Assembly (NCBI GenBank): GCA_027186245.1
Contig: CP114486.1
Coordinates: 2,976,001 to 3,040,000 of the forward strand
From: Coriaria nepalensis
Lineage: Eukaryota; Streptophyta; Magnoliopsida; Cucurbitales; Coriariaceae
Reading direction: 5' to 3'
DNA length: 64,000 nt
The position numbers and the translations under genes were made by a program. The notes beneath the pieces are model-generated. The model saw only the letters and a list, made by a program, of their open reading frames with translations. It was not told the origin of the DNA and ran no database searches. Position 1 is the first letter of the stretch; the number at the start of each line of letters is the position of its first letter. Below are positions 1 through 64,000 of the stretch, one piece after another.

Positions 1-130
1 ATCAGCTACATATATAACTAATTTCTATTAGACTGGTCTACGATTTTTAAGTAGATTAGATCCATATAAGAATCTCGTTCTTTTGTTCAGCTTTTCTGTT
101 GTGATCTAATAACTTAAGCTTGTCTTCTAG

Positions 131-1660
131 GCTCAAAAAATATTTGGTAATAGGTGGACTGAAATCGCAAAGGTTGTTTCAGGAAGGTAAGCATATATGT
201 GATCTTTCTTCTTTTCAGTTTATTTTTTTCTTACATCTCTTATATCCCACATTATTAGAAATGAATGATTTAATCATTTCTCTCTGCCGGATTTTTCGGT
301 TTTGGTTTATACAGAACAGACAATGCTGTGAAAAACAGGTTTTCCACCTTGTGTAAGAAGAGAGCAAAATACGAAGCATTGGCGAAAGAGAACTCCATTT
401 CATACATCAATTCAAACAACAAAAGGGTTTCCTTCCTGGAAATTACTACTCCGATCAAACGGTTGAGGTATAGAGAAACAATTGAATTACATATGTAGAA
501 AGAAAAACATTCCAAGTTTATTGCTCAACATATAGAGACCTTAACAACTGTTCTAATGATAATACTATAGGCGGAGAGACATGTCGGAAAATATCACTGA
601 ACATTGTAATGCTGGGGAACGGTCCCGCAAGCTGCTAAGAGCTCCATTTGCAGTGTTGATTCAGAATTTTAATAACAATGTTAATAATCTTCCAGCTGAG
701 AATAATCAAGTCAATAGTGCCACGAACATAATCCTCAATAACGGTAAACATTTCGGCTAGTAAATGGAAAGAACAGCTAGAAGGAAAAGATGTATGATTT
801 GTGTTCTTTGTTTCTCAACTTGTGAGCAGATGAAAGAAACAAGGTACAAGGAACATTTCTTAAGAAAGACGATCCGAAGATATCCGCTTTGATGCAGCAA
901 GCAGAATTACTCAGCTCTCTTGCTCAGAAAGTTAATGCAGAGAAGACAGAGCAAAATCTTGAGATTGCTTGGAAGGTATACGCATCATTTTTATTTTCTT
1001 GAAACTCCAGCCAAACAGATTTTATATATTATCTCTAAGACATGTAAAATATGATGATCATAAACAGATAGTCCAAGATTTTCTAAAGCAAAGCAAGGAA
1101 AAAGATATCTACAGAAACCAAGTCCAAGATCACGTCGATCTTCAACTCGAAGATATTAAAGATATGATAGAGGACTTGAGAAGCAGTAATGATGGTTATT
1201 ACTTGAGGTAATAATTGAAAGAAAAAGCGTGATATAATTTTGAGTTTTGCTTATTATATGCATTATTTTTCTGGACCGCCTAGTAATAATCTTCATGAAT
1301 CATTCTCCGCGCAGACCAGAATGCAGCACGGAATCAAGATCAAGTCTACAAGGCGAGATCGGATCACATTCGAGAACCAAGTATAGTACTTCTCCTAAGC
1401 AAGTTACCCCACTTTTTAGATCCATGGCAGCCGGAATTCCTAGCCCGAAATTCTCCGAAAGTGTAACGGTTTTATCTTAACATTTTTGTTTCCGTTACTG
1501 TCAGTACTTATAACATTCGCCAATTTAATTTTCTTCCATCTTTCAGGAGAGGAGTTTTCTACTAAAAACACTCGGCGTGGAGTCGACTTCTCCTCGTCCA
1601 TGTTCCAATCCTTCACAACCTCCTCCACACTGCAAAAGATCTCTCCTTCAAAGTCTATAA
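131..1660 (+). CDS. FLP: R2R3-MYB transcription factor, FLP/MYB88 type, 3' part (5' end outside window)
   Basis: FLP and MYB88 are nuclear R2R3-MYB factors that limit divisions late in the stomatal lineage. Visible exons, read from splice sites and frame: 131-186, 315-467, 571-743, 830-975, 1068-1207, 1315-1462 and 1547-1660 (about 309 residues). The first two exons encode the end of repeat R3 (AQKIFGNRWTEIAKVVSGRT, then DNAVKNRFSTLCKKRAKYEA), which is the atypical FLP/MYB88 form rather than the common R3 sequence. Later exons carry a Q/E-rich stretch (QQAELLSSLAQKVNAEK) and DLQLEDIKDMIEDLRSSN, as in the family. The last exon ends in CKRSLLQSL, matching the conserved C-terminus. The N-terminal exons lie left of the window. 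The donor of the sixth exon could be at 1460 or 1462; 1462 keeps the frame. FLP versus MYB88 cannot be decided. Confidence 0.9.
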
Positions 1661-2112
1661 CTGAACCTGCCTTTTCGGGTTTTCTAGTCGAAAAGTGCAA
1701 AATTTTCGAGTCTTGCCTAGTTTGTTATTACTCTTCGGACCTGATTTGTGCGTATATAACATGTTGTTAAGTATCTTTTATGAGTGTGCAAGCATGATTG
1801 AAGAAAGTTTGAAAGAAGATGATAGAAAGCATGGAGGATTAACCAGGTTTTAGAATGGTTAAGATAGAATAAATTTTTTTTTCCTGTCCAGATTTGTGAT
1901 GTAATTGAGCATACTTACGGTCGATTTGAAATGAAATATGATTATGAGTGTTTGGTGTGCATACTAATTTTTCCATCTTCATTAGAATATAATTTAATTC
2001 GTTGTGGTTATCATCAGCTAAATTCATTCCGTACATTCGGAGTCGATTACATGAATATTGATTCGCTTTGCCATTAGAATATAATTGAATTCATTATATT
2101 CTAAACTTATAT
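1661..2112. other. 3' flank of the MYB gene
   Basis: The stretch contains the presumed 3' UTR of the MYB gene and AT-rich intergenic DNA. I see no coding potential or recognisable repeat before the element that starts near 2113. Confidence 0.5.
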
Positions 2113-2579
2113 TAGGGATGAGCAACAAATGATCCGATCCGACTTAATCTGATCGATTTTTTTATTTTTATTTTTAATATAAATTATTTTAAATTTTAAT
2201 TTAATTAATTCTTTATTAAAATAATTTTTTTTTCCTTTCCCATATTTCTTGTAATGAATAAACTTTATTTTTTTCTTTCAAGAATTTTATTAATGAATTT
2301 TCATTAAACGACTCTTAACTCTTAACTCTTAATTTTTTTTTTATAACTTTACATTAATTTTTTTTTAAAATACACTTTTTCATTTATTTATTTCCTTATA
2401 CTATTTTTTCTTAAACACATGAAGTAGTGATTGCTCAATTAAATTAAAAAAAAAATTCAATTTTCCTTTTATTTTATCAATTATATTATTTATATTTTTT
2501 TTTAAAATAAATTTTTATTTATTATTTTCTTAAATAAAATTTTCAATTCAATTATTTTTTAAATGATAACTAACTTCTC

Positions 2580-2619
<40 letters not shown>

Positions 2620-2733
2620 AATAATTTAATTTGACATATATCTAAATATCATTTAATTTGATTTGACCATTCTTCGATATTATCAAAAATTAAATCCGAC
2701 GGATTTAACCGGATACTGATTTCTCAACCCCTC
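2113..2733 (-). mobile_element. Non-autonomous DNA-transposon-like element, copy 1
   Basis: An AT-rich, non-coding block is bounded by imperfect inverted ends: it begins TAGGGATGAGCAA and ends TTTCTCAACCCCT, whose reverse complement is AGGGGTTGAGAAA. Subterminal GATCCGATCCGA/CCGACGGATTTAACCGGAT motifs lie inside both ends. Read in reverse, much of the interior matches the element at 5816-6440 (shared GAAATAAATAAATGAAAAAG and adjoining runs), so this is a repeat family. No clear 8-bp target duplication was seen. An (AT)n run occupies about 2584-2617. The hAT-like class is inferred from the end sequence only. Confidence 0.55.
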
Positions 2734-3267
2734 AAAGCAAGTATCAAGAAATTAAGCATGGAAATGGACTCGTTCAATGATGTTTGACATGTTAAGAATA
2801 AGTCTTCCTCACAATCTACTAAATTATTGTTTATTAATAATAATCGTATTATTCCAAATCTCACTAAGAATATTAAAAATAAAAAATAAAAAATAAAAAA
2901 TAAAAAATCACCCTGCAATCAGGCCTCCCCCTTCCCTCGCTTTCTTTGCTTACTGGTGGGGACAGATACGGGCCCCCACCTCCAATTTTAACAGATTTCT
3001 TTCCACTGAATAAGTATTCGTTCAACTGGAAATACCATTTATACCCCCTGCTCTCGCAGTGACTGCGTAAGCGGCGATGGTTGTGCTGCCACGGGTTTCT
3101 CGAAGGTTCAAACCGGGCAATTCCTTTCGCTTCTTCTAGTTCTAGTTTCTCTCTTTCTCTCTGCGGCTGCTTCACCTTCTGTTCAAATTCTTCCTTTTTG
3201 CTGTTTATTGGAAATTGGTAAGTTGAAGCTTAGTGAAGATTCTGTTCTTGCTCGAAAATCTCCATTA
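2734..3267 (+). promoter_or_regulatory. Upstream region and 5' leader of the kinase gene
   Basis: This stretch separates the transposon-like element from the kinase start codon. The last 150 bases are pyrimidine-rich (TTTCTCTCTTTCTCTCTG near 3147), typical of a plant 5' leader. No clear TATA box could be assigned. Confidence 0.4.
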
Positions 3268-5216
3268 ATGGGTAACTGCTTAGATTCCTCTGCTAAAGTA
3301 GACAACGCTCAGAGCTCTCGCGCCACTTCTGGTAACACTTTCTTCTTACTTTTTTTTTTTTTTTCTGCATTTTGATGAGCTTGGAATCTATGGAGGAAGG
3401 GGGAGTAGAGTATTATAATAGTTAAGGTTCTATTCTCGATTCCGTATTGTGATTGTTGGAAAAGAAGGAGGATTGAATATTTTAGTTAATTAGATTCCTT
3501 TCTGAGTTGTTAACTAATTTTCCAAATTCACAAATTAACTACTTACTTTGATTGCCAATTTCAGTTTTTTCTATTTTATTTTTATTTTAATATTAAAATT
3601 CGCTCTCTTTTTCAATCAGGACTGTCGAAAGGTTCAAGCAATTCAAGCTTTTCATTACCTTCTTCAAGTCTTCCACTACCAAGATCCGAAGGTGAAATCC
3701 TGTTATCTCCGAATCTAAAAGCCTTCTCATTCCACGAGCTAAAGAGCGCAACGAGGAATTTTCGGCCAGATAGTCTCCTTGGAGAAGGAGGATTCGGTTA
3801 TGTCTTCAAGGGATGGATTGATGAACATACACTTACTGCTGCAAAGCCCGGCTCGGGAATGGTAGTTGCCGTCAAGAAGCTTAAACCTGAGGGCTTTCAG
3901 GGCCATAAGGAGTGGTTGGTATGTTCTCAGTTCTCACTACACATATTCTTGCTTTTGGTACACTGGAGTTTAGACTCAAACTGGCTTTCTAAACTGAGAG
4001 CTTTGTGCTAGATCTGATAGCTGATTTGTTTCAGACAGAAGTGAATTATTTGGGCCAACTTCATCATCCGAATCTTGTTAAGCTGATTGGGTATTGCTTG
4101 GATGGTGAGAATCGGCTTTTGGTCTACGAGTTCATGTCCAAGGGGAGCTTAGAAAATCATCTCTTCAGAAGTAAGTAAATTGCATCTAGTGAATAGACTT
4201 CTTACTCAATGAGATGCTAAATACTCTGCTTCTTGAACATTACTTTGCTAAATTCAACACATTTACCCATTCTTCTTATGCAATCTGTTTTTGTTTGACA
4301 GGGGGGCTACAACCACTTCCTTGGGCCTTAAGGATGAAAGTGGCAATAGGTTCAGCCCGGGGGCTTGCTTTTCTCCACGAGGCTGAACCCCAAGTCATTT
4401 ACCGGGATTTCAAGGCCTCTAACATCCTTCTAGATGCGGTAACATAATACAAATATTACAACTATATCTTATCATCTCTTCACCGTAGATATATTTAGGC
4501 TTCCTAAACCTAGTTTCACAACAATATATATGCAGCAATTTAGTGCCAAGCTCTCAGATTTCGGTTTGGCCAAAATGGGCCCCACTGGTGATAGGACCCA
4601 CGTATCTACCCAAGTCATGGGTACCCAAGGCTACGCCGCACCTGAATATGTTGCCACAGGTCCATTACATTATCTTCCGATTATTTAGCATTTGCACATT
4701 TTGGTACTTAGATAAATTTTCTATACTAATTTAGTATTATTATTACTATTATTTTTTGGCTAACCAGGTCGGTTGACTGCGAAAAGTGATGTGTATAGCT
4801 TTGGAGTCGTGTTACTTGAACTATTATCCGGGCAGCAGGCAGTAGACAAGGCTAAAGTCGGGCTGGAGTCAAATTTGGTGGAGTGGGCCAAACAGTATTT
4901 AGGCGACAAGAGAAAATTGTTCCGGATCATGGACACAAAATTGGAGGGCCAGTATCCTCAAAAGGGTGCCTTTGTAGCTGCTTCATTAGCCTTACAATGC
5001 CTGAATTACGAGTCAAAGGTCCGGCCTCGAATGGCTGAGGTTTTAGCTGCACTTGAAGAGCTTGATGCCCCAAAAAGTGTGGTTAGAGTGCCACAGAGAG
5101 ATCATATGGCCCCTATAAAAAAATCTCCTTTGAGGAAAACCCGCTCTCCGTTGAGTTTGACGCCAATTGGTGGGTCTCCTCTGCCATCGCACCGGCAATC
5201 ACCACGCTTACGCTGA
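3268..5216 (+). CDS. Receptor-like cytoplasmic kinase, subfamily VII (PBL/APK type)
   Basis: A complete six-exon Ser/Thr kinase: 3268-3331, 3620-3918, 4035-4170, 4302-4438, 4536-4659, 4768-5216, giving 402 residues. The N-terminus MGNCLDSS has Gly2 and Cys4, a classic N-myristoylation/palmitoylation signal, so plasma-membrane attachment is expected. Kinase motifs are all present: glycine loop [13 protein letters not shown], catalytic lysine in VVAVKKL, catalytic loop [14 protein letters not shown] (RD kinase), DFG in [12 protein letters not shown], activation segment [14 protein letters not shown], and [16 protein letters not shown]. The basic, proline-rich tail ([16 protein letters not shown]) is usual for PBL2/PBL3-like members. 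Family members act downstream of surface immune and growth receptors; the specific pathway here is not determinable. The last codons and 3' flank are duplicated at 17.1-19.2 kb beside a MIR395 copy. Confidence 0.93.
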
Positions 5217-5815
5217 ATGAATAGATCTTGTCAAAGTTTTGATTGAAAGTGAACTAAGTTAATATTACGTCTTGTATCTGTAGAAGTTATGTATTGAGTG
5301 CAGTAGTAGATTTGCTGAAATATAGGTGTTCTATGTACATAAGAAATAAGTTGTTGAGGAATAGGTTATACTATACATGATGCTTCTATCTTTATTGACT
5401 TTTGCTAATTTTGAGAGTAGAGCCGTTTATTCAGTAAGATCATGCTTTATCCAATAACAGGACTACCGGATAACATGGGCGAGCTTTTTGGGATGCTGAT
5501 TGCACGTCTGCATGCATTGGAGCCGATAAGAAAGCAAAAATACAAAAGGCTAACTTGCTCATATGAGATAAGCATGACTTTAGAACATGAAAATTTTCGG
5601 CTAACCAAATACTCTGGTTTGAGTTGGTCCCCACCCAAAAGGGTTTATAACCGACTAGTGGTCATGTCGGTCATGGGCAGTGGGTGAACCTAGACGAAAA
5701 GTAGAGAATGTCTTGAATTTCACTCTATATCCCTTTCAGCTTTGAATTTCTTGATGCAAAGCAATAGAGGAATCTGATTATAATGCAACCAATTGTAATT
5801 TCACTCCAATTGCAT

Positions 5816-6440
5816 TAGGGGTGAGCAACGGATCAGATCGGATTTGATCCGACAACGTCGGATTAACGGTTGGATTGGATCAAATGATCTTCGGATGGAT
5901 GTCAAATCCGATCTATTGTAGTCGGATGGGTGTCAAATCCGATCTATTGTAGTCGGATGGATGTCAGATTAGATCTGTTGTAGTCGGATGGAAGTCGAAT
6001 CGGATGGGACGATTTTATTTTTTTTTTTGAGAAATTTTTTAAAAATAACTTAATTTATATTATGTAGTATTAAATATTATAGAGAAATATTAATATGTTT
6101 AATTGAAGATTATATCTTTTTTAAAAAAAATAATATATATATATATATATTTAATGGAGAAATCAATTATCATTTAAAAAATAATTAATTAAAATTTTAT
6201 TTAAAAAAATAATAAATAAAAATCTATTTTAAAAAACGTAATATATATAATTGACAAAATAAATAAAAAATTGAAAATATTTTTTTTAAATTTAATCGAG
6301 CAATTACTTTATATATTTAAGGAAAAATAATAATGAAAAATTATATAAGAAAATAAATAAATGAAAAAGTGTATATTAACGAAACTTTAATGTAAAAGTA
6401 AGAAAAAATTAAGAGTAAAGAATCATTTAATTAAGAAGAT
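5816..6440 (+). mobile_element. Non-autonomous DNA-transposon-like element, copy 2 (right end truncated)
   Basis: It begins TTAGGGGTGAGCAACGGATC and has GGATCAGATCGGATTTGATC subterminally, the same design as copy 1. Its AT-rich interior matches copy 1 in reverse orientation up to about 6430, but the terminal ~230 bases found in copy 1 are missing. A 36-37-bp tandem repeat (GTCGGATGGATGTCAAATCC and following, about 3.5 units) lies at 5890-6010. Comparison with the paralogous unit near 19.58 kb shows it is an insertion into the MIR395 unit. Confidence 0.55.
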
Positions 6441-6575
6441 GTTTGAGAGTACTGATAAGTACTTAAAAGTACTTATTTTTATAAAATAAGTAGTTTCGAT
6501 TTGTCAAAAAAAACTGTTTAATACTTATTTTTTTTAAAAATAAGTACTTTTTCTACTTATTCATTAGTTTCAGTT
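6441..6575. mobile_element. Small MITE-like insertion
   Basis: A short palindromic, non-coding segment has AGTACTTAAAAGTACTTATTT on the left and AATAAGTACTTTTTCTACTTA on the right. It is absent from the paralogous position near 19.59 kb. The flanks share CAATTG on both sides of the combined 5816-6575 insertion. Class is not certain. Confidence 0.35.
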
Positions 6576-6827
6576 TGATGCAATTGTGGACGGAAAGGAT
6601 CATGAAGGTCTTGTTGGCAATTGTGGAGAGGAAATAAGTTCATGATTTGATTCTCCAAAAAAAATTCTTTTGTGGACAGGGAAAGTATGATTTCCAAGCT
6701 AGAGCTCCTAATTACCCCATTTTTCTGGTCAGGTTCATTACTCATATTGAAGCATTTTCTTCATGCAACTGGGAATTATGTTATCTATCTATCAATCTGG
6801 TGATTCTCTTGTTTCATGTTTGTTTCT

Positions 6828-6836
6828 CTATAAATA
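6828..6836 (+). promoter_or_regulatory. TATA box of MIR395 copy 1
   Basis: CTATAAATA lies about 110 bases upstream of the hairpin and is kept in all four plus-strand copies within a conserved block (TTTCTCTATAAATAC). A GA microsatellite (about 6906-6933) follows before the hairpin, presumably in the primary transcript leader. Confidence 0.7.
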
Positions 6837-6936
6837 CAAAACCTGATTTCTATCTTGCTTCATTAAGAAAGTACTAGAGCATGCAAGATAGTTGTAGTAC
6901 TTAGCAGAGAGAGAGAGAGAGAGAGAGAGAGAGCTG

Positions 6937-7047
6937 GTCAGACGTTTCCTAGAGTTCTCTTGAGCACTTCACTGAGGCTTGTCTTCTGTTTCTAATCTTA
7001 GATTGTCTCACTGAAGTGTTTGGGGGAACTCTTGGTAGCTATCTGAC
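6937..7047 (+). ncRNA. MIR395: MIR395 precursor, copy 1
   Basis: The 3' arm holds a 21-nt sequence at 7011-7031 that starts CTGAAGTGTT and ends GGGGGAACTC, identical to the canonical plant miR395. The 5' arm (6951-6982, AGAGTTCTCTTGAGCACTTC) pairs with it, and GTCAGA/TCTGAC closes the base. Known role of the family: sulfate-starvation-induced repression of ATP sulfurylase (APS) and the sulfate transporter SULTR2;1 mRNAs. Mature strand on the 3' arm is typical for MIR395. Confidence 0.95.
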
Positions 7048-7790
7048 ATGTTAATCAATAGAAAATCCATGCAGGATTGGTTTATGTTTTCTAATTAACT
7101 CTTGTTGGGCAGTAATTAATGAAATCAAAGTTCAGTTCTCGATTTATTAACTGCTGTAAGCCGTGAACGGAAAGGTGATCGGAGTAATCAAAATCTGGGT
7201 TATTATTATTATTTTTTTAATATTATAGGAGAAAAAGAAGGTCCCGAGCCATATTAGAACAACGCTTGAATGTCGTTGTAGAAAGTTAAAATATCAATAA
7301 TAGCAAAAAATAAAAAATTAGCTGAGATTTTCAATTTTTAATTTTTTTTTTGCTTCTTCTGTGTATTTAGTAAGCAGGTTAAAGTAAATTATTTATACTG
7401 AAAAGCTTAAATTAGCCCCACAATTCACTATGTGCGTGTGGTAGATGTGTATAAAATGTTATAAAAGAAAATTGTAAAATCCAAATTTAGTTTTGAATCT
7501 AGTCTTAGGGAACGCGGCAGGTCCAGCAGCCATTGGTGATGGAGGCGGAGGCCACAGTGTCAGAGGCGGCAGTATGATGGCTGTCTATGGTGGATGTGTA
7601 TCAAAATGTAATGAAAGTCAATTTTAGAGGAGCAAACTTGAATAAAAAAAATTAAAAAAGAAATTGAGATGGTAGTAATAACAGAAAGTTAACTTATAAG
7701 GGTCAAAATAGAAGAAAAAAAAATGCATTCATTTTTTTTTTGATATGGCAAACAGTGTTATGTCTGCATTTTTCTAATAAAATATACAAA

Positions 7791-8064
7791 AACAGATTTT
7801 ATATTAAAAATTATTATATATTTTTTTATTAATATTAATTATCTTATTATTAAAATTATTTTATTTTAACTATAATAATTCATATATATATATATAGATG
7901 TATTGTATTTTATTAATATAAAAATATAATTATATATTTAAATATTATCTATAACCTCTATTCTTTCATTAGAGCACTATATGTCAACATTATATTTTTT
8001 TGCTCCACTCCCTTTCAATTGAATCATGACTTTTCAAAAATTATAAATTCCAATCGTATCATTA
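7791..8064. other. AT-rich spacer
   Basis: AT-rich DNA between the MIR395 unit and a Copia-like remnant. I see no genes or clear repeats. Confidence 0.4.
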
Positions 8065-8725
8065 CTCACCACCATGACCTCCGTTGTAACTGCTTCAACT
8101 CTTGCCAATATAATCGTAGCCTCACTATTAACACAACTCCCAATCCAACACATAACTAGTTTTATATTCACTTGTCTCGATGGACCTTACATGAAATTTT
8201 TAGATGGAGTCAATTATCATTACCATCGATATAATACAACATTTGAACAGTTCCCTACAGGCATTACAGATTACGAATCTCTCACAACTACTCTTGATTA
8301 ACTCGTTGTTCGTCACATATCCACTGGTTTGACTATGTAACTCACTTGGAACCCCTTCATTGCCTTTTATAATACTTATACTACTCTTAATTATTTCTAA
8401 TATTTTACTTCTCATTTTTTTTGAGATTTTCCACAATCAAACGTTTCTTATTTTGGTTCTTCACATAACATTTGAATACTACAAACAACATAACAGCAAC
8501 AAACGCTAATAATAATAACTACTTCAATAGTCATACTAGGAGACACCGACGAAATTACGAGTACATATATATATAATCATAAGTACCTTATTGCAGATCA
8601 AATTGCGGATAGAATTACAGATGCTCTTACTAAGAGTCTTTATCTTACCTATTTTCAGTTTCTACGGTCCAAGTTTACTGTAGATACCTGTGTTTCGCTT
8701 GAGGGAGATGAAAGAATATTATGAT
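8065..8725 (+). pseudogene. Deleted Copia-type retrotransposon remnant
   Basis: An ATG at 8074 opens a 75-codon reading frame whose FLDGVNYHYHRY-like segment recalls the start of Copia gag proteins. At 8595-8710 the translation reads IADQIADRITDALTKSLY then FQFLRSKFTVDTC and SLEGD, which is the C-terminal end of Copia RNase H (consensus ADILTKSL..FL..KL). The bulk of pol is missing, so this is an internally deleted, dead copy. A purine-rich GAGGGAGATGAAAG follows, as expected for a polypurine tract. LTRs were not defined. Confidence 0.5.
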
Positions 8726-10479
8726 TTTTTACTAGTTTTAGTTATCTTATCGTAAAGATTATCTTATGGGTAATAATTGATAAGACAGATGTCACTGTCT
8801 TCATTTTTTTTCTGGTTTATGTTATATCCTATTTATGGGGAACACATATTTTAGAGGTTATTCTAGCTTTTAATATTTATCTTTTTCTGTTTTAGATTTT
8901 TTAGGTAACGGTAAGCTTCAGTGGTTATTCCAACGTTTTCTCCAACTTTATTCTTTTTCTGATTCGTTTGAAAGATTGAGGTCGGACAAAAAGGAGGAAG
9001 TGGGAGTTTTTTTTTTTTTTTTTTCAATTATAAATTAAAACATGTATATCGCTTTGTTTCTTTGTACAAAAGGTGAAAATTTTAAGAGGCTTTATGGTAA
9101 GTGAAACTTTTTCCAATTTTTTTGGAGTTTGCTTTTGCAATAATGGTCTATAATATGTCTTGCCGTTTTGGAAAAGCTTGATTCATTTATTAAAACGTCA
9201 GTGGATCTTGAGATTCCGTGGAGTTGAATCCTTCACATCAAATTTGTTCAAACGACTCGTCGGCCTTCTCATCTTACGGAAACGAGTCTGTTAAATCGAC
9301 ACATATAGTTTAGCGGCGTGAGCGAATCTGTTAGTTGACTGTTTGCTGAGATTAGCTTCATCTTCAGGGATCCGGATTTACAAATTCCGACCGATGCCGC
9401 TAACAATCAGAACCCAGCAAACCATATCTTTTAGTTTTGACCAGAAATGTTAAAACAAATTTTTAATATCTTTTAGCTAGACTGCCTTCTTGAATTAGAG
9501 CCTGAAATTTGAAATTTCTTCACAAATCCAAGAAAAAGTTGAAATGCTAGAGATTCATTTTTAACAATTTATTAATGACCGACCTAAATACAACCACATA
9601 ATCATATAGTTTGAGATCATATCAAAGTAATTTCCAAAAAAGAAAAAAAAAATATATTCGTCCCTTAAACTCTTCCATAATTATCAGCTAAATACACATG
9701 CCAAGTGAACCAAAATAGGAAGAGAAAGTGGAAGGGAGGAGAGAAGAGTGAGGAAACAAGTATACTCATCGGTGGAGGGTTCTGATCATTGGCGGTGGCA
9801 GCCGGGATTCTTAGAGATATTTGTGGTCGTTGTTCTATTGATAGGATGGATTGAGTTTCTAAGATGGTGAAAGGAGGTAATTTTAGTTTTATTTAAGTTG
9901 GTTAAAATTAAAGCAATTTTGCCCATCAGATTTAACTTAATCTAATGGTTCAAAACTTATGTAAAATATTGTGTTCCTTGAACATTCTTGAAATCATTAT
10001 ATTTAACTTAATCTAACGGTTCAAAAAGTTGTGTAAAATATTGCGTCACCTTCTCTATTCATATTGTTGTTTTAATATCTCTATTCATATGTGTGAATTG
10101 TGATGGGGGTCATGTTGTTTAGGTTCCCACCACAAAACCTATTACAAAAATATATGGTTTTCAAATCGACAGCAAAACTACATATATAATCACGTTTTAC
10201 ATTTAGGGCCAATTCCATCCGTGCTTTGATTTTTAAACACACGCGATGAATATAAACTATAGGAATAGTACCTAGGACGAACGTACAGTACAGTAAAGTC
10301 AAGAGATATTTAGGGGGGTTTCGCTATTCTGAGAAGGAAACACACAATGAATAACTTTCCTAGCCAGAGCATCTTTAGTGGATTCCACACGACATGTACT
10401 ATATATTTGCACCTTAGCTTATAATCTCATTCATACGACTAGCTAATTAGTACTCCAAATACTAACAATAAGTATCAAA
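8726..10479. other. Intergenic region upstream of the terpene synthase
   Basis: No coding gene was recognised. Two imperfect direct repeats of about 55 bases (ATTTAACTTAATCTAATGGT and the next copy with AACGG) lie at about 9930-9985 and 9998-10053. The last 100 bases form the presumed TPS promoter, with ACTATATATTTGC near 10398 as a possible TATA element. Confidence 0.4.
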
Positions 10480-10636
10480 ATGGCTAAAGTCTTAGAACAA
10501 AGTAATGGCATCAGCTCGAAAACCAACCGTCGCTCAGCCAATTACCATCCCAGCATTTGGGGTCACCATTTCCTCTCATATGATAGTCATGCTTTGGTAA
10601 AAATCAAAGCGCCTTACATACATCATATGCATGCAC

Positions 10637-10669
<33 letters not shown>

Positions 10670-12690
10670 GCTTGTTATATATACATCCGAGCTTTCATGA
10701 TTCATACTTTTTGTGCATGCAGGAAAGCGATGATACATTGGTGGAAAAGGTTGAGCAACTGAAGAAAGAAGTGAAGAGAAGGCTGATGGCTCCGATTGAG
10801 AAGCCCTCACACAAACTGGACTTGATTGATGCAATTCAACGTTTAGGCGTCTCGTATCATTTTGAGGATGAGATTTGTGTAATTTTGAAGGAATTACATG
10901 ACCAGATCCTAAAACAAGAAAACAACTACAATGATGATGATGACGATCTTTACACTGTAGCTCTCCGGTTTCGATTGTTTAGACAGGGAGGTTTCAACAT
11001 TTCCTGTGGTAAGTTTCATAATATTCTTCTCTTCAAAAGAACACATACGTATCATATTTGTATAACTCTAATTAACTGATTGGATGTTGAATTAAGCAGA
11101 ATTTTTGGAGAAGTACTTGAAAGATAGCGAAGGCAAATTCAAGGAATCAATTGTAAACGACGTGCGAGGAATGTTAAGTTTGTATGAAGCTACTCATTTG
11201 AGCATTCATGGTGAAGAAATACTTGATGAAGCACTTGCTTTTACTATCACTCATCTTCAGGAGTACTCTAATTTGAACTTATCAACAACACTACTTGCTT
11301 CACAAGTAAAACATGCCTTAGATCGTCCTCTCCGAAAGGGCTTACCGAGACTCGAGGCTATGCATTATTTCTCCATTTACCAACAAGAACCTTCTCACAG
11401 TGAGCTTCTTCTAACCTTTGCCAAGTATGATTTCAATCTACTCCAAGAACTCCACCAGAGAGAGCTTAGCCATATTTCCAAGTGGTGGAAGGACTTAGAC
11501 GTTGCAAAGAATCTACCATTTGCCAGAGATAGAATAGTGGAGTGTTATTTCTGGATATTGGGAGTGTTTTTCGAACCCGAATATTTGTTCGCAAGAAGGT
11601 TCTTGACCAAAGTGATTGCCGTGACATCTGTTATGGACGACATCTATGATGTCTATGGTACTCTTGAAGAGCTTCATCTCTTCACTCAAGCAGTTGAAAG
11701 GTTTGAATCATACATGAACATTTTACCTATATATTCAGAAGTTTCATGACTGGCTAGCTAATTGGAACTTATTTTAAATTTCAGGTGGGATATTAATTCA
11801 AAAGATCAATTGCCAGAGTACTTAAGATCATTCTTTCAGGCACTGCTAGATGTGTTTAGTGAAGCTGAAGAGTATTTGGCTACACAAGGAAGATCATACC
11901 GCATCTACTATGCGAAAGAAGAAGTAAGCCATTTTGTATCCACGAGTTTTTTTTTTTTTTTGGCCAATATCCCCACGAGTTTGAATTCTTGAACTTATAA
12001 TTACAACACTAATTTATTGAATTTTGTTAATATAGATGAAGAGACAGGCGAGAGTATACTTGGAAGAGGCAACATGGTACCATGAAAAACACATTCCGAC
12101 ATTGGAGGAATACATGTCGGTCGCACTTATTTCTTGCGGCTATCCATTGCTTGCAACAATTTCTGTTGTAGGAATGGGAGATGTTGCGACCAAAGATTCC
12201 TTTGAATGGTTATCCAAACATCCTAATAAAATTATTAAAGCGTGTTCACTAATTTCAAGACTTATGGATGACATTGTATCACACAAGGTATATATTGGCT
12301 ATTATATATATACGTATACCTTGCTGCTAATTACATGACCTAAATATCATAAGATTTGATTGCTAATTAATATATATTTCCATGTTATGTATGTAGTCCG
12401 AGCAAGAGAGAGGGGACGTCGTGTCGGCTATCGAATGTTACATGACGAAACACGGTTGTACGGAAGAAGAAGCCGAAAGAGAATTGAAGGAACAAGTGAA
12501 TGATGCGTGGAAGGATATAAATGAAGGGTTATTGAATCCAACCTCGATTCCCATGGCTCTGCTCATGCCTGTTCTTAATCTTTCTCGAGTGATGGATGTG
12601 GTTTATAAGGATGAAGATGGATACACTAATGCTCATGTTACTCTTAAGGATTCTGTCTCTTCTCTCCTTATCAATCCGGTACGTCTCTAG
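10480..12690 (+). CDS. Terpene synthase, TPS-a type (probable sesquiterpene synthase)
   Basis: A complete gene of six exons: 10480-10596, 10723-11008, 11100-11700, 11785-11923, 12036-12287, 12397-12690, encoding 562 residues. Such enzymes ionise farnesyl diphosphate and cyclise it, usually in the cytosol; no transit peptide is present before [12 protein letters not shown], the RR(x)8W motif. The class-I metal-binding motif is DDIYD, the second motif is DDIVSHKSE, and the RDR motif is in PFARDRIVE. The C-terminus is [13 protein letters not shown]-a genes usually have seven exons; here the family's third and fourth exons (…LSHISK / WWKDLD…) are continuous, so one intron seems to be absent. The product cannot be predicted from sequence. 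The reading frame is intact throughout. Confidence 0.92.
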
Positions 12691-12937
12691 GATTAGTAGA
12701 TAATAGAGAATTTAGAAGGCCAAGCATAAGGATCAATTATTGTATTGGTATCACTTTCTGTATTGTCTGTCATACTGTGTTTCTACCTCGTGCTTGAAGC
12801 GGCACATTGTTCTTGTAGCTGTACTGTATGCAAATTTGCAGATACCACTTCGGTCAATAATTGCAATAGTGGAAGGCAAGAAGGCTCCACAAGCCCAATA
12901 AGACAATAGAAGACGTGTGGCAATTACCTAATTAATT

Positions 12938-13598
12938 TGTTACCACAAAATTATTTTATTTAATTGCTACTTTAATAATCGGAAATATTTCAAATTAATT
13001 TGAATAATTTTGGATATGGCTATTATACTTATAACTTAATTCCATATCCAATATTACAAAAGTTAAGAACCCTCGTTTATAGTTTATCCCCAAAATCATA
13101 ATTGAATATAGAAGATTACGTGTATTTTAAATTTTAATAAACGATTGAATCTCTCTATACTATTTCAGATTGATTACAACGCTCCAATCACTCCAATCAC
13201 ATATTTACACCCTCACATACAATGTATAAACCTAGATAAGATGATCTTAATAATTTCAACACATATTAGAACACTATGCATATAAGAAAAAATCATACTT
13301 CCAAGATTATTTAGATTATCAAGAAATTATTATCAATATATTCAAACCTTATGAAAACTCTAGATTACGTAGTGAAGAATATCCTATAGAGATGATGAAG
13401 AAATTACGCTCGCAAACCCTAATATTTGAAAGGGAAGGGTGAAAATAAAGATGACTTAAGTATCAAAGGATAAATGACTTAGATTGGATTTAATGATTTT
13501 AATCTAATGGTCCCAAGTTGCCTCACACTAAATCGGGTTAAGGAATAATGTGGGCATTCTCTATGGACTTATGGGCTTCAACCATGTTTAACCCAACA
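12938..13598 (-). mobile_element. 3' LTR of the Copia remnant
   Basis: On the minus strand this begins TGTTGGGTTAAAC and could end GTGGTAACA, giving TG...CA ends. It is preceded, on the minus strand, by a purine-rich AAAGGTGAAGAT that fits a polypurine tract. The right boundary at 13598 is well supported by the PPT; the left boundary is a guess, as no second LTR is present for comparison. Confidence 0.5.
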
Positions 13599-15420
13599 AT
13601 CTTCACCTTTGGAGCTCACAAGCCCTCTACTAGCTTAGTACCTTTCCCAACAGATATTCTCTATTATGAAATAGTGCACAAGGATCCATTACAATAATGC
13701 CTTCATTGCTCCATGGGACTGATAGTTACCCGACATGCAGTAAGTCCAAACAATGCTAGAACTTACTTGTGGCAGCCACCTTAAAAACTAGATATGAGGG
13801 ATTTTCCTCAGTAGGAACTTTGAAAATCCTCAAAATACCAGAAGCTAGTTATTTTCTAACAAAATGATACTTGATGTCCATATATTTAGTCCTTTCATGA
13901 TGGATTGGGTTTTTGAACATATGGATAATACTATGGCTATCTGAGTAAATGGTACAAGATTCCTTCATCATTTTTATCTCCTAAAAAAAACCTTGAATTC
14001 ATATTGCTTCTTTAAACACATCTGTCAGAGTTACATACTATGCTTCTGTTGATGGTAATTCAACAATAGGTTGTAGCTAGGTTTTCCAACTTACATAGTT
14101 TCCCCCTAATAGAAACTGGTAAGATGTAGTTGATTTTTTGGAGTCATAATCTCCTGCAAAATCACACTATACAAGACCCACTAAACAAAAATTATCAATC
14201 CATGGTCCAAAATTTAAACCAATAGTAAAAGTTGAACTCAAATATTTTTCAGTAACCATTTTAGTGCTAAACAATGATCAAAACTAAGGTTAGACATAAA
14301 TCTACTTAAAAGAGATATAGAAAAACTCAAGTCGGGTCTTGTATTAATCATGGTGTACCTAACTGATACTATAGCATTAATATATGAGATTTGATCCATT
14401 TTTAGTTTATCATTTTCAGTTTTAGGGGATTGGTCTTTACTAAGAGTGAAGTGCCAAGCCAAAGGAAGAGATACATGCTTATAACCAGTTAATCCAAATT
14501 TATCCACAACTTTCTTTAGATAATTTGTTTGATGTAACCTAAGTATATTCTTAGTTCTATCTCTTATTATTTCCATACCTAAAATTTTCTTAGCATCCCT
14601 AAATCGTTTAGGTCAAATTCTAAATTCAATTTTACTTTTAACTCTCTTATTTTTTACTTAGATTTACTAATAATGAGCGTGTCATCCACATAGATTAATA
14701 GAAATATCAGATTATTCTTAAGACAAGAATAATACATACAAGTGCCAAATTTACTTTTAGAAAAACCAAAATTCAACATGCATAATCAAATTTTTTATAT
14801 CATTGTCTAAATGATTGCTTTAACCCATGCAATGATTTTTTTAGCAAGTAAGCAAAATCAAAGTTATTCTTGTTTACAAATCCAAGTGGTTGATTCATAT
14901 AAATTTTCTCGTCTAAAGTTTCATGTAAGAAGGTAGTTTTTACATCTAGTTGTTCCAATTCATAATCATAATATGTAATAACAGCCAACATTATTTTTAT
15001 AATATTAAATTTAACAACAGGGGAGAAAACTTTATTTATAGTCTATTCATTCTTTCTCGGTAAAGCTCTTAGCAATTAATCTGACCTTATATTTAGGAGG
15101 ATTAAGGGAAGTCATATATTCATTCCATTTATAAAAGCACTTATAGTCAATAATTCTTCTTTTGGCTGGTATTGGGACCAATTCCCAAGTTTGATTCATG
15201 GCTAAGGAGTATATTTCCTCCTCCATTGCATCAATCCATTTGTCTTTGTCATGAGACTACATTGCATCATGGTAATCCATCGGTTCTGTTTCAGCAATAT
15301 CAAAACCTGCCACTAATGTAACATATATTAAATCCACATAAGAGTATTTAGAGTTACGTCTTACCTCCCTTCTAGCCCTATCCCAAGCCAATTGGTAATC
15401 ATTAAGCTGGTTATAATACA
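13599..15420 (-). pseudogene. Ty1/Copia retrotransposon, 5'-truncated and frameshifted pol
   Basis: Read on the minus strand, the pre-RT linker (VDLIYVTLVAGFDIAE, then TEPMDYHDAM near 15260) is followed by reverse-transcriptase segments: LDVKTTFLHETLDEKIYM and LLKKSLHGLKQS at 14800-14950, then KNILRLHQTNYLKKVVDKFG and NTRPDLSFSISLLSRF at 14260-14576. Degenerate RNase H sequence runs down to the LTR. Several frameshifts and stops separate the segments. Gag, protease and integrase are absent, so the copy ends abruptly at about 15420 against the MIR395 unit. It is non-functional. Confidence 0.85.
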
Positions 15421-15725
15421 ACCAATACCCGATTGTATATAGGAATAGACAATGCCGGACTGTTCTACGTAAGGCCATAGGAAAAGGTCATGACAGTCTT
15501 GTTGGCAATTGTGGAAAGGAAATAAGTTCATGATTTGATTCTCTGAAAAAAATCTTTTGTGGAAAGGGAAAGTATGATTCCCTAGCTTGAGCTCCTAATT
15601 ACCCCATTTTTCTGGCCAGGTTCATTACTTAGACTGAAAGCTTTTCTTCATGCAACTAGGAATCATATTATCTTCCATTTATCTATCTATCTATCTGATG
15701 ATTCTCTTGTGTCATGTTTGTTTCT

Positions 15726-15734
15726 CTATAAATA
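15726..15734 (+). promoter_or_regulatory. TATA box of MIR395 copy 2
   Basis: CTATAAATA in the conserved block, about 110 bases before the hairpin, followed by a GA microsatellite at about 15805-15839. Confidence 0.7.
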
Positions 15735-15807
15735 CAAAACCTGATTTCTATCTTGCTTCATTAAGAAAGTACTAGAGCATGCAAGAAAGTTGTAGTACTT
15801 ACCAAAG

Positions 15808-15839
<32 letters not shown>

Positions 15840-15842
15840 CTG

Positions 15843-15953
15843 GTCAGACGTTTCCTAGAGTTCTCTTGAGCACTTCATTGAGGCTTGTCTTCTGTTTCTA
15901 GTCTTAGGTTGTCTCGCTGAAGTGTTTGGGGGAACTCTTGGTAGCTATCTGAC
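15843..15953 (+). ncRNA. MIR395: MIR395 precursor, copy 2
   Basis: Mature-strand position 15917-15937 is a perfect canonical miR395 on the 3' arm. The 5' arm carries GAGTTCTCTTGAGCACTTCA and the base is closed by GTCAGA/TCTGAC. It differs from copy 1 by only a few substitutions in the loop, so the duplication is recent relative to the other copies. Confidence 0.95.
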
Positions 15954-17109
15954 ATGTTAATCAATAGATAATCCATGTAGGATTGGTTTATGTTTTCTAA
16001 TTAACGCTTGTTGGGCAGTAATTAGTGAAATCGAAGTTCAGTTCTCCATTTATTAACTGCTGTAAGTCGGGAACGGAAAGGTGATCGGAGTTTCTTGCTC
16101 TTATACCATATTATTACACAGATATTGGAGGGAAAAGAAAACTAGTTTATTATTCGTTAACACTGTCACTTACTACAGATGCTAATTAACTAACTCGATG
16201 CAACTAATCTGAAATCACAATACGAGCCTCAACTATTGTAGTAGTATCCCAACATATATACTTAACACAAGCTATTTCAGTTTTCAGAGTTCATTATTTT
16301 TTCAGGAAGATTGAACTGAAGTAATGGAAGTTTATGTTGAAGATCATAAGTTGAAGTAATCTCAAGCTCAGTTCATATAGTTCAACAAAGAAATCAGAAG
16401 TCAGTTTGCTCAAAAGCTTTTCCTAGAGCAGTCTTTTTCTACTGTTTGTTTGTTTGTTTGTTTGTTTTATGTTTGTTTGTTTTTTTGGGTGACTTATGAG
16501 TATGGTTCTTCCTTTATCTCATATGTTTGATTTCTCTTATCTTAAAGCTGATTTTTTTTTTGTCGAAAGCTAAAGCTGTTTAATTAGTGAGTACTAGAAG
16601 GTGCACTACCAGAAAGAAAAAAAAAATAGAAAAGAAAATTTTATCTTACGGTTCTTGTAGCCTTTCCAGTGGGTTGTGGCCACGGCTGATGGAGGCAGAG
16701 GCCACGGTGGCGAAGGTGGCAACGGTAGCATATCTATCTATGGCGGATGTATATCCAATTGTTATAAAAGTAAATTTTAGAGGAGGAATGAATGAAAAGA
16801 AGATAAAATAAATTTTGAGAGGGTAGTAATAAAAGAAGGTTAACTTATAAGGGTGATTTTTTGTGTGTGGATGATATCGTTGCAAAAGACTGAAATGTCA
16901 TGCCTGTATTTAAAAGAAAAAGAAAAATAAAAATAAAAAACAATTTTACGTATCTTTTAAAGCTCGAGCTGTTTTTAGCTCAAAAAATAACTATAGAAAA
17001 CTCTCCCCTTCATAAATTCTATACATAAAGTCATGCTTCAATGTTGATACAATCTCGTCCATCACAAATACATGCAATAATTCAAGAATTACAAAACCAA
17101 ATTATTGTA

Positions 17110-18800
17110 ACATGAAAAGTGCAGCTACAGTGACCCCAGAGATATCATATAGTCTCTATAAGATACTACAAAAAAAAAAAGAGCATTTTAGCAGCATCTC
17201 AAAGGTGTTACTGAATTCGATTTTGTAACACACACGAGCAGTAAAAAAACCGATACTATATTGGACTTACCGCTAGATTATATTTAGCGGCATTTGGTTT
17301 TCATTTCGTAGCACTTTAACATGGTTTTCATTTAGTAGCACTTTATCATAGGTGTTGTTAGTAATTTTTGCACACCTTTATTACATTAATGTAATCACTT
17401 TATTTACATATTCTTCCTCATCTTTATTACATTAATGTATCAACATTATCAAAATATATAACAAATTTATATTACTAAATAAAAATTTAGTAAAACTTAA
17501 TAAAATTCTATTATTAGAAGTTTAATTTCTTACAAACAAAGTTATCAACAGCTACATACACTAGCCCCAAACTTGAATCCAATCACCAGCTACTGCTTGA
17601 AGCAAGTAAATAATAGTAATTAATTAATTGCATTACAATATTTGCCTGAATTTGAGCGATAATCTCTAAATCTTGAGACTTGACAAACCTTTCAAACTCC
17701 TGCTTGAACCACCCACCTGCAAAGTGAAGTAGATTTGGTTCATTGATATGTTAAAACAAAAACAAATACACATGGTAGCAATCACGTGTGCATTTTAACT
17801 TCAATAACATCATATTAACCAACACTAAGGATTCTGCAACTCACATGCTTATATAGTAAACTTTTAGACTAGAAAGAAGTATATGATTCAGTATTCGATG
17901 ACAAAAAAAAAATGGTAAAAAAGGGACGAGGAAGCAATTATAACATACAAATCAAAGAATCAACCAACATCAAAACCACTTAATGGTGACCATGCTTAAA
18001 CTAGGTGAGCATAAATGATGAAAAAGATTAACCAACACTAACTACAAACGCATGGGGGAAAGTAACTTACTAAATATACTTTACAGGACAAAGGATTCCA
18101 GCTATTCAAATGCATTTTGAAGCACTTTATCAGAAGCTATTTTGGATCCATACACTGAGCTAGCACTGGTTCAACAACTTTCAAAATATCCTCTGCCTTT
18201 TGGTAATAATTCAGAATATGCTCCAAGTTTAAATAATTCAGAGAGAGAGAGGTGGGAACTGGGAACGAAGAAGGAAAATATCAAAAATTTGAAAGGGGCG
18301 AGCGGTGGCTAGAATGTTTGAAACCCTAAAAGGGTTAATCAAATATATCATACTTTTTTAAAAAAAATAACGAGAAGTTATGACCTTATTGCAAGGAAAA
18401 TGAATTAAAAAAATTATAAACTAAGAAGAAAGAAAGAGCATGTGGTTGATTTGATTTAGGTGATATCGAATTTATATAATTGAAATTTAGTAAATTGGAT
18501 TTAGGGTGTAATTTAAGTTCTTTTATTTTAACGGTACTATAACTGGTGCTGTTAATTTCGTAGAACATTAACGTTATTCCCACGTGATACTTTAGCTGTA
18601 AAATTAATGAGTACCACCAAATAGGATCAAGTAGCGGCACTCTTTCGTAGAACCACTAAATGCGTGCCTCTAAAACGGAGTTTTTTGGTAGTGAGAAAGT
18701 CTCCTTTGAGTTTGAGGCAAACCCGTTCTCCGTTGAGTTTGACGCCAAATGATGGGTCTCCTCGGTTGTCTCATCGGCAATCGCCATGTGTACACTGGTT
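17110..18800 (+). pseudogene. Kinase 3'-end fragment split by a CACTA transposon
   Basis: Two pieces, 17110-17163 and 18694-18800, together match the last ~120 bases of the kinase coding region at 5075-5216. The left piece (AAAAGTGCAGCTACAGTGAC…) parallels kinase AAAAGTGTGGTTAGAGTGCC. The right piece AAGTCTCCTTTGAGTTTGAG then GTTGAGTTTGACGCC parallels the codons for the kinase tail. The fragment contains no kinase domain and cannot encode a functional kinase. It marks the left end of MIR395 unit 3. The sequence continues into the kinase 3' UTR copy. Confidence 0.8.
17164..18693. mobile_element. Non-autonomous CACTA (En/Spm-like) transposon
   Basis: The right end reads …TTTTTTGGTAGTG, reverse complement CACTACCAAAAAACTCC; the left end is TACTACAAAAAAAAAAAG, a one-base change from CACTAC. 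A 3-bp duplication AGA flanks it at 17161-17163 and 18694-18696, as expected for CACTA elements. Removing the element restores alignment with the intact kinase gene, which independently confirms both borders. Subterminal TAGCGGCA and TTTCGTAG-type motifs occur near both ends. The 1.5-kb interior has no transposase. Confidence 0.82.
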
Positions 18801-19836
18801 GAATGGATCTTGTTAAGTTTTGATTGAAAGTGAACTAAGTTACTATTACGTCGTGTGTATCTGTAGAAGTTATGTTTGAGAGTATGCCTTTTTTTAATAC
18901 AATAAGATCATGTTTTATCCAATAACATGACTACTTATTCTCGAAATTATATTGTAAGGTTAAAAATCTCTTGTTATAGACCAAAATACCAGATAACATG
19001 GGCTAGCTTTTTAGAATGCTGATTGCACGTCTGGAAACATTGGAACAAAAAAGAAAGCAAAACTTTCAGTTAAACAAATACTATGGTTTGAGTTCGTCCC
19101 CACCCACATGGGCTTATGACCGACTTATGGTCGTGGACAGTGGGTGACCCACGCAAAACAGAGAATGTCTAGAATTTCACTTTATATGTTGAAATTGTTT
19201 TGGGAGAAAGATTTCTGATTGATATATAAATAAATAAATAAAAATTTCTCTATAAAGTATTTTAAAGGAAGAATAATTAAATTTTAAAATTTAATATGAT
19301 GTTAGAGCTAAATTAAATAAATATATCCGTATTTTATTTCAAAAAGCATTCCTTAAGCATTTTATCATTTGTTGAGCTTTCGAAATAACAAGCTCACAAG
19401 TGAACGAGAGTGTTGAAATTATCTTACATTATTTTGAAAGAATATATATGTTTGATTTATAACTAAGAAATTTCATTTTACACTATAATAAATACATGTA
19501 CATCCTTTTCAGCTTTGAATTTCTTGATGCAAAGCACCTAGCAGTAGACGAATCGGATTGTAATGCAACCAGATCAAAGCCCAATTGTAAATAGGAACAG
19601 TCATGCCGAACCATGAAGGTCTTGTTGACAATTGTGGAAAGGACATAAGTTCATGATTTGATTCTACAAAAAAATCTTTTGTGGACAGGGAAAGTACGAT
19701 TCCCTCACTTGAGCTCCTAATTACCCCATTTTTCTGGCCAGGTTCATTACTAATCTTGAAAGCTTTTCTTCATGCAACTGGGATTTGTATTATCTATCCG
19801 TCTATCTGGTGATTCTCTTGTATCATGTCTGTTTCT

Positions 19837-19845
19837 CTATAAATA
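19837..19845 (+). promoter_or_regulatory. TATA box of MIR395 copy 3
   Basis: CTATAAATA in the same conserved promoter block; the GA microsatellite is almost absent here (GAAAGAAAGAGAGAG only). Confidence 0.68.
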
Positions 19846-19934
19846 CTAACCTGATTTCTATCTTGCTTCATCAAGAAAGTACTAGAGCATGCGAGTAAGT
19901 TGTAGTACTTAACAAAGAAAGAAAGAGAGAGTTC

Positions 19935-20045
19935 GTCAGATCTTTCCTAGAGTTCTCTTGAGCACTTCATTGAGGCTTGTCTTCTGTTTCTAGTCTTAGG
20001 TTGTCTCACCGAAGTGTTTGGGGGAACTCTTGGCAGCTATCCGAC
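19935..20045 (+). ncRNA. MIR395: MIR395 precursor, copy 3 (mature position 2 variant)
   Basis: The miR395 position is 20009-20029 on the 3' arm and begins CCGAAGTGTT instead of CTGAAGTGTT; the remainder is canonical. The 5' arm has GAGTTCTCTTGAGCACTTCA. The base stem GTCAGA/TCCGAC keeps pairing through G-U or mismatch. The change lies at nucleotide 2, at the edge of the seed-like region important for target pairing. Confidence 0.88.
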
Positions 20046-22000
20046 ATTTTAATCACTAGACAATCGACGCATGATTGGTTCGAATTATTAACTGATGTAA
20101 GCCGTGGACACAAAGGTGAGATCAAATCAACTCTTGTGTTGATTTCAAATCAACATCTTCCCAATAAACAACCATGCATGATTGGTTTCTGTTTTCTGCT
20201 CAACGCTTGTTGAACAGTAATTAGTGAAATCAGAGTTCCGTTCTCGAATTATTAACTGCTGTAAGCCTTGAACACAAAAGTGATCGGAGTTATTCTTGCT
20301 CTTATACCATATTATTACACCGTTATTGGAGGGAAAAGAAAACTAGTTTATTATTCTGTTAACACTGTACACTTACAAGTTACAATGGACAGTAATTATA
20401 ACTAATCTCAATAATGCAACTAATCTGAAATTACAATACGATCCTGAACTATTGAATTAGTATCTCAATATGTATATAAACTTAACACAAGCTATATTAA
20501 TTTTCATACTTCATTATTCTGTCAGGAAGCTTGGACAGAAGTAATGGAAGTATATGTTGAAGATCATCCTTGAAGTTGAAGTAATCTCAAGCTCCAGTTC
20601 ATATAGTTCAACAAAGAAATCAGAAGTCTGTTTGCTCAAAAGCTTTTCTGAGGGCAATCTTTTCTACTGCTTGTTTGTTTGTTCCTTTTTTTTTTTTTTT
20701 GGGTAAAATTTTAAGAGACTAATGAGTATGGTTCTTACTTTATCTCGATCATATATTTGATGTCTCCTATTTTAAAGCTGATTGTTTTTTTCTTGGGTCA
20801 AAGTGAAAGCTGATTTATAATTAGTTAGTAGTTGTAGGTGCACTAAAAAAAAAAAAAAAAAAGGCAATATTCCCTACAGTTGTTTAGCCTTTCCAGCGGC
20901 ACACGACCGCCTGTAATGAAAGACAGGCGGCTTTCCAATGCTTCCTCGACGGTTTTATCAACTGACCTAAAGTAGAAGTGCCGCCCTAGCTATAAACATG
21001 TTCATATTCTTTCCTAACGTTAGCGAACCTGGGAAAGTTCTTTGCTTTCCCCGACGGTTTTTTACAACTGTTGGAATTGTTCTTAACGATCTACAAGAAC
21101 CAAAACCCATTAACTGAAAATTAGAACTAAAAATCCTCGATTATTAATTGTTACCACTAGAACTTTTAAAAATAACTCAGTCACAAATAAATTATTATAC
21201 ACTAGTATAAATTTTGAAAATGTTACGAAATTTCTCGGCATAAAGAGATTTGAAGAAGAACGTTATTGTCATCAAGGGCCAACTAGTTACTACTAACCTT
21301 TTGATGAAAGACTCCTTGTTGGCAGCTAATGAAGCATAAGATTGAATCACTTCATTTTAAAGAGAGCAGTATCCTGCCCGCCTCTCATAAAATCATACTC
21401 GAAGTTGAACTTAAAAATCTGATTAGGCAGTTGAATATGGATTTTCAAATTCAATTCCGAATCTAGGTTCCAAATTAACTTTGAATCTGATTTTAGGGGA
21501 GGCGGTAGCGGGAGACGACCATGGGTGATGAAGGCGGAGGCCATTGTGGTTGAGGAGGTGGCAGTAGCATGGCTAGCTATCTATGGCGGATGTATTTCAA
21601 AATGTTATGAAAGTAAATTTTAAATGAGGAAACCTGAATTTAAAAGAATAAAAATAAATTTTGAGAAAATAGTAATAAAATAAAGTAGCAAAAATAGAAA
21701 ATGAAAATAATTATTTTTAATTTTGGTGGTGTGGGAAATGATTGGAATATCATGTTTGTATTTTTATAATAAAACATTCAAAAACATATTGTATACTAAT
21801 TTGTATAATCTTTTGGTAATTGTGGCTAATTTTTTGAAATTTTTTATAATAATATTTAATTTTACCTAATTTTTGGTGCTCTAGGGTTTTTAGCTCCAAA
21901 AATCCTACTAAGGTCATGCTTCAATGTTGATACAACCTCGTCCATTTTCATTAGCAAACAAATGCATGTAAGAATTCATGAATTACAAAATTAAAATAAC

Positions 22001-22744
22001 ATGAAAATTTTATTAAAAAATTCCCCTAAAGTAGAAGGAAACTAATGATCACGACCCTCAAAACTTTAAAAAAAATCATTTACAACCCCAAAAATCAATG
22101 CATACAGCTTTAAACTCCCAATCCCTTAATTTTTAATGGATATGCACCAACTCAAAAAGTAATAAAAATACTAAATTGAACCACCAACTCAAATTTCAAT
22201 ATTATTCTCGTTCTATATTTTTATCTTATTATATTTTCATTCCAAATATTTCTTCTCTATTATCCAACCACCCCTACTACCACCCACCACCTTCATTTCC
22301 GGCCAACGCCGCCATCAACCACGCACTGACCGCCACCATTGATCCTCCTCCCTGTCTCTCTCTCCACGTGTAGATCTGGTTGAACCCCAGATTACACTTC
22401 GTCCTTTTCTAATTTTTCCTTTTGTGAAGGGATTGTATTATATAAAGTTACGAAACTTCTGAGCTGGGTTGATTTCAACTTTTTAGTGGCATGGGATATT
22501 AGAAGATTTTCGTTTTTAATTGTTTTCTGTATTATCTAACCTGTGAACTAGAATTGGCCCAAAAGAGAAAAAAAAAAAAAAAAAAAACTTGTGAACTAGA
22601 ATTTCAAGCTCAAGGACTTGATTGCTGTGGATGCTTCTAGAAAATATTATCAGACCGTGAAGAGAAAAAGATGGAGGTTAGAAATATATTCTAGCGGGCA
22701 AAGAGTCAAAAAAATTTCAGATTTTTAAGGGTAGCTTTCTGGGA
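22001..22744. other. Spacer between MIR395 units 3 and 4
   Basis: No gene recognised. A short proline-rich reading frame at 22176-22373 has no family features. A 14-base direct repeat TGTGAACTAGAATT (22542-22555 and 22590-22603) brackets an A-rich segment with about 20 consecutive As. Confidence 0.4.
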
Positions 22745-22977
22745 AGATATTATTATTTTGAGATTATGGAGAACAACAGTTTCATGATTTTGATTCTCTA
22801 AAAAAATCTTTTGTGGACAGGGAAAGTATGATTCCCTAGCTAGAGCTCCTAATTAACCCCATTTTTCTGGTCAGGTTCATTACTCCTATTGAAAGCTTCT
22901 CTTCATGCAACTGGGAATCATCTTATCTATCTATCTATCTAGTGATTCTCTTGTATGTGGAATTCATGCTTGTTTCT

Positions 22978-22986
22978 CTATAAATA
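22978..22986 (+). promoter_or_regulatory. TATA box of MIR395 copy 4
   Basis: CTATAAATA in the conserved promoter block upstream of the hairpin. Confidence 0.68.
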
Positions 22987-23077
22987 CAAACCTGATTTCT
23001 ATCTTGCTTCATCAAGAAAGTACTAGAGCATGCAAGAAAGTTGAAGTACTTCACAAAGAAAGAGAAAGAGAGAGTTC

Positions 23078-23188
23078 GTCAGATGTTTCCTAGAGTTCTC
23101 TTGAGCACTTCAATGAGGCTTGTCTTCTATTTCTAGTCTCAGGTTGTCTCACTGAAGTGTTCGGGGGAACTCATGGTAGCTATCCGAC
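23078..23188 (+). ncRNA. MIR395: MIR395 precursor, copy 4 (mature position 11 variant)
   Basis: The miR395 position is 23152-23172. It reads CTGAAGTGTTC then GGGGGAACTC: nucleotide 11 is C rather than T. The 5' arm GAGTTCTCTTGAGCACTTCA is retained. Positions 10-11 flank the slicing site, so the change could alter target cleavage efficiency; this is an inference. Confidence 0.88.
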
Positions 23189-23665
23189 AGTTTAATCAAT
23201 GGACAATACATGCATGATTGGTTTCTCTTTTCTAATCAGCGCTTGTTGGGCAGTTATTAGCGAAATCAATGTTCCGTTCTCGAATTATTAACTGCTGTAA
23301 GCATGAACACAAAGGTGATCGGATCGAGTTTCTTGCTCTTATACCATGTTATTACACAAATATTGGAGGGAAAATAAAACTTAGTTTATTATTATGTTAC
23401 ACTGTTCACTTGCTACGGTTAGTAATTAGTAGAGGCTGCTAATTAACTAATCTCAATGCAACTAATCTGAAATTATAATATGATCCTGAACTATTGAGTT
23501 ACTATCTCAATATGTATACTTAACACAAGCTATTTTAATTTTCATACTTCATTATTTTATTTGTCAGGAAGATTGGACTGAAGTAATCGAAGTTGCATTA
23601 GATGCACTACATTTTTTTAGCCTTTCCAACGGATTTTCAATGTTTCCCCGACGGCTTTTAAGCTT

Positions 23666-24210
23666 ATGCTTGGGTGGAGGTGTGGGAGATAAAAGGACCT
23701 TCATTAGAGGAATGGGAAGGAAGAGATTAAAGTTCATTTTTTTAGTATTTAGATTTTTTCTAAATAAAGGAATATATTATTTAGATGATTTCATGAATGA
23801 AAGAAAGTGAACGTTTTGATATATTTATAATTATAAAAATATAATCATAAATATTTAATTAGATAATAAGATTAATATTAAAAATATATTTTATAAAAAT
23901 ATAGGGTGTATTTGGTAATTATTATTATTATTTTCAGATAGTTTTTTTTTTTGTATATTATAAGCAGGTGGTGGCGAAATTGAAAATTTTGTTTGGTTTA
24001 TTAAATTATTGAAAACTATTTTCTTGAGTTATTATATGAAAATTGTTATCTTAAAATAGGGAAAAAAAACATTCCTAAGATCTTCTCTGAAAACTCTTTT
24101 TTATATTTATTTTCACAAAACAGTTTTTGTAAAATTATAATAAGAAAATACAGCTAGGTATATTAGTTAGTTATTTTCTCTATTCTAAGAACATAAAATC
24201 TATTCTCATA
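23666..24210. other. AT-rich spacer
   Basis: Very AT-rich DNA with (ATT)n and poly-T runs. No gene or defined element found. Confidence 0.4.
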
Positions 24211-24218
24211 ACATTATA

Positions 24219-24373
24219 CTTAAGTGTTTGGGAGAACTCTTGGTGGCATCTCTTCTCCTTCTATTCTTAATGAGGTTGTCTTACTCAAGTGTTTGGGAGA
24301 ACTCTTGGTGGCATCTCTTCTCCTTCTATTCTTAATGAGGTTGTCTGTCTTACTCAAGTGTTTGGGAGAACTC
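24219..24373 (+). pseudogene. Triple tandem MIR395 3'-half fragments
   Basis: Three miR395-like sequences stand at 24219-24239, 24284-24304 and 24353-24373. All end GGGAGAACTC; two begin CTCAAGTGTT and one CTTAAGTGTT. They are separated by 65 and 69 bases of the same loop-like sequence (CTTCTCCTTCTATTCTTAATG, AGGTTGTC). This equals the loop plus 3' arm of the hairpin at 27.9 kb. No matching 5' arm precedes them, so a normal precursor stem cannot form. The downstream GGTGGCATCCGACATG is shared with the 27.9-kb copy. Best read as decayed and tandemly expanded MIR395 fragments. Confidence 0.72.
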
Positions 24374-24770
24374 TTGGTGGCATCCGACATGTTTTAGTAA
24401 TCACAATCCATGCATGCACTTCTCTACATATCTGATTGACAAAGCGTTTAAAAGTATTCCAATATTAAAAATGTCCAAAAGAAACTCTCTAGATTCCGAG
24501 AGAGCTAATTGTTGTTATATTATTTATTTGGCAAAAAAAAAAAAAGAAAAAAAAAGTTAATTATATAGAACGTCATAGGTTTACAAAATACACTTCTCTA
24601 CATAATAATATCTTTACATCAAACAAAAAAGATATAAAATAAATAAATACTCATACTTCCTTTCTTATGTACAGCTACAAGTAACCATGCTTATGTCACT
24701 CAAAGTAAACAGTTGATACATTTCATACTTCAAATCCACAATAGTGCTTCATCATTCGGTCGACCGTTGA
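24374..24770. other. Spacer after the MIR395 fragments
   Basis: Contains an A-rich run (24532-24556) and AT-rich DNA; no gene seen. Confidence 0.4.
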
Positions 24771-25910
24771 CTAAGCTAAGACACAAAACAAAGCTTCAAT
24801 ATTCTAACACAGTTGAATAAAATACTCATCCATGATTTAGCTAACTCTTGGCCGGCGTGCAAGCATCGGACCGGTTAAAGTAAGATGGCAGTTATTACTG
24901 TTTGCCAAATATGGTCGGAATTAGCATTATCAAGGAAACTAGGGCAACCGAGCACATGAACGCTGTTAGATTTTTGTATGACGGTGAAGGAAATGAGAGA
25001 GCAAAGAAGATGAAAGGTGAAGTCTGAACTCTCGTTTTTTGATATGAAATTGCAGACTTGCAAAATGCAAGACTGATACTTGTATTAATAGGCATAAACT
25101 GAAGCAATTACATGGCAATCTGAAATTGCAACTAAAAGCGTCATTAACTATCTAATACATCAAATAAAACCAGCTAAGACAGAAGCAAAAGAAACAGGCT
25201 TTTAGCCACAATTGGAGAAAGCTGAGATGCAAAAGCAATAAGGCTTTTGACAGCTTTATGCTGCTGAAAAGCAATTTTAGATTCCAAACTTGCAAGAGAG
25301 CTCTTCTAACTTTAACAGAGGCAGGAACACATCTAGGAAGATGTATAGAACTTGCTTGGATGATAGGAAACCAACTAGAATTTGAAATGAGGCCACTGAA
25401 TAGAGCTAGAAGTAAGCAAGCTTGGAATAAGAATCTGTCAACCTGGTGAATAGATAAAACCTTCAATACGGATCCGATTGACCTCAAACCAATTCGCACA
25501 AAACTTTGTTTTGAGGTGTTCTAGCTCACTGCAGAAGTCAACGCAAGAGGAATAGAAAATAAAAAGAAATCTGAGTTGTGAAAAGTAGTTTTGAGAGAGT
25601 TGAGCAAGAACAAGCAAATTCTAACAAACGCAAGGAAAGTTGGCACAAAGTAGATCTATTGTGAGAAGAACAGAAACTTAATAGGCTATCAAGGTAAGAA
25701 CCCTGAGGGTTTTTTAAGTTAGCGATGAGTGTTCTTTTCATCATGCAATATCTGAATTGTATAAACTAAGATGAATACGATGAGAAAGAGAAAGACAGTA
25801 TGTTAAATTGGTATAAATAGAAGAACTATAGATGTATCAAAGCAAAGCACTTAATCAAAACCTGGAATACATAACCTTTTCATATTCTTGAATTGGTAAT
25901 TAGTACCAAA

Positions 25911-26010
25911 TGGCACCAGGAGTTCCCCCAAACACTTCAGTACGAGGTCAATCAATAGTTTATAGATCAAACCCTGTATCGAAGTGTTCAGGGGAACTCT
26001 AGGGGACACC
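25911..26010 (-). ncRNA. MIR395: MIR395 precursor, copy 5 (minus strand)
   Basis: The exact reverse complement of canonical miR395 is at 25920-25940, so on the minus strand the mature sequence lies on the 3' arm, as in all MIR395. The opposite arm (25982-26001) reads, on the minus strand, GAGTTCCCCTGAACACTTC and pairs with it. Strand choice rests on this arm placement; the plus-strand reading would put the miRNA-like sequence on the 5' arm in antisense. A weak TATA-like AATATATTATAG lies to the right near 26087. Confidence 0.9.
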
Positions 26011-26842
26011 TGATGATCAATATCGATCGATAAACTCCCTAATTTATTAATTATCCTTAATTAATTAGTAGCTTACATGGTCTTCTATAATATATTCAAT
26101 GAAACGTGTATTTACAAAAACCCAGTATTTTATAACGAGTACTTCCTCTCTAGCTAGAATGAACCTAGACGCTGTTTTCGGTAAATTACATGATTCTTAT
26201 ATAGCCTTATATTTTATCAATTTATGGTGGTTCTTGATAAGTGTAGGTTGGTTATCGGACCAATTAGTAAATATCAACTAGTTTTAATATATTTTGCCGA
26301 GTTAAAAATTATTTACTTTAATTAGAGTCACAAAATTTCGGTATCAAAGAAAATTATGATATCTAAGTATCGAATAAGATATCAGTATCACATTAATATT
26401 ATATTGACTTTTTTTTTATTCTTTTTTTTCTACTAAGTAATTCTATTTAACTGAAAAAAAAAAAGAATAAATTCTCGATACTTTATATAAATTATAATAA
26501 ATTTTAAAAAAATTAAATTTATAATTAATACTCAAATATATTTAAATTATAATGAATACTCGAAATTTAAAATTAAATTATACTAAACCTCCATCTTTAT
26601 AATGGATCAATCCTAAATCATTAACCGCCCAATGCAATTTAATCTCACCCATAAGTTTAGAAATAATTTTTATTTCTAAAATAGTTTTTAGTTAATCTAA
26701 ATTAAATTTTTTTTTTCCAAAATTTTTTCATACAACCTCTCAAGCTTAAAACAACGCCGATTTATGGTCAATTACTGTTACTAACCATGGTTGGAAACAA
26801 ACTGATCTAGTTTCTCGTAAAAAAGAAAAATCAAAACTTGAT

Positions 26843-27082
26843 TTGATTTCTCATGAAAAGACTAATCGAATGGATCCAACTTCTTTGCGAGAATTCGATC
26901 AACATGATTCGAGTCTTCAGGAGGAACCAGATTTGATCAATCCGATTCTTCCTCATAAAAAACTGGTTCAATCTCCGGTTCTGCCTCACGAAAAATCAGA
27001 TCAATCGAGTTCTTTGATTGTTCTTCCTCCAAACAGAATAATCAATATATCATCACTTTTTCAGCCTTTGGAAAAGCCCTAA
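26843..27082 (+). other. Unrecognised repeat-containing reading frame
   Basis: An 79-codon open frame contains imperfect direct repeats of about 20-25 codons' spacing (DLINPILPHKKL, VQSPVLPHEKSDQSSS). No family was recognised. It is AT-flanked, lies inside the duplicated minus-strand block, and is not preserved as an open frame in the other copy. It may be chance. Confidence 0.2.
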
Positions 27083-27237
27083 ATTCCTCACTTCAAAAAA
27101 AAAAGAAAGAACCAAATAAAAAAACAAAGAATACTATTAATTCTAACTTGTATGAAATAAATGTATATGTATATATATATATATTACTGGTACCGTTCAT
27201 TTTAACTGCACATTTATATGTATGCTTGTATGTCAAA

Positions 27238-27336
27238 TGACACCAGGGGCTCCCCCAAACACTTCAGCAAAGACAAGATAGAATGAGAGAGCAAGTCTTC
27301 AATGAAGTGTTTGAGGAAACTCTAGGGGACAACTGA
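27238..27336 (-). ncRNA. MIR395: MIR395 precursor, copy 6 (minus strand, 3'-end variant)
   Basis: On the minus strand, 27267-27247 reads CTGAAGTGTT and ends GGGGGAGCCC, so nucleotides 18-20 region differ from canonical GAACTC. The 5' arm on the minus strand is GAGTTTCCTCAAACACTTCA (about 27322-27303). A TATA-like TTATATATAGAG on the minus strand lies at about 27393-27404, roughly 60 bases upstream. Confidence 0.88.
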
Positions 27337-27384
27337 CCATTTATGGATCGCGAATTAATGTTTACCGAAGCTATCTTCCTATAT

Positions 27385-27838
27385 TGCTCTCTCTCTATAT
27401 ATAAGAGAGAGAGAGCTAGGTTAATCGTGCTGCTTAATTTGCATAAAAACTGGCTACAATCATTCTTGCTATTTCTTTGAAGATGAACCTAGACGCATCC
27501 CTTGAAGATGGGAGAAAGAGACACAAATTAGCAATTTGCATGCAGCATATATATGCTGTTGATCTTTTTGTTTGCTGGAATCCATGGCATATTAAGGCCT
27601 GCATGGTGGTCATGAATCTGATTATGTACAACTTATGTTTTTAGTTTTACTTACAAGCTGCTTTGTAGACAGGAAAAAAGTAGTCCTTATCTGTCCATTT
27701 TTCTGGTCAGGTTCAATTTTGGATACTTCTTCCCCAACTGGGAATCCTCTTTGTACCCATTTGGGTGCTTCTTCTGTACACATGTTGAGATGCTTCTCTT
27801 CTCTATATATAGGAAGCGGATGATCAGTTTGTTTTAAG
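27385..27838. promoter_or_regulatory. Shared upstream region of two divergent MIR395 hairpins
   Basis: This ~450-base region lies between copy 6 (minus) and copy 7 (plus). Its right half matches the plus-unit promoter (GTAGACAGG, CCATTTTTCTGGTCAGGTTCA at about 27693) and has TATA-like CTATATATA at 27803. Its left half carries the minus-strand TATA-like sequence at 27393-27404. It also contains GAACCTAGACGCATCCCTTG, repeated at 32.16 kb. A bidirectional promoter arrangement is inferred. Confidence 0.5.
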
Positions 27839-27940
27839 CGGATGAGTACCCTTGACCACTTCATTGTGACTTCTCTTATCCTTATAGTCTTAATGAGGTT
27901 GTCTTACTGAAGTATTTAGGGGAACTCTTGGTGGCATCCG
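27839..27940 (+). ncRNA. MIR395: Divergent MIR395-like hairpin, copy 7
   Basis: The miR395 position, 27907-27927, begins CTGAAGTATTTA and ends GGGGAACTC, differing from canonical at two sites. The 5' arm GAGTACCCTTGACCACTTCA at 27844-27863 pairs with it imperfectly and GGATG/CATCC extends the stem. The promoter block is partly conserved, with a changed TATA (CTATATATA). It may be a weakly active or decaying copy. Confidence 0.65.
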
Positions 27941-28010
27941 ACATATTTTAGTAATCACAGTCCATGCATGCTGAATTGTTCATTATTGGTGGGATTTTCT
28001 TAAAAACACA

Positions 28011-28061
<51 letters not shown>

Positions 28062-29119
28062 TTTTGGAATCAATAAGTTAGTGTTTTTATCCAGCAATCT
28101 TAAGAACCTTTTTGTCTCATTTGCATTCAATTTTTTTTATTAAACGCATATATACAGTGGCCAGAAAGAAAGAAAAAAAATGAAAATGGGAATGTGTAGA
28201 AGTAGAATTTTAATAGAAATTATAAGGGCACGCGTGACAGTTCGTTTTAAAACGTATTTTATTGATCTGTCATATTTTAAAGAGTGTAAGAAATATATTA
28301 AATTATATTAAATTTTTATTTTTTTATTATTATCTTTTAATAATTATAAAAATGCTCTAAAATATTTTGAAAATTGTAGTTTTATTTTTTTTCCAAATTC
28401 TTCAGCTATCGATCTAGTGAAGCTCCATCAAATCTATATATTTTTATTTATATATATATATTTTTGAATATATAGGATTTTTTTTATAATTATTAAAAAT
28501 AAAAATATACTACTGTAATATATTAAATTATATCTATCAAAAATATATATTTTTTGAAATATTTTTAAACATCTAAAAAAATGAGATTGTTAATGCAGTT
28601 TTTTAATGTATTTACAATACCAGTTAAAGTGAATGATAATCCTACAATCAAACTTTGTACACACACAAGTGCCTCAATAGTAGATAGCTTCATTTGCTAT
28701 GGAAGTCGGTAATCATACAATCACTTGTGTTAAAAGTTGATTTTGAACCAACAATCAATGCTAGTGTAAGAAACTAAGAACAATCTAAATAAAACTATCA
28801 AATTGTATTATTAAAATTTACAACCAAATAATCAAAAATATCACAAATTATTAAAATATATAAAGTTTATATATTCATCAATGAATGAGTATAAAGAGAA
28901 AATATGATAATTACTACAGTATAAAATAGCTTAAAATGTGAAATACAAAAATAACTAAAATTAAATTTTGTATTTCACATTTATCACCGGTTTACGAGGA
29001 AAAAATCAGAACTGATTTTTGAATTTTTCTAACACAGAATTTGAAGCCAAACAAAATTGTCAGGAGAAAATTATCATATTTCATATATTGAAACATAAAA
29101 ATCAGTTTGCAGGCCCAAA
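27941..29119. other. AT-rich spacer
   Basis: Contains (TA)n followed by poly-T at 28015-28065 and otherwise AT-rich non-coding DNA. No gene found. Confidence 0.4.
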
Positions 29120-30058
29120 GTAGTTGCGGAAAAACAAGGAAAACTTTTAGATGATGGGGGTAAAGCAAAGGGTGTTCTCAGGGAAACGAAAACTATTTGT
29201 CAATGATTAGTTATACAAGAAAGATGATAATATAGAGTCAGATGGAGGTAGCTGGCCTACAGCCACAGAGTCTATGAAATTATTGTCTTGGAATTGTCAA
29301 GGGGTGAGACCTCCTTTAACAGGTAAAGCTCTTAGGGAGCTAATAAAAATAAATAGCCTTGCTGGAAGAATGAAGATGATAATGTTAAGATTTAGATTGA
29401 CATTTCAAGGTTATTGGTTGGTAGATCCGTTTGATAATTCAGAGAGATTGGGGTGGAAAAATGATTGGAGGGGTGAGGTTGCTTTGGTGGTTGTCAAGGA
29501 GGGAGATTGGATTTTGATAAATCTGAGTTTGTACCGATTTTTAGATCAGCATTTAGTGCTGCCGGATGGTTGGCCGCAGAACAAATTGAGAGATGTGCCG
29601 AGCATATGGATGGATGTTTTTACTCCCTTCTCCCTTAAGTTTGTTTATGGTTATCGTTTCTTTTGTACTTTATGTGATTCATGAGCCTTCTGAGGGGAGC
29701 TTTGGCATGGGTTTAAGGGTTTCTCCTTTAGTTGCAAGTCGTAAAAATCAGGTCTTTTCTTTCTTGATTGAGTTTCTGGTTGGTATTGGTGGTAATCTTC
29801 AAAGGGTGCATGCACTCTCTAGAAAGACTTCCAGACTGGTATTGACTGGAGAGATTTGCTTCCTTTTGTTTTATTGTTTTTACTTTTCTGGCCCTTGTAT
29901 TGGGCATGGTTCTCTTTTCTTAGTGATGGTTTGTTTTGCTTTGTTTTATTTATGCTTCGCTTCTTTGTTGGCTTAGTTTGTTCTTCTATTAGGCCAGGGG
30001 TTTCTTTGACAAGGTTGTCTCCTTCTTAGTGCAATGAAATTTCACGTTTGGCCTTAAA
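29120..30058 (+). pseudogene. L1-type LINE fragment
   Basis: An ATG at 29274 begins MKLLSWNCQGVRPPLTGKAL, the typical start of the apurinic-like endonuclease of plant LINEs. Later WKNDWRGEVALVVVKEGDWI matches the same domain's middle. The frame is then broken, and no reverse transcriptase is present. The last ~60 bases (TGCAATGAAATTTCACG then TTGGCCTTAAAAAA) resemble a LINE 3' end with a short A tail. The copy is internally deleted and inactive. Confidence 0.72.
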
Positions 30059-31163
30059 AAATGTATCATATTAATTAAAATTAAATGAAATTTGAAAAAA
30101 ATTAAGGAAAAACTTATATAAATACTCTAATAGACAAATTAAAATAACTGAATTTCTAATTTCTTAAGTAACTTGGGAGTCAGAAAACAAAGCTTCAATG
30201 TCTAACACGGTTGAATGAAAAGCTTATCCATGATTTAACTGACTCTTGGCTAACTCTTGGCCGGCGTGCAAGCATTAGACTGGTTAATGTAAGATGGCAA
30301 TTATTACAGTTTCCAAATATGGCGCCCGAATTAGCATTATCAAGGAAACTAGGGCAATCTAGTACATGAATGTAAGGAAAGTTGGTACAAAGTTAGATTC
30401 ATTATGAGAAGAACATAAACTTAAAAGAGTATTTGCATCTAGCTTTTCTATCTGATTATCTAAATTTAATTTAGTTTTAACTATGATAATTTTTAAAATT
30501 TTATCTTATCAAATTCAACTTAATTCCACGTCTGATTTTATATTCTATTTATATATTAATAATTAAATAATATTTTTTAAATATAGATAATCGGATAATG
30601 GACATTTTTTTTTAAATATTTTTATTCTGATTTTTTAGAATAATAGCTAATAAGAAGTTTTAGATAATCGGATGTTGTTGATGTTATAGGCAATCAAGTT
30701 ATGATGGTTCTTGATAAGTATAGCTTAGTTATCAGACCATTTAGGAAATATCAACCAGTTTAAATATATTTTGCTGAGGGAAAAATAATTATCTTCAATT
30801 AGTGTCTGCAAAATTATCGGTCTCGATAAGAATTTCGATATCGGATACTTATAGCCCTTAGATGAACTAGGCAATTGTTTAGGGCCCCAGATTTAGGAGG
30901 CCCCAAAACCCCCATTAGCTGACTAATCACAACTTAACGTAGAATTTGATCTCCCTTAAAATTCCATACACATCCATGCTTACACTTACAGTTTGCTTGT
31001 TTATATGAAAACGATGGGAAAGAAATCACCATGGCAGCCTCAAACTAGACCTGAAGTTCTGAACAAACAGAATAATCAAATACATCATCACTTTTTCACC
31101 TATTGGAAAAGCACTACATTCCACGCTTCAAAATAATAATAATAATAATAATAACAATAATAA

Positions 31164-31754
31164 TGTTGATGAGGATTTCCCTTCGTCTGAAGGGAAATCC
31201 ATGACCAACTGTGTGCTTCAGGGTCGAATGTACCTGCATAGATCAACAGTGGATCATTGGGGTGACGGTCGGCGTACCCTCCTCGATGATCAAGTCAGTT
31301 GTGGTTCTTTTTTGGAGATTAGGAGAGGCAATCGTATGATTTGTTATTATGTACCTGCTTATGCGATTTAACTCTCATTTTATAAGTTTGATTTTGAGAC
31401 AAAATCCTAGTGGGCCCTCCGGCCCTTGGGCCACGGCAAAGGCCACACATGAGCCTTACTTATGGAGCTCATCCCTTATGGTTTCCGGGTCACAACGAAG
31501 GAGCCCAGGGTCACCAGTGATCCCGCCCAGGGTCAGCGTTGGCTTTATATGACCACCGAGCCTCCACTTAGGATGGTACTTCAGCCTATACATTTCGGGG
31601 AGTCACGTGCTCATCCAGCCATTGCCGTCATCCTCAGCCTCATCACCCAGGGCCCCCGCTTCCTCATCTTTATCCCGAGGTAGATCTCCTACTAAATATT
31701 CTCGGACGAGTGCGGCCTTGCTGAGACTAGGACAAGGTCACTTGCCACCTAACA
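31164..31754. mobile_element. Solo LTR with AATAA target duplication
   Basis: A 591-base segment begins TGTTGATGAGG and ends CACCTAACA (TG...CA with TGTT/AACA inverted ends). It is flanked on both sides by AATAA (31159-31163 and 31755-31759). It is absent from the paralogous position in block A/B (27.10 kb) and is much more GC-rich than its surroundings. No internal retrotransposon genes are present. Because the target is an AAT-rich tract, the 5-bp duplication alone could be chance, but the paralogous empty site supports the call. Confidence 0.72.
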
Positions 31755-31860
31755 AATAATAATAGAAAACAAAGAATACTCTAACCTGGATGAAATATAT
31801 GTACGTATATATTACTGGTGCTGTTCATTTTAACTTCACGTTTATATGTATGTACGTCAA

Positions 31861-31960
31861 ATGACACCAAGGGTTCCCCCAAACACTTCAGCAAAGACAA
31901 GATGGAATGACAGAGCAAGTCTTCAATGAAGTGTTTGAGGAAACTCTGGGGGACACCTGA
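31861..31960 (-). ncRNA. MIR395: MIR395 precursor, copy 8 (minus strand, position 19 variant)
   Basis: On the minus strand, 31891-31871 reads CTGAAGTGTT and ends GGGGGAACCC, one change from canonical near the 3' end. The minus-strand 5' arm is GAGTTTCCTCAAACACTTCA. Sequence and flanks match copy 6 closely, so the two derive from one ancestor. A TATA-like run on the minus strand (TTTATATATATATAT) is at about 32045-32060. Confidence 0.9.
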
Positions 31961-31970
31961 CCATTTATCG

Positions 31971-32052
31971 ATCATGAGTTAATGGTTACCGAAGCTGTCT
32001 TCCTATATAGCATCATGAGTTAATGGTTACCGAAGCTGTCTTCCTATATAGC
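31971..32052. repeat. 41-bp tandem duplication upstream of MIR395 copy 8
   Basis: Two perfect copies of a 41-base unit (ATCATGAGTTAATGGTTACC then GAAGCTGTCTTCCTATATAG) lie between the hairpin and its TATA-like sequence. Block A/B has a single copy with slight differences at 27348. Confidence 0.8.
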
Positions 32053-32190
32053 AATATATATATATAAAGAGAGAGACACAGAGAGAGAGCTAGGTTACTC
32101 GTGCTGCTTAATTTGCATAAAAACTGGCTACATTCACACCTGTTATTGCTTTGCAGATGAACCTAGACGCATCCCTTGAAGATGGGAGAA

Positions 32191-33151
32191 AGAGAAGCAG
32201 ATATGAGGTCTGCATGATCGAGTAGCCACATGTATGAACTCTGATGTATCAACAATGGTACCATATTGTACCTCCTTTCCTTATCACTCTTCTTCACTCT
32301 TATTACATCGATTCCATATGCAAACCAGCAACTTGTAACTGAATCACGATACCCGTCTCTCTAACTTGGTCCTAGCTTGCGTCTAGGTTCACTACTGCTA
32401 ATTTCTTGTATTCTTTCTCCTTGATTCAGAAGAATCACTACCAGCACGTGCTCACATAGCTATGAATCTAGTTAGCTACTTGTTAAAAAGGATTGAATTT
32501 CCACTAGCCTCAAAACCGATCTAAAATTTATATTCGGTTTATAAACATTAATACTCCTAAAAACTTGATTTCAAGGATTGAAGGTTACAAATTATGAACA
32601 TAAAATTAACTATTAGAAAGACAGCGTTGATTGATCTTAAAATATCAACTCTAATACTATATTAAATTACCAATCCCAAAAACTTAAGCCAAAAGAAAAT
32701 GACAAACAACTTATACAAAGCTTACCAAACGCCCAAAAATATTTAAAAAATAACCTCATTTTCCAGGACAGCTTGGATTTTTATTGCCATCTTTAATTTC
32801 ACCATTTTCACCAATTACAAGTCATTCTACGGTGAATTTATTTCACTTTCTTTAAGCAATACAATGGTTTCATGACAAGATGTAGACATTTAAAAAGCTC
32901 AATATAAACAAACCATAAGTGAGAAATATTTTGGTAATACAGCTAATACAAGTGGTAAAAAGGATTATGTCAGAGAGGATTAAAATACGGGGGGGGGGGG
33001 GGGGGAGGAGAATATATCACACAACTACATATGCAGTTCAGTACTTAAACACACGTGCTGGGTTTGTTTCACCAGTCTAAAATGTTATCCAGACAGACCG
33101 GATCATTACCGGACCTCTTTTTTCAGGTCCATAGCATCCAAGAAGGCACAG
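32191..33151. other. Intergenic region
   Basis: No gene recognised. A run of 17 Gs lies at 32989-33005. The right end is the 3' flank of the UBC2 gene. Confidence 0.4.
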
Positions 33152-34478
33152 CTAATCAGCAGTCCAACTCTGCTCAACAACTTCGCGTATTCTCCTATTG
33201 TATTCCCGTTTGTTTTCACTGTACATCCGGGCAGCTTCAGAATTGGCTGGAGAGTTTGGGTTGGGGTCACACAGCAATGACTGCAGGAAAATGAATATGG
33301 TTATGGTGTTAAACAGATATCATCCAGGGAGAGATTGGAATAACATGGATTAGTAACTTAGAACTACTTTGTGGTTGAGATTACCTGGATTGAGGTAAGT
33401 ATAGCAGCTACATCATAGATAGGACTCCACTGATTTTGCAAAATGTCCAAACATATGCTTCCATCTGCGTAAACTGAAGAATGGAAAGGAAAAAGGGGGC
33501 TACTTAAAACCATAATATGTTGCCGATGATTTTAATTTTTTAATATCATTTCCAACAGAAAATAAGTTTGAATTACTGAGAAATGAACCGAGTGTAGAAT
33601 ATAAGGAAACAATTGTGAGAAAGAAGCCTGAAGCAAAGTTATGAGAACATAAGCTAGCAGGAAGGTGAGAATAAGCTACTTCTATGTGGAATGAGAGCAT
33701 ATATGCCATCATTCCATTGCATTTCAGACAATTTGCATGCAGTGACCATGGCAGATGAAAGTTTGAGAGATCAAAGTTGCAATAAAGAGTATAGTAGTTT
33801 TTTCGACTTACTATTTGGGTGGAACATTCGTGAAACAAAGCGCACTGTTGGTGGCTTATTTGGATAATCCTCTGTAAACTGGAGAGTCAACTTAAACGTA
33901 CCTGATGGACTCAAAGATAACACAAAGGGCATAAGAACTATGGAGAAAAGTATAACAAACAGTTCAAGTTCTTCAAAAAAATAACAAATATTCTCATAAC
34001 CATGAAGGATAAGCACAACGAGTATTGAGAAGCTAAAGGGTTTGATAGCAAACAAAAATAGTTAAAATGATAGTCCTGTTATTTATAACAGCATTCAAAA
34101 AAAGTGCTTATGATCCATATAGAGTAAGATTATTGTCTCATCAATTGCTAATATGTAGTTCGAGAATTTCTCATGTCATCTTATCTTCTGTATATAAGTA
34201 CCATACCTCCATCCCATGGGGTATCATCGGGGCTGCAGTATTACAGAAAAAACAAGCATAAGAACACCGTACAAAGCATCGTCCAACCCCCCAATGATAA
34301 ACATAAATGATTAATGGTTCAAAAAACAAATATAAACTCCTTCCCAAACATACCCAAATATTACAGCATTCCAAAGCGTAATGTTGTTGTCATGAGGTGC
34401 ACCGCTTATTCCAGCAGGTGGATCGTGTTGCAACCTCTTAAAATCCCTCATAAGTCTCTTCCGTGCAGGAGTCGACAT
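33152..34478 (-). CDS. UBC2: Ubiquitin-conjugating enzyme E2, RAD6/UBC2 type
   Basis: Complete, five coding exons on the minus strand: 34478-34354, 34232-34207, 33901-33812, 33473-33385, 33280-33152, giving exactly 152 residues, the size of plant UBC1/UBC2. The protein starts [19 protein letters not shown] and contains the HPN-type segment (MFHPNIYADG) and the active-site cysteine in [14 protein letters not shown]. This E2 transfers ubiquitin, including mono-ubiquitination of histone H2B with BRE1/HUB-type E3 ligases and PCNA in DNA-damage tolerance. The second coding exon has only 26 bases. A non-coding first exon lies upstream. UBC1 versus UBC2 versus UBC3 is not resolved; sequence is otherwise unremarkable. 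Confidence 0.95.
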
Positions 34479-35775
34479 TCTCACTGCCTGTGCACAATTT
34501 TTTTTTAAAAGGCTTAAAAATGAACAATAGAATAAAATAAGCAACTATGAAAGCCGTGTTATATCCGCCAACATCTCTGTACATATAGTTTAGCCAGTCA
34601 ATAAAATGATTTTCGTTCGTCTAATTGGTCATAACCTTTTAAGAGAAAAATGAGAGGAATCAATACAACTGACGTTAAAGTTGTTCATGGCTTAAGACTG
34701 AATGATATAACTCCTGAAACCAGTTCTTTTACAATAAGAGAATGCTTCTAAGACCACATGTTATTAAAGCAGGTGTATTTACGTATCATTTAGATGAACC
34801 TATACCAAAATACTGGAAGAGAAATCGTCTAATTCCAGCCTTCACCGAAGATAATAAGATTGTTTAGATCACGGAACCTGAAATCAGACTCGAGAAGTCC
34901 AATTAAAGCTAATTACTGTGAAACCGCACATTGAGCTGAAAATTACTGAAACAGAAACACAGATCCGTATTTATAATCTATATAACTTAACTGGCTCGAG
35001 TCTCAGATACAGTCAAGCAGCGATTAGGTCGCAAAAAATCGCAAGTCCGTCACAGATCGCAGACCAGAGAGAAACAACAAAAGTAAGAAGTACAAAAAGG
35101 AGAAATTAAGAGAGAGGGAGAGAGAGGGCTCTTACGAATAAAGTAACGCGGCAAGAAGCTTACTCCTCTTCAGACTTCAGAATCGAGACACCGGCAAAGC
35201 TAGGACTTTCCAGATGAGAAGAGAGGAGAGGGAGAAGGAGAGGATCGGAAGAAAGGAGATGGCGTCAGAAAGTAACTTCCATGGCGACCAGAAATGATAA
35301 AAATGGATACTCGCGAGTAGAGAAGAAGATGTATAACAATTGGCAGGCCGAGGTCAGCTTTTGTTTCACACGCTTTGTCAATTCATATTTACTCTAATTT
35401 TATCATTCATATTCCCTATTTATTATATAAAGCACCGTTTTTAGTTTCTTTTTTTCTTTTTTTTTTCTCTCTTTTTTAATTTAACGACATGTCGTTTTCA
35501 AAAATTAAAAATTAAAAATTTTGAAATAAGACAACATCCAACTGAAGTACAACCCAAAATTGTTATGAATACAGAGGCCGAGTGCGGTTTGCTCTTTCAT
35601 TAGATGAAAAGGAAATTGAAATTACACATAGATCAAGGAGGAAAAATGTACTTCCAACATTTTTTAGGAGCAATCACTAACTAGAAAGAACAACAAAGAA
35701 ATGACAGATAGAAAACCAACAGATTATCCCCATTTTCCTACCAAAATGTTTTTAATGTAAAGCAGCCTCGATGCA
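34479..35775 (-). promoter_or_regulatory. UBC2 5' leader intron, first exon and upstream region; WHY1-like 3' flank
   Basis: On the minus strand a probable non-coding exon at about 35300-35136 ends TTATTC with donor GTAAGAG; the next acceptor (TGTGCACAG) lies at about 34488, ten bases before the start codon. Promoter sequence follows to about 35400. The remainder to 35775 is the 3' flank of the next gene. No other gene seen. Confidence 0.6.
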
Positions 35776-37858
35776 CTATCTGCTCCATTCATAGTCTTCT
35801 CCATATTTGGTATTGACATTATTTACCCAGCTTGTATCTTCCGGCTTTATCAAATTCACAAAGGAATGCCAACCCAAACAGAACCGTAAGATGTACTGCA
35901 GAGACAAGGAAAAGAAACAACATGATATCAGATGTGATCAGATAAATCGAGCTCGAATAGTTCAACTTTGTTTTCTTTTGCAAACAAAGTAAGATATATG
36001 TATACATTTATTCATGTCAGATACTAAGTGCAGGAAGAATTGAAAAGGAATATGGGGAAGGAAGAATATGAGGAGAATATCATACATTGAAAGCCGGACA
36101 CAAGTACAGCGTACTCTGCTTTGGTGATGGGAATATAAATACTCTCATCTGTGTTGATAAGCTTGTTCTGCACGTCTTTTGAGTAACAAAAGTAAGAAGC
36201 AGAATGAACGTTATTACAAACCAAATTTATACTTTTTTCAAAAAGCGAAGCGCGTAATAGGATATAAAATGTCTCCAATTGTATATTTCATCACACCATG
36301 AAAATCTATCCCCTGGTGCATATAAGAGAAAAAGGGGAGGGTAACATTTTGAAGTTATTAAAAGCAGAAAGCAAGGTGTGATAAATGAAAGTATGAAACA
36401 ATTCTGCTTTAACGTGTTATTATATTCTAGAAAAAAAACATCCCACAACTTAAACTTGTTACAAACAGATTTGCATGTTATGTTATGATGGTTATAACAA
36501 TCATAAAGTCTTCAATGAAAAGAATAATAAAATACCATGCTTGTAGGTCAGAAAATGTAACTCCCTACTCTTTATCTGTAAGAAGGAATAAAACATGGAT
36601 ATAAGTTTGGACAATAACATATGGTAAGTGCAGTTGTAGTATCCAAGTTATAGTGCCTCAAGAGAATCCGAGCTTTCAAATAGAGATTTCGACGACAGCA
36701 AAGAAAAATCTATTAGATTTATAAAACAATTATGAAAGCAAAAGTGATTACTTTCTTATTTTCATGAAACTTAAAAACCCTTCTGTAAGATGTGAAGTTG
36801 GAAATCTATATATACAAGTAAACAGTACCTTTTTCCCTTAAAAGGATCATTAAAAAATTCACATGACTCCCTTAGACCAAGGGCAACTAGAGCTCCAATT
36901 TCACTCATGGACAGTGAGAACACCTAAATCAATACATTCAGAGAATCATTTTGCATCCCAATCTAATTAAAAGAAAATAGAGCAATGACTAGCATATCGG
37001 GAGATTAGAGCAGGAAGCAACCACGTAAAAAGTAGTTAGATTTTTGAAACAGGAACCTTGACCGAGTAGCTGAGAAGATTTTCCCAGAATAAACAGAGCA
37101 GCACATTTTTACCTGCTTTCTACTCCAATCATATTGACTAACGCCAGATGCAGGCGAAAATTGAAGCAGAACAATACCTTCTTTGGATAGTTTCAACGCT
37201 CCTGACTGCACAGTTTCATCATATATCACAAACGAAGCTAAAAAACCACGTTTCTTCTGGAAAACTTAAACAAAAACAAGCTTAAACAATTCAAACATAC
37301 ATCTAGTGGAGTAAATTCCGGAGCCTTAGGCTCCACTGTAAGAGCTGCCTTCCCTTTGTATATCGAATGACCAACATAATACCTAGGCAACGATGCTCCA
37401 GCACCTACCAAATCAATCAAACAAACTTCAATCATAAAAAAGATAGACAGCTACTTAGACTAAATATGAAAAGTTCAACAAAAATGACCTAGTTAAAGAT
37501 GTTAAATGGATCACGAATGAACAGAGCTGCTTTCTCCTTAGCTCCCTGACCAAAATTTAGGGGGAAAGTGTCAAGGAAGGAAGTACCAGCCGGGCGAGAT
37601 TGTGGAGCAATGAAGTTGCTTGGATTGGTTCCGGACTCGAATCTATGCGGTTGCTGCTGCTGCTCGTAGTACTCGGAGTAGCGGCATTTCAGGGAGAGAT
37701 TTCGAGCTGAGGTTTGAGAGGGAAAGGGGCCGATATGGATTGAAGTTCAGAACGGTGCGAGTAGAGAAGAAGGAGTAGGAGGAGAAGGAGGTATAAGAGG
37801 AAAGTGGTAGTTGAGGAGTGAAGGAAGAAGAATAAGATAGCAAGCGGAGTCGCTGCAT
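35776..37858 (-). pseudogene. WHIRLY1-like gene with several disruptions
   Basis: Whirly proteins bind single-stranded DNA in plastids and the nucleus. Recognisable minus-strand exons are 37858-37587, 37404-37301, 37205-37113, 36923-36829, about 36200-36095 and 35895-35776. They encode YVGHSIYKGKAALTVEP, SGALKLSKEGIVLLQFSP, QYDWSRKQ, VFSLSMSEIGALVALG, NKLINTDESIYIPITKAEYA and a tail ending GEDYEWSR. Three defects are seen. The plausible transit-peptide frame (MQRLRLLSYSSS…) is not in frame with the following NLSLKCRYSEYYEQQQQ. The exon for the conserved KVRKVLKVEPLPDGSG segment is not found between 36279 and 36829. The last junction does not keep frame at a GT donor. A sequence error or an unrecognised isoform remains possible. 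Confidence 0.65.
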
Positions 37859-37924
37859 TTTTCCTCCTTTGCTTCTCCCCGTCTTCGCGGCTGTCTTCTG
37901 TAATTTTAAGGTTCTTCAAATATC

Positions 37925-38402
37925 ATATTTGCCCCTTTAGTTTTATAAAATATCGATTATCACCTACAGAGAGGACGGAGAGTCGGAGTCAGAAAAATGG
38001 AGCCCACGAGCCCACATTCTGATTGGACCGATGGACTTATCCAACCAAAGATGCCCAATTGATCTTCCCGCTGTATTTCTATTCGGGTTAGAGCCTAACC
38101 GAGATCCATGGTTAGGATTAAACAAAAATATTATCGTTATTTTTTGATACATCACCTAATTTATGAAGGTTTAATGACTTTTTTTTATATATATTTTTTG
38201 CAAAATGGTGTTAAAAAATAAAGAATTGAATCAATCTCTCAACTATAGAGCTAGTTTGTTCCCATTCATCCATCTGAGATTCTGAATACATATTTTTTAC
38301 ATTGTCTGTCCAACTTGTACAATGTCTGAACTAATACATATTTGGCTGGTAGAATCAGTTGAAATGGAAGGAGGAGGAAGAAGAAGATGGTATGTATATT
38401 AG
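37925..38402. other. Intergenic region between WHY1-like and AP2 genes
   Basis: Short AT-rich spacer with the upstream region of the WHY1-like gene and the 3' flank of the AP2 gene. Nothing else recognised. Confidence 0.4.
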
Positions 38403-39878
38403 TTAGTTCCAAAGTGAGCGAACCCTTTTGTTGCACAAACGCAAATCTTTGTCCGCATGTGCTTCCAAACCAGGCAGAACATGAGGAAGAGTACTAGAAG
38501 CAGGGTACATCATGTAAGGATTATTATTAGTACACCCATTCGTATCATGATCAGAAAACAACCCCTCAACCAGTTCATACTTCGTGTAGTAATACCCCGG
38601 TTCGGTTTCTTCGTCAGCAGTGTCTTCGGCTTTCAAGTTCTTCTCCACAAGATCTTGAAACAATGAGGATTTGAGGAGTAGGCCAAGTGCTGTAGGGGAT
38701 GGAGATTTAGAACATGGACTTGCTAGGCTTGACTCTGTTCTTAATGGGAAATTAGCTTCTTGGCCGTTTTCCATGGAAATCGGGGTCTTATGGAGATCAC
38801 GGGTTTGTTCATTAACGTTGATTAACGGATGATTAATTAGTGATTTGGTATCATGTTTATGACGGTTATAATTATCACAAATAGTAGTAGATGGACTATT
38901 AGCTGGTTGTGGTTTAAGCCATCTGATATATGAGCTCAAATCAAAGTTGGTCACGGCATTGATGCCTCGATATTCTATTGCCGCGATGTCGTAAGCACGG
39001 GCGGCCTCCTCTTGTGTGCCTAATGAACAACGATTGACATTCTTAATTAGTTAAACAATTAACTAGAGAAGAGATGAAACAGTAAGTGCTCTATGTATTA
39101 CTTACTGTAAGTGCCAAGGTAGAGATACTTGTTTCCAAACACTCTCCCAATTCTAGCTTCCCATCGCCCATTATGATGATGCCTGAAGCTCGTTGCAGGA
39201 TTCTAATTAGTATGATATGATAATCAAGGTTAAGTATATATAAAACCAGGTTAGACTAGTATTAATCAACCTGGCAACTCCTCTATACTTGGATACACCT
39301 CTAGAAAATCCACTGCTTCGCCTGTATATGATCAAAATTACTTGTGAGTATAATAATTTCATCGAAATTAAGGCGAGAGAGGTTGTATTAATTAAATCTT
39401 AATTAACCTTCTTAAAGATGCCAAGTATTCTTCTTTTGATACAATAATCATCAGCTCAATCTCCTTTTCATAATCAGATATCTGCAATTACATGCACACA
39501 TAATATGACCATATGAATTAGAAAATGTTGCATTTTTATTTTTATTAATTAAAAAATATATATATATTTATATGAAGGAGAAGAGAAATGCAAGAATTTA
39601 TACAGGGAAATTTGTGAAGGTAGTAATTCCCCAGTACTTTAGCGCAGCCAAATCATAGGCTCGAGCAGCCGCCTCTTCTTTTTCATAAGCTCCTGTTAAT
39701 CGCGATTAATTAACACTAATCAGGTTTATACAGAGCATCTAATATTTCCCATGAAAATGTCCTCCATCTCTTGCATATATTTTACCTAGATAAACTGCTC
39801 CATGCCAGAAATTTTATCCCATCATCAATGCATCCACATGATCAGCCATGAAACATGAACAAGTTATCATGATCAACA

Positions 39879-39915
<37 letters not shown>

Positions 39916-40371
39916 CCAAGTAGTGTTCTTCATATCTAACCTTGCTTTCCCTTCTTCTTTTGTGTAGGATTCCAAGTCCCTTTATCCCACAAATGAGCCT
40001 CGTATCTTCCAGTCCATCTATGTCTGCACATTATCAAAACGTTACTATACTAATTATATAAATATTAATTGATTAAGGATGATTAAGATTAATTAACGAT
40101 CGAACCTGCTTACACCACGAAATCGGGAACTTCTCTTTGTTTTGGCAGTGGATTGATCATCATCAGGCTGCGGTTTTAACAATGGCTGCTGCTCTTGTTC
40201 ATTACTATTATTATTATTATTATTATTACTCATGTTTGGAGGATTACCATCTGTTCGCCTTCTCTTTACCCTGACGATCTGATTAACAGCCATGGCATGA
40301 TCACACTCCAACGACGTCGTAGTAAATCCATCCCTTTGTGGGAACGATTCAAACTTTACATAACTATTCAT
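38403..40371 (-). CDS. AP2-family transcription factor with two AP2 domains, WRI3/WRI4 type
   Basis: Eight coding exons on the minus strand: 40371-40106, 40023-39941, 39794-39786, 39692-39604, 39481-39408, 39321-39271, 39182-39106 and 39019-38403, giving 421 residues with a continuous frame. First AP2 domain: [20 protein letters not shown], then [36 protein letters not shown]. Second: [20 protein letters not shown], then [34 protein letters not shown] follows, which fits WRI3/WRI4 rather than WRI1. Family members activate fatty-acid and glycolytic genes; WRI4 and relatives support cuticle lipid production. Residues 52-62 have an asparagine run (variable-length (ATT)n on the plus strand). The C-terminus carries an acidic stretch. 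Symbol not assigned. Confidence 0.93.
39786..39794 (-). other. 9-base microexon encoding VYL
   Basis: TTTATCTAG between acceptor TGCAG and donor GTAAA adds the VYL tripeptide in the first AP2 domain. The same tiny exon is known in WRINKLED1 and its relatives. It lies 146 bases downstream of the second exon and is easily missed by gene finders. Confidence 0.85.
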
Positions 40372-42615
40372 CTCTTAAGTGGAAATCAAAGTGACAAGAG
40401 AGCGATAGTAATTACTACGTACGTACGTTCTACTACGATGTCCTAATTAGTGCGAGTGTCAAATGTATATATAGTGCATGGCAATCTTTGTTGTTCCCTT
40501 TTTTGTGGTGATGATAACGAGGTCGAACGTTTGAGAGCTGAGAATGAGACAAGGATTATTGTTGTCGACTTCACTGGAAAAAAGGCCAAAGCATGCAGCA
40601 AATGAATCATAATCAAACTTCTATCTTCATCACCTCAAAATCCCAACTACTTGTGAAAATATATTGTTAAGTAAAGTCTTGCCTTGTAATTGTTTCTCTG
40701 CGAGCGAAGAATTCGAGGAACTTTTAGATGTTGATTTAGTCAAGATATTATTGAGCAAAAGAAAAAACTCTTCAAAAGATATCATTTATGTAATTATGGA
40801 TAATATATAAAAAAACATATAATAAAATTATATATAGACTCAAAATATGTGAATCAATAATTGAGATTGCTCTAAATATACTCGAAAAAAAAATAAAATT
40901 AAAGAGAGGAATTCGAAAAAAATATATCACTTCACTTATTATTAATTAATTATGAATTATATCGGTTCATTTTTTACTTTATCCATTCCATTAAGCCGAA
41001 ATGAAATAGAATAACATGATAACTTAGGATCAAATATATTTGTTTTGGCTCTATTGGTAGGTATAAGTTAAATTGATTTTTGTTGTGTTGGATAAGATCA
41101 GTTGGATTACACAACATAAAAGTGTCGCTATTTGTTGGTGATTGTAATACAGGGTGATTTACGGACATAGGATTCTTCATCACTTTCTGTTTAGATCGTG
41201 GATGCATGTCTCTGTTTGGCAATATAACTAGTACCCGATTCTGTTCCCACTCGTGTAGTTCAATTCAACGATGACTTCTAGGTGGGAGTAATTAAGGCTT
41301 TACACCACCCAATCTTTTAACTACCAGAGTTTGTAAACAGCATTTATAACCCATTTTTATACAATTTTTTTTAAAAAAAATTGTATTTATTCATTTATGG
41401 CCAAACAGGTCATTAACAATCTAATATTGTTTGAAATATAATAGAGAAAATTGCTTATATTAAAATATAATAGAGAAAATAATATTAAAGTAAGTTTAAT
41501 TTTGCTACATTCAATGATTCTTGAAATTTAAATATAATTAACTTAATAAAATATGTTTATTTTCTTTAATAGTATTAACTAATATTGATATTTAGTTAAT
41601 TTAATATGAAATTTTTTATATTAAAAGTAAAAAATAACTAACCAAATATGAGATAAATTTTATTTATACTTTAAAATTATAATTAATATATTTTTTTTTA
41701 ATCGAATATAAATGATTTCAGTACTTAACTTGTTAAAACTCGATTTAGAGTTGTTTACCTTCGAATTTGAATCTTAAGTTTGAGTACCATAACTTTACTG
41801 GTTTGAAAATTACTTGAGTAAATCAAGTGATGATCAAACGACGTGGGATTAACAAATCCAAATTCTAAAGTTAATTAACAATTAAGTCGATGGTAGATAA
41901 TCGATATTATAATTTTTAAATATATTTAATTTATCGATAATTATAATAATAAATATTATCACTTAATTTATAATAAATTCTAAATATATTATTAGAATTC
42001 TAGATATTTTAATATATTTATTATATCTTAGGCATCTTTATTTTTTAATTATCTTATTTATCTTTTAATTAATATTTTAAATAATTAAAAATAATTTATT
42101 GTAGCATATTTCATTGGAACGTAATCATAACTATCCACGTGGACCAGCACCTCCATAATACTACATTTGCAATGAATTGTATTTATTAAATATAACTTAT
42201 ATTATTAATAAAAATAAAAATGTATCATATTATTTTCAGTTTTCTGTTTTCAGTTTTCTATTTTCAATTTTCAGTTCCCACTTTCCGAGGACGAAAACAA
42301 AAAACGAACATGATAAAAATAGAATAAATAAATATAAAACAAAACAGAACAGAAAAACGAATATGCCTTCACGGTCCCGATTAACGAGGATCAGAAAGAC
42401 CGACTAGTCACCAGAAATCTCTTAACCAAGTGGCAAATCAACGGCTAATAAAAGCGAATGTCCGCCGAACCAAGGATCCAACGGTGAATAAATTAAAGTT
42501 CGATTATGACTTTATTCCAAATCCTCGCCTCCCTCATTTCCAGTCTGTGCCCTGTACCTCACCGCCACCGAGCTTTCTAATTTTCTCTCCTCCAAATTTT
42601 TTTCCCGGGAAAATC
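40372..42615. other. Intergenic region between AP2 gene and VDAC
   Basis: The left ~300 bases are the AP2 promoter and leader. The rest is AT-rich with no recognisable gene. The last ~200 bases, with GACCGACTAGTCACCAG and a pyrimidine-rich leader, are the VDAC upstream region. Confidence 0.45.
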
Positions 42616-44359
42616 ATGGTGAAGGGCCCTGGTCTGTACTCTGACATCGGCAAGAAAGCCAGAGGTCATCGATCGATTTCTTTTGTGCTTTCCAATTCTT
42701 GTGCTAGTTTTTTTCCTTTTTTTATTTTTATTTTCTCGCTCTAGTTTACAGTAACTTCTATGTTTTGATTTTTTCTGATAAGTAATGATTTTCTTTCAGA
42801 TCTTCTGTACAAGGATTACCAGAGCGACCACAAGTTCACTGTTACCACTTACACATCCGCTGGAGTTGTGAGTTACTATTTTTATTTTTATTCTTTTTCT
42901 GTTTTGCGGAAATCTGTTTGGATGCTGAGAAAACCTCGGAAATGAAGTCATGTAAAATCATTTTTGGTTGTTTGGCTCGTGAGGAAAGCTCTGTTAGACT
43001 GTTTGATAGGATGTGAAATGCTAAGAGCCTAAGATATCAAAGTTTAATTTATGCTGGATTCTGCTGTATATGTAATGGCGATTGCTAATCTATGAGATTC
43101 TAATCTTTAGTATAATAGTATCTGATGTTATTTATGTTTACTATGTTCAACATTTACCATGCTCAAGACTCGTCTTCTTTATATTGTGCTAGGCACTAAC
43201 CTCAACTGGAGTTAAGAAAGGCGATGCTTTTTTGGCCGATGTGAGCACTCAGCTGAAGAACAAGAACATCACAACTGATGTGAAAGTTGACACCAACTCC
43301 AATGTTAGCCAATGAAGGATTTATATGATCAATCTCAAGTGAATTATGTTAATGATTTGCATTGTTTTTGCGTCTAATAAAAAGTGCTTGATTTGTAGCT
43401 TCTCACAACCATCACTGTTGATGAACCTGCACCTGGGCTCAAGACAATCTTCAGCTTTATTGTTCCTGATCAGAGATCTGGAAAGGTAATAAACATCTTG
43501 TCCTTGCTCCATCACCTAAGAGAATCTTGTAGCTTCACTCTGGTATTACTTTTATTTGGCTAGAGAATTTATTGTTCTACCATCTGGAGCATCAATTGAT
43601 CATGCTCAGTTACTGGATCATGAAATGCAGTGACCTCTCTGTCTCCTAGGCAAGAACCCTAGAGTACATGTAAAGAAGTTGGTTGCTGACAGGCACTAAC
43701 CATGACCATAGTTTATCATGTAATCTTGTACATGCCGACTTTGAAACAGGTTGAACTACAATACAAGCACGAGTATGCAGGAATTAGCACAGGCATTGGA
43801 TTGACTGCAAGCCCCCTTGTTAATTTCTCTGGTGTGGTTGGGAATGAAGTACTCTCTCTGGGCACAGATCTCTCATTCGACACTGCATCAGGAAACATCA
43901 CCAAATTGAATGCCGGATTGAGTTATACTCACTCCGACCTTGTTGCTTCCCTCACACTGTAAGTTACTCCTCTATACCTAAGCGGGTATCTCAGTCATAA
44001 TAGATTTATTGCTCATTTTCCCTTTAGTTTTGATATTTATATAAAAATACAGGAATGACAAGGGTGACACCCTTAACGCATCTTACTACCACCTTGTAAG
44101 CCTTCTGACCAACACAGCTGTAGGGGCAGAGTTCTCCCATAGCTTCTCGACCAATGAGAACTCTCTCACAATTGGAACTCAACATGCTTTAGACCCATTG
44201 ACTTCAGTCAAGGCTCGGGTCAACAACTATGGTAAGGCGAATGCGCTTATTCAGCATGAGTGGCGTCCCAAATCCTTCTTCACCATTTCCGGGGAAGTGG
44301 ATACAAGGGCCATTGAGAAGAGTGCTAAGATTGGTCTAGCTTTGGCCCTTAAGCCCTAA
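42616..44359 (+). CDS. VDAC: Voltage-dependent anion channel (mitochondrial outer-membrane porin)
   Basis: Six exons: 42616-42664, 42800-42867, 43193-43303, 43399-43485, 43750-43958, 44053-44359, giving exactly 276 residues, the standard plant VDAC length. VDAC forms a beta-barrel that passes ATP, ADP and other metabolites across the mitochondrial outer membrane. The N-terminus [20 protein letters not shown] is the family signature for the amphipathic N-terminal helix and start of the barrel. The eukaryotic porin signature region is in exon 5-6 ([28 protein letters not shown]), and the protein ends [10 protein letters not shown]. The start is the only ATG giving this N-terminus. Nothing odd was seen. 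Confidence 0.96.
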
Positions 44360-45312
44360 GATTTTATAAGCTGTCTATTTTTCGTGCTGGAAGGTTGAGA
44401 GGTGTTGTTTCTGTTTTGGAAGGCAATAATGTAGGAGAAGCCCAATGTTTCATGAATGAACTATTGAGCCTTTTTTTTTCTTTCTTGTGGGTTGGGAAAG
44501 AGGATGAGCTAATTGGAGCCTCTAGTGTGGTGCTGCTATTGGTTTCACATTTTGGATTTTGTGGTGTGGAAGGTTGTAAAAATAATCGGCACAAAACATT
44601 GTCAGTTTTTTTCATGTATTTTTGGTCGGCGATACACTTGCATTGAATGGTAAGGGGAAAGTTATTGTTTAATTTGGAATTTAAGATTTACTCCTTTCAG
44701 AGGGATGCTTGGGTGGTCCGGGAATGGAGATTTGGATTGTTCGGGAATAAGATTAGTCTATTAAGGAAAATGTGTCGCATTATTTAAAATAAATGAGTGG
44801 AGGCTAAGGTTAATCCTGAATCACCCCGTTTTTCTCGTTGATGAATGTTCTTGGATTACCTGCGTCTTTTTCAGCTCTTTCAGCCCTTTTTCCGCCCCGG
44901 CGGGGTTGTGAATTTTTAAGCTTAACTTAGAAAAAGGCTTTTGATATATGGGTGTTTAATTAATGACTCGTTGTAATAACTCATAGGATGCTATATCACA
45001 TGACACTGTCATTTTCATACGAGGCGGATGTGAGAAAGAAAATTAGGGTTGAATTTGATCCAAACCATTTGAATAAGAGAATATATAAAGATAAAGAGGA
45101 GTGTATTTAGACATCTCTGGTTGTATTCAGCATAATCAAAACATTATATTTAATTGAAGGGTCTATAACAATTCTTATACAAGGGAGTGTGCGTTCTGTG
45201 CCCTCAAAGGGCGTATCACATGATGTTCCATGCCCAAGATGCAAAACTACATATCGCAGACAAAATTGGTCTGATATTTACCAATTTCACACCAAAACAA
45301 TAAATAATTACA

Positions 45313-45348
<36 letters not shown>

Positions 45349-45400
45349 ATATAAAAATAAAAAATTATTGAAAAGAATGGCAGGGTGCAGAAGAGGAAAC
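44360..45400. other. Convergent intergenic region
   Basis: The 3' flanks of VDAC and of the next, opposing gene. A short GC-rich inverted repeat CCCCGGCGGGG is at about 44896 and (AT)n is at about 45318-45345. No gene seen. Confidence 0.5.
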
Positions 45401-48400
45401 TCAAGAAATCACAGAGGAAATGCTGGAAGTTGCATTTATCTTCAGCAAGTGTTCAGGGATGTAAGTTATACCTGTTGGACAAAAATCGTGTCTAGAAGTT
45501 AAGATTTCGTGGTTTTTCTTTGTATCCATTGAAACTATTTTAGCTGTGTATAGAAGCAGAGTGAAGAAGCGCATAGATGAATTTGACCCCAACCCTCCAT
45601 ATCTTCCACTTAGGAAGATTACAACTTCATGCTCGTTAAAAGACTAGACAAAAAAAGAAAGGACATAAGCAATCGGGTTCTTACCTTTTTCAAGGACATT
45701 GATTTGCAATGTGTTGAGTGTCATGATTCCACCTGTTAATGGAAGCAACTCGAGCTTTATTGTAGTTGTGGTTCGAGAAGGAACACATCTGAAGGCCACC
45801 ATTGTAAATTGTTAACATTGGTCTACATTATTAAAGAGAAAAATAATAATAATAATGAATATGAAGAACAAGAGTAATTTGTTTACCCCAATGGAACTCT
45901 ATTCTGCAGCCACAAATGGGTCCCACTCACTCCGGTACTACTTAGAACAGGATCAATTGTTCGAGAAGCCTTATGGTCTAAAGAAACAGATTGAGCTCCA
46001 AAATTACCATTCTTTCCCTCACAACCTCTTCCTGGCGACTCAGAGAATTCATATAAGGGGGTCATTGGTAATGATGGTGAAGAATTCAAAGGCAAGATGG
46101 AAGGAGGTGAAGTTATCATGTTAGGAGCAAGAACTGTAAGAGTGAGATCTTCAAACGTCAGGTTTGAGACCTGAAGGTTTAAGACCTGGCAAGTTTAATG
46201 TAATTAGGAGAGATGCTGGTTCTAAATAAAACAAGTAAAAAATTGATAAAGATGTGATAAGAAACCTGAACGGGGAGGGGAGAGACATTTCTAACAGAAG
46301 GAGACTGTGCTGCGGTTTCTGATGCAACAGAGATCATAAGATCTCTTGGAATATATGGTCGCCAACTAGTTGGTTGCTTGAAGAACAGTCTTGACTCTGC
46401 AATTGAACAAAATTTGATAAAACATGAGTATACAAAAGGGGGAAAAATGAAAACAAAATATTAATAAAAAAAATATTCAGATGATACTGGGAATGAGAAC
46501 TAAAGGGTACCGGTATAGTTGCAGCGACAAGATACCATAATTGCATACTTATCAGCATTTGAGCCTGATGCTGCGTTTCCAGAAGGTAAATGGGATAAAT
46601 GTGTAATTCTTTCACCATATGGCTTGAGATTCTTCAGCATAGAAGTTGCTGGTTTAAGAATAAAGGAGTGCTCTTCACCTCTCCTGCCCATCTCAAACTT
46701 GTCGCATCTCAGTCAAAGGATATTGATATGCACTTTTGGATCAATAAAATAAAAGAACATCGAAATAATTGAGAGGAGAAAAAAAAAAGGACACCTGAGA
46801 GCTAAATTTGGCAAACTGCATTCATTTCCAGCTTCAGTGCCAGCAATTGGTAAAGACAAAGGTGGCCCACCTTCTGAAGCCTCTTCAAAAACAATTGTTA
46901 TTGCATCTATATATACTACAATATCAGGTCTATCTGCCGGAGAAATATTCTGCCAAGGAAAACAAGGTAACTTTATACAATTTTCTGCTAAGCGGAAGCT
47001 AGATTAATCATATAACTGGCTGGAAGAGAGAGAGAGAGAGAGAGGAACTACCAGACCTTGATTTGAACGCAAAGAAGGTCATCTGTATCGCAATAGGCAG
47101 TGAAAGACTGGATTTCAACAGGCTGAATAATTTCAAGTTTTCTTCTCCACCTTCTTCCTGGGATATAGAGTCCTTCCAGTCCACATTGTGCAGAGAATCT
47201 TTCTCGCTCCAAAGACACCCCTCGGAATGACAAAAGCTCTTTACTGGCCGTTTTTTTATTCTTCGAGAATTTGTTATACGAGAATTGATCCAGCTCCACG
47301 GGGTCATATTTTATCCTCGAACTGGAAGTTTTTGTAGGAGGTTGTGCCGTATTCTGTGGCATGGATGGCATGGATGGCATGGAATAACTTCTCAAATTTC
47401 CAAAAGAGAAGAGTTGAGAGCCAGATGAAGAAGAAGAAGAGGCAGGTTTCTGAGATGCACTACCAACTCCCAGACTGGGACTTAGACGAGGAGGTAAGGC
47501 TCGACTAGGTGGAGGAGCAATGGTTTCTAAAGGAAGCAGCCATTTTAACAACTCTCCACATGGATCCTGATTTGGATTAGCTCCACCCTCTGTATTTTCA
47601 GGTGACAACCTCTTATCTTCATATTTCTCAAATTGAAGAATTTCAATCATGGGATCTCTTAAAAAATCCACACCAATATTCACTTGTAATAGTACCTGCA
47701 TCCTTCCAAACAAGAAAATAGAATAAGAATTAGTGGCCAGAACAATGATAAAACTCTAAAATGTCTTTTGTAGAACGTACCACTATGTCTCCATTAGAGA
47801 GAGAACCACATTTTACAAAGTGTGTGGCCAATCCAACAGACACAATGGCATCATAATTTCCTGTGGATTTGATGTCCTTGAAATGATCAGAGAATTCTGA
47901 ATATTCTTCAGAGGGAACCTTCTTTGACCAAAGTGGCTCCCCTGACTCTGTAATTCTAACATAGAAATGGGAGTTCTCAAATCTTTCCAATAAAATTTCA
48001 GTCCGTCTTTTGTGATCTTCCTTTCTAAGAAAGGATTCACTCTCACTTTCCTCTTTTTGTAGATCACTCTCCTCACTTGAATGGTTTTCACCATTCTGAT
48101 CTTCAACTATACCTGGACTCATATCACCTTCTCCAGACGATAAACTTTCTTTCTTGGGGCTTTGCCTTCTACTCATCACTGCAGCAACTTTAAACGGAGT
48201 AATGATTTCTGTATCTTTCTCATATGTTGACAAACATGCCAAGATATGGACTTGTTCACCTAGATAAGAAGTAAAGTTCAGGTCCTATACAATGAATGTA
48301 ATAACATTTACCTCATGGAAACTCTCACCAAAAACATATATAAAAGAATATAATAGAAACAATAGATTTAAGACAGACATGGACCATCTCACTCTTATCT

Positions 48401-49316
48401 CAATCATCCCTTTTAGCCCCAACAGGAAGGCCCAATGCCATGTGCTTCTGATCAAGTCTGCTTGCTAGATGCTGGCCTCATTACCACAAGCTGAGCACCA
48501 CTTTTCCGCCGGATTGGTGGCAAGAAAGCTATGATCCCAATTCTAATATCCTTACCTAAATTTAGTGCTCCTTCACTATTAAGTTCTTTTCTTCTATGTT
48601 GTCAGTGCTAAATTTAGTGCTAAATCACATGTCTGTAAACTTGTCCTCTCCCCAGCTCATGCTGGTTCTATTTGCATTTCCCTCTGTTGTTTTACTGGTA
48701 TTTGGAACGCTTTTGTGCCTTTGGGTTCTTAATACCCTTAATAATATTATAATGTTGCCTATCAAATAAAAAAGACAGACAGACGGATAGATAGATCTAT
48801 AGATACCAGGAAACACAAAGGGGCGGTCCAAAGAGCGCAGAGAATGTATATCTGGTGCATCACTCCAATCATCAGGTAGGTCCTCTACAATAATATTACC
48901 AGTGTTAGATATACCAATAAAGAAAATGTATGCACCACTCCAATCATCAGGAAGGTCCAATATAACCAGAAGTTTAAATAACTGATTAAGGAACTAATTG
49001 AATGAGAGCAGCTATTAAGAAACTAGTAGAAGTCAGATGGAAAAGTTTACAATAAGAGTGAAAGCATACTGTATGGAATGGTTATCCACCCTTCTTCTTC
49101 GGAGACTTCAGAATTGATAAAGTAGTCATTCTTTGCATTTTGATCATCATCTGCCTCCACATTAAAATCATCATCTATGGAGTACTGTGAGAATGGATCT
49201 TCACCTAGTGATAACGTTGCTGCAGGTTTCGACATATAGTGCATCTTGGCAGGTGTTTCAGAGACAGACGGCTGCTCAGCAGGTAAATTTGAAGTGGACC
49301 GGAGAAGCAAATTCAT
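45401..49316 (-). CDS. Large conserved plant protein, resembles TRAPP-associated TRIPP
   Basis: Ten coding exons on the minus strand: 49316-49070, 48884-48807, 48259-47781, 47695-47057, 46949-46795, 46683-46511, 46396-46266, 46185-45887, 45788-45685, 45471-45401, joining in frame to 791 residues. The N-terminus MNLLLRSTSNLPAEQPSVSE is acidic further on (DDDFNVEADDDQNA). LPDDWSDAPDIHSLRSLDRP, a Ser-rich linker and a C-terminal beta-rich part (THLWLQNRVPLGCVP, YIPEHLLKINATSSIS) follow. I recognise it as a single-copy plant family; I believe, with limited certainty, that it corresponds to TRIPP, a plant protein bound to the TRAPPII vesicle-tethering complex at the Golgi. No transmembrane segment is seen. 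A 5' UTR intron is likely (acceptor TGTCAG before GACGATG). Confidence 0.8.
48857..48958. repeat. 27-bp direct repeat: exon 2 edge copied into intron 1 of the TRIPP-like gene
   Basis: Positions 48857-48883 (exon 2, minus-strand DLPDDWSDA) and 48932-48958 (intron 1) match at 25 of 27 bases, 75 bases apart. The intronic copy still reads LPDDWSGA on the minus strand. Confidence 0.8.
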
Positions 49317-51183
49317 CGTCCTGACAATAGAGTGTCTGTAAATTCAAATAAGGCGTCAAAATGTTGAGCAAGCAGCTGCTATAAAACTACCTGGGGAAAA
49401 TCTTAATAATTTATATACTGAGAGAACAGATGATCTTAAAACAAAGCGAAGGGCATAATCCTCAGTGAAAATTTAAAATTTCAGATTTATGCAGTAAATT
49501 CCAACTAGAGGAAAACTCAAATCTAGATTCTTTAAATATAACTCAATAAGTGGAAAATTCAACTACAATAAAAGATCGATTCTTGAGGTAGTATAATCTA
49601 TTAATCTGCATTCTTTATACCTGTATCACAATTTGAAAGAGATATCCCTACATAACATTTCTATCCTCACGTATTTCTACGATTCTGATGCTTCTCTTCA
49701 TAAGAACTTGCATACTTGTATTCAACAATCAAAGTATCTTCTTAATCATAAGTTTTTGACACATTTAGTGAAATTTTCAGCAATGTGGATGACTACATTA
49801 TCAGGAATCAGAAATTCATCGTAAATCTAATCTATTCAACATTGTAATTTCCTCTTAGCCTGATCGATGATTCTAGAATGCACTTCGGAATGGAAAAGCA
49901 AGCAGTTCGAGATCCTGCTCTACGAGCACAATCAAAAGCAGGAAAAGTAGAAACAATCGATTCAGAAAATCAAATCATAATCAGAAAATAGAATTCGGAA
50001 AGCTTACCTGAAGCTGATCGGAAAGAAAGTCGGAGAAGAGGTTGTTCCGGTTACGTCGCATAGGAATTGACTATTGAGTGAGTGAGATCCAGTTGCAGAG
50101 TAACGGTTCAAGCTGGTAATAAAGAGAGAGAAAGAGTTCCCGGGTTCAAGTGTCTTTAACGATCTGATTTTTAACTCCAAATGGGATTTTGGGCTTAAAG
50201 TTTGGGCATTGAATTGGATCGAGCCCATTTAGCAAAGCAATCGATCCTATAGGTTGGGCCGTAAAAGTAATTAAAAATTATACATCTAAGAAAAAGAAAA
50301 TTAAATATTTCTTTTGACACAGTTTCGGATTAGAAGTCAAACACAGGACTGTCAAATCATTTTCAGGACCTATCAGAATGGATTTAATAAGGCCTGTATA
50401 CTGTTGCAAGTAGCTTGTTAAGTTATGTTGGGCCATAAGTCCACTGTCAACCTCAATAACACCGGCCCATTTCCCCAACAAACATACTCAGTAGTCAGCA
50501 GAATCGAGACAATCGAGTTAAGATGCCTGCATGACACTTAGTTCTCCACATGCAACACACGCCCACTGTCCAATACCAAGTCATATGTCCACGTCCTCAC
50601 TCTCTCCTCTACAGTAATTTTTTTTTAAAAATTATTTCTAACCCCCCACCACGTGCTTTAAGCTTATGTTTGGCTGGAGGGGAGGGAGGAGGAGGAGAAA
50701 GTTTAATTAAATTATCTAATAATAAATATTTAATTAATTAATAAAAATACTTTTTATTATAAAAAAAAATTTTATCTTCTCTTCCCTCCCTCTCCTTCTC
50801 CCTCCAACCATAGGCTCAACCATGGGCTCAATGAATCAAACCCTCGCCAACTCTTTCCAGCTTCAACTTTACCAGTTCTTTACGCGCATCAACTGATAAT
50901 GCATTCGATAGTTGTTCACATAATAGAATAAGCAGAAAAAGGCTCGCTAATGTGGAACCTATCTATATAAAGGACGTTACACTGATAGTAAGTAAGAAGT
51001 AACAATTAGAAATAGTACCAAAGATTAACACAAGTTAGTAAATGCATGCACACGAGAGTGGGATTCTTAATCCGCGTCTATTAAATACTTCGACCCGTCT
51101 TGATTACCTTTCTTCTTCGTGTGTGTACATATATATATGTATATATATATATATATATCAGAAAGAATTCCAAAGGAAGGTAG
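49317..51183. other. 5' flanks of the TRIPP-like and glyoxal-oxidase-like genes
   Basis: On the minus strand a non-coding exon ends near 50009 (GCTTCAG with donor GTAAGC), making a ~685-base 5' UTR intron. The rest is the divergent upstream region of two genes. Just before 51184 there is a TATATATGTATATATAT run at about 51130-51160. No other gene was found. Confidence 0.5.
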
Positions 51184-52935
51184 ATGAAGATGATCATAAT
51201 CAGGGCAGCCATGACCAGGACCTTCACCTTTTCTCTTCTTTTCAACTTTTTCTTCTTCTTCCTCCTCGCCATTATGGCATCATTCTCTGTTAACGCTTAT
51301 TCGTCGTTCAAGCCTGGAGGAGGTGAGTGGAATCTCCTGCACAAAAGCATTGGAGTCTCTGCCATGCACATGCAGCTCCTCCACAACAACAAAGTCATCA
51401 TCTTTGATCGTACCGACATGGGCCCCTCTAATCTCACTCTCCCCAAATCCAAAACCAAAAATCACAATCACTGCCCTCTCTCCTTCAAGAAGGCGCACAA
51501 CCGCACCGTACCAGATTGCACCGCCCATTCCATCCTCTACGACGTCTTTCCCAACACATTCCGCCCCCTCATAGTCCACAGCGACACGTGGTGCTCCTCC
51601 GGCTCCGTCAACCAGAACGGAACCCTCATCCAAACGGGCGGCTACGGGGCCGGAATCCGTCGGATCAGAACCTTCTCCCCTTGCAACGATGACCAATGTG
51701 ATTGGGTCCAGCTGGACCAGAATCTCCATCACCAACGTTGGTATGCCACGAACCAGGTCCTGCCCGACGGTCGAGTCATAATCATGGGCGGCCGTCGCGT
51801 TTTCACTTACGAATTCGTTCCGAAGAAAGTGACCGAAACGACGCCGCCTCAGTACATCAACTTCTTGAACGAGACTAGAGACCGTTACGAGGAGAACAAT
51901 CTTTACCCGTTCTTGCATCTTTTACCGGACGGTAATCTTTTCCTCTTCGCGAATAGGAGGTCAATCCTGTTTGACTACAGGACTAACCGTATCCTTAAGG
52001 AGTTTCCGTTAATTCCAGGTAAGGATAAGAGGAATTACCCGAGTACCGGGTCGTCGGTTCTTCTTCCGTTGAGGTTGAACGGGTCAAGATTGCCCGAATC
52101 CGAGATTTTGATATGTGGAGGAGCACCGCCCGGTGCGTATACAAGGTCCAATATCAGAAGGGTGTTTGTTCCCGCATCGAGCAGTTGTGGCCGGATCAAA
52201 GTTTCCGACCCGGATCCGCATTGGAACATGGAGTATATGCCTATGCCACGTGTCATGTCGGATATGTTACTGTTACCTTCTGGTAACGTCATCATCATAA
52301 ACGGAGCTTCAAACGGGACTGCGGGCTGGGAGGATGCGAGAAACCCGGTTTATAACCCGCTTCTTTACAGGCCCAACGAGTCTGACCCGAAACGCAGATT
52401 CGTGGTGCTTACCTCGTCAATGATTCCGAGGATGTACCATTCATCAGCTGTGCTTTTGCCGGATGGCAGAATATTAGTGGGCGGAAGCAATCCGCACAGG
52501 AGGTACAACTTCACGGCAGATTCCTTTCCTACGGACCTGAGCTTAGAGGCTTTTCATCCGCCGTATCTGGACCCAATAAAATCCCATCTGCGCCCGACGA
52601 TACTAACGGCGGGATCAAACGAAAAGACCATATCTTACGGCCAGAAATTTTCCGTCCGTTTCACCTTACTGCAACAAAGTCAACATCCAATGATCAGCGT
52701 TTCCATGATCATGCCGCCGTTTTCTACACACTCACTAGCTATGAACCAGAGAATGCTGATTTTGAAGATTGCCACGCTGGAGCACCTGGCCACGTTTACG
52801 TATAAAGTTAGTATGCATGCGCCCCTCACGCCAAACGTGGCACCACCTGGGTACTACATGCTGTTTGTTGTCCATGCTGGCATCCCTAGCCAGGCTGTTT
52901 GGGTCAAAGTTCAGTCAAAATATCTTACTTACTGA
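51184..52935 (+). CDS. Glyoxal/galactose oxidase-like copper-radical oxidase (secreted)
   Basis: A single uninterrupted reading frame of 583 residues. A hydrophobic segment (about residues 14-38, SLLFNFFFFFLLAIMASFSV) is a signal peptide, so the product is probably secreted to the wall. The protein matches plant aldehyde oxidase GLOX/RUBY-type enzymes: Kelch-like glyoxal-oxidase domain, then a C-terminal DUF1929 domain. Candidate copper-radical residues are Cys137 (SDTWCSSGS), Tyr in VFTYEFVP, the Tyr-His pair in RMYHSSAVLLPDG and His in FSTHSLAMNQ. Related enzymes oxidise aldehydes or galactose side chains with release of H2O2 and affect pectin and pollen. The start could also be Met3 or Met10; 51184 is the first in-frame ATG. 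No intron is needed. Confidence 0.92.
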   Translation: MKMIIIRAAMTRTFTFSLLFNFFFFFLLAIMASFSVNAYSSFKPGGGEWNLLHKSIGVSAMHMQLLHNNKVIIFDRTDMGPSNLTLPKSKTKNHNHCPLSFKKAHNRTVPDCTAHSILYDVFPNTFRPLIVHSDTWCSSGSVNQNGTLIQTGGYGAGIRRIRTFSPCNDDQCDWVQLDQNLHHQRWYATNQVLPDGRVIIMGGRRVFTYEFVPKKVTETTPPQYINFLNETRDRYEENNLYPFLHLLPDGNLFLFANRRSILFDYRTNRILKEFPLIPGKDKRNYPSTGSSVLLPLRLNGSRLPESEILICGGAPPGAYTRSNIRRVFVPASSSCGRIKVSDPDPHWNMEYMPMPRVMSDMLLLPSGNVIIINGASNGTAGWEDARNPVYNPLLYRPNESDPKRRFVVLTSSMIPRMYHSSAVLLPDGRILVGGSNPHRRYNFTADSFPTDLSLEAFHPPYLDPIKSHLRPTILTAGSNEKTISYGQKFSVRFTLLQQSQHPMISVSMIMPPFSTHSLAMNQRMLILKIATLEHLATFTYKVSMHAPLTPNVAPPGYYMLFVVHAGIPSQAVWVKVQSKYLTY

Positions 52936-53266
52936 GTAGCACGCATTGTGATTTTTTTTTTTTTTTGATTCAGTAATGAAACTAAATTTATTTGGATTTT
53001 CTAGTTTGATGAAATCATTCCAATAAATTTGTTGGTCTCCATCTAAATCAACGGCATTAAATCTTTTATGCCTGTACACGATCCAAGATCTTACCCAAAA
53101 ATAGAAAATAATTAATTTTAATAATTAATATATGCTACAGTAATATTTTAAATAAATGATATTATTTTCATTGATATTAAACGGTTAATATTAATTATTT
53201 TTTTTATAAATTACATTCAAGTGCGCCATCTCAAATTACACTAATAATTTATTAGTGGATTTTCAT

Positions 53267-53311
<45 letters not shown>

Positions 53312-53445
53312 CAAAACAAAACGCAACAAGTAAGGTAAATATATATGGATTGTGTATACCAATAGTAATATTTCCGCCTCAACTTTCATGATCACGTAGA
53401 ATTGTGTACATAGTACCTCGATATATAATTAAACTTTACTTTACT
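52936..53445. other. Convergent intergenic spacer
   Basis: The 3' flanks of two genes, with an (AAT)n microsatellite at about 53269-53308 followed by AAAACAAAAC repeats. No gene. Confidence 0.5.
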
Positions 53446-56400
53446 TTAATTGTGTACAGCTGTAGTAGAAGATCTGTATTTATATTTAGTAGACCAGAAA
53501 AGATAATGCAAATAATTCAATAAACTAAGCACACACATTAACCAGTAAAATCTGTCTAGATGATAGTGATTAATGTTGCTTCCTTCAAGCCATGGCTTGT
53601 GACCAGATTTCCCCGTCACACTATTAACAACCGACACGATCGCTGTGCTGAGGTAGTACCCAACAGCCAAAGAAGCCCAAGAAAGAGAAGTAGCTAAAGA
53701 CCTCATATTTGATGGAGCTTCGGTGAAGAAGAATTCCAACAAACCCGCCAGAGTGAAAAGATCGGCCGAGCCCAAAAACAAGTACTGGAACCCGATCCAA
53801 AGAAATGTAATGGGTAAAGGCTTTGTTGAATCGAGTAGAGCATTTTCCGTAGCTACTCTCTTCCGTTTAATCTCGACAAGTGCGGCTACTCCCATGGCTA
53901 TGATAGAGAGGACTAGACCGATTCCGATTCGTTGAAGATAGGTGATGCCCATTTCGGATTTGGTTAGTTTTCGGGTAAATGGGATTATGAAATAGTCGTA
54001 GATTGGGGCGAGGAACATGATGAAGAGGACGGGGAAAACCGGGAGAGAGGCGGGTGGGACTTTTAGGGACCCAATTTTTGTGTCCATGGTGGCGGCTTGT
54101 TCGATTGAGAAGGTCGAGAGTTGAGCTAAGCATGTGTTGAGGATTATTGTGCAAGCAAAGATGGGTAGGACCTTGAGGACGATTTTGATTTCTTCTACTT
54201 GGTTGATAGTGCATTGGAGTGATGGGTGGGCTGGTTTGTTTGAGACAGCTCTGTTCAGGAACCTTAGACTCTGGGTTTGTGTACTAGAATTCATACAATC
54301 TTCCGCTGTTTTTGGGTTTTGGTTCTGTTCTTGTTGTTGTTGTTGTTTGGTGCTTTCAATGGTTGAATTTGATATAGAGCTTGCAGGTGTTGTGCACATG
54401 CTTGCAACTGCATTGCACGAACTCGTGCTTTTGGACTTGTTGAATGTTGCAGCAACTAAAACCTGTGATCCAACAGATTTAGTTATCAGAAAATTGACTC
54501 AACAATATATTATTACATCAAACACATGCCTTTGTTGGGATCCATGGAAACCAGTATCTGACGAGTCGTTACATCACACGACAACGTACTATGTACTATA
54601 ATTGCATGTCACGTACCATTTAGTCAATGTATTACTCTAAAAATCCAAGTTATACAAAGTAAATCATTTCAATTAGCATGTGTTAATGAAGTGCTTACTT
54701 ACCTTGAGAATGGTAGTTAGAGGGCTTCCATCTGGGATCTTGTTCCGATAAAGCGCAGAGCCAGCTAGGAAGACAGGAATGGACAAGAAAATGCTAAGAG
54801 TAGAGATCCAAAAACCCCATTGCCACCCTTTGTTGTCTTCAACCCAAACCACAAAGGTAACAGCAATGAGACCACCAGTTGAGAGACAAAAGACAAAGTA
54901 GTTGAAAAAAGTTGATCTACTCTTCCTCCCATTCGGAGTGCTCTCATCAAATTGCTCAGCTCCATGTGTTGGCAGCGATCCTTTTATCCCTCCCACACCC
55001 AATGCCACCAAGTACAAGCCCAAGAACAGCGCTGCCTCTTTGAGCCCACTTACTTCTTCGCAGCGAATGTTGGGGTCTGATAGGTCGCATGTTTTGGGCT
55101 GTAAGGATGATGTTCTTGCTTGCACTGCTAATACAATCAAACCCTGTTTCAAAAAGTTCAAAAAAGCCACGTGTTGGTTCCCATTTACGTCCCTGAATTG
55201 TCTTATTTGGACGGAGATAGATGGGGACTAAGAAATGTCCATTTTGGCAAAAGTCTTAGATTTGGCCATAGATAGAGGGGGGCCAGTTTGACTTAGAGAT
55301 AAACTATATAATATGTGGATATTATATTTTAATTAGATTATGAAATAAAATCCGATCATGTAGTTTGAACTTTGACTGCGTCTCTACTAGGCTATAAGCA
55401 AATGGACAAATTTACAAGTCGGAAAATGTTAAAAAGAAGTTTGTTGTCAACGTTATTAATAATATTATTTATTTATTTATTTAGAAGTAACAAAAAAGGG
55501 TGAAAATTAAAATAAGAAAAAGACAAGAATGTGATTGTTTAGCCGCGGAACTCACTCGTGAGGATCTATGTGGTGGGGCCATGTTGTCCCCACCACTTAA
55601 TCACATGATTAACATTTTCTTCTCTACTTTGACTGTTCCCACTCCTTAAACCTATCTATTTCAGAGGAAAATAAATAGGTTTTGACTGTTCCCGGAGCCT
55701 CGAATTTTTTTTATTTTTTATTTTTTTAATGAGGCAGAGGTTTCCTGACTTCAATTTTTTAGAATTGTGATTAAGGTTTTGTCTGAATTCTCAACCGGAG
55801 GCTCGATTTATTCCGATCAGAGTGTGCCTAGTAAGCAGTGCAATATAACATTAAAAATATATATTTTTAATTAAAATCACGACACAATTTTCCCGTTCCC
55901 GGCAACCGGCTACCTTTCAGTTTCTGACCCGGAGTAGTTTTTGTCTGTTTGTTTCACCTCTTTTTCCTGCTCTAATCCCTGCTCTCTCTTTTTTTTTTTT
56001 TTTTTTTGCTTTCTTTTCGAGCACACCTTAAATCTTCATAATATTCTGGCGTAGTAGCCTCAAAAATAAATAATTTTTAATTTTTTTAAAAAAAGCTCTA
56101 AATTTTATGTGTCGGTGGAAAAAGGGTATATCACAGCCCTCACATTCATGATTCTAGAAGGAAAAGAAAACCAAATTGGCTTAGCAACATACCCACAGGA
56201 ACAAACCAATGAATCAGAAGAAATGAATTGACCAGAAAAGAAACAAGAAAGTTTACCAGGAATTCGATGAGAGCACTTATCAAATAGATGTGGTAAGTAG
56301 TGAAGAAGGCATCAGACAAGAAGCCACCAAGGAGGGCAAGAAGGAAAGCCGTTCCCATGAAATTAGTAACATTATTTGCCGATTTCGACGGAGAAAAGTG

Positions 56401-56714
56401 CATGTATTTTGATAAATACATCACCAAATTGCTTGCATTTGCTAGAAATGCCAAATTTTCCAATACCTCCACCACTACCCAATAAAAAAAAATTAAAACA
56501 TTATCTTAATACATATTATAACATAACTCAACCAAATATTTAATTTCTTTTTTTTTTTTTAAGGGATTAAAAAGTACCTAGAACAAAGGAGGCAGCAAGC
56601 ATGCCTCCATGCCGACTTCTTTGAGCCGGTTTGTTCCTCCAATCTACATACCCATCCCATCTGCTTAGCTGCTGCTCTTGATCTTCTACGTCCTATAATT
56701 CAGATAAAGAAGGA

Positions 56715-56752
<38 letters not shown>

Positions 56753-56932
56753 GGATGAATTCGATAAGGGGATCATGCAAATCAGTAAAGGAAAGACTTA
56801 AATTTGAAAGATCTGGTAGCGAGAGAAGAGCGAGAAATATATAAAAGAGAAGGAGGGGAAGGAAGACACAAACACAGAAAAGAAGAAGATGGAGAGAGAG
56901 AGAGAGAGAGAGGAACCCACCATTTCTTTCAT
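53446..56932 (-). CDS. NRT1/PTR family (NPF4-like) membrane transporter
   Basis: Five exons on the minus strand: 56932-56921, 56692-56578, 56474-56257, 55143-54703 and 54462-53446, giving 600 residues in frame. Proton-coupled NPF transporters move nitrate, peptides, hormones or metabolites; NPF4 members include ABA and nitrate carriers. The N-terminus has WDGYVDWRNKPA and HGGMLAASFVLVVEVLENLA, typical of NPF4, where ENLAF replaces the ExxER motif of other clades. LGVGGIKGSLPTHGAEQFDE is in the centre, and GSADLFTLAGLLEFFFTEAP near the C-terminus. About twelve hydrophobic segments are expected. The first exon is very short (MKEM) and is the least certain part; an ATG at 56923 would give nearly the same protein. 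The substrate is not predictable. Confidence 0.9.
56717..56751. repeat. (ATG)n microsatellite in NPF intron 1
   Basis: About eleven trinucleotide units within the first intron of the transporter gene. Confidence 0.85.
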
Positions 56933-57120
56933 TTTTTTAATTTCTTCTAAGTTTTATTGGGGTGAAGAGAGTAGTAGCGAGTAATTAGTTTTGATTTGAG
57001 GAAAAGCAAAAATGAAATGATGAGTGGTGTGAGATATAAAGAGTTGAGGAGAGGGAGAAAGAGAAAGAGAAAGAGAGGTGTGTGAAAAGGCCCAACTTGG
57101 GGGTGGGGGGGGGGGGGGGG

Positions 57121-57692
57121 CCCAGATTCCTCCGCCACATAATTAATATTATTATCATAATTTTCTAAACGTCAATTTGTATATAAAAGAATTTTGATGA
57201 TATATAATTTTCATATAATATATAAATTAATAATAATTTTTATATATAATTTTTATATTTTAAGAGATATTTAAATGATCTAAAATTAAATTTAATAAGA
57301 ACGTGACTCCTACTATTAAACTAAACTTAATCATGAATAATCCTAATCTTTTTCGTGACATAATTATTAAATATTCTTAAAATCATTATTTTTAACAAAA
57401 TATATATTTAATTTATTAAGATATATTTTTTAACTAATTAATATGAGAAAATCATATCGAGATAATTATAATTGTTTATTGAAATATAAGATTTGCATCT
57501 ATAGAATTAATTTATAATTGATTTTTATTATATATTCATCAAGGTTAATTTTTATTCTTAATTAACTTATAAATTAATTTAATAAATTAAATATATATAC
57601 TACTAATTTATTAAAATTTTATTATAGATTGAGATTAAATAAATAAGTAATAATTAATATTCTAAATTACTAAAATAATCATAATGAGGGGA

Positions 57693-57729
<37 letters not shown>

Positions 57730-60700
57730 TTACCAAATAAAAATTGATTTTCTCAAAGTTATTGTTCCCTAAAACCACTGATGAACTAGTAACGAAATTA
57801 TACATTTGTCTAGGCCTCTAATCATTCGAGGGGGTGGGATTGTAATTAAGAAGATACCGATAATATATATGCTTTGCGTTTCTCTTTTTCTAAATGTTTA
57901 ATGAATTACAACTCGTTTATTGGACAAAGGATAAGAATTTCTTATCTCCATCATACATTAACTATTATTGGAAATAACTATTATGAATAAATTTAATTAT
58001 GATGCGGCCGATTAAAATATAAACTTAAAAGTTGGCTTAAATATAATATTGATGATCAATTATTTTAATATAAATAAAAATCTCATACGTAATTTTTTAT
58101 TAAATTAAAATAAATTTAATTTAATAATGAAATTTATATCTTTCTATTTAATTATTTATTTTAATAATTAGTTATTAATAAAATAATAATATATTAGATG
58201 ACACAAATATATATATATATAACTATAAAATAATATCATTAATATAATTTATATAAAAAAATTTCGATAAAATTTTCTAAATTTTGATATTGCCATCTAG
58301 AGTTCTAGTGTCTATTTTTTTTTTTTTTACTACGAAGTAATAATTGATTTAAATAAATATATAAATAAATTAATAAAAAAAAAAAGGTGTAGATGCCTCA
58401 CATTCCTATCTTTACATCTTTTTGCCTTTGTCATTCTTTATATATATTTTTACCTTCTCCCCCAATTCTCCATTTCCCTTTTGTGTACTATCTTTCGACT
58501 TCTACTAAAACATAGAACTATTATTCTTACATTATTTGTTGATAAAGATATATCTTCACATCAATATCAAACCAAACGTGTTTTCCTTCTTTTTTTTTTT
58601 TTTTTTTTTTTTTTCTTTTTCGGTCTAAAAGTCCTACGTGATTGTTGATGATTAAGATATCTTTGAATCAATATCAATCGTTACTTAGAAGAAGAGAAAA
58701 GAAAGTAGGAAAAAATAATTAATCTTAAAAATTCGAACATAAGATAAGAAGATGAGTAATCAAATCTAGTATATATGTTAATAACTTAGATCATGAGTTT
58801 GACTCGTAAATCACGTGTAACACATATACGCCCCCCTCTCTCCCAATTGTTCAGTTCAACAGTAATATGAAAGTAACCTAATAATCAAAACAAATTAATG
58901 ACGATCGATAAGAAATTCGTTAGGTACGTACGACAAACTTTACGAAAAGAGATGCATAATTAATTGGGTTTTGTGGGTGCATGGGCGTGTGAATGAAAGT
59001 GAAGAATGGTAAAAGACAATTCCGTCATGTTTCATGAAGGATTTTGATTACAAATTGGAATCCAAGTTGCAAGAAAGGTATGGTTGCAGGGACGGTTCCT
59101 TTTTCCATGAGCTTCATAAAGCAAAAGGCCGCTTATTGATGACTAAAAATAAAAGATATTATTAATAAAGTCAAGTCAAAATAATTTTTTTTTTCTTCTT
59201 CTTCTTCTTTATTTTTTTAAGAACGTACCCACCATCATTCATTAGCATCTCTTATTAGTGGTAACACAGCCTACTTTAATATATTTATATCATTTTTTGA
59301 TTTCTAAGAAAATGAAAATTCCTAGATTTATTTCGAATCTAAATCAGATTTAACTTAAAAGTGACATGTGAAAAAGGTTGCCCTTTTTGCTTGATATTTG
59401 ATTGGTTTGGTCTAAACATAGTATGAGTTGTACTAAATGTTGCCTTTTTGTAAGAAATTAAGAGAGCCATTGGTTTTGTTTTCTGAGTATGAATTAAATT
59501 AAAAATTATTATTATTCATATGTTTATTTTATTTTTATCTAAAATTCATAATTATTTTGATTCTTTAAACTCTAAATAAGGAATTAGTAATTCTCTTTAA
59601 AATATATGTATTTTCCGACATAATAATTAGATGATTTGTTTCGTAATATTTCAATTCTTTTAAATATATCATATAAATATTATTTCATAAGATCCTAAAA
59701 TATGATGATAAATCATTAAAATGTGAAATGAAAATCATTTAATGTTGAATACGGATCTTGAGTGAACTGAACATTTTCCAAAGAAATTATAGAATGAGTT
59801 GCTACCTATGTTTAGATCTCAAATAAATTGGTTATCCATTTTTTATATAACCAAATAAATAACAAGATATAGACAATTCAATTCCTACTTGTTCCCCTTC
59901 TCATTCTCATTTACATTCTTATCAAAAAATCAAACTAATAGCTCCATAAATATTATATGTTACTATTAGATGTATATAGTGTTCCTGATTGGGATAATAT
60001 ACAAAATTAATAATTCGTAAAATTATAAAATTTTCATATAAGACTCATACAATATGTAAATTCTTAATTTACTCACGTTTGTACTTATGATTCAATTATG
60101 AGTTATTCCTCAAAATATGACTCAATCATTAATTATTATTATTATTTTCTTCTTAAAATCGACATTAACTAATATCTCATCTCTAAGTTTTCTTAACAAG
60201 ATAAAAAAGATTTAGCATATTTTTCTTATATTGTAATAAAAATTTATATGTCATCACCTGGTTAATTTTCATATTTAATTAACTTTTAAATGAATAATAA
60301 ATTAATATTTATTTAATATACATCTTTTATGGCATACATATTTAATGGTGCTCGCTCAAGATTGATAGATATTTATGATAAATCTACTAGTAATCAATCG
60401 GTACTTTATTGAATTGTTATTTAGATCAATCGACCCACAAAAGTTAACACAAAACTTCATAAATGAAAATCCACCTTCTATTCTCTATCTCATGTCAATA
60501 TGTATATTAGATTCATTTTTTGACTTACAGTTAGCTAGTAAAGTGTTTAAAAGTAGAAAGGAAAAATACAAATAAATAAACAAACTTGGAATTAGAAGAA
60601 CAATCAAGTATTTATGCCGTAATGTTGTCAATAGAGAAGGAAAATTAGGTACACATTCAACATTACAACACCGAAAGTAGTGAAGAGAAGCTATTCATTC

Positions 60701-62282
60701 ATTCTTTTAAGTAAGATTGTAATAAAAAGAAGAAGGCTATTTACTTGTCTTTCTCGTAAGGGAAATTAGACAAGTAGTAAATTCAACAACATGCATTTTC
60801 CTTTTCTCCAAATATCAAAAGAATATGCTTAAGCACTCCAAGTCCTTCATTATCAACATCATAGGATTCATTTTTCTGTAGTACTTACAATTTTCGCTTT
60901 GTCTTAAGTGATCAAACAAATTTGTAATTGATGCCACAATTAATAATATATGACTAGATGACCCAAACGTGCAAGGAACTAAGGATCATTAGATCATATG
61001 ATCATGATGTTTTATTAAATAATTTACTTAGTGTGCTGTTAGCCGATGATACTAATTAAGAGGTTAATCAAGAAGTGACATTATTAGCAATTTTATCATG
61101 TTACTCTTCATAAATGAAAACTCTTTTTTGACAAGGATATGTAAATCGTTCGTTTCACTGCATGTATAAATCTAACCTCCACCTAACAACACCCACATTT
61201 GGTTTATCCGTTTCTTTTCAGTTCATATTTCAGTCGATGAAAAGTCAATCATCAACGCTTCACTTTTTTTCTTTGGGTCAAAGTTTTCAGCAAGTAACTT
61301 GCAAATTGCAATGTAACAAATTCCATTCTTTTATCCAGTGATCAACAAAATCACATGATCACGTGACGTTGGTTCCATCAGGAAAATATAATGTCATGTT
61401 TCTTGTCATTTGTCTCTATTCCCATCTTTACGGAATCACGGATCACGACGTAGCCCTTGATCATTGACTTTATTTATTGTTTTTTGTTATTTGAGAGGTA
61501 AGAGTTAAAGTCAGATTATGCTGGGGAGATAAGTACAAAGAATGATTTAACAAGTTAGGCTGAACTGCATGCAAAAGTATTCCTTACCTACATGAATTGA
61601 ATCCAACAATAACTAGTATTTCTCCTGCGTATCTAACCCCAATCTGATCTGATCTAGTCAACGAATCGTTCTCAACACATATTTTTTTGTTTTTTTGTTT
61701 TTGTTTTTGTTTTTGTTTTATTTATCATTTTTCGTTTAAATAAGATAAATTATTTAATAAAATGAAAAATAAGACCTTCGAAACCCGTAGTCAGTCAATG
61801 CCTAAATTATATCTTTGGATAAGCACTGACCGAAATTAAATTTGATTCCGATCTCCATCTTTAATATCGAAACTGATGTGAGTACCTTATCTATTGCCAA
61901 AAATCAGTATTAATATCTAGACCTAGACCGGAAATTTAGACCGCCCCTATTATATCAAGCTTTCCTAGGCCCAAAAAAGAAAAAAAAAATCGATTTTTTT
62001 AATTCTTGACCCACCAAAAAAAGGAAAATAAAAATCTTTCATAAAATTCTATATTGGGTTTTACAATGTGTTTCTTTTTTTTTTATATAGGATTTGTTGG
62101 GTTAATTTTATTGCATGGCCCAATAATATGATGATCATCTTATTGTGATGTTGAGCCCAATGAAAACGGGCTAAAAGGTCCACGAGGATTCATTATTTCA
62201 GGAAGTTTCCTTTATTAAAAAATTTATATATATCAAAGAAGAAAAATTATCTATTTTTACGAGTATATCTTGAAACCATTAA
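57121..62282. other. Long AT-rich intergenic region
   Basis: About 5 kb with no recognisable gene. A 16-base G run precedes it (57105-57120) in the NPF upstream DNA. (ATT)n is at about 57698-57729 and poly-T at about 58590-58612. Short similar AT-rich segments (GGTTAATTTTTATTCTTAA at about 57543 and GGTTAATTTTCATATTTAA at 60261) suggest two decayed copies of one element, but no borders were defined. Confidence 0.45.
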
Positions 62283-62765
62283 TGCAATCTCGTTGACATA
62301 ATCAACCAAATCTGCACAAAAAGTCTACAGATTTGAGCTATGACTTCTGTGTGAGCTCACTTGAAGCAATTCCCATAAGCCATTCAACAAATCTACAAGG
62401 ATTGGGTCTCCTTGCTTTGGAACTCGCTTTACAGAACACAACCAACATCATTTCCACTATAACTGCTTTGTTGGAGATTTCAACTAGTTTTGATCCTCAC
62501 GCTTTATCGTGCTTGCAGGACTGCCTTCAACTCTACCATCACGCTTCCATCTTCTTACTTGATTCTCTTCATGCCTTCTTGCTAAAGCAATACAAGACTT
62601 GTCAAGTGTGGGTCTAGACAGCCATTAAAGCACCTTCGACATGTGAGCACGGGTTCTACTTGTAACAAGGAGAACAAGGCTCTCCCGTAACTCATGGAAA
62701 TGACAATCTCTTGGAATTGTGTGAAATAGTAGCACTATGCATCATCGACTTGCTTTCTCGTGTTG
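62283..62765 (+). pseudogene. Broken invertase/pectin methylesterase inhibitor gene
   Basis: Translation gives DIINQICTKS, then in another frame DLSYDFCVSSLEAIPISHST, LQGLGLLALELALQNTTNII, DCLQLYHHASIFLLDS and, after in-frame stops, TAIKAPSTCEHGFY. This is the four-helix PMEI/invertase-inhibitor fold with its conserved cysteines (in CTKS, FCVSS, CLQDC, STCEH). A frameshift lies near 62322 and stop codons are at 62615-62617 and 62663-62665, so no full-length inhibitor can be made. No intact paralog is in the window. Confidence 0.7.
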
Positions 62766-64000
62766 TCGTTTCACCAGTTCAGATGTCGTTTCGAACTGCA
62801 ATAGGAGGGGGGGTTCCGCCAGGTCCTGGATATAGTGCAAGGCCGGGGCGACGCTTGAAGAGCCCCAGTAACAAGCTACTGCGATGGGCATTTCTCTCTT
62901 TGTCCTACCGGCTCTCTTTTATCTGTACTATCCTTTCTCGATGTGGAAATTGTATTTTATGCATCCAATCACTATTTCAAAATGGGCCAAGGCCCCACTA
63001 AACTGAGGTTGTGAATTATGCCAAGGCCCCATTTATTTTTAACCACAGGCCCATTATGATTAACTGTTAAATGGAGGCTGTGAATTATGCCGAAATATTT
63101 AATTCCTCTTATCATTCTCATTCTCGTTCTAAATAAAAAATCGAACCAAATAAACATTTCTATTATTTTTCAATGCCTTGCTAATACATTTGATGCGGAG
63201 GAAAAGTTAAAAGCTGCTGCTGATAGTTGTCCGGGACTCAAAAGATGCATTGATTGCCTGCGCATGTGATCCCAGACTGATTAACAAAAAGTCAAACTTG
63301 ATGAAAGAAGAATCAAACAGGGTAAAAGTCAACCATAAGAAACATTTATGTAGTGCTGACTCCTGAGCTGGAGCTGCAGAAATTTTCAAAGGTAAACCAC
63401 CTACCAGCATTGACTTTGAAGGCCCAAAGAGTTTGCTTGCAACTGCAAATACGGAGTGCGTGCAGTTGATTTTAACTGACATTGTTTGAACACTTGACGC
63501 TCATTTCCTCAGTATGATTTTATTTGATCCTTTTTTGCTACTAACTTTATGATTCTATACATCGAGAGTTGAATATCAGGCAAAAGAAAAGTATGAAGTA
63601 AATATTTTTTAAAAGTATTCATAGTTAAAGGAAATAATAAATCATAGTTAAGATTAAATATCATGTTACATTAATATGAACTTTAACTATAACGACCTCG
63701 AATGGTATCGGTCTTGATCCCGATTCTAACTTTACCCGCCTTTGTATAATATCATGTTATTTTGAAGTGGTTTTTGGTGGAGGTTCTAAGTTGTTAAAAT
63801 GCCTTTACATTGAATACAAGATAGGGTACTTTATACGTACAAAAACAGACGCATGTGCCACCACAGAATTGCATGCATGTACACTGTACGTGAATTGATA
63901 TTTTTTATTCATCAATAAATAAATAAATTTAATTTAATTTAATTTAATTATATAATTAAATGTTGGGGCTAGGCCTATAGGGAGAGGAGGGTACGAGAGG
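62766..64000. other. Right-hand intergenic sequence
   Basis: No intact gene. A 24-base segment GTTGTGAATTATGCCAAGGC appears around 63008 with related copies at 62988 and 63067, a local direct repeat. A short frame near 63190 reads FDAEEKLKAAADSCPG and may be another PMEI-like fragment, but this is weak. The window ends without a visible gene. Confidence 0.35.

Follow-up and report, generated by a model that had tools for sequence, protein, structure and literature searches.

Introduction

MiR395 is a microRNA that tunes sulphur use. Its reported targets are ATP sulfurylase and SULTR2;1 (PMC12428225, PMC4206189), and it has been linked with SLIM1 (PMC4206189). Soybean MIR395 genes have been described as arising by tail-to-tail as well as tandem duplications (PMC3481472), and in Arabidopsis the MIR395a-c and MIR395d-f genes were each tested with a promoter-GFP construct of their own (PMC5344913, PMC4212615, PMC3981707). 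MIR395 clusters, including those of mixed orientation, are therefore already published, as a preliminary description of the present DNA had noted for clustered loci, and the two-stranded cluster that it reported, and that we analyse here in a window of 64,000 nucleotides from Coriaria nepalensis (contig CP114486.1, positions 2,976,001 to 3,040,000), is a new example.

Results

The cluster consists of eight MIR395 hairpins on both strands of 25 kb. Fourteen places in the window match the miR395 20-mer with up to three mismatches, against none in 100 shuffles: eight are the 3'-arm positions already named by the preliminary description, all of which we found, three are the star arms of the minus-strand hairpins seen from the opposite strand, and three (24220, 24285 and 24354), absent from that description, lie in a tandem array. 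The curated gathering cut-off of the Rfam MIR395 covariance model (RF00451, 56 bits) is reached by seven of the eight hairpins, at 59.2-68.5 bits; the eighth, hairpin C (27907, plus strand), stays below it at 40.1 bits (E 4.6e-5). On folding, the arms lie as had been described: seven hairpins form a single long stem whose 3' arm contains miR395, at energies (-40.0 to -53.6 kcal/mol) equalled by none of 200 mononucleotide shuffles for each, with one or two of the 21 miRNA bases unpaired in the duplex, while C folds more poorly (-31.1 kcal/mol, three of 200 shuffles equally low) and leaves four of 21 unpaired.

Type A occupies the plus strand, where A1 (6937-7046; 64.3 bits, -50.3 kcal/mol) carries the unchanged canonical miR395 21-mer at 7011-7031 and A2 (15843-15952; 64.5 bits, -47.8 kcal/mol) the canonical form at 15917-15937; A3 (19935-20044; 59.2 bits, -40.0 kcal/mol) has T2C in its miR395 (20009-20029) and A4 (23078-23187; 64.3 bits, -47.4 kcal/mol) has T11C (23152-23172). 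On the minus strand, B1 (25905-26014; 68.5 bits, -53.6 kcal/mol) is canonical at 25940-25920, B2 (27232-27337; 63.4 bits, -43.2 kcal/mol) carries A18G and T20C at 27267-27247, and B3 (31856-31961; 67.4 bits, -47.7 kcal/mol) T20C at 31891-31871. The weak, decayed hairpin C (27836-27942, plus) has G8A and G12A at 27907-27927, so that miRNA letters are altered in five of the eight (A3, A4, C, B2 and B3).

A covariance model built from the eight hairpins, run with filters off and E up to 5, found no further intact hairpin in the window; apart from the array and the hairpins themselves, read on either strand, its best match scored 14.9 bits (E 0.14). The reverse strands of seven of the eight also match RF00451, at 33-51 bits and so under the cut-off, and that of C matches our own model alone (24.5 bits). 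As such matches follow from near-palindromic stems, antisense hairpins were set aside as separate genes. Matches to MIR847, MIR1507 and MIR6027 near 50660-50820 fall far under their cut-offs and were taken as chance.

The array (24217-24384, plus) is a ninth, broken MIR395 copy, made of three tandem 3' arms in units of 65-69 bases with a loop-derived spacer and no 5' arm. It gives no match to RF00451 at E up to 0.1. Its closest match is C, with 95 of 106 bases identical (A1-A4 share 77-79 of 101); from C it differs at four of 21 bases in the miRNA-like part and two of 44 in the part after it. Read on the minus strand, the array presents three sites complementary to miR395, fully paired at positions 4-14, the exceptions being position 3 and a G:U pair at 15. 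Target mimics (eTMs) are defined by a bulge or a mismatch facing positions 9-11 of the miRNA. Here positions 10-11 are fully paired and there is no bulge, and the full pairing across 4-14 points to cleavable sites, not mimics. The idea that a loop remnant or an earlier copy lies upstream of the array was rejected, since the best local match there is eight bases and 96 of 300 shuffles score as high.

The hairpins, their arms, the duplicated blocks and the motif positions can be read directly from the DNA, and from them the cluster appears to have grown by two routes. One would be a four-copy tandem expansion of A1-A4 on the plus strand, beside a PBL3-like kinase gene whose 3' end was taken up by one unit; the other, separately, a single duplication of a mixed-strand block with a C-type member (plus), B1 (minus) and B2 (minus). 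Block copy 1 (24217-27521) contains the array, B1 and B2, and copy 2 (27866-32195) contains C and B3, in six collinear matches of 76-87% identity; a counterpart of B1 was not found in copy 2. Because the array, B1 and B2 correspond in order to C, a missing member and B3, one block with both orientations is likely to have been duplicated, and C and the array belong together on the strength of both their identity and this collinearity. The second copy now stands without B1, and which copy lost what we infer from this arrangement. Of the two duplication histories in opposite orientations proposed earlier, the two histories survive and the division by strand does not, since the block carried plus and minus members. 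A first tree gave support for A and for the split of B from A/C without resolving the placement of C and the array; in a second, poor tree, built from the loop plus the 3' portion, B1 sat on a long branch next to C and the array (88/100). The deep branching order of the copies is left unsettled by the trees.

A1 lies 1.7 kb downstream of the kinase gene, a PBL3-like RLCK-VII gene (3600-5216, plus) that reads as intact in five coding pieces, its N-terminal start not placed. Unit A3 carries a kinase 3'-end fragment (18664-18880, plus) and a second kinase match of 47 bp (17115-17161); no such match turned up ahead of A2 or A4. The earlier statement that units keep their link with a kinase gene fragment thus applies to A3, one A unit in four. 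In Arabidopsis both MIR395 clusters adjoin kinase genes, judging by gene number, so the PBL3-like kinase here is probably an old neighbour of the cluster. Among the best 120 of 7983 matches to the kinase protein the top identity is 82%. For the glyoxal-oxidase protein, the best 120 of 4036 matches have a top identity of 67% (Rhamnella), with the best-scoring match, from Prunus, at 65%. The reading at 29211-29684 matches no Pfam family.

A sense-strand AGGTTCA(T/A) lies 135-230 bp upstream of all eight hairpins, with a TATA-like box between site and hairpin. The motif occurs 12 times when both strands are counted, and these sites account for eight; it was noticed first and tested afterwards, and its sites within one clade are inherited copies. 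Before seven of the eight hairpins the site, AGGTTCAT, fits in full the published EIL/SLIM1 consensus AYGWAYCT on either strand (site letters from PMC9573389), and the 8-base site is reported to be bound weakly by SLIM1 (PMC4206189). On the plus strand this EIL/tebs-type site precedes A1 (6731-6738, with a TATA box, CTATAAATA, about 97 bp downstream of it), A2 (15618-15625), A3 (19740-19747) and A4 (22873-22880), and on the minus strand B1 (26159-26166, with TATAAAATA at 26134-26126), B2 (27483-27490) and B3 (32157-32164). The site of C, AGGTTCAA (27709-27716, plus), has seven of the eight consensus bases, the last being off; full-consensus sites lie only further up, at -361 (the site of B2) and -232, and CAGGTTCAAT at the C site is identical to ten bases of the reversed UPE-box.

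A1-A4 have in common an alignable upstream block with TTTCTCTATAAATAC. Five hairpins had been thought to share such a TATA-containing block; the candidate fifth, C, has only short pieces in common with it, such as CCATTTTTCTGGTCAGGTTCA, and a CTATATATAGG of its own. Apart from the short element, A-type and B-type upstream sequences are not alignable. TATA patterns are common, with 50 matches across the window, and the SURE core GAGAC/GTCTC occurs upstream of only three of the eight hairpins. The other CGTCTAGGTTCA sites (5691, minus; 32385, plus) were considered as marks of lost hairpins and dismissed, as our own model shows no hairpin nearby; the 5691 site is lost in its duplicate near 19140. 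Separate sulphur-responsive transcription units, one per hairpin, are likely, in agreement with the separate units first proposed.

Discussion

The locus is very probably an ordinary eudicot MIR395 cluster grown by local duplication, with seven probably working genes under their own promoters, a decaying C and a dead array. Each of the seven hairpins would have its own short Pol II promoter, marked by a TATA box and a site of the EIL/SLIM1 type. From the 3' arm of each precursor the plant dicing machinery would release a miR395 of 21 nt, and under sulphate shortage this miRNA would guide cleavage of ATP sulfurylase and SULTR2;1-type mRNAs. C would be an eighth hairpin in decay. The array, with no 5' arm, no matching promoter and a tandemly repeated 3' arm, would be a dead ninth copy. 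Expression, processing, sulphate response and targets of these loci are what we infer from sequence.

It is improbable that units sharing a strand, and A1-A4 in particular, are transcribed together in one or a few polycistronic RNAs. The MIR395 clusters of rice and maize are compact and confined to one strand, and those of rice have been described as polycistronic (PMC2812943, PMC2773440); in clusters of the rice type the members lie less than about 1 kb apart. Here both strands are used, neighbouring A units are separated by 3.0, 4.0 and 8.8 kb, B1 and B2 are 1227 bp apart, and the one pair closer than 1 kb (B2-C, 503 bp) is divergent. A terpene synthase reading separates A1 from A2, and every unit is preceded by a site and a TATA box of its own. 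Somewhat less improbable, though still unlikely, is that the cluster is mostly relic, with one or two hairpins of canonical miR395 (for example A1 and B1) at work and the rest silent duplicates. C and the array have indeed decayed, and the variants in A3 (T2C) and A4 (T11C, beside the cleavage position) are expected to weaken pairing with the usual targets. Yet star arms are identical among A1-A4 (0 differences in 120 pairwise cells) and between B2 and B3 (0 in 20) despite flank differences of 8-21%, and the AGGTTCA(T/A) site is kept in all eight. Variable columns number two of 41 in both arms against 41 of 254 upstream in A (p 0.039), and one of 41 as compared with 39 of 275 flank columns for B2/B3 (p 0.020), these being weak tests (p 0.02-0.04) on copies that are not independent.

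The array could also be imagined as an antisense sink for miR395 that was amplified and retained, transcribed on the minus strand from a promoter of its own or by read-through as the tail of B1, and working through cleavable sites; we regard this as very improbable. B1 lies 1525 bp away and is transcribed towards the array, all three sites are complementary to miR395 save at position 3 and the G:U at 15, and a peach lncRNA that lowers pre-miR395a is on record (PMC13151148). Such pairing, however, is expected of any reversed MIR395 3' arm, no transcript across the array is known, the full pairing at 10-11 lacks the bulge of a target mimic, and change has been faster in the miRNA-like part than in the sequence that follows it. 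If the sink were real, the array would be a natural equivalent of engineered tandem target arrays, having arisen within the very MIR395 cluster that it restrains.

With an ordinary, locally duplicated cluster as the preferred reading, the locus offers a readable record of the growth and death of a nutrient microRNA family. One short element before all eight hairpins, amid A and B upstream sequences that otherwise cannot be aligned, names a testable miR395 cis element, and the broken copy illustrates one route of miRNA gene death, in which one arm is lost and the other then tandemly repeated.

Compared with known systems, the cluster resembles that of soybean (PMC3481472) in its tandem and mixed-orientation copies arising by local duplication; the orphan-arm array and the common upstream element found here do not figure in the available text of the soybean account. 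Nor is a tandem orphan-arm MIR395 array named in the titles and abstract openings listed by our literature searches, which ran on other terms. The nearest precedent for regarding the array as a sink is peach lncRNA7503, which lowers miR395 (PMC13151148); that transcript is reported to be uncleaved by miR395a and to act on the precursor, whereas the array is known from DNA sequence alone. Rice and maize likewise have homologous MIR395 copies from duplication (PMC2812943, PMC2773440). Theirs are described as compact, same-strand and thought to be polycistronic, one rice cluster measuring 497 bp, whereas the present cluster extends over 25 kb on both strands with a site and a TATA-like box for each hairpin. 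Arabidopsis has small MIR395 clusters that, like the present one, adjoin a kinase gene, as gene numbers indicate, with three genes reported per cluster against eight and a relic here.

Hairpins and their conservation

A search with the miR395 20-mer (at most 3 mismatches) matched the window 14 times, against 0 matches in 100 shuffles, and the eight 3'-arm positions named in the preliminary description were all among these matches. Seven of the eight hairpins reached the curated cut-off of the Rfam MIR395 covariance model (56 bits), namely A1 to A4 on the + strand (6942-7041, 15848-15947, 19940-20039 and 23083-23182) and B1 to B3 on the - strand (25910-26009, 27237-27332 and 31861-31956), while C (27836-27942, +) scored 40.1 bits. 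The folding that had been proposed gave one long stem in each of the seven (-40.0 to -53.6 kcal/mol, energies that 0 of 200 mononucleotide shuffles of each hairpin reached) but a poorer one in C (-31.1 kcal/mol, reached by 3 of 200), where 4 of 21 miRNA bases are unpaired. The canonical 21-mer is present in A1, A2 and B1; the others carry T2C (A3), T11C, adjoining the cleavage position (A4), A18G and T20C (B2), T20C (B3), and G8A and G12A (C). A model built on the eight hairpins, run with filters off, found no further copy in the window beyond these and an array of orphan arms (next match 14.9 bits, E 0.14). The reverse (+) strands of B1 (25905-26014) and B3 (31856-31961) come near the Rfam cut-off, at 51.1 and 48.6 of 56 bits; antisense transcription there would yield miR395-like RNAs with internal changes.

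Star arms are identical among A1-A4 (0 differences in 120 pairwise cells) and between B2 and B3 (0 in 20), beside flanks that diverge by 8-21%; three other matched pieces of the duplicated block are 13-20% divergent. The arm-versus-flank contrast in variable columns is modest, both in A (2/41 in both arms vs 41/254 in flanks, one-sided Fisher p 0.039) and in B2/B3 (1/41 vs 39/275, p 0.020). Bases are paired in 96.4% of the 222 pair cells of all eight hairpins, a share above that of 500 of 500 shuffles; pairs changed on both sides number 4 of 28, which 41 of 500 shuffles matched.

Promoter elements

The motif AGGTTCA(T/A) lies 135-230 bp upstream of all eight hairpins on the sense strand, accounting for 8 of the 12 copies counted across the window's two strands; it was noticed first and tested afterwards, and sites within one hairpin type are inherited copies. 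AGGTTCA was the sole sense-strand 7-mer common to A1, C, B1 and B2 within 400 bp, and a shared 7-mer of any kind with at least 3 G/C turned up in 8 of 1000 quartets drawn at random from the window's right half. Random 400-bp sense stretches contained the longer motif in 744 of 20000 cases when the draw covered the cluster; drawn from sequence to its right, they did so in 0 of 20000 cases on the + strand and 504 of 20000 on the - strand. At seven hairpins it takes the form AGGTTCAT, the reverse of ATGAACCT, which matches AYGWAYCT, given in one source as an EIL site to which SLIM1 too can bind (PMC9573389); the looser consensus, as AGRTWCRT, occurs 23 times in the window. C carries CAGGTTCAAT, equal to ten bases of the UPE-box in reverse, as lettered in the same source (PMC9573389). 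Each of the eight also has a TATA-like box in the interval from motif to hairpin, seven by pattern and B1's TATAAAATA by eye, such patterns being common (50 in the window), and the SURE core is found upstream of only three. SLIM1 is reported to induce miR395, directly or indirectly, and to bind the 8-base site weakly (PMC4206189).

Given the motif and TATA-like box at every hairpin, together with the SLIM1 literature, the hairpins are likely to be separate sulphur-responsive transcription units. Separate units had been proposed from a TATA-containing promoter block common to five hairpins; that reading holds up as likely, on evidence that spans eight rather than five.

B2 (-) and C (+) are arranged divergently, and the 503 bp between them (27333-27835) hold both AGGTTCA sites (27483-27490, -; 27709-27716, +) and both TATA boxes, a possible two-way promoter. 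Upstream of B3, an exact 41-bp tandem doubling (31971-32053) duplicates a TATATAG box. Two more TCTAGGTTCA motifs resemble the B-type upstream element (32382-32391, +; 5694-5685, -); the model from the eight hairpins revealed no hairpin relic near either.

Growth of the cluster

A1-A4 have 443-844 bp in common, including promoter and downstream sequence, at 83-90% identity. The 3' end (from 5129) of a kinase gene left of A1, with its following sequence, recurs piecewise before A3 (18711-19571), and an additional 47-bp match lies at 17115-17161. The suggestion that units are tied to a kinase fragment thus applies to A3; neither self-comparison of the window (E 1e-6) nor tblastn of two kinase readings (E 10) gave a match to the kinase ahead of A2 or A4.

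Further right, six collinear matches in the same orientation (76-87% identity) pair 24308-24417 with 27866-27971, 24779-24960 with 30178-30370, 25632-25684 with 30374-30427, 26216-26363 with 30693-30842, 27030-27107 with 31064-31142 and 27121-27521 with 31766-32195. They indicate duplication of a block that held a + member (array or C), B1 and the B2/B3 member; at E 0.01 the interval 30427-30693 yielded no B1 counterpart. On this reading, the two histories are tandem growth of A and duplication of a block with both strands. Two independent histories in opposite orientations had been described: the two histories remain, but the strands are not split between them. Trees were only partly helpful. 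The first supported A (98/97) and split B from A, C and the array (98/97), leaving C and the array without resolution; that of the loop and 3' part placed B1, with a long branch, next to C and the array (88/100).

The array, at 24217-24384 (+), had been overlooked, and contributes three extra miR395 matches (24220, 24285 and 24354). Its units of 65-69 bases each comprise a MIR395 3' arm and a loop-derived spacer; the 5' arm is absent, and a MIR395 hairpin fold forms on neither strand. The last copy and its downstream sequence agree with C at 95 of 106 bases, with A1-A4 at 77-79 of 101 and with B1-B3 at 52-56 of 94-104. We read the array as a dead C-type gene whose surviving arm would then have been tandemly repeated. 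Positions 3 and 15 of the 21-mer are non-canonical in all three copies, and the differences from C fall in the miRNA part (4/21) more than in the following part (2/44), opposite to the expectation under selection on the miRNA. A bolder reading would have a putative - strand RNA cross the array with three cleavable miR395 sites: read on that strand, each site pairs with miR395 save at position 3, with G:U at 15, and the array lies 1525 bp from B1 in its direction of transcription. Such pairing would, however, be expected of any reversed MIR395 arm, which counts against this reading, and we consider it very improbable.

Neighbouring genes

The gene at 3600-5216 (+) encodes an RLCK-VII kinase, its hand-spliced protein sharing up to 82% identity with the plant proteins among the matches listed, many of which carry the name PBL3; the first match in that list names subfamily RLCK-VIIa-2. 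Arabidopsis gene numbers run in chromosome order. By that order both Arabidopsis MIR395 clusters (AT1G26973, AT1G26975 and AT1G26985; AT1G69792, AT1G69795 and AT1G69797; PMC3981707) adjoin a kinase gene, AT1G26970 being given as a putative protein kinase (PMC2559843) and AT1G69790 as PBL18, of subfamily RLCK-VIIa-2 (PMC9116192). Terpene synthase readings with N-terminal and metal-binding domains lie between A1 and A2 (10447-11749), a glyoxal-oxidase-like gene at 51184-52935 and PTR2/NPF transporter readings at 53446-55227. In a tally by hand of 120 of 4036 glyoxal-oxidase and 120 of 7983 kinase matches listed, 28 species were found in both, with the two on equal-length contigs in 13 and on different contigs in 15. 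Among these matches, same-series tags of the two genes were spaced by 5 in Erythroxylum, 11 in Paulownia, 23 in Bauhinia, 33 in Prunus and 60 in Ulmus, and by more than 400 in Oxalis and Acacia. The Arabidopsis adjacency and this tally suggest, without proving, that the kinase is an old MIR395 neighbour and not a passenger.

Inverted repeat copies, perhaps of a mobile element, flank the kinase gene (2320-2603 and 6133-6421; 80% over about 300 bp), and a 31-bp tandem repeat of 3.7 copies (5891-6005) lies between it and A1.

Comparison with known MIR395 clusters

Clustered MIR395 genes are, as the preliminary description stated, known in rice and other plants: two clusters of three genes each are reported for Arabidopsis and 24 genes in four clusters for rice (PMC5344913), and 16 genes in four compact clusters for maize (PMC2773440). 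The rice clusters are considered polycistronic in one account (PMC2812943). Soybean duplications are described as both tail-to-tail and tandem (PMC3481472), and all six Arabidopsis promoters as GFP-tested (PMC4212615), so mixed strands and separate units were already known. What is new here is detail: this cluster, its block duplication, the element common to all eight hairpins and the orphan-arm array.
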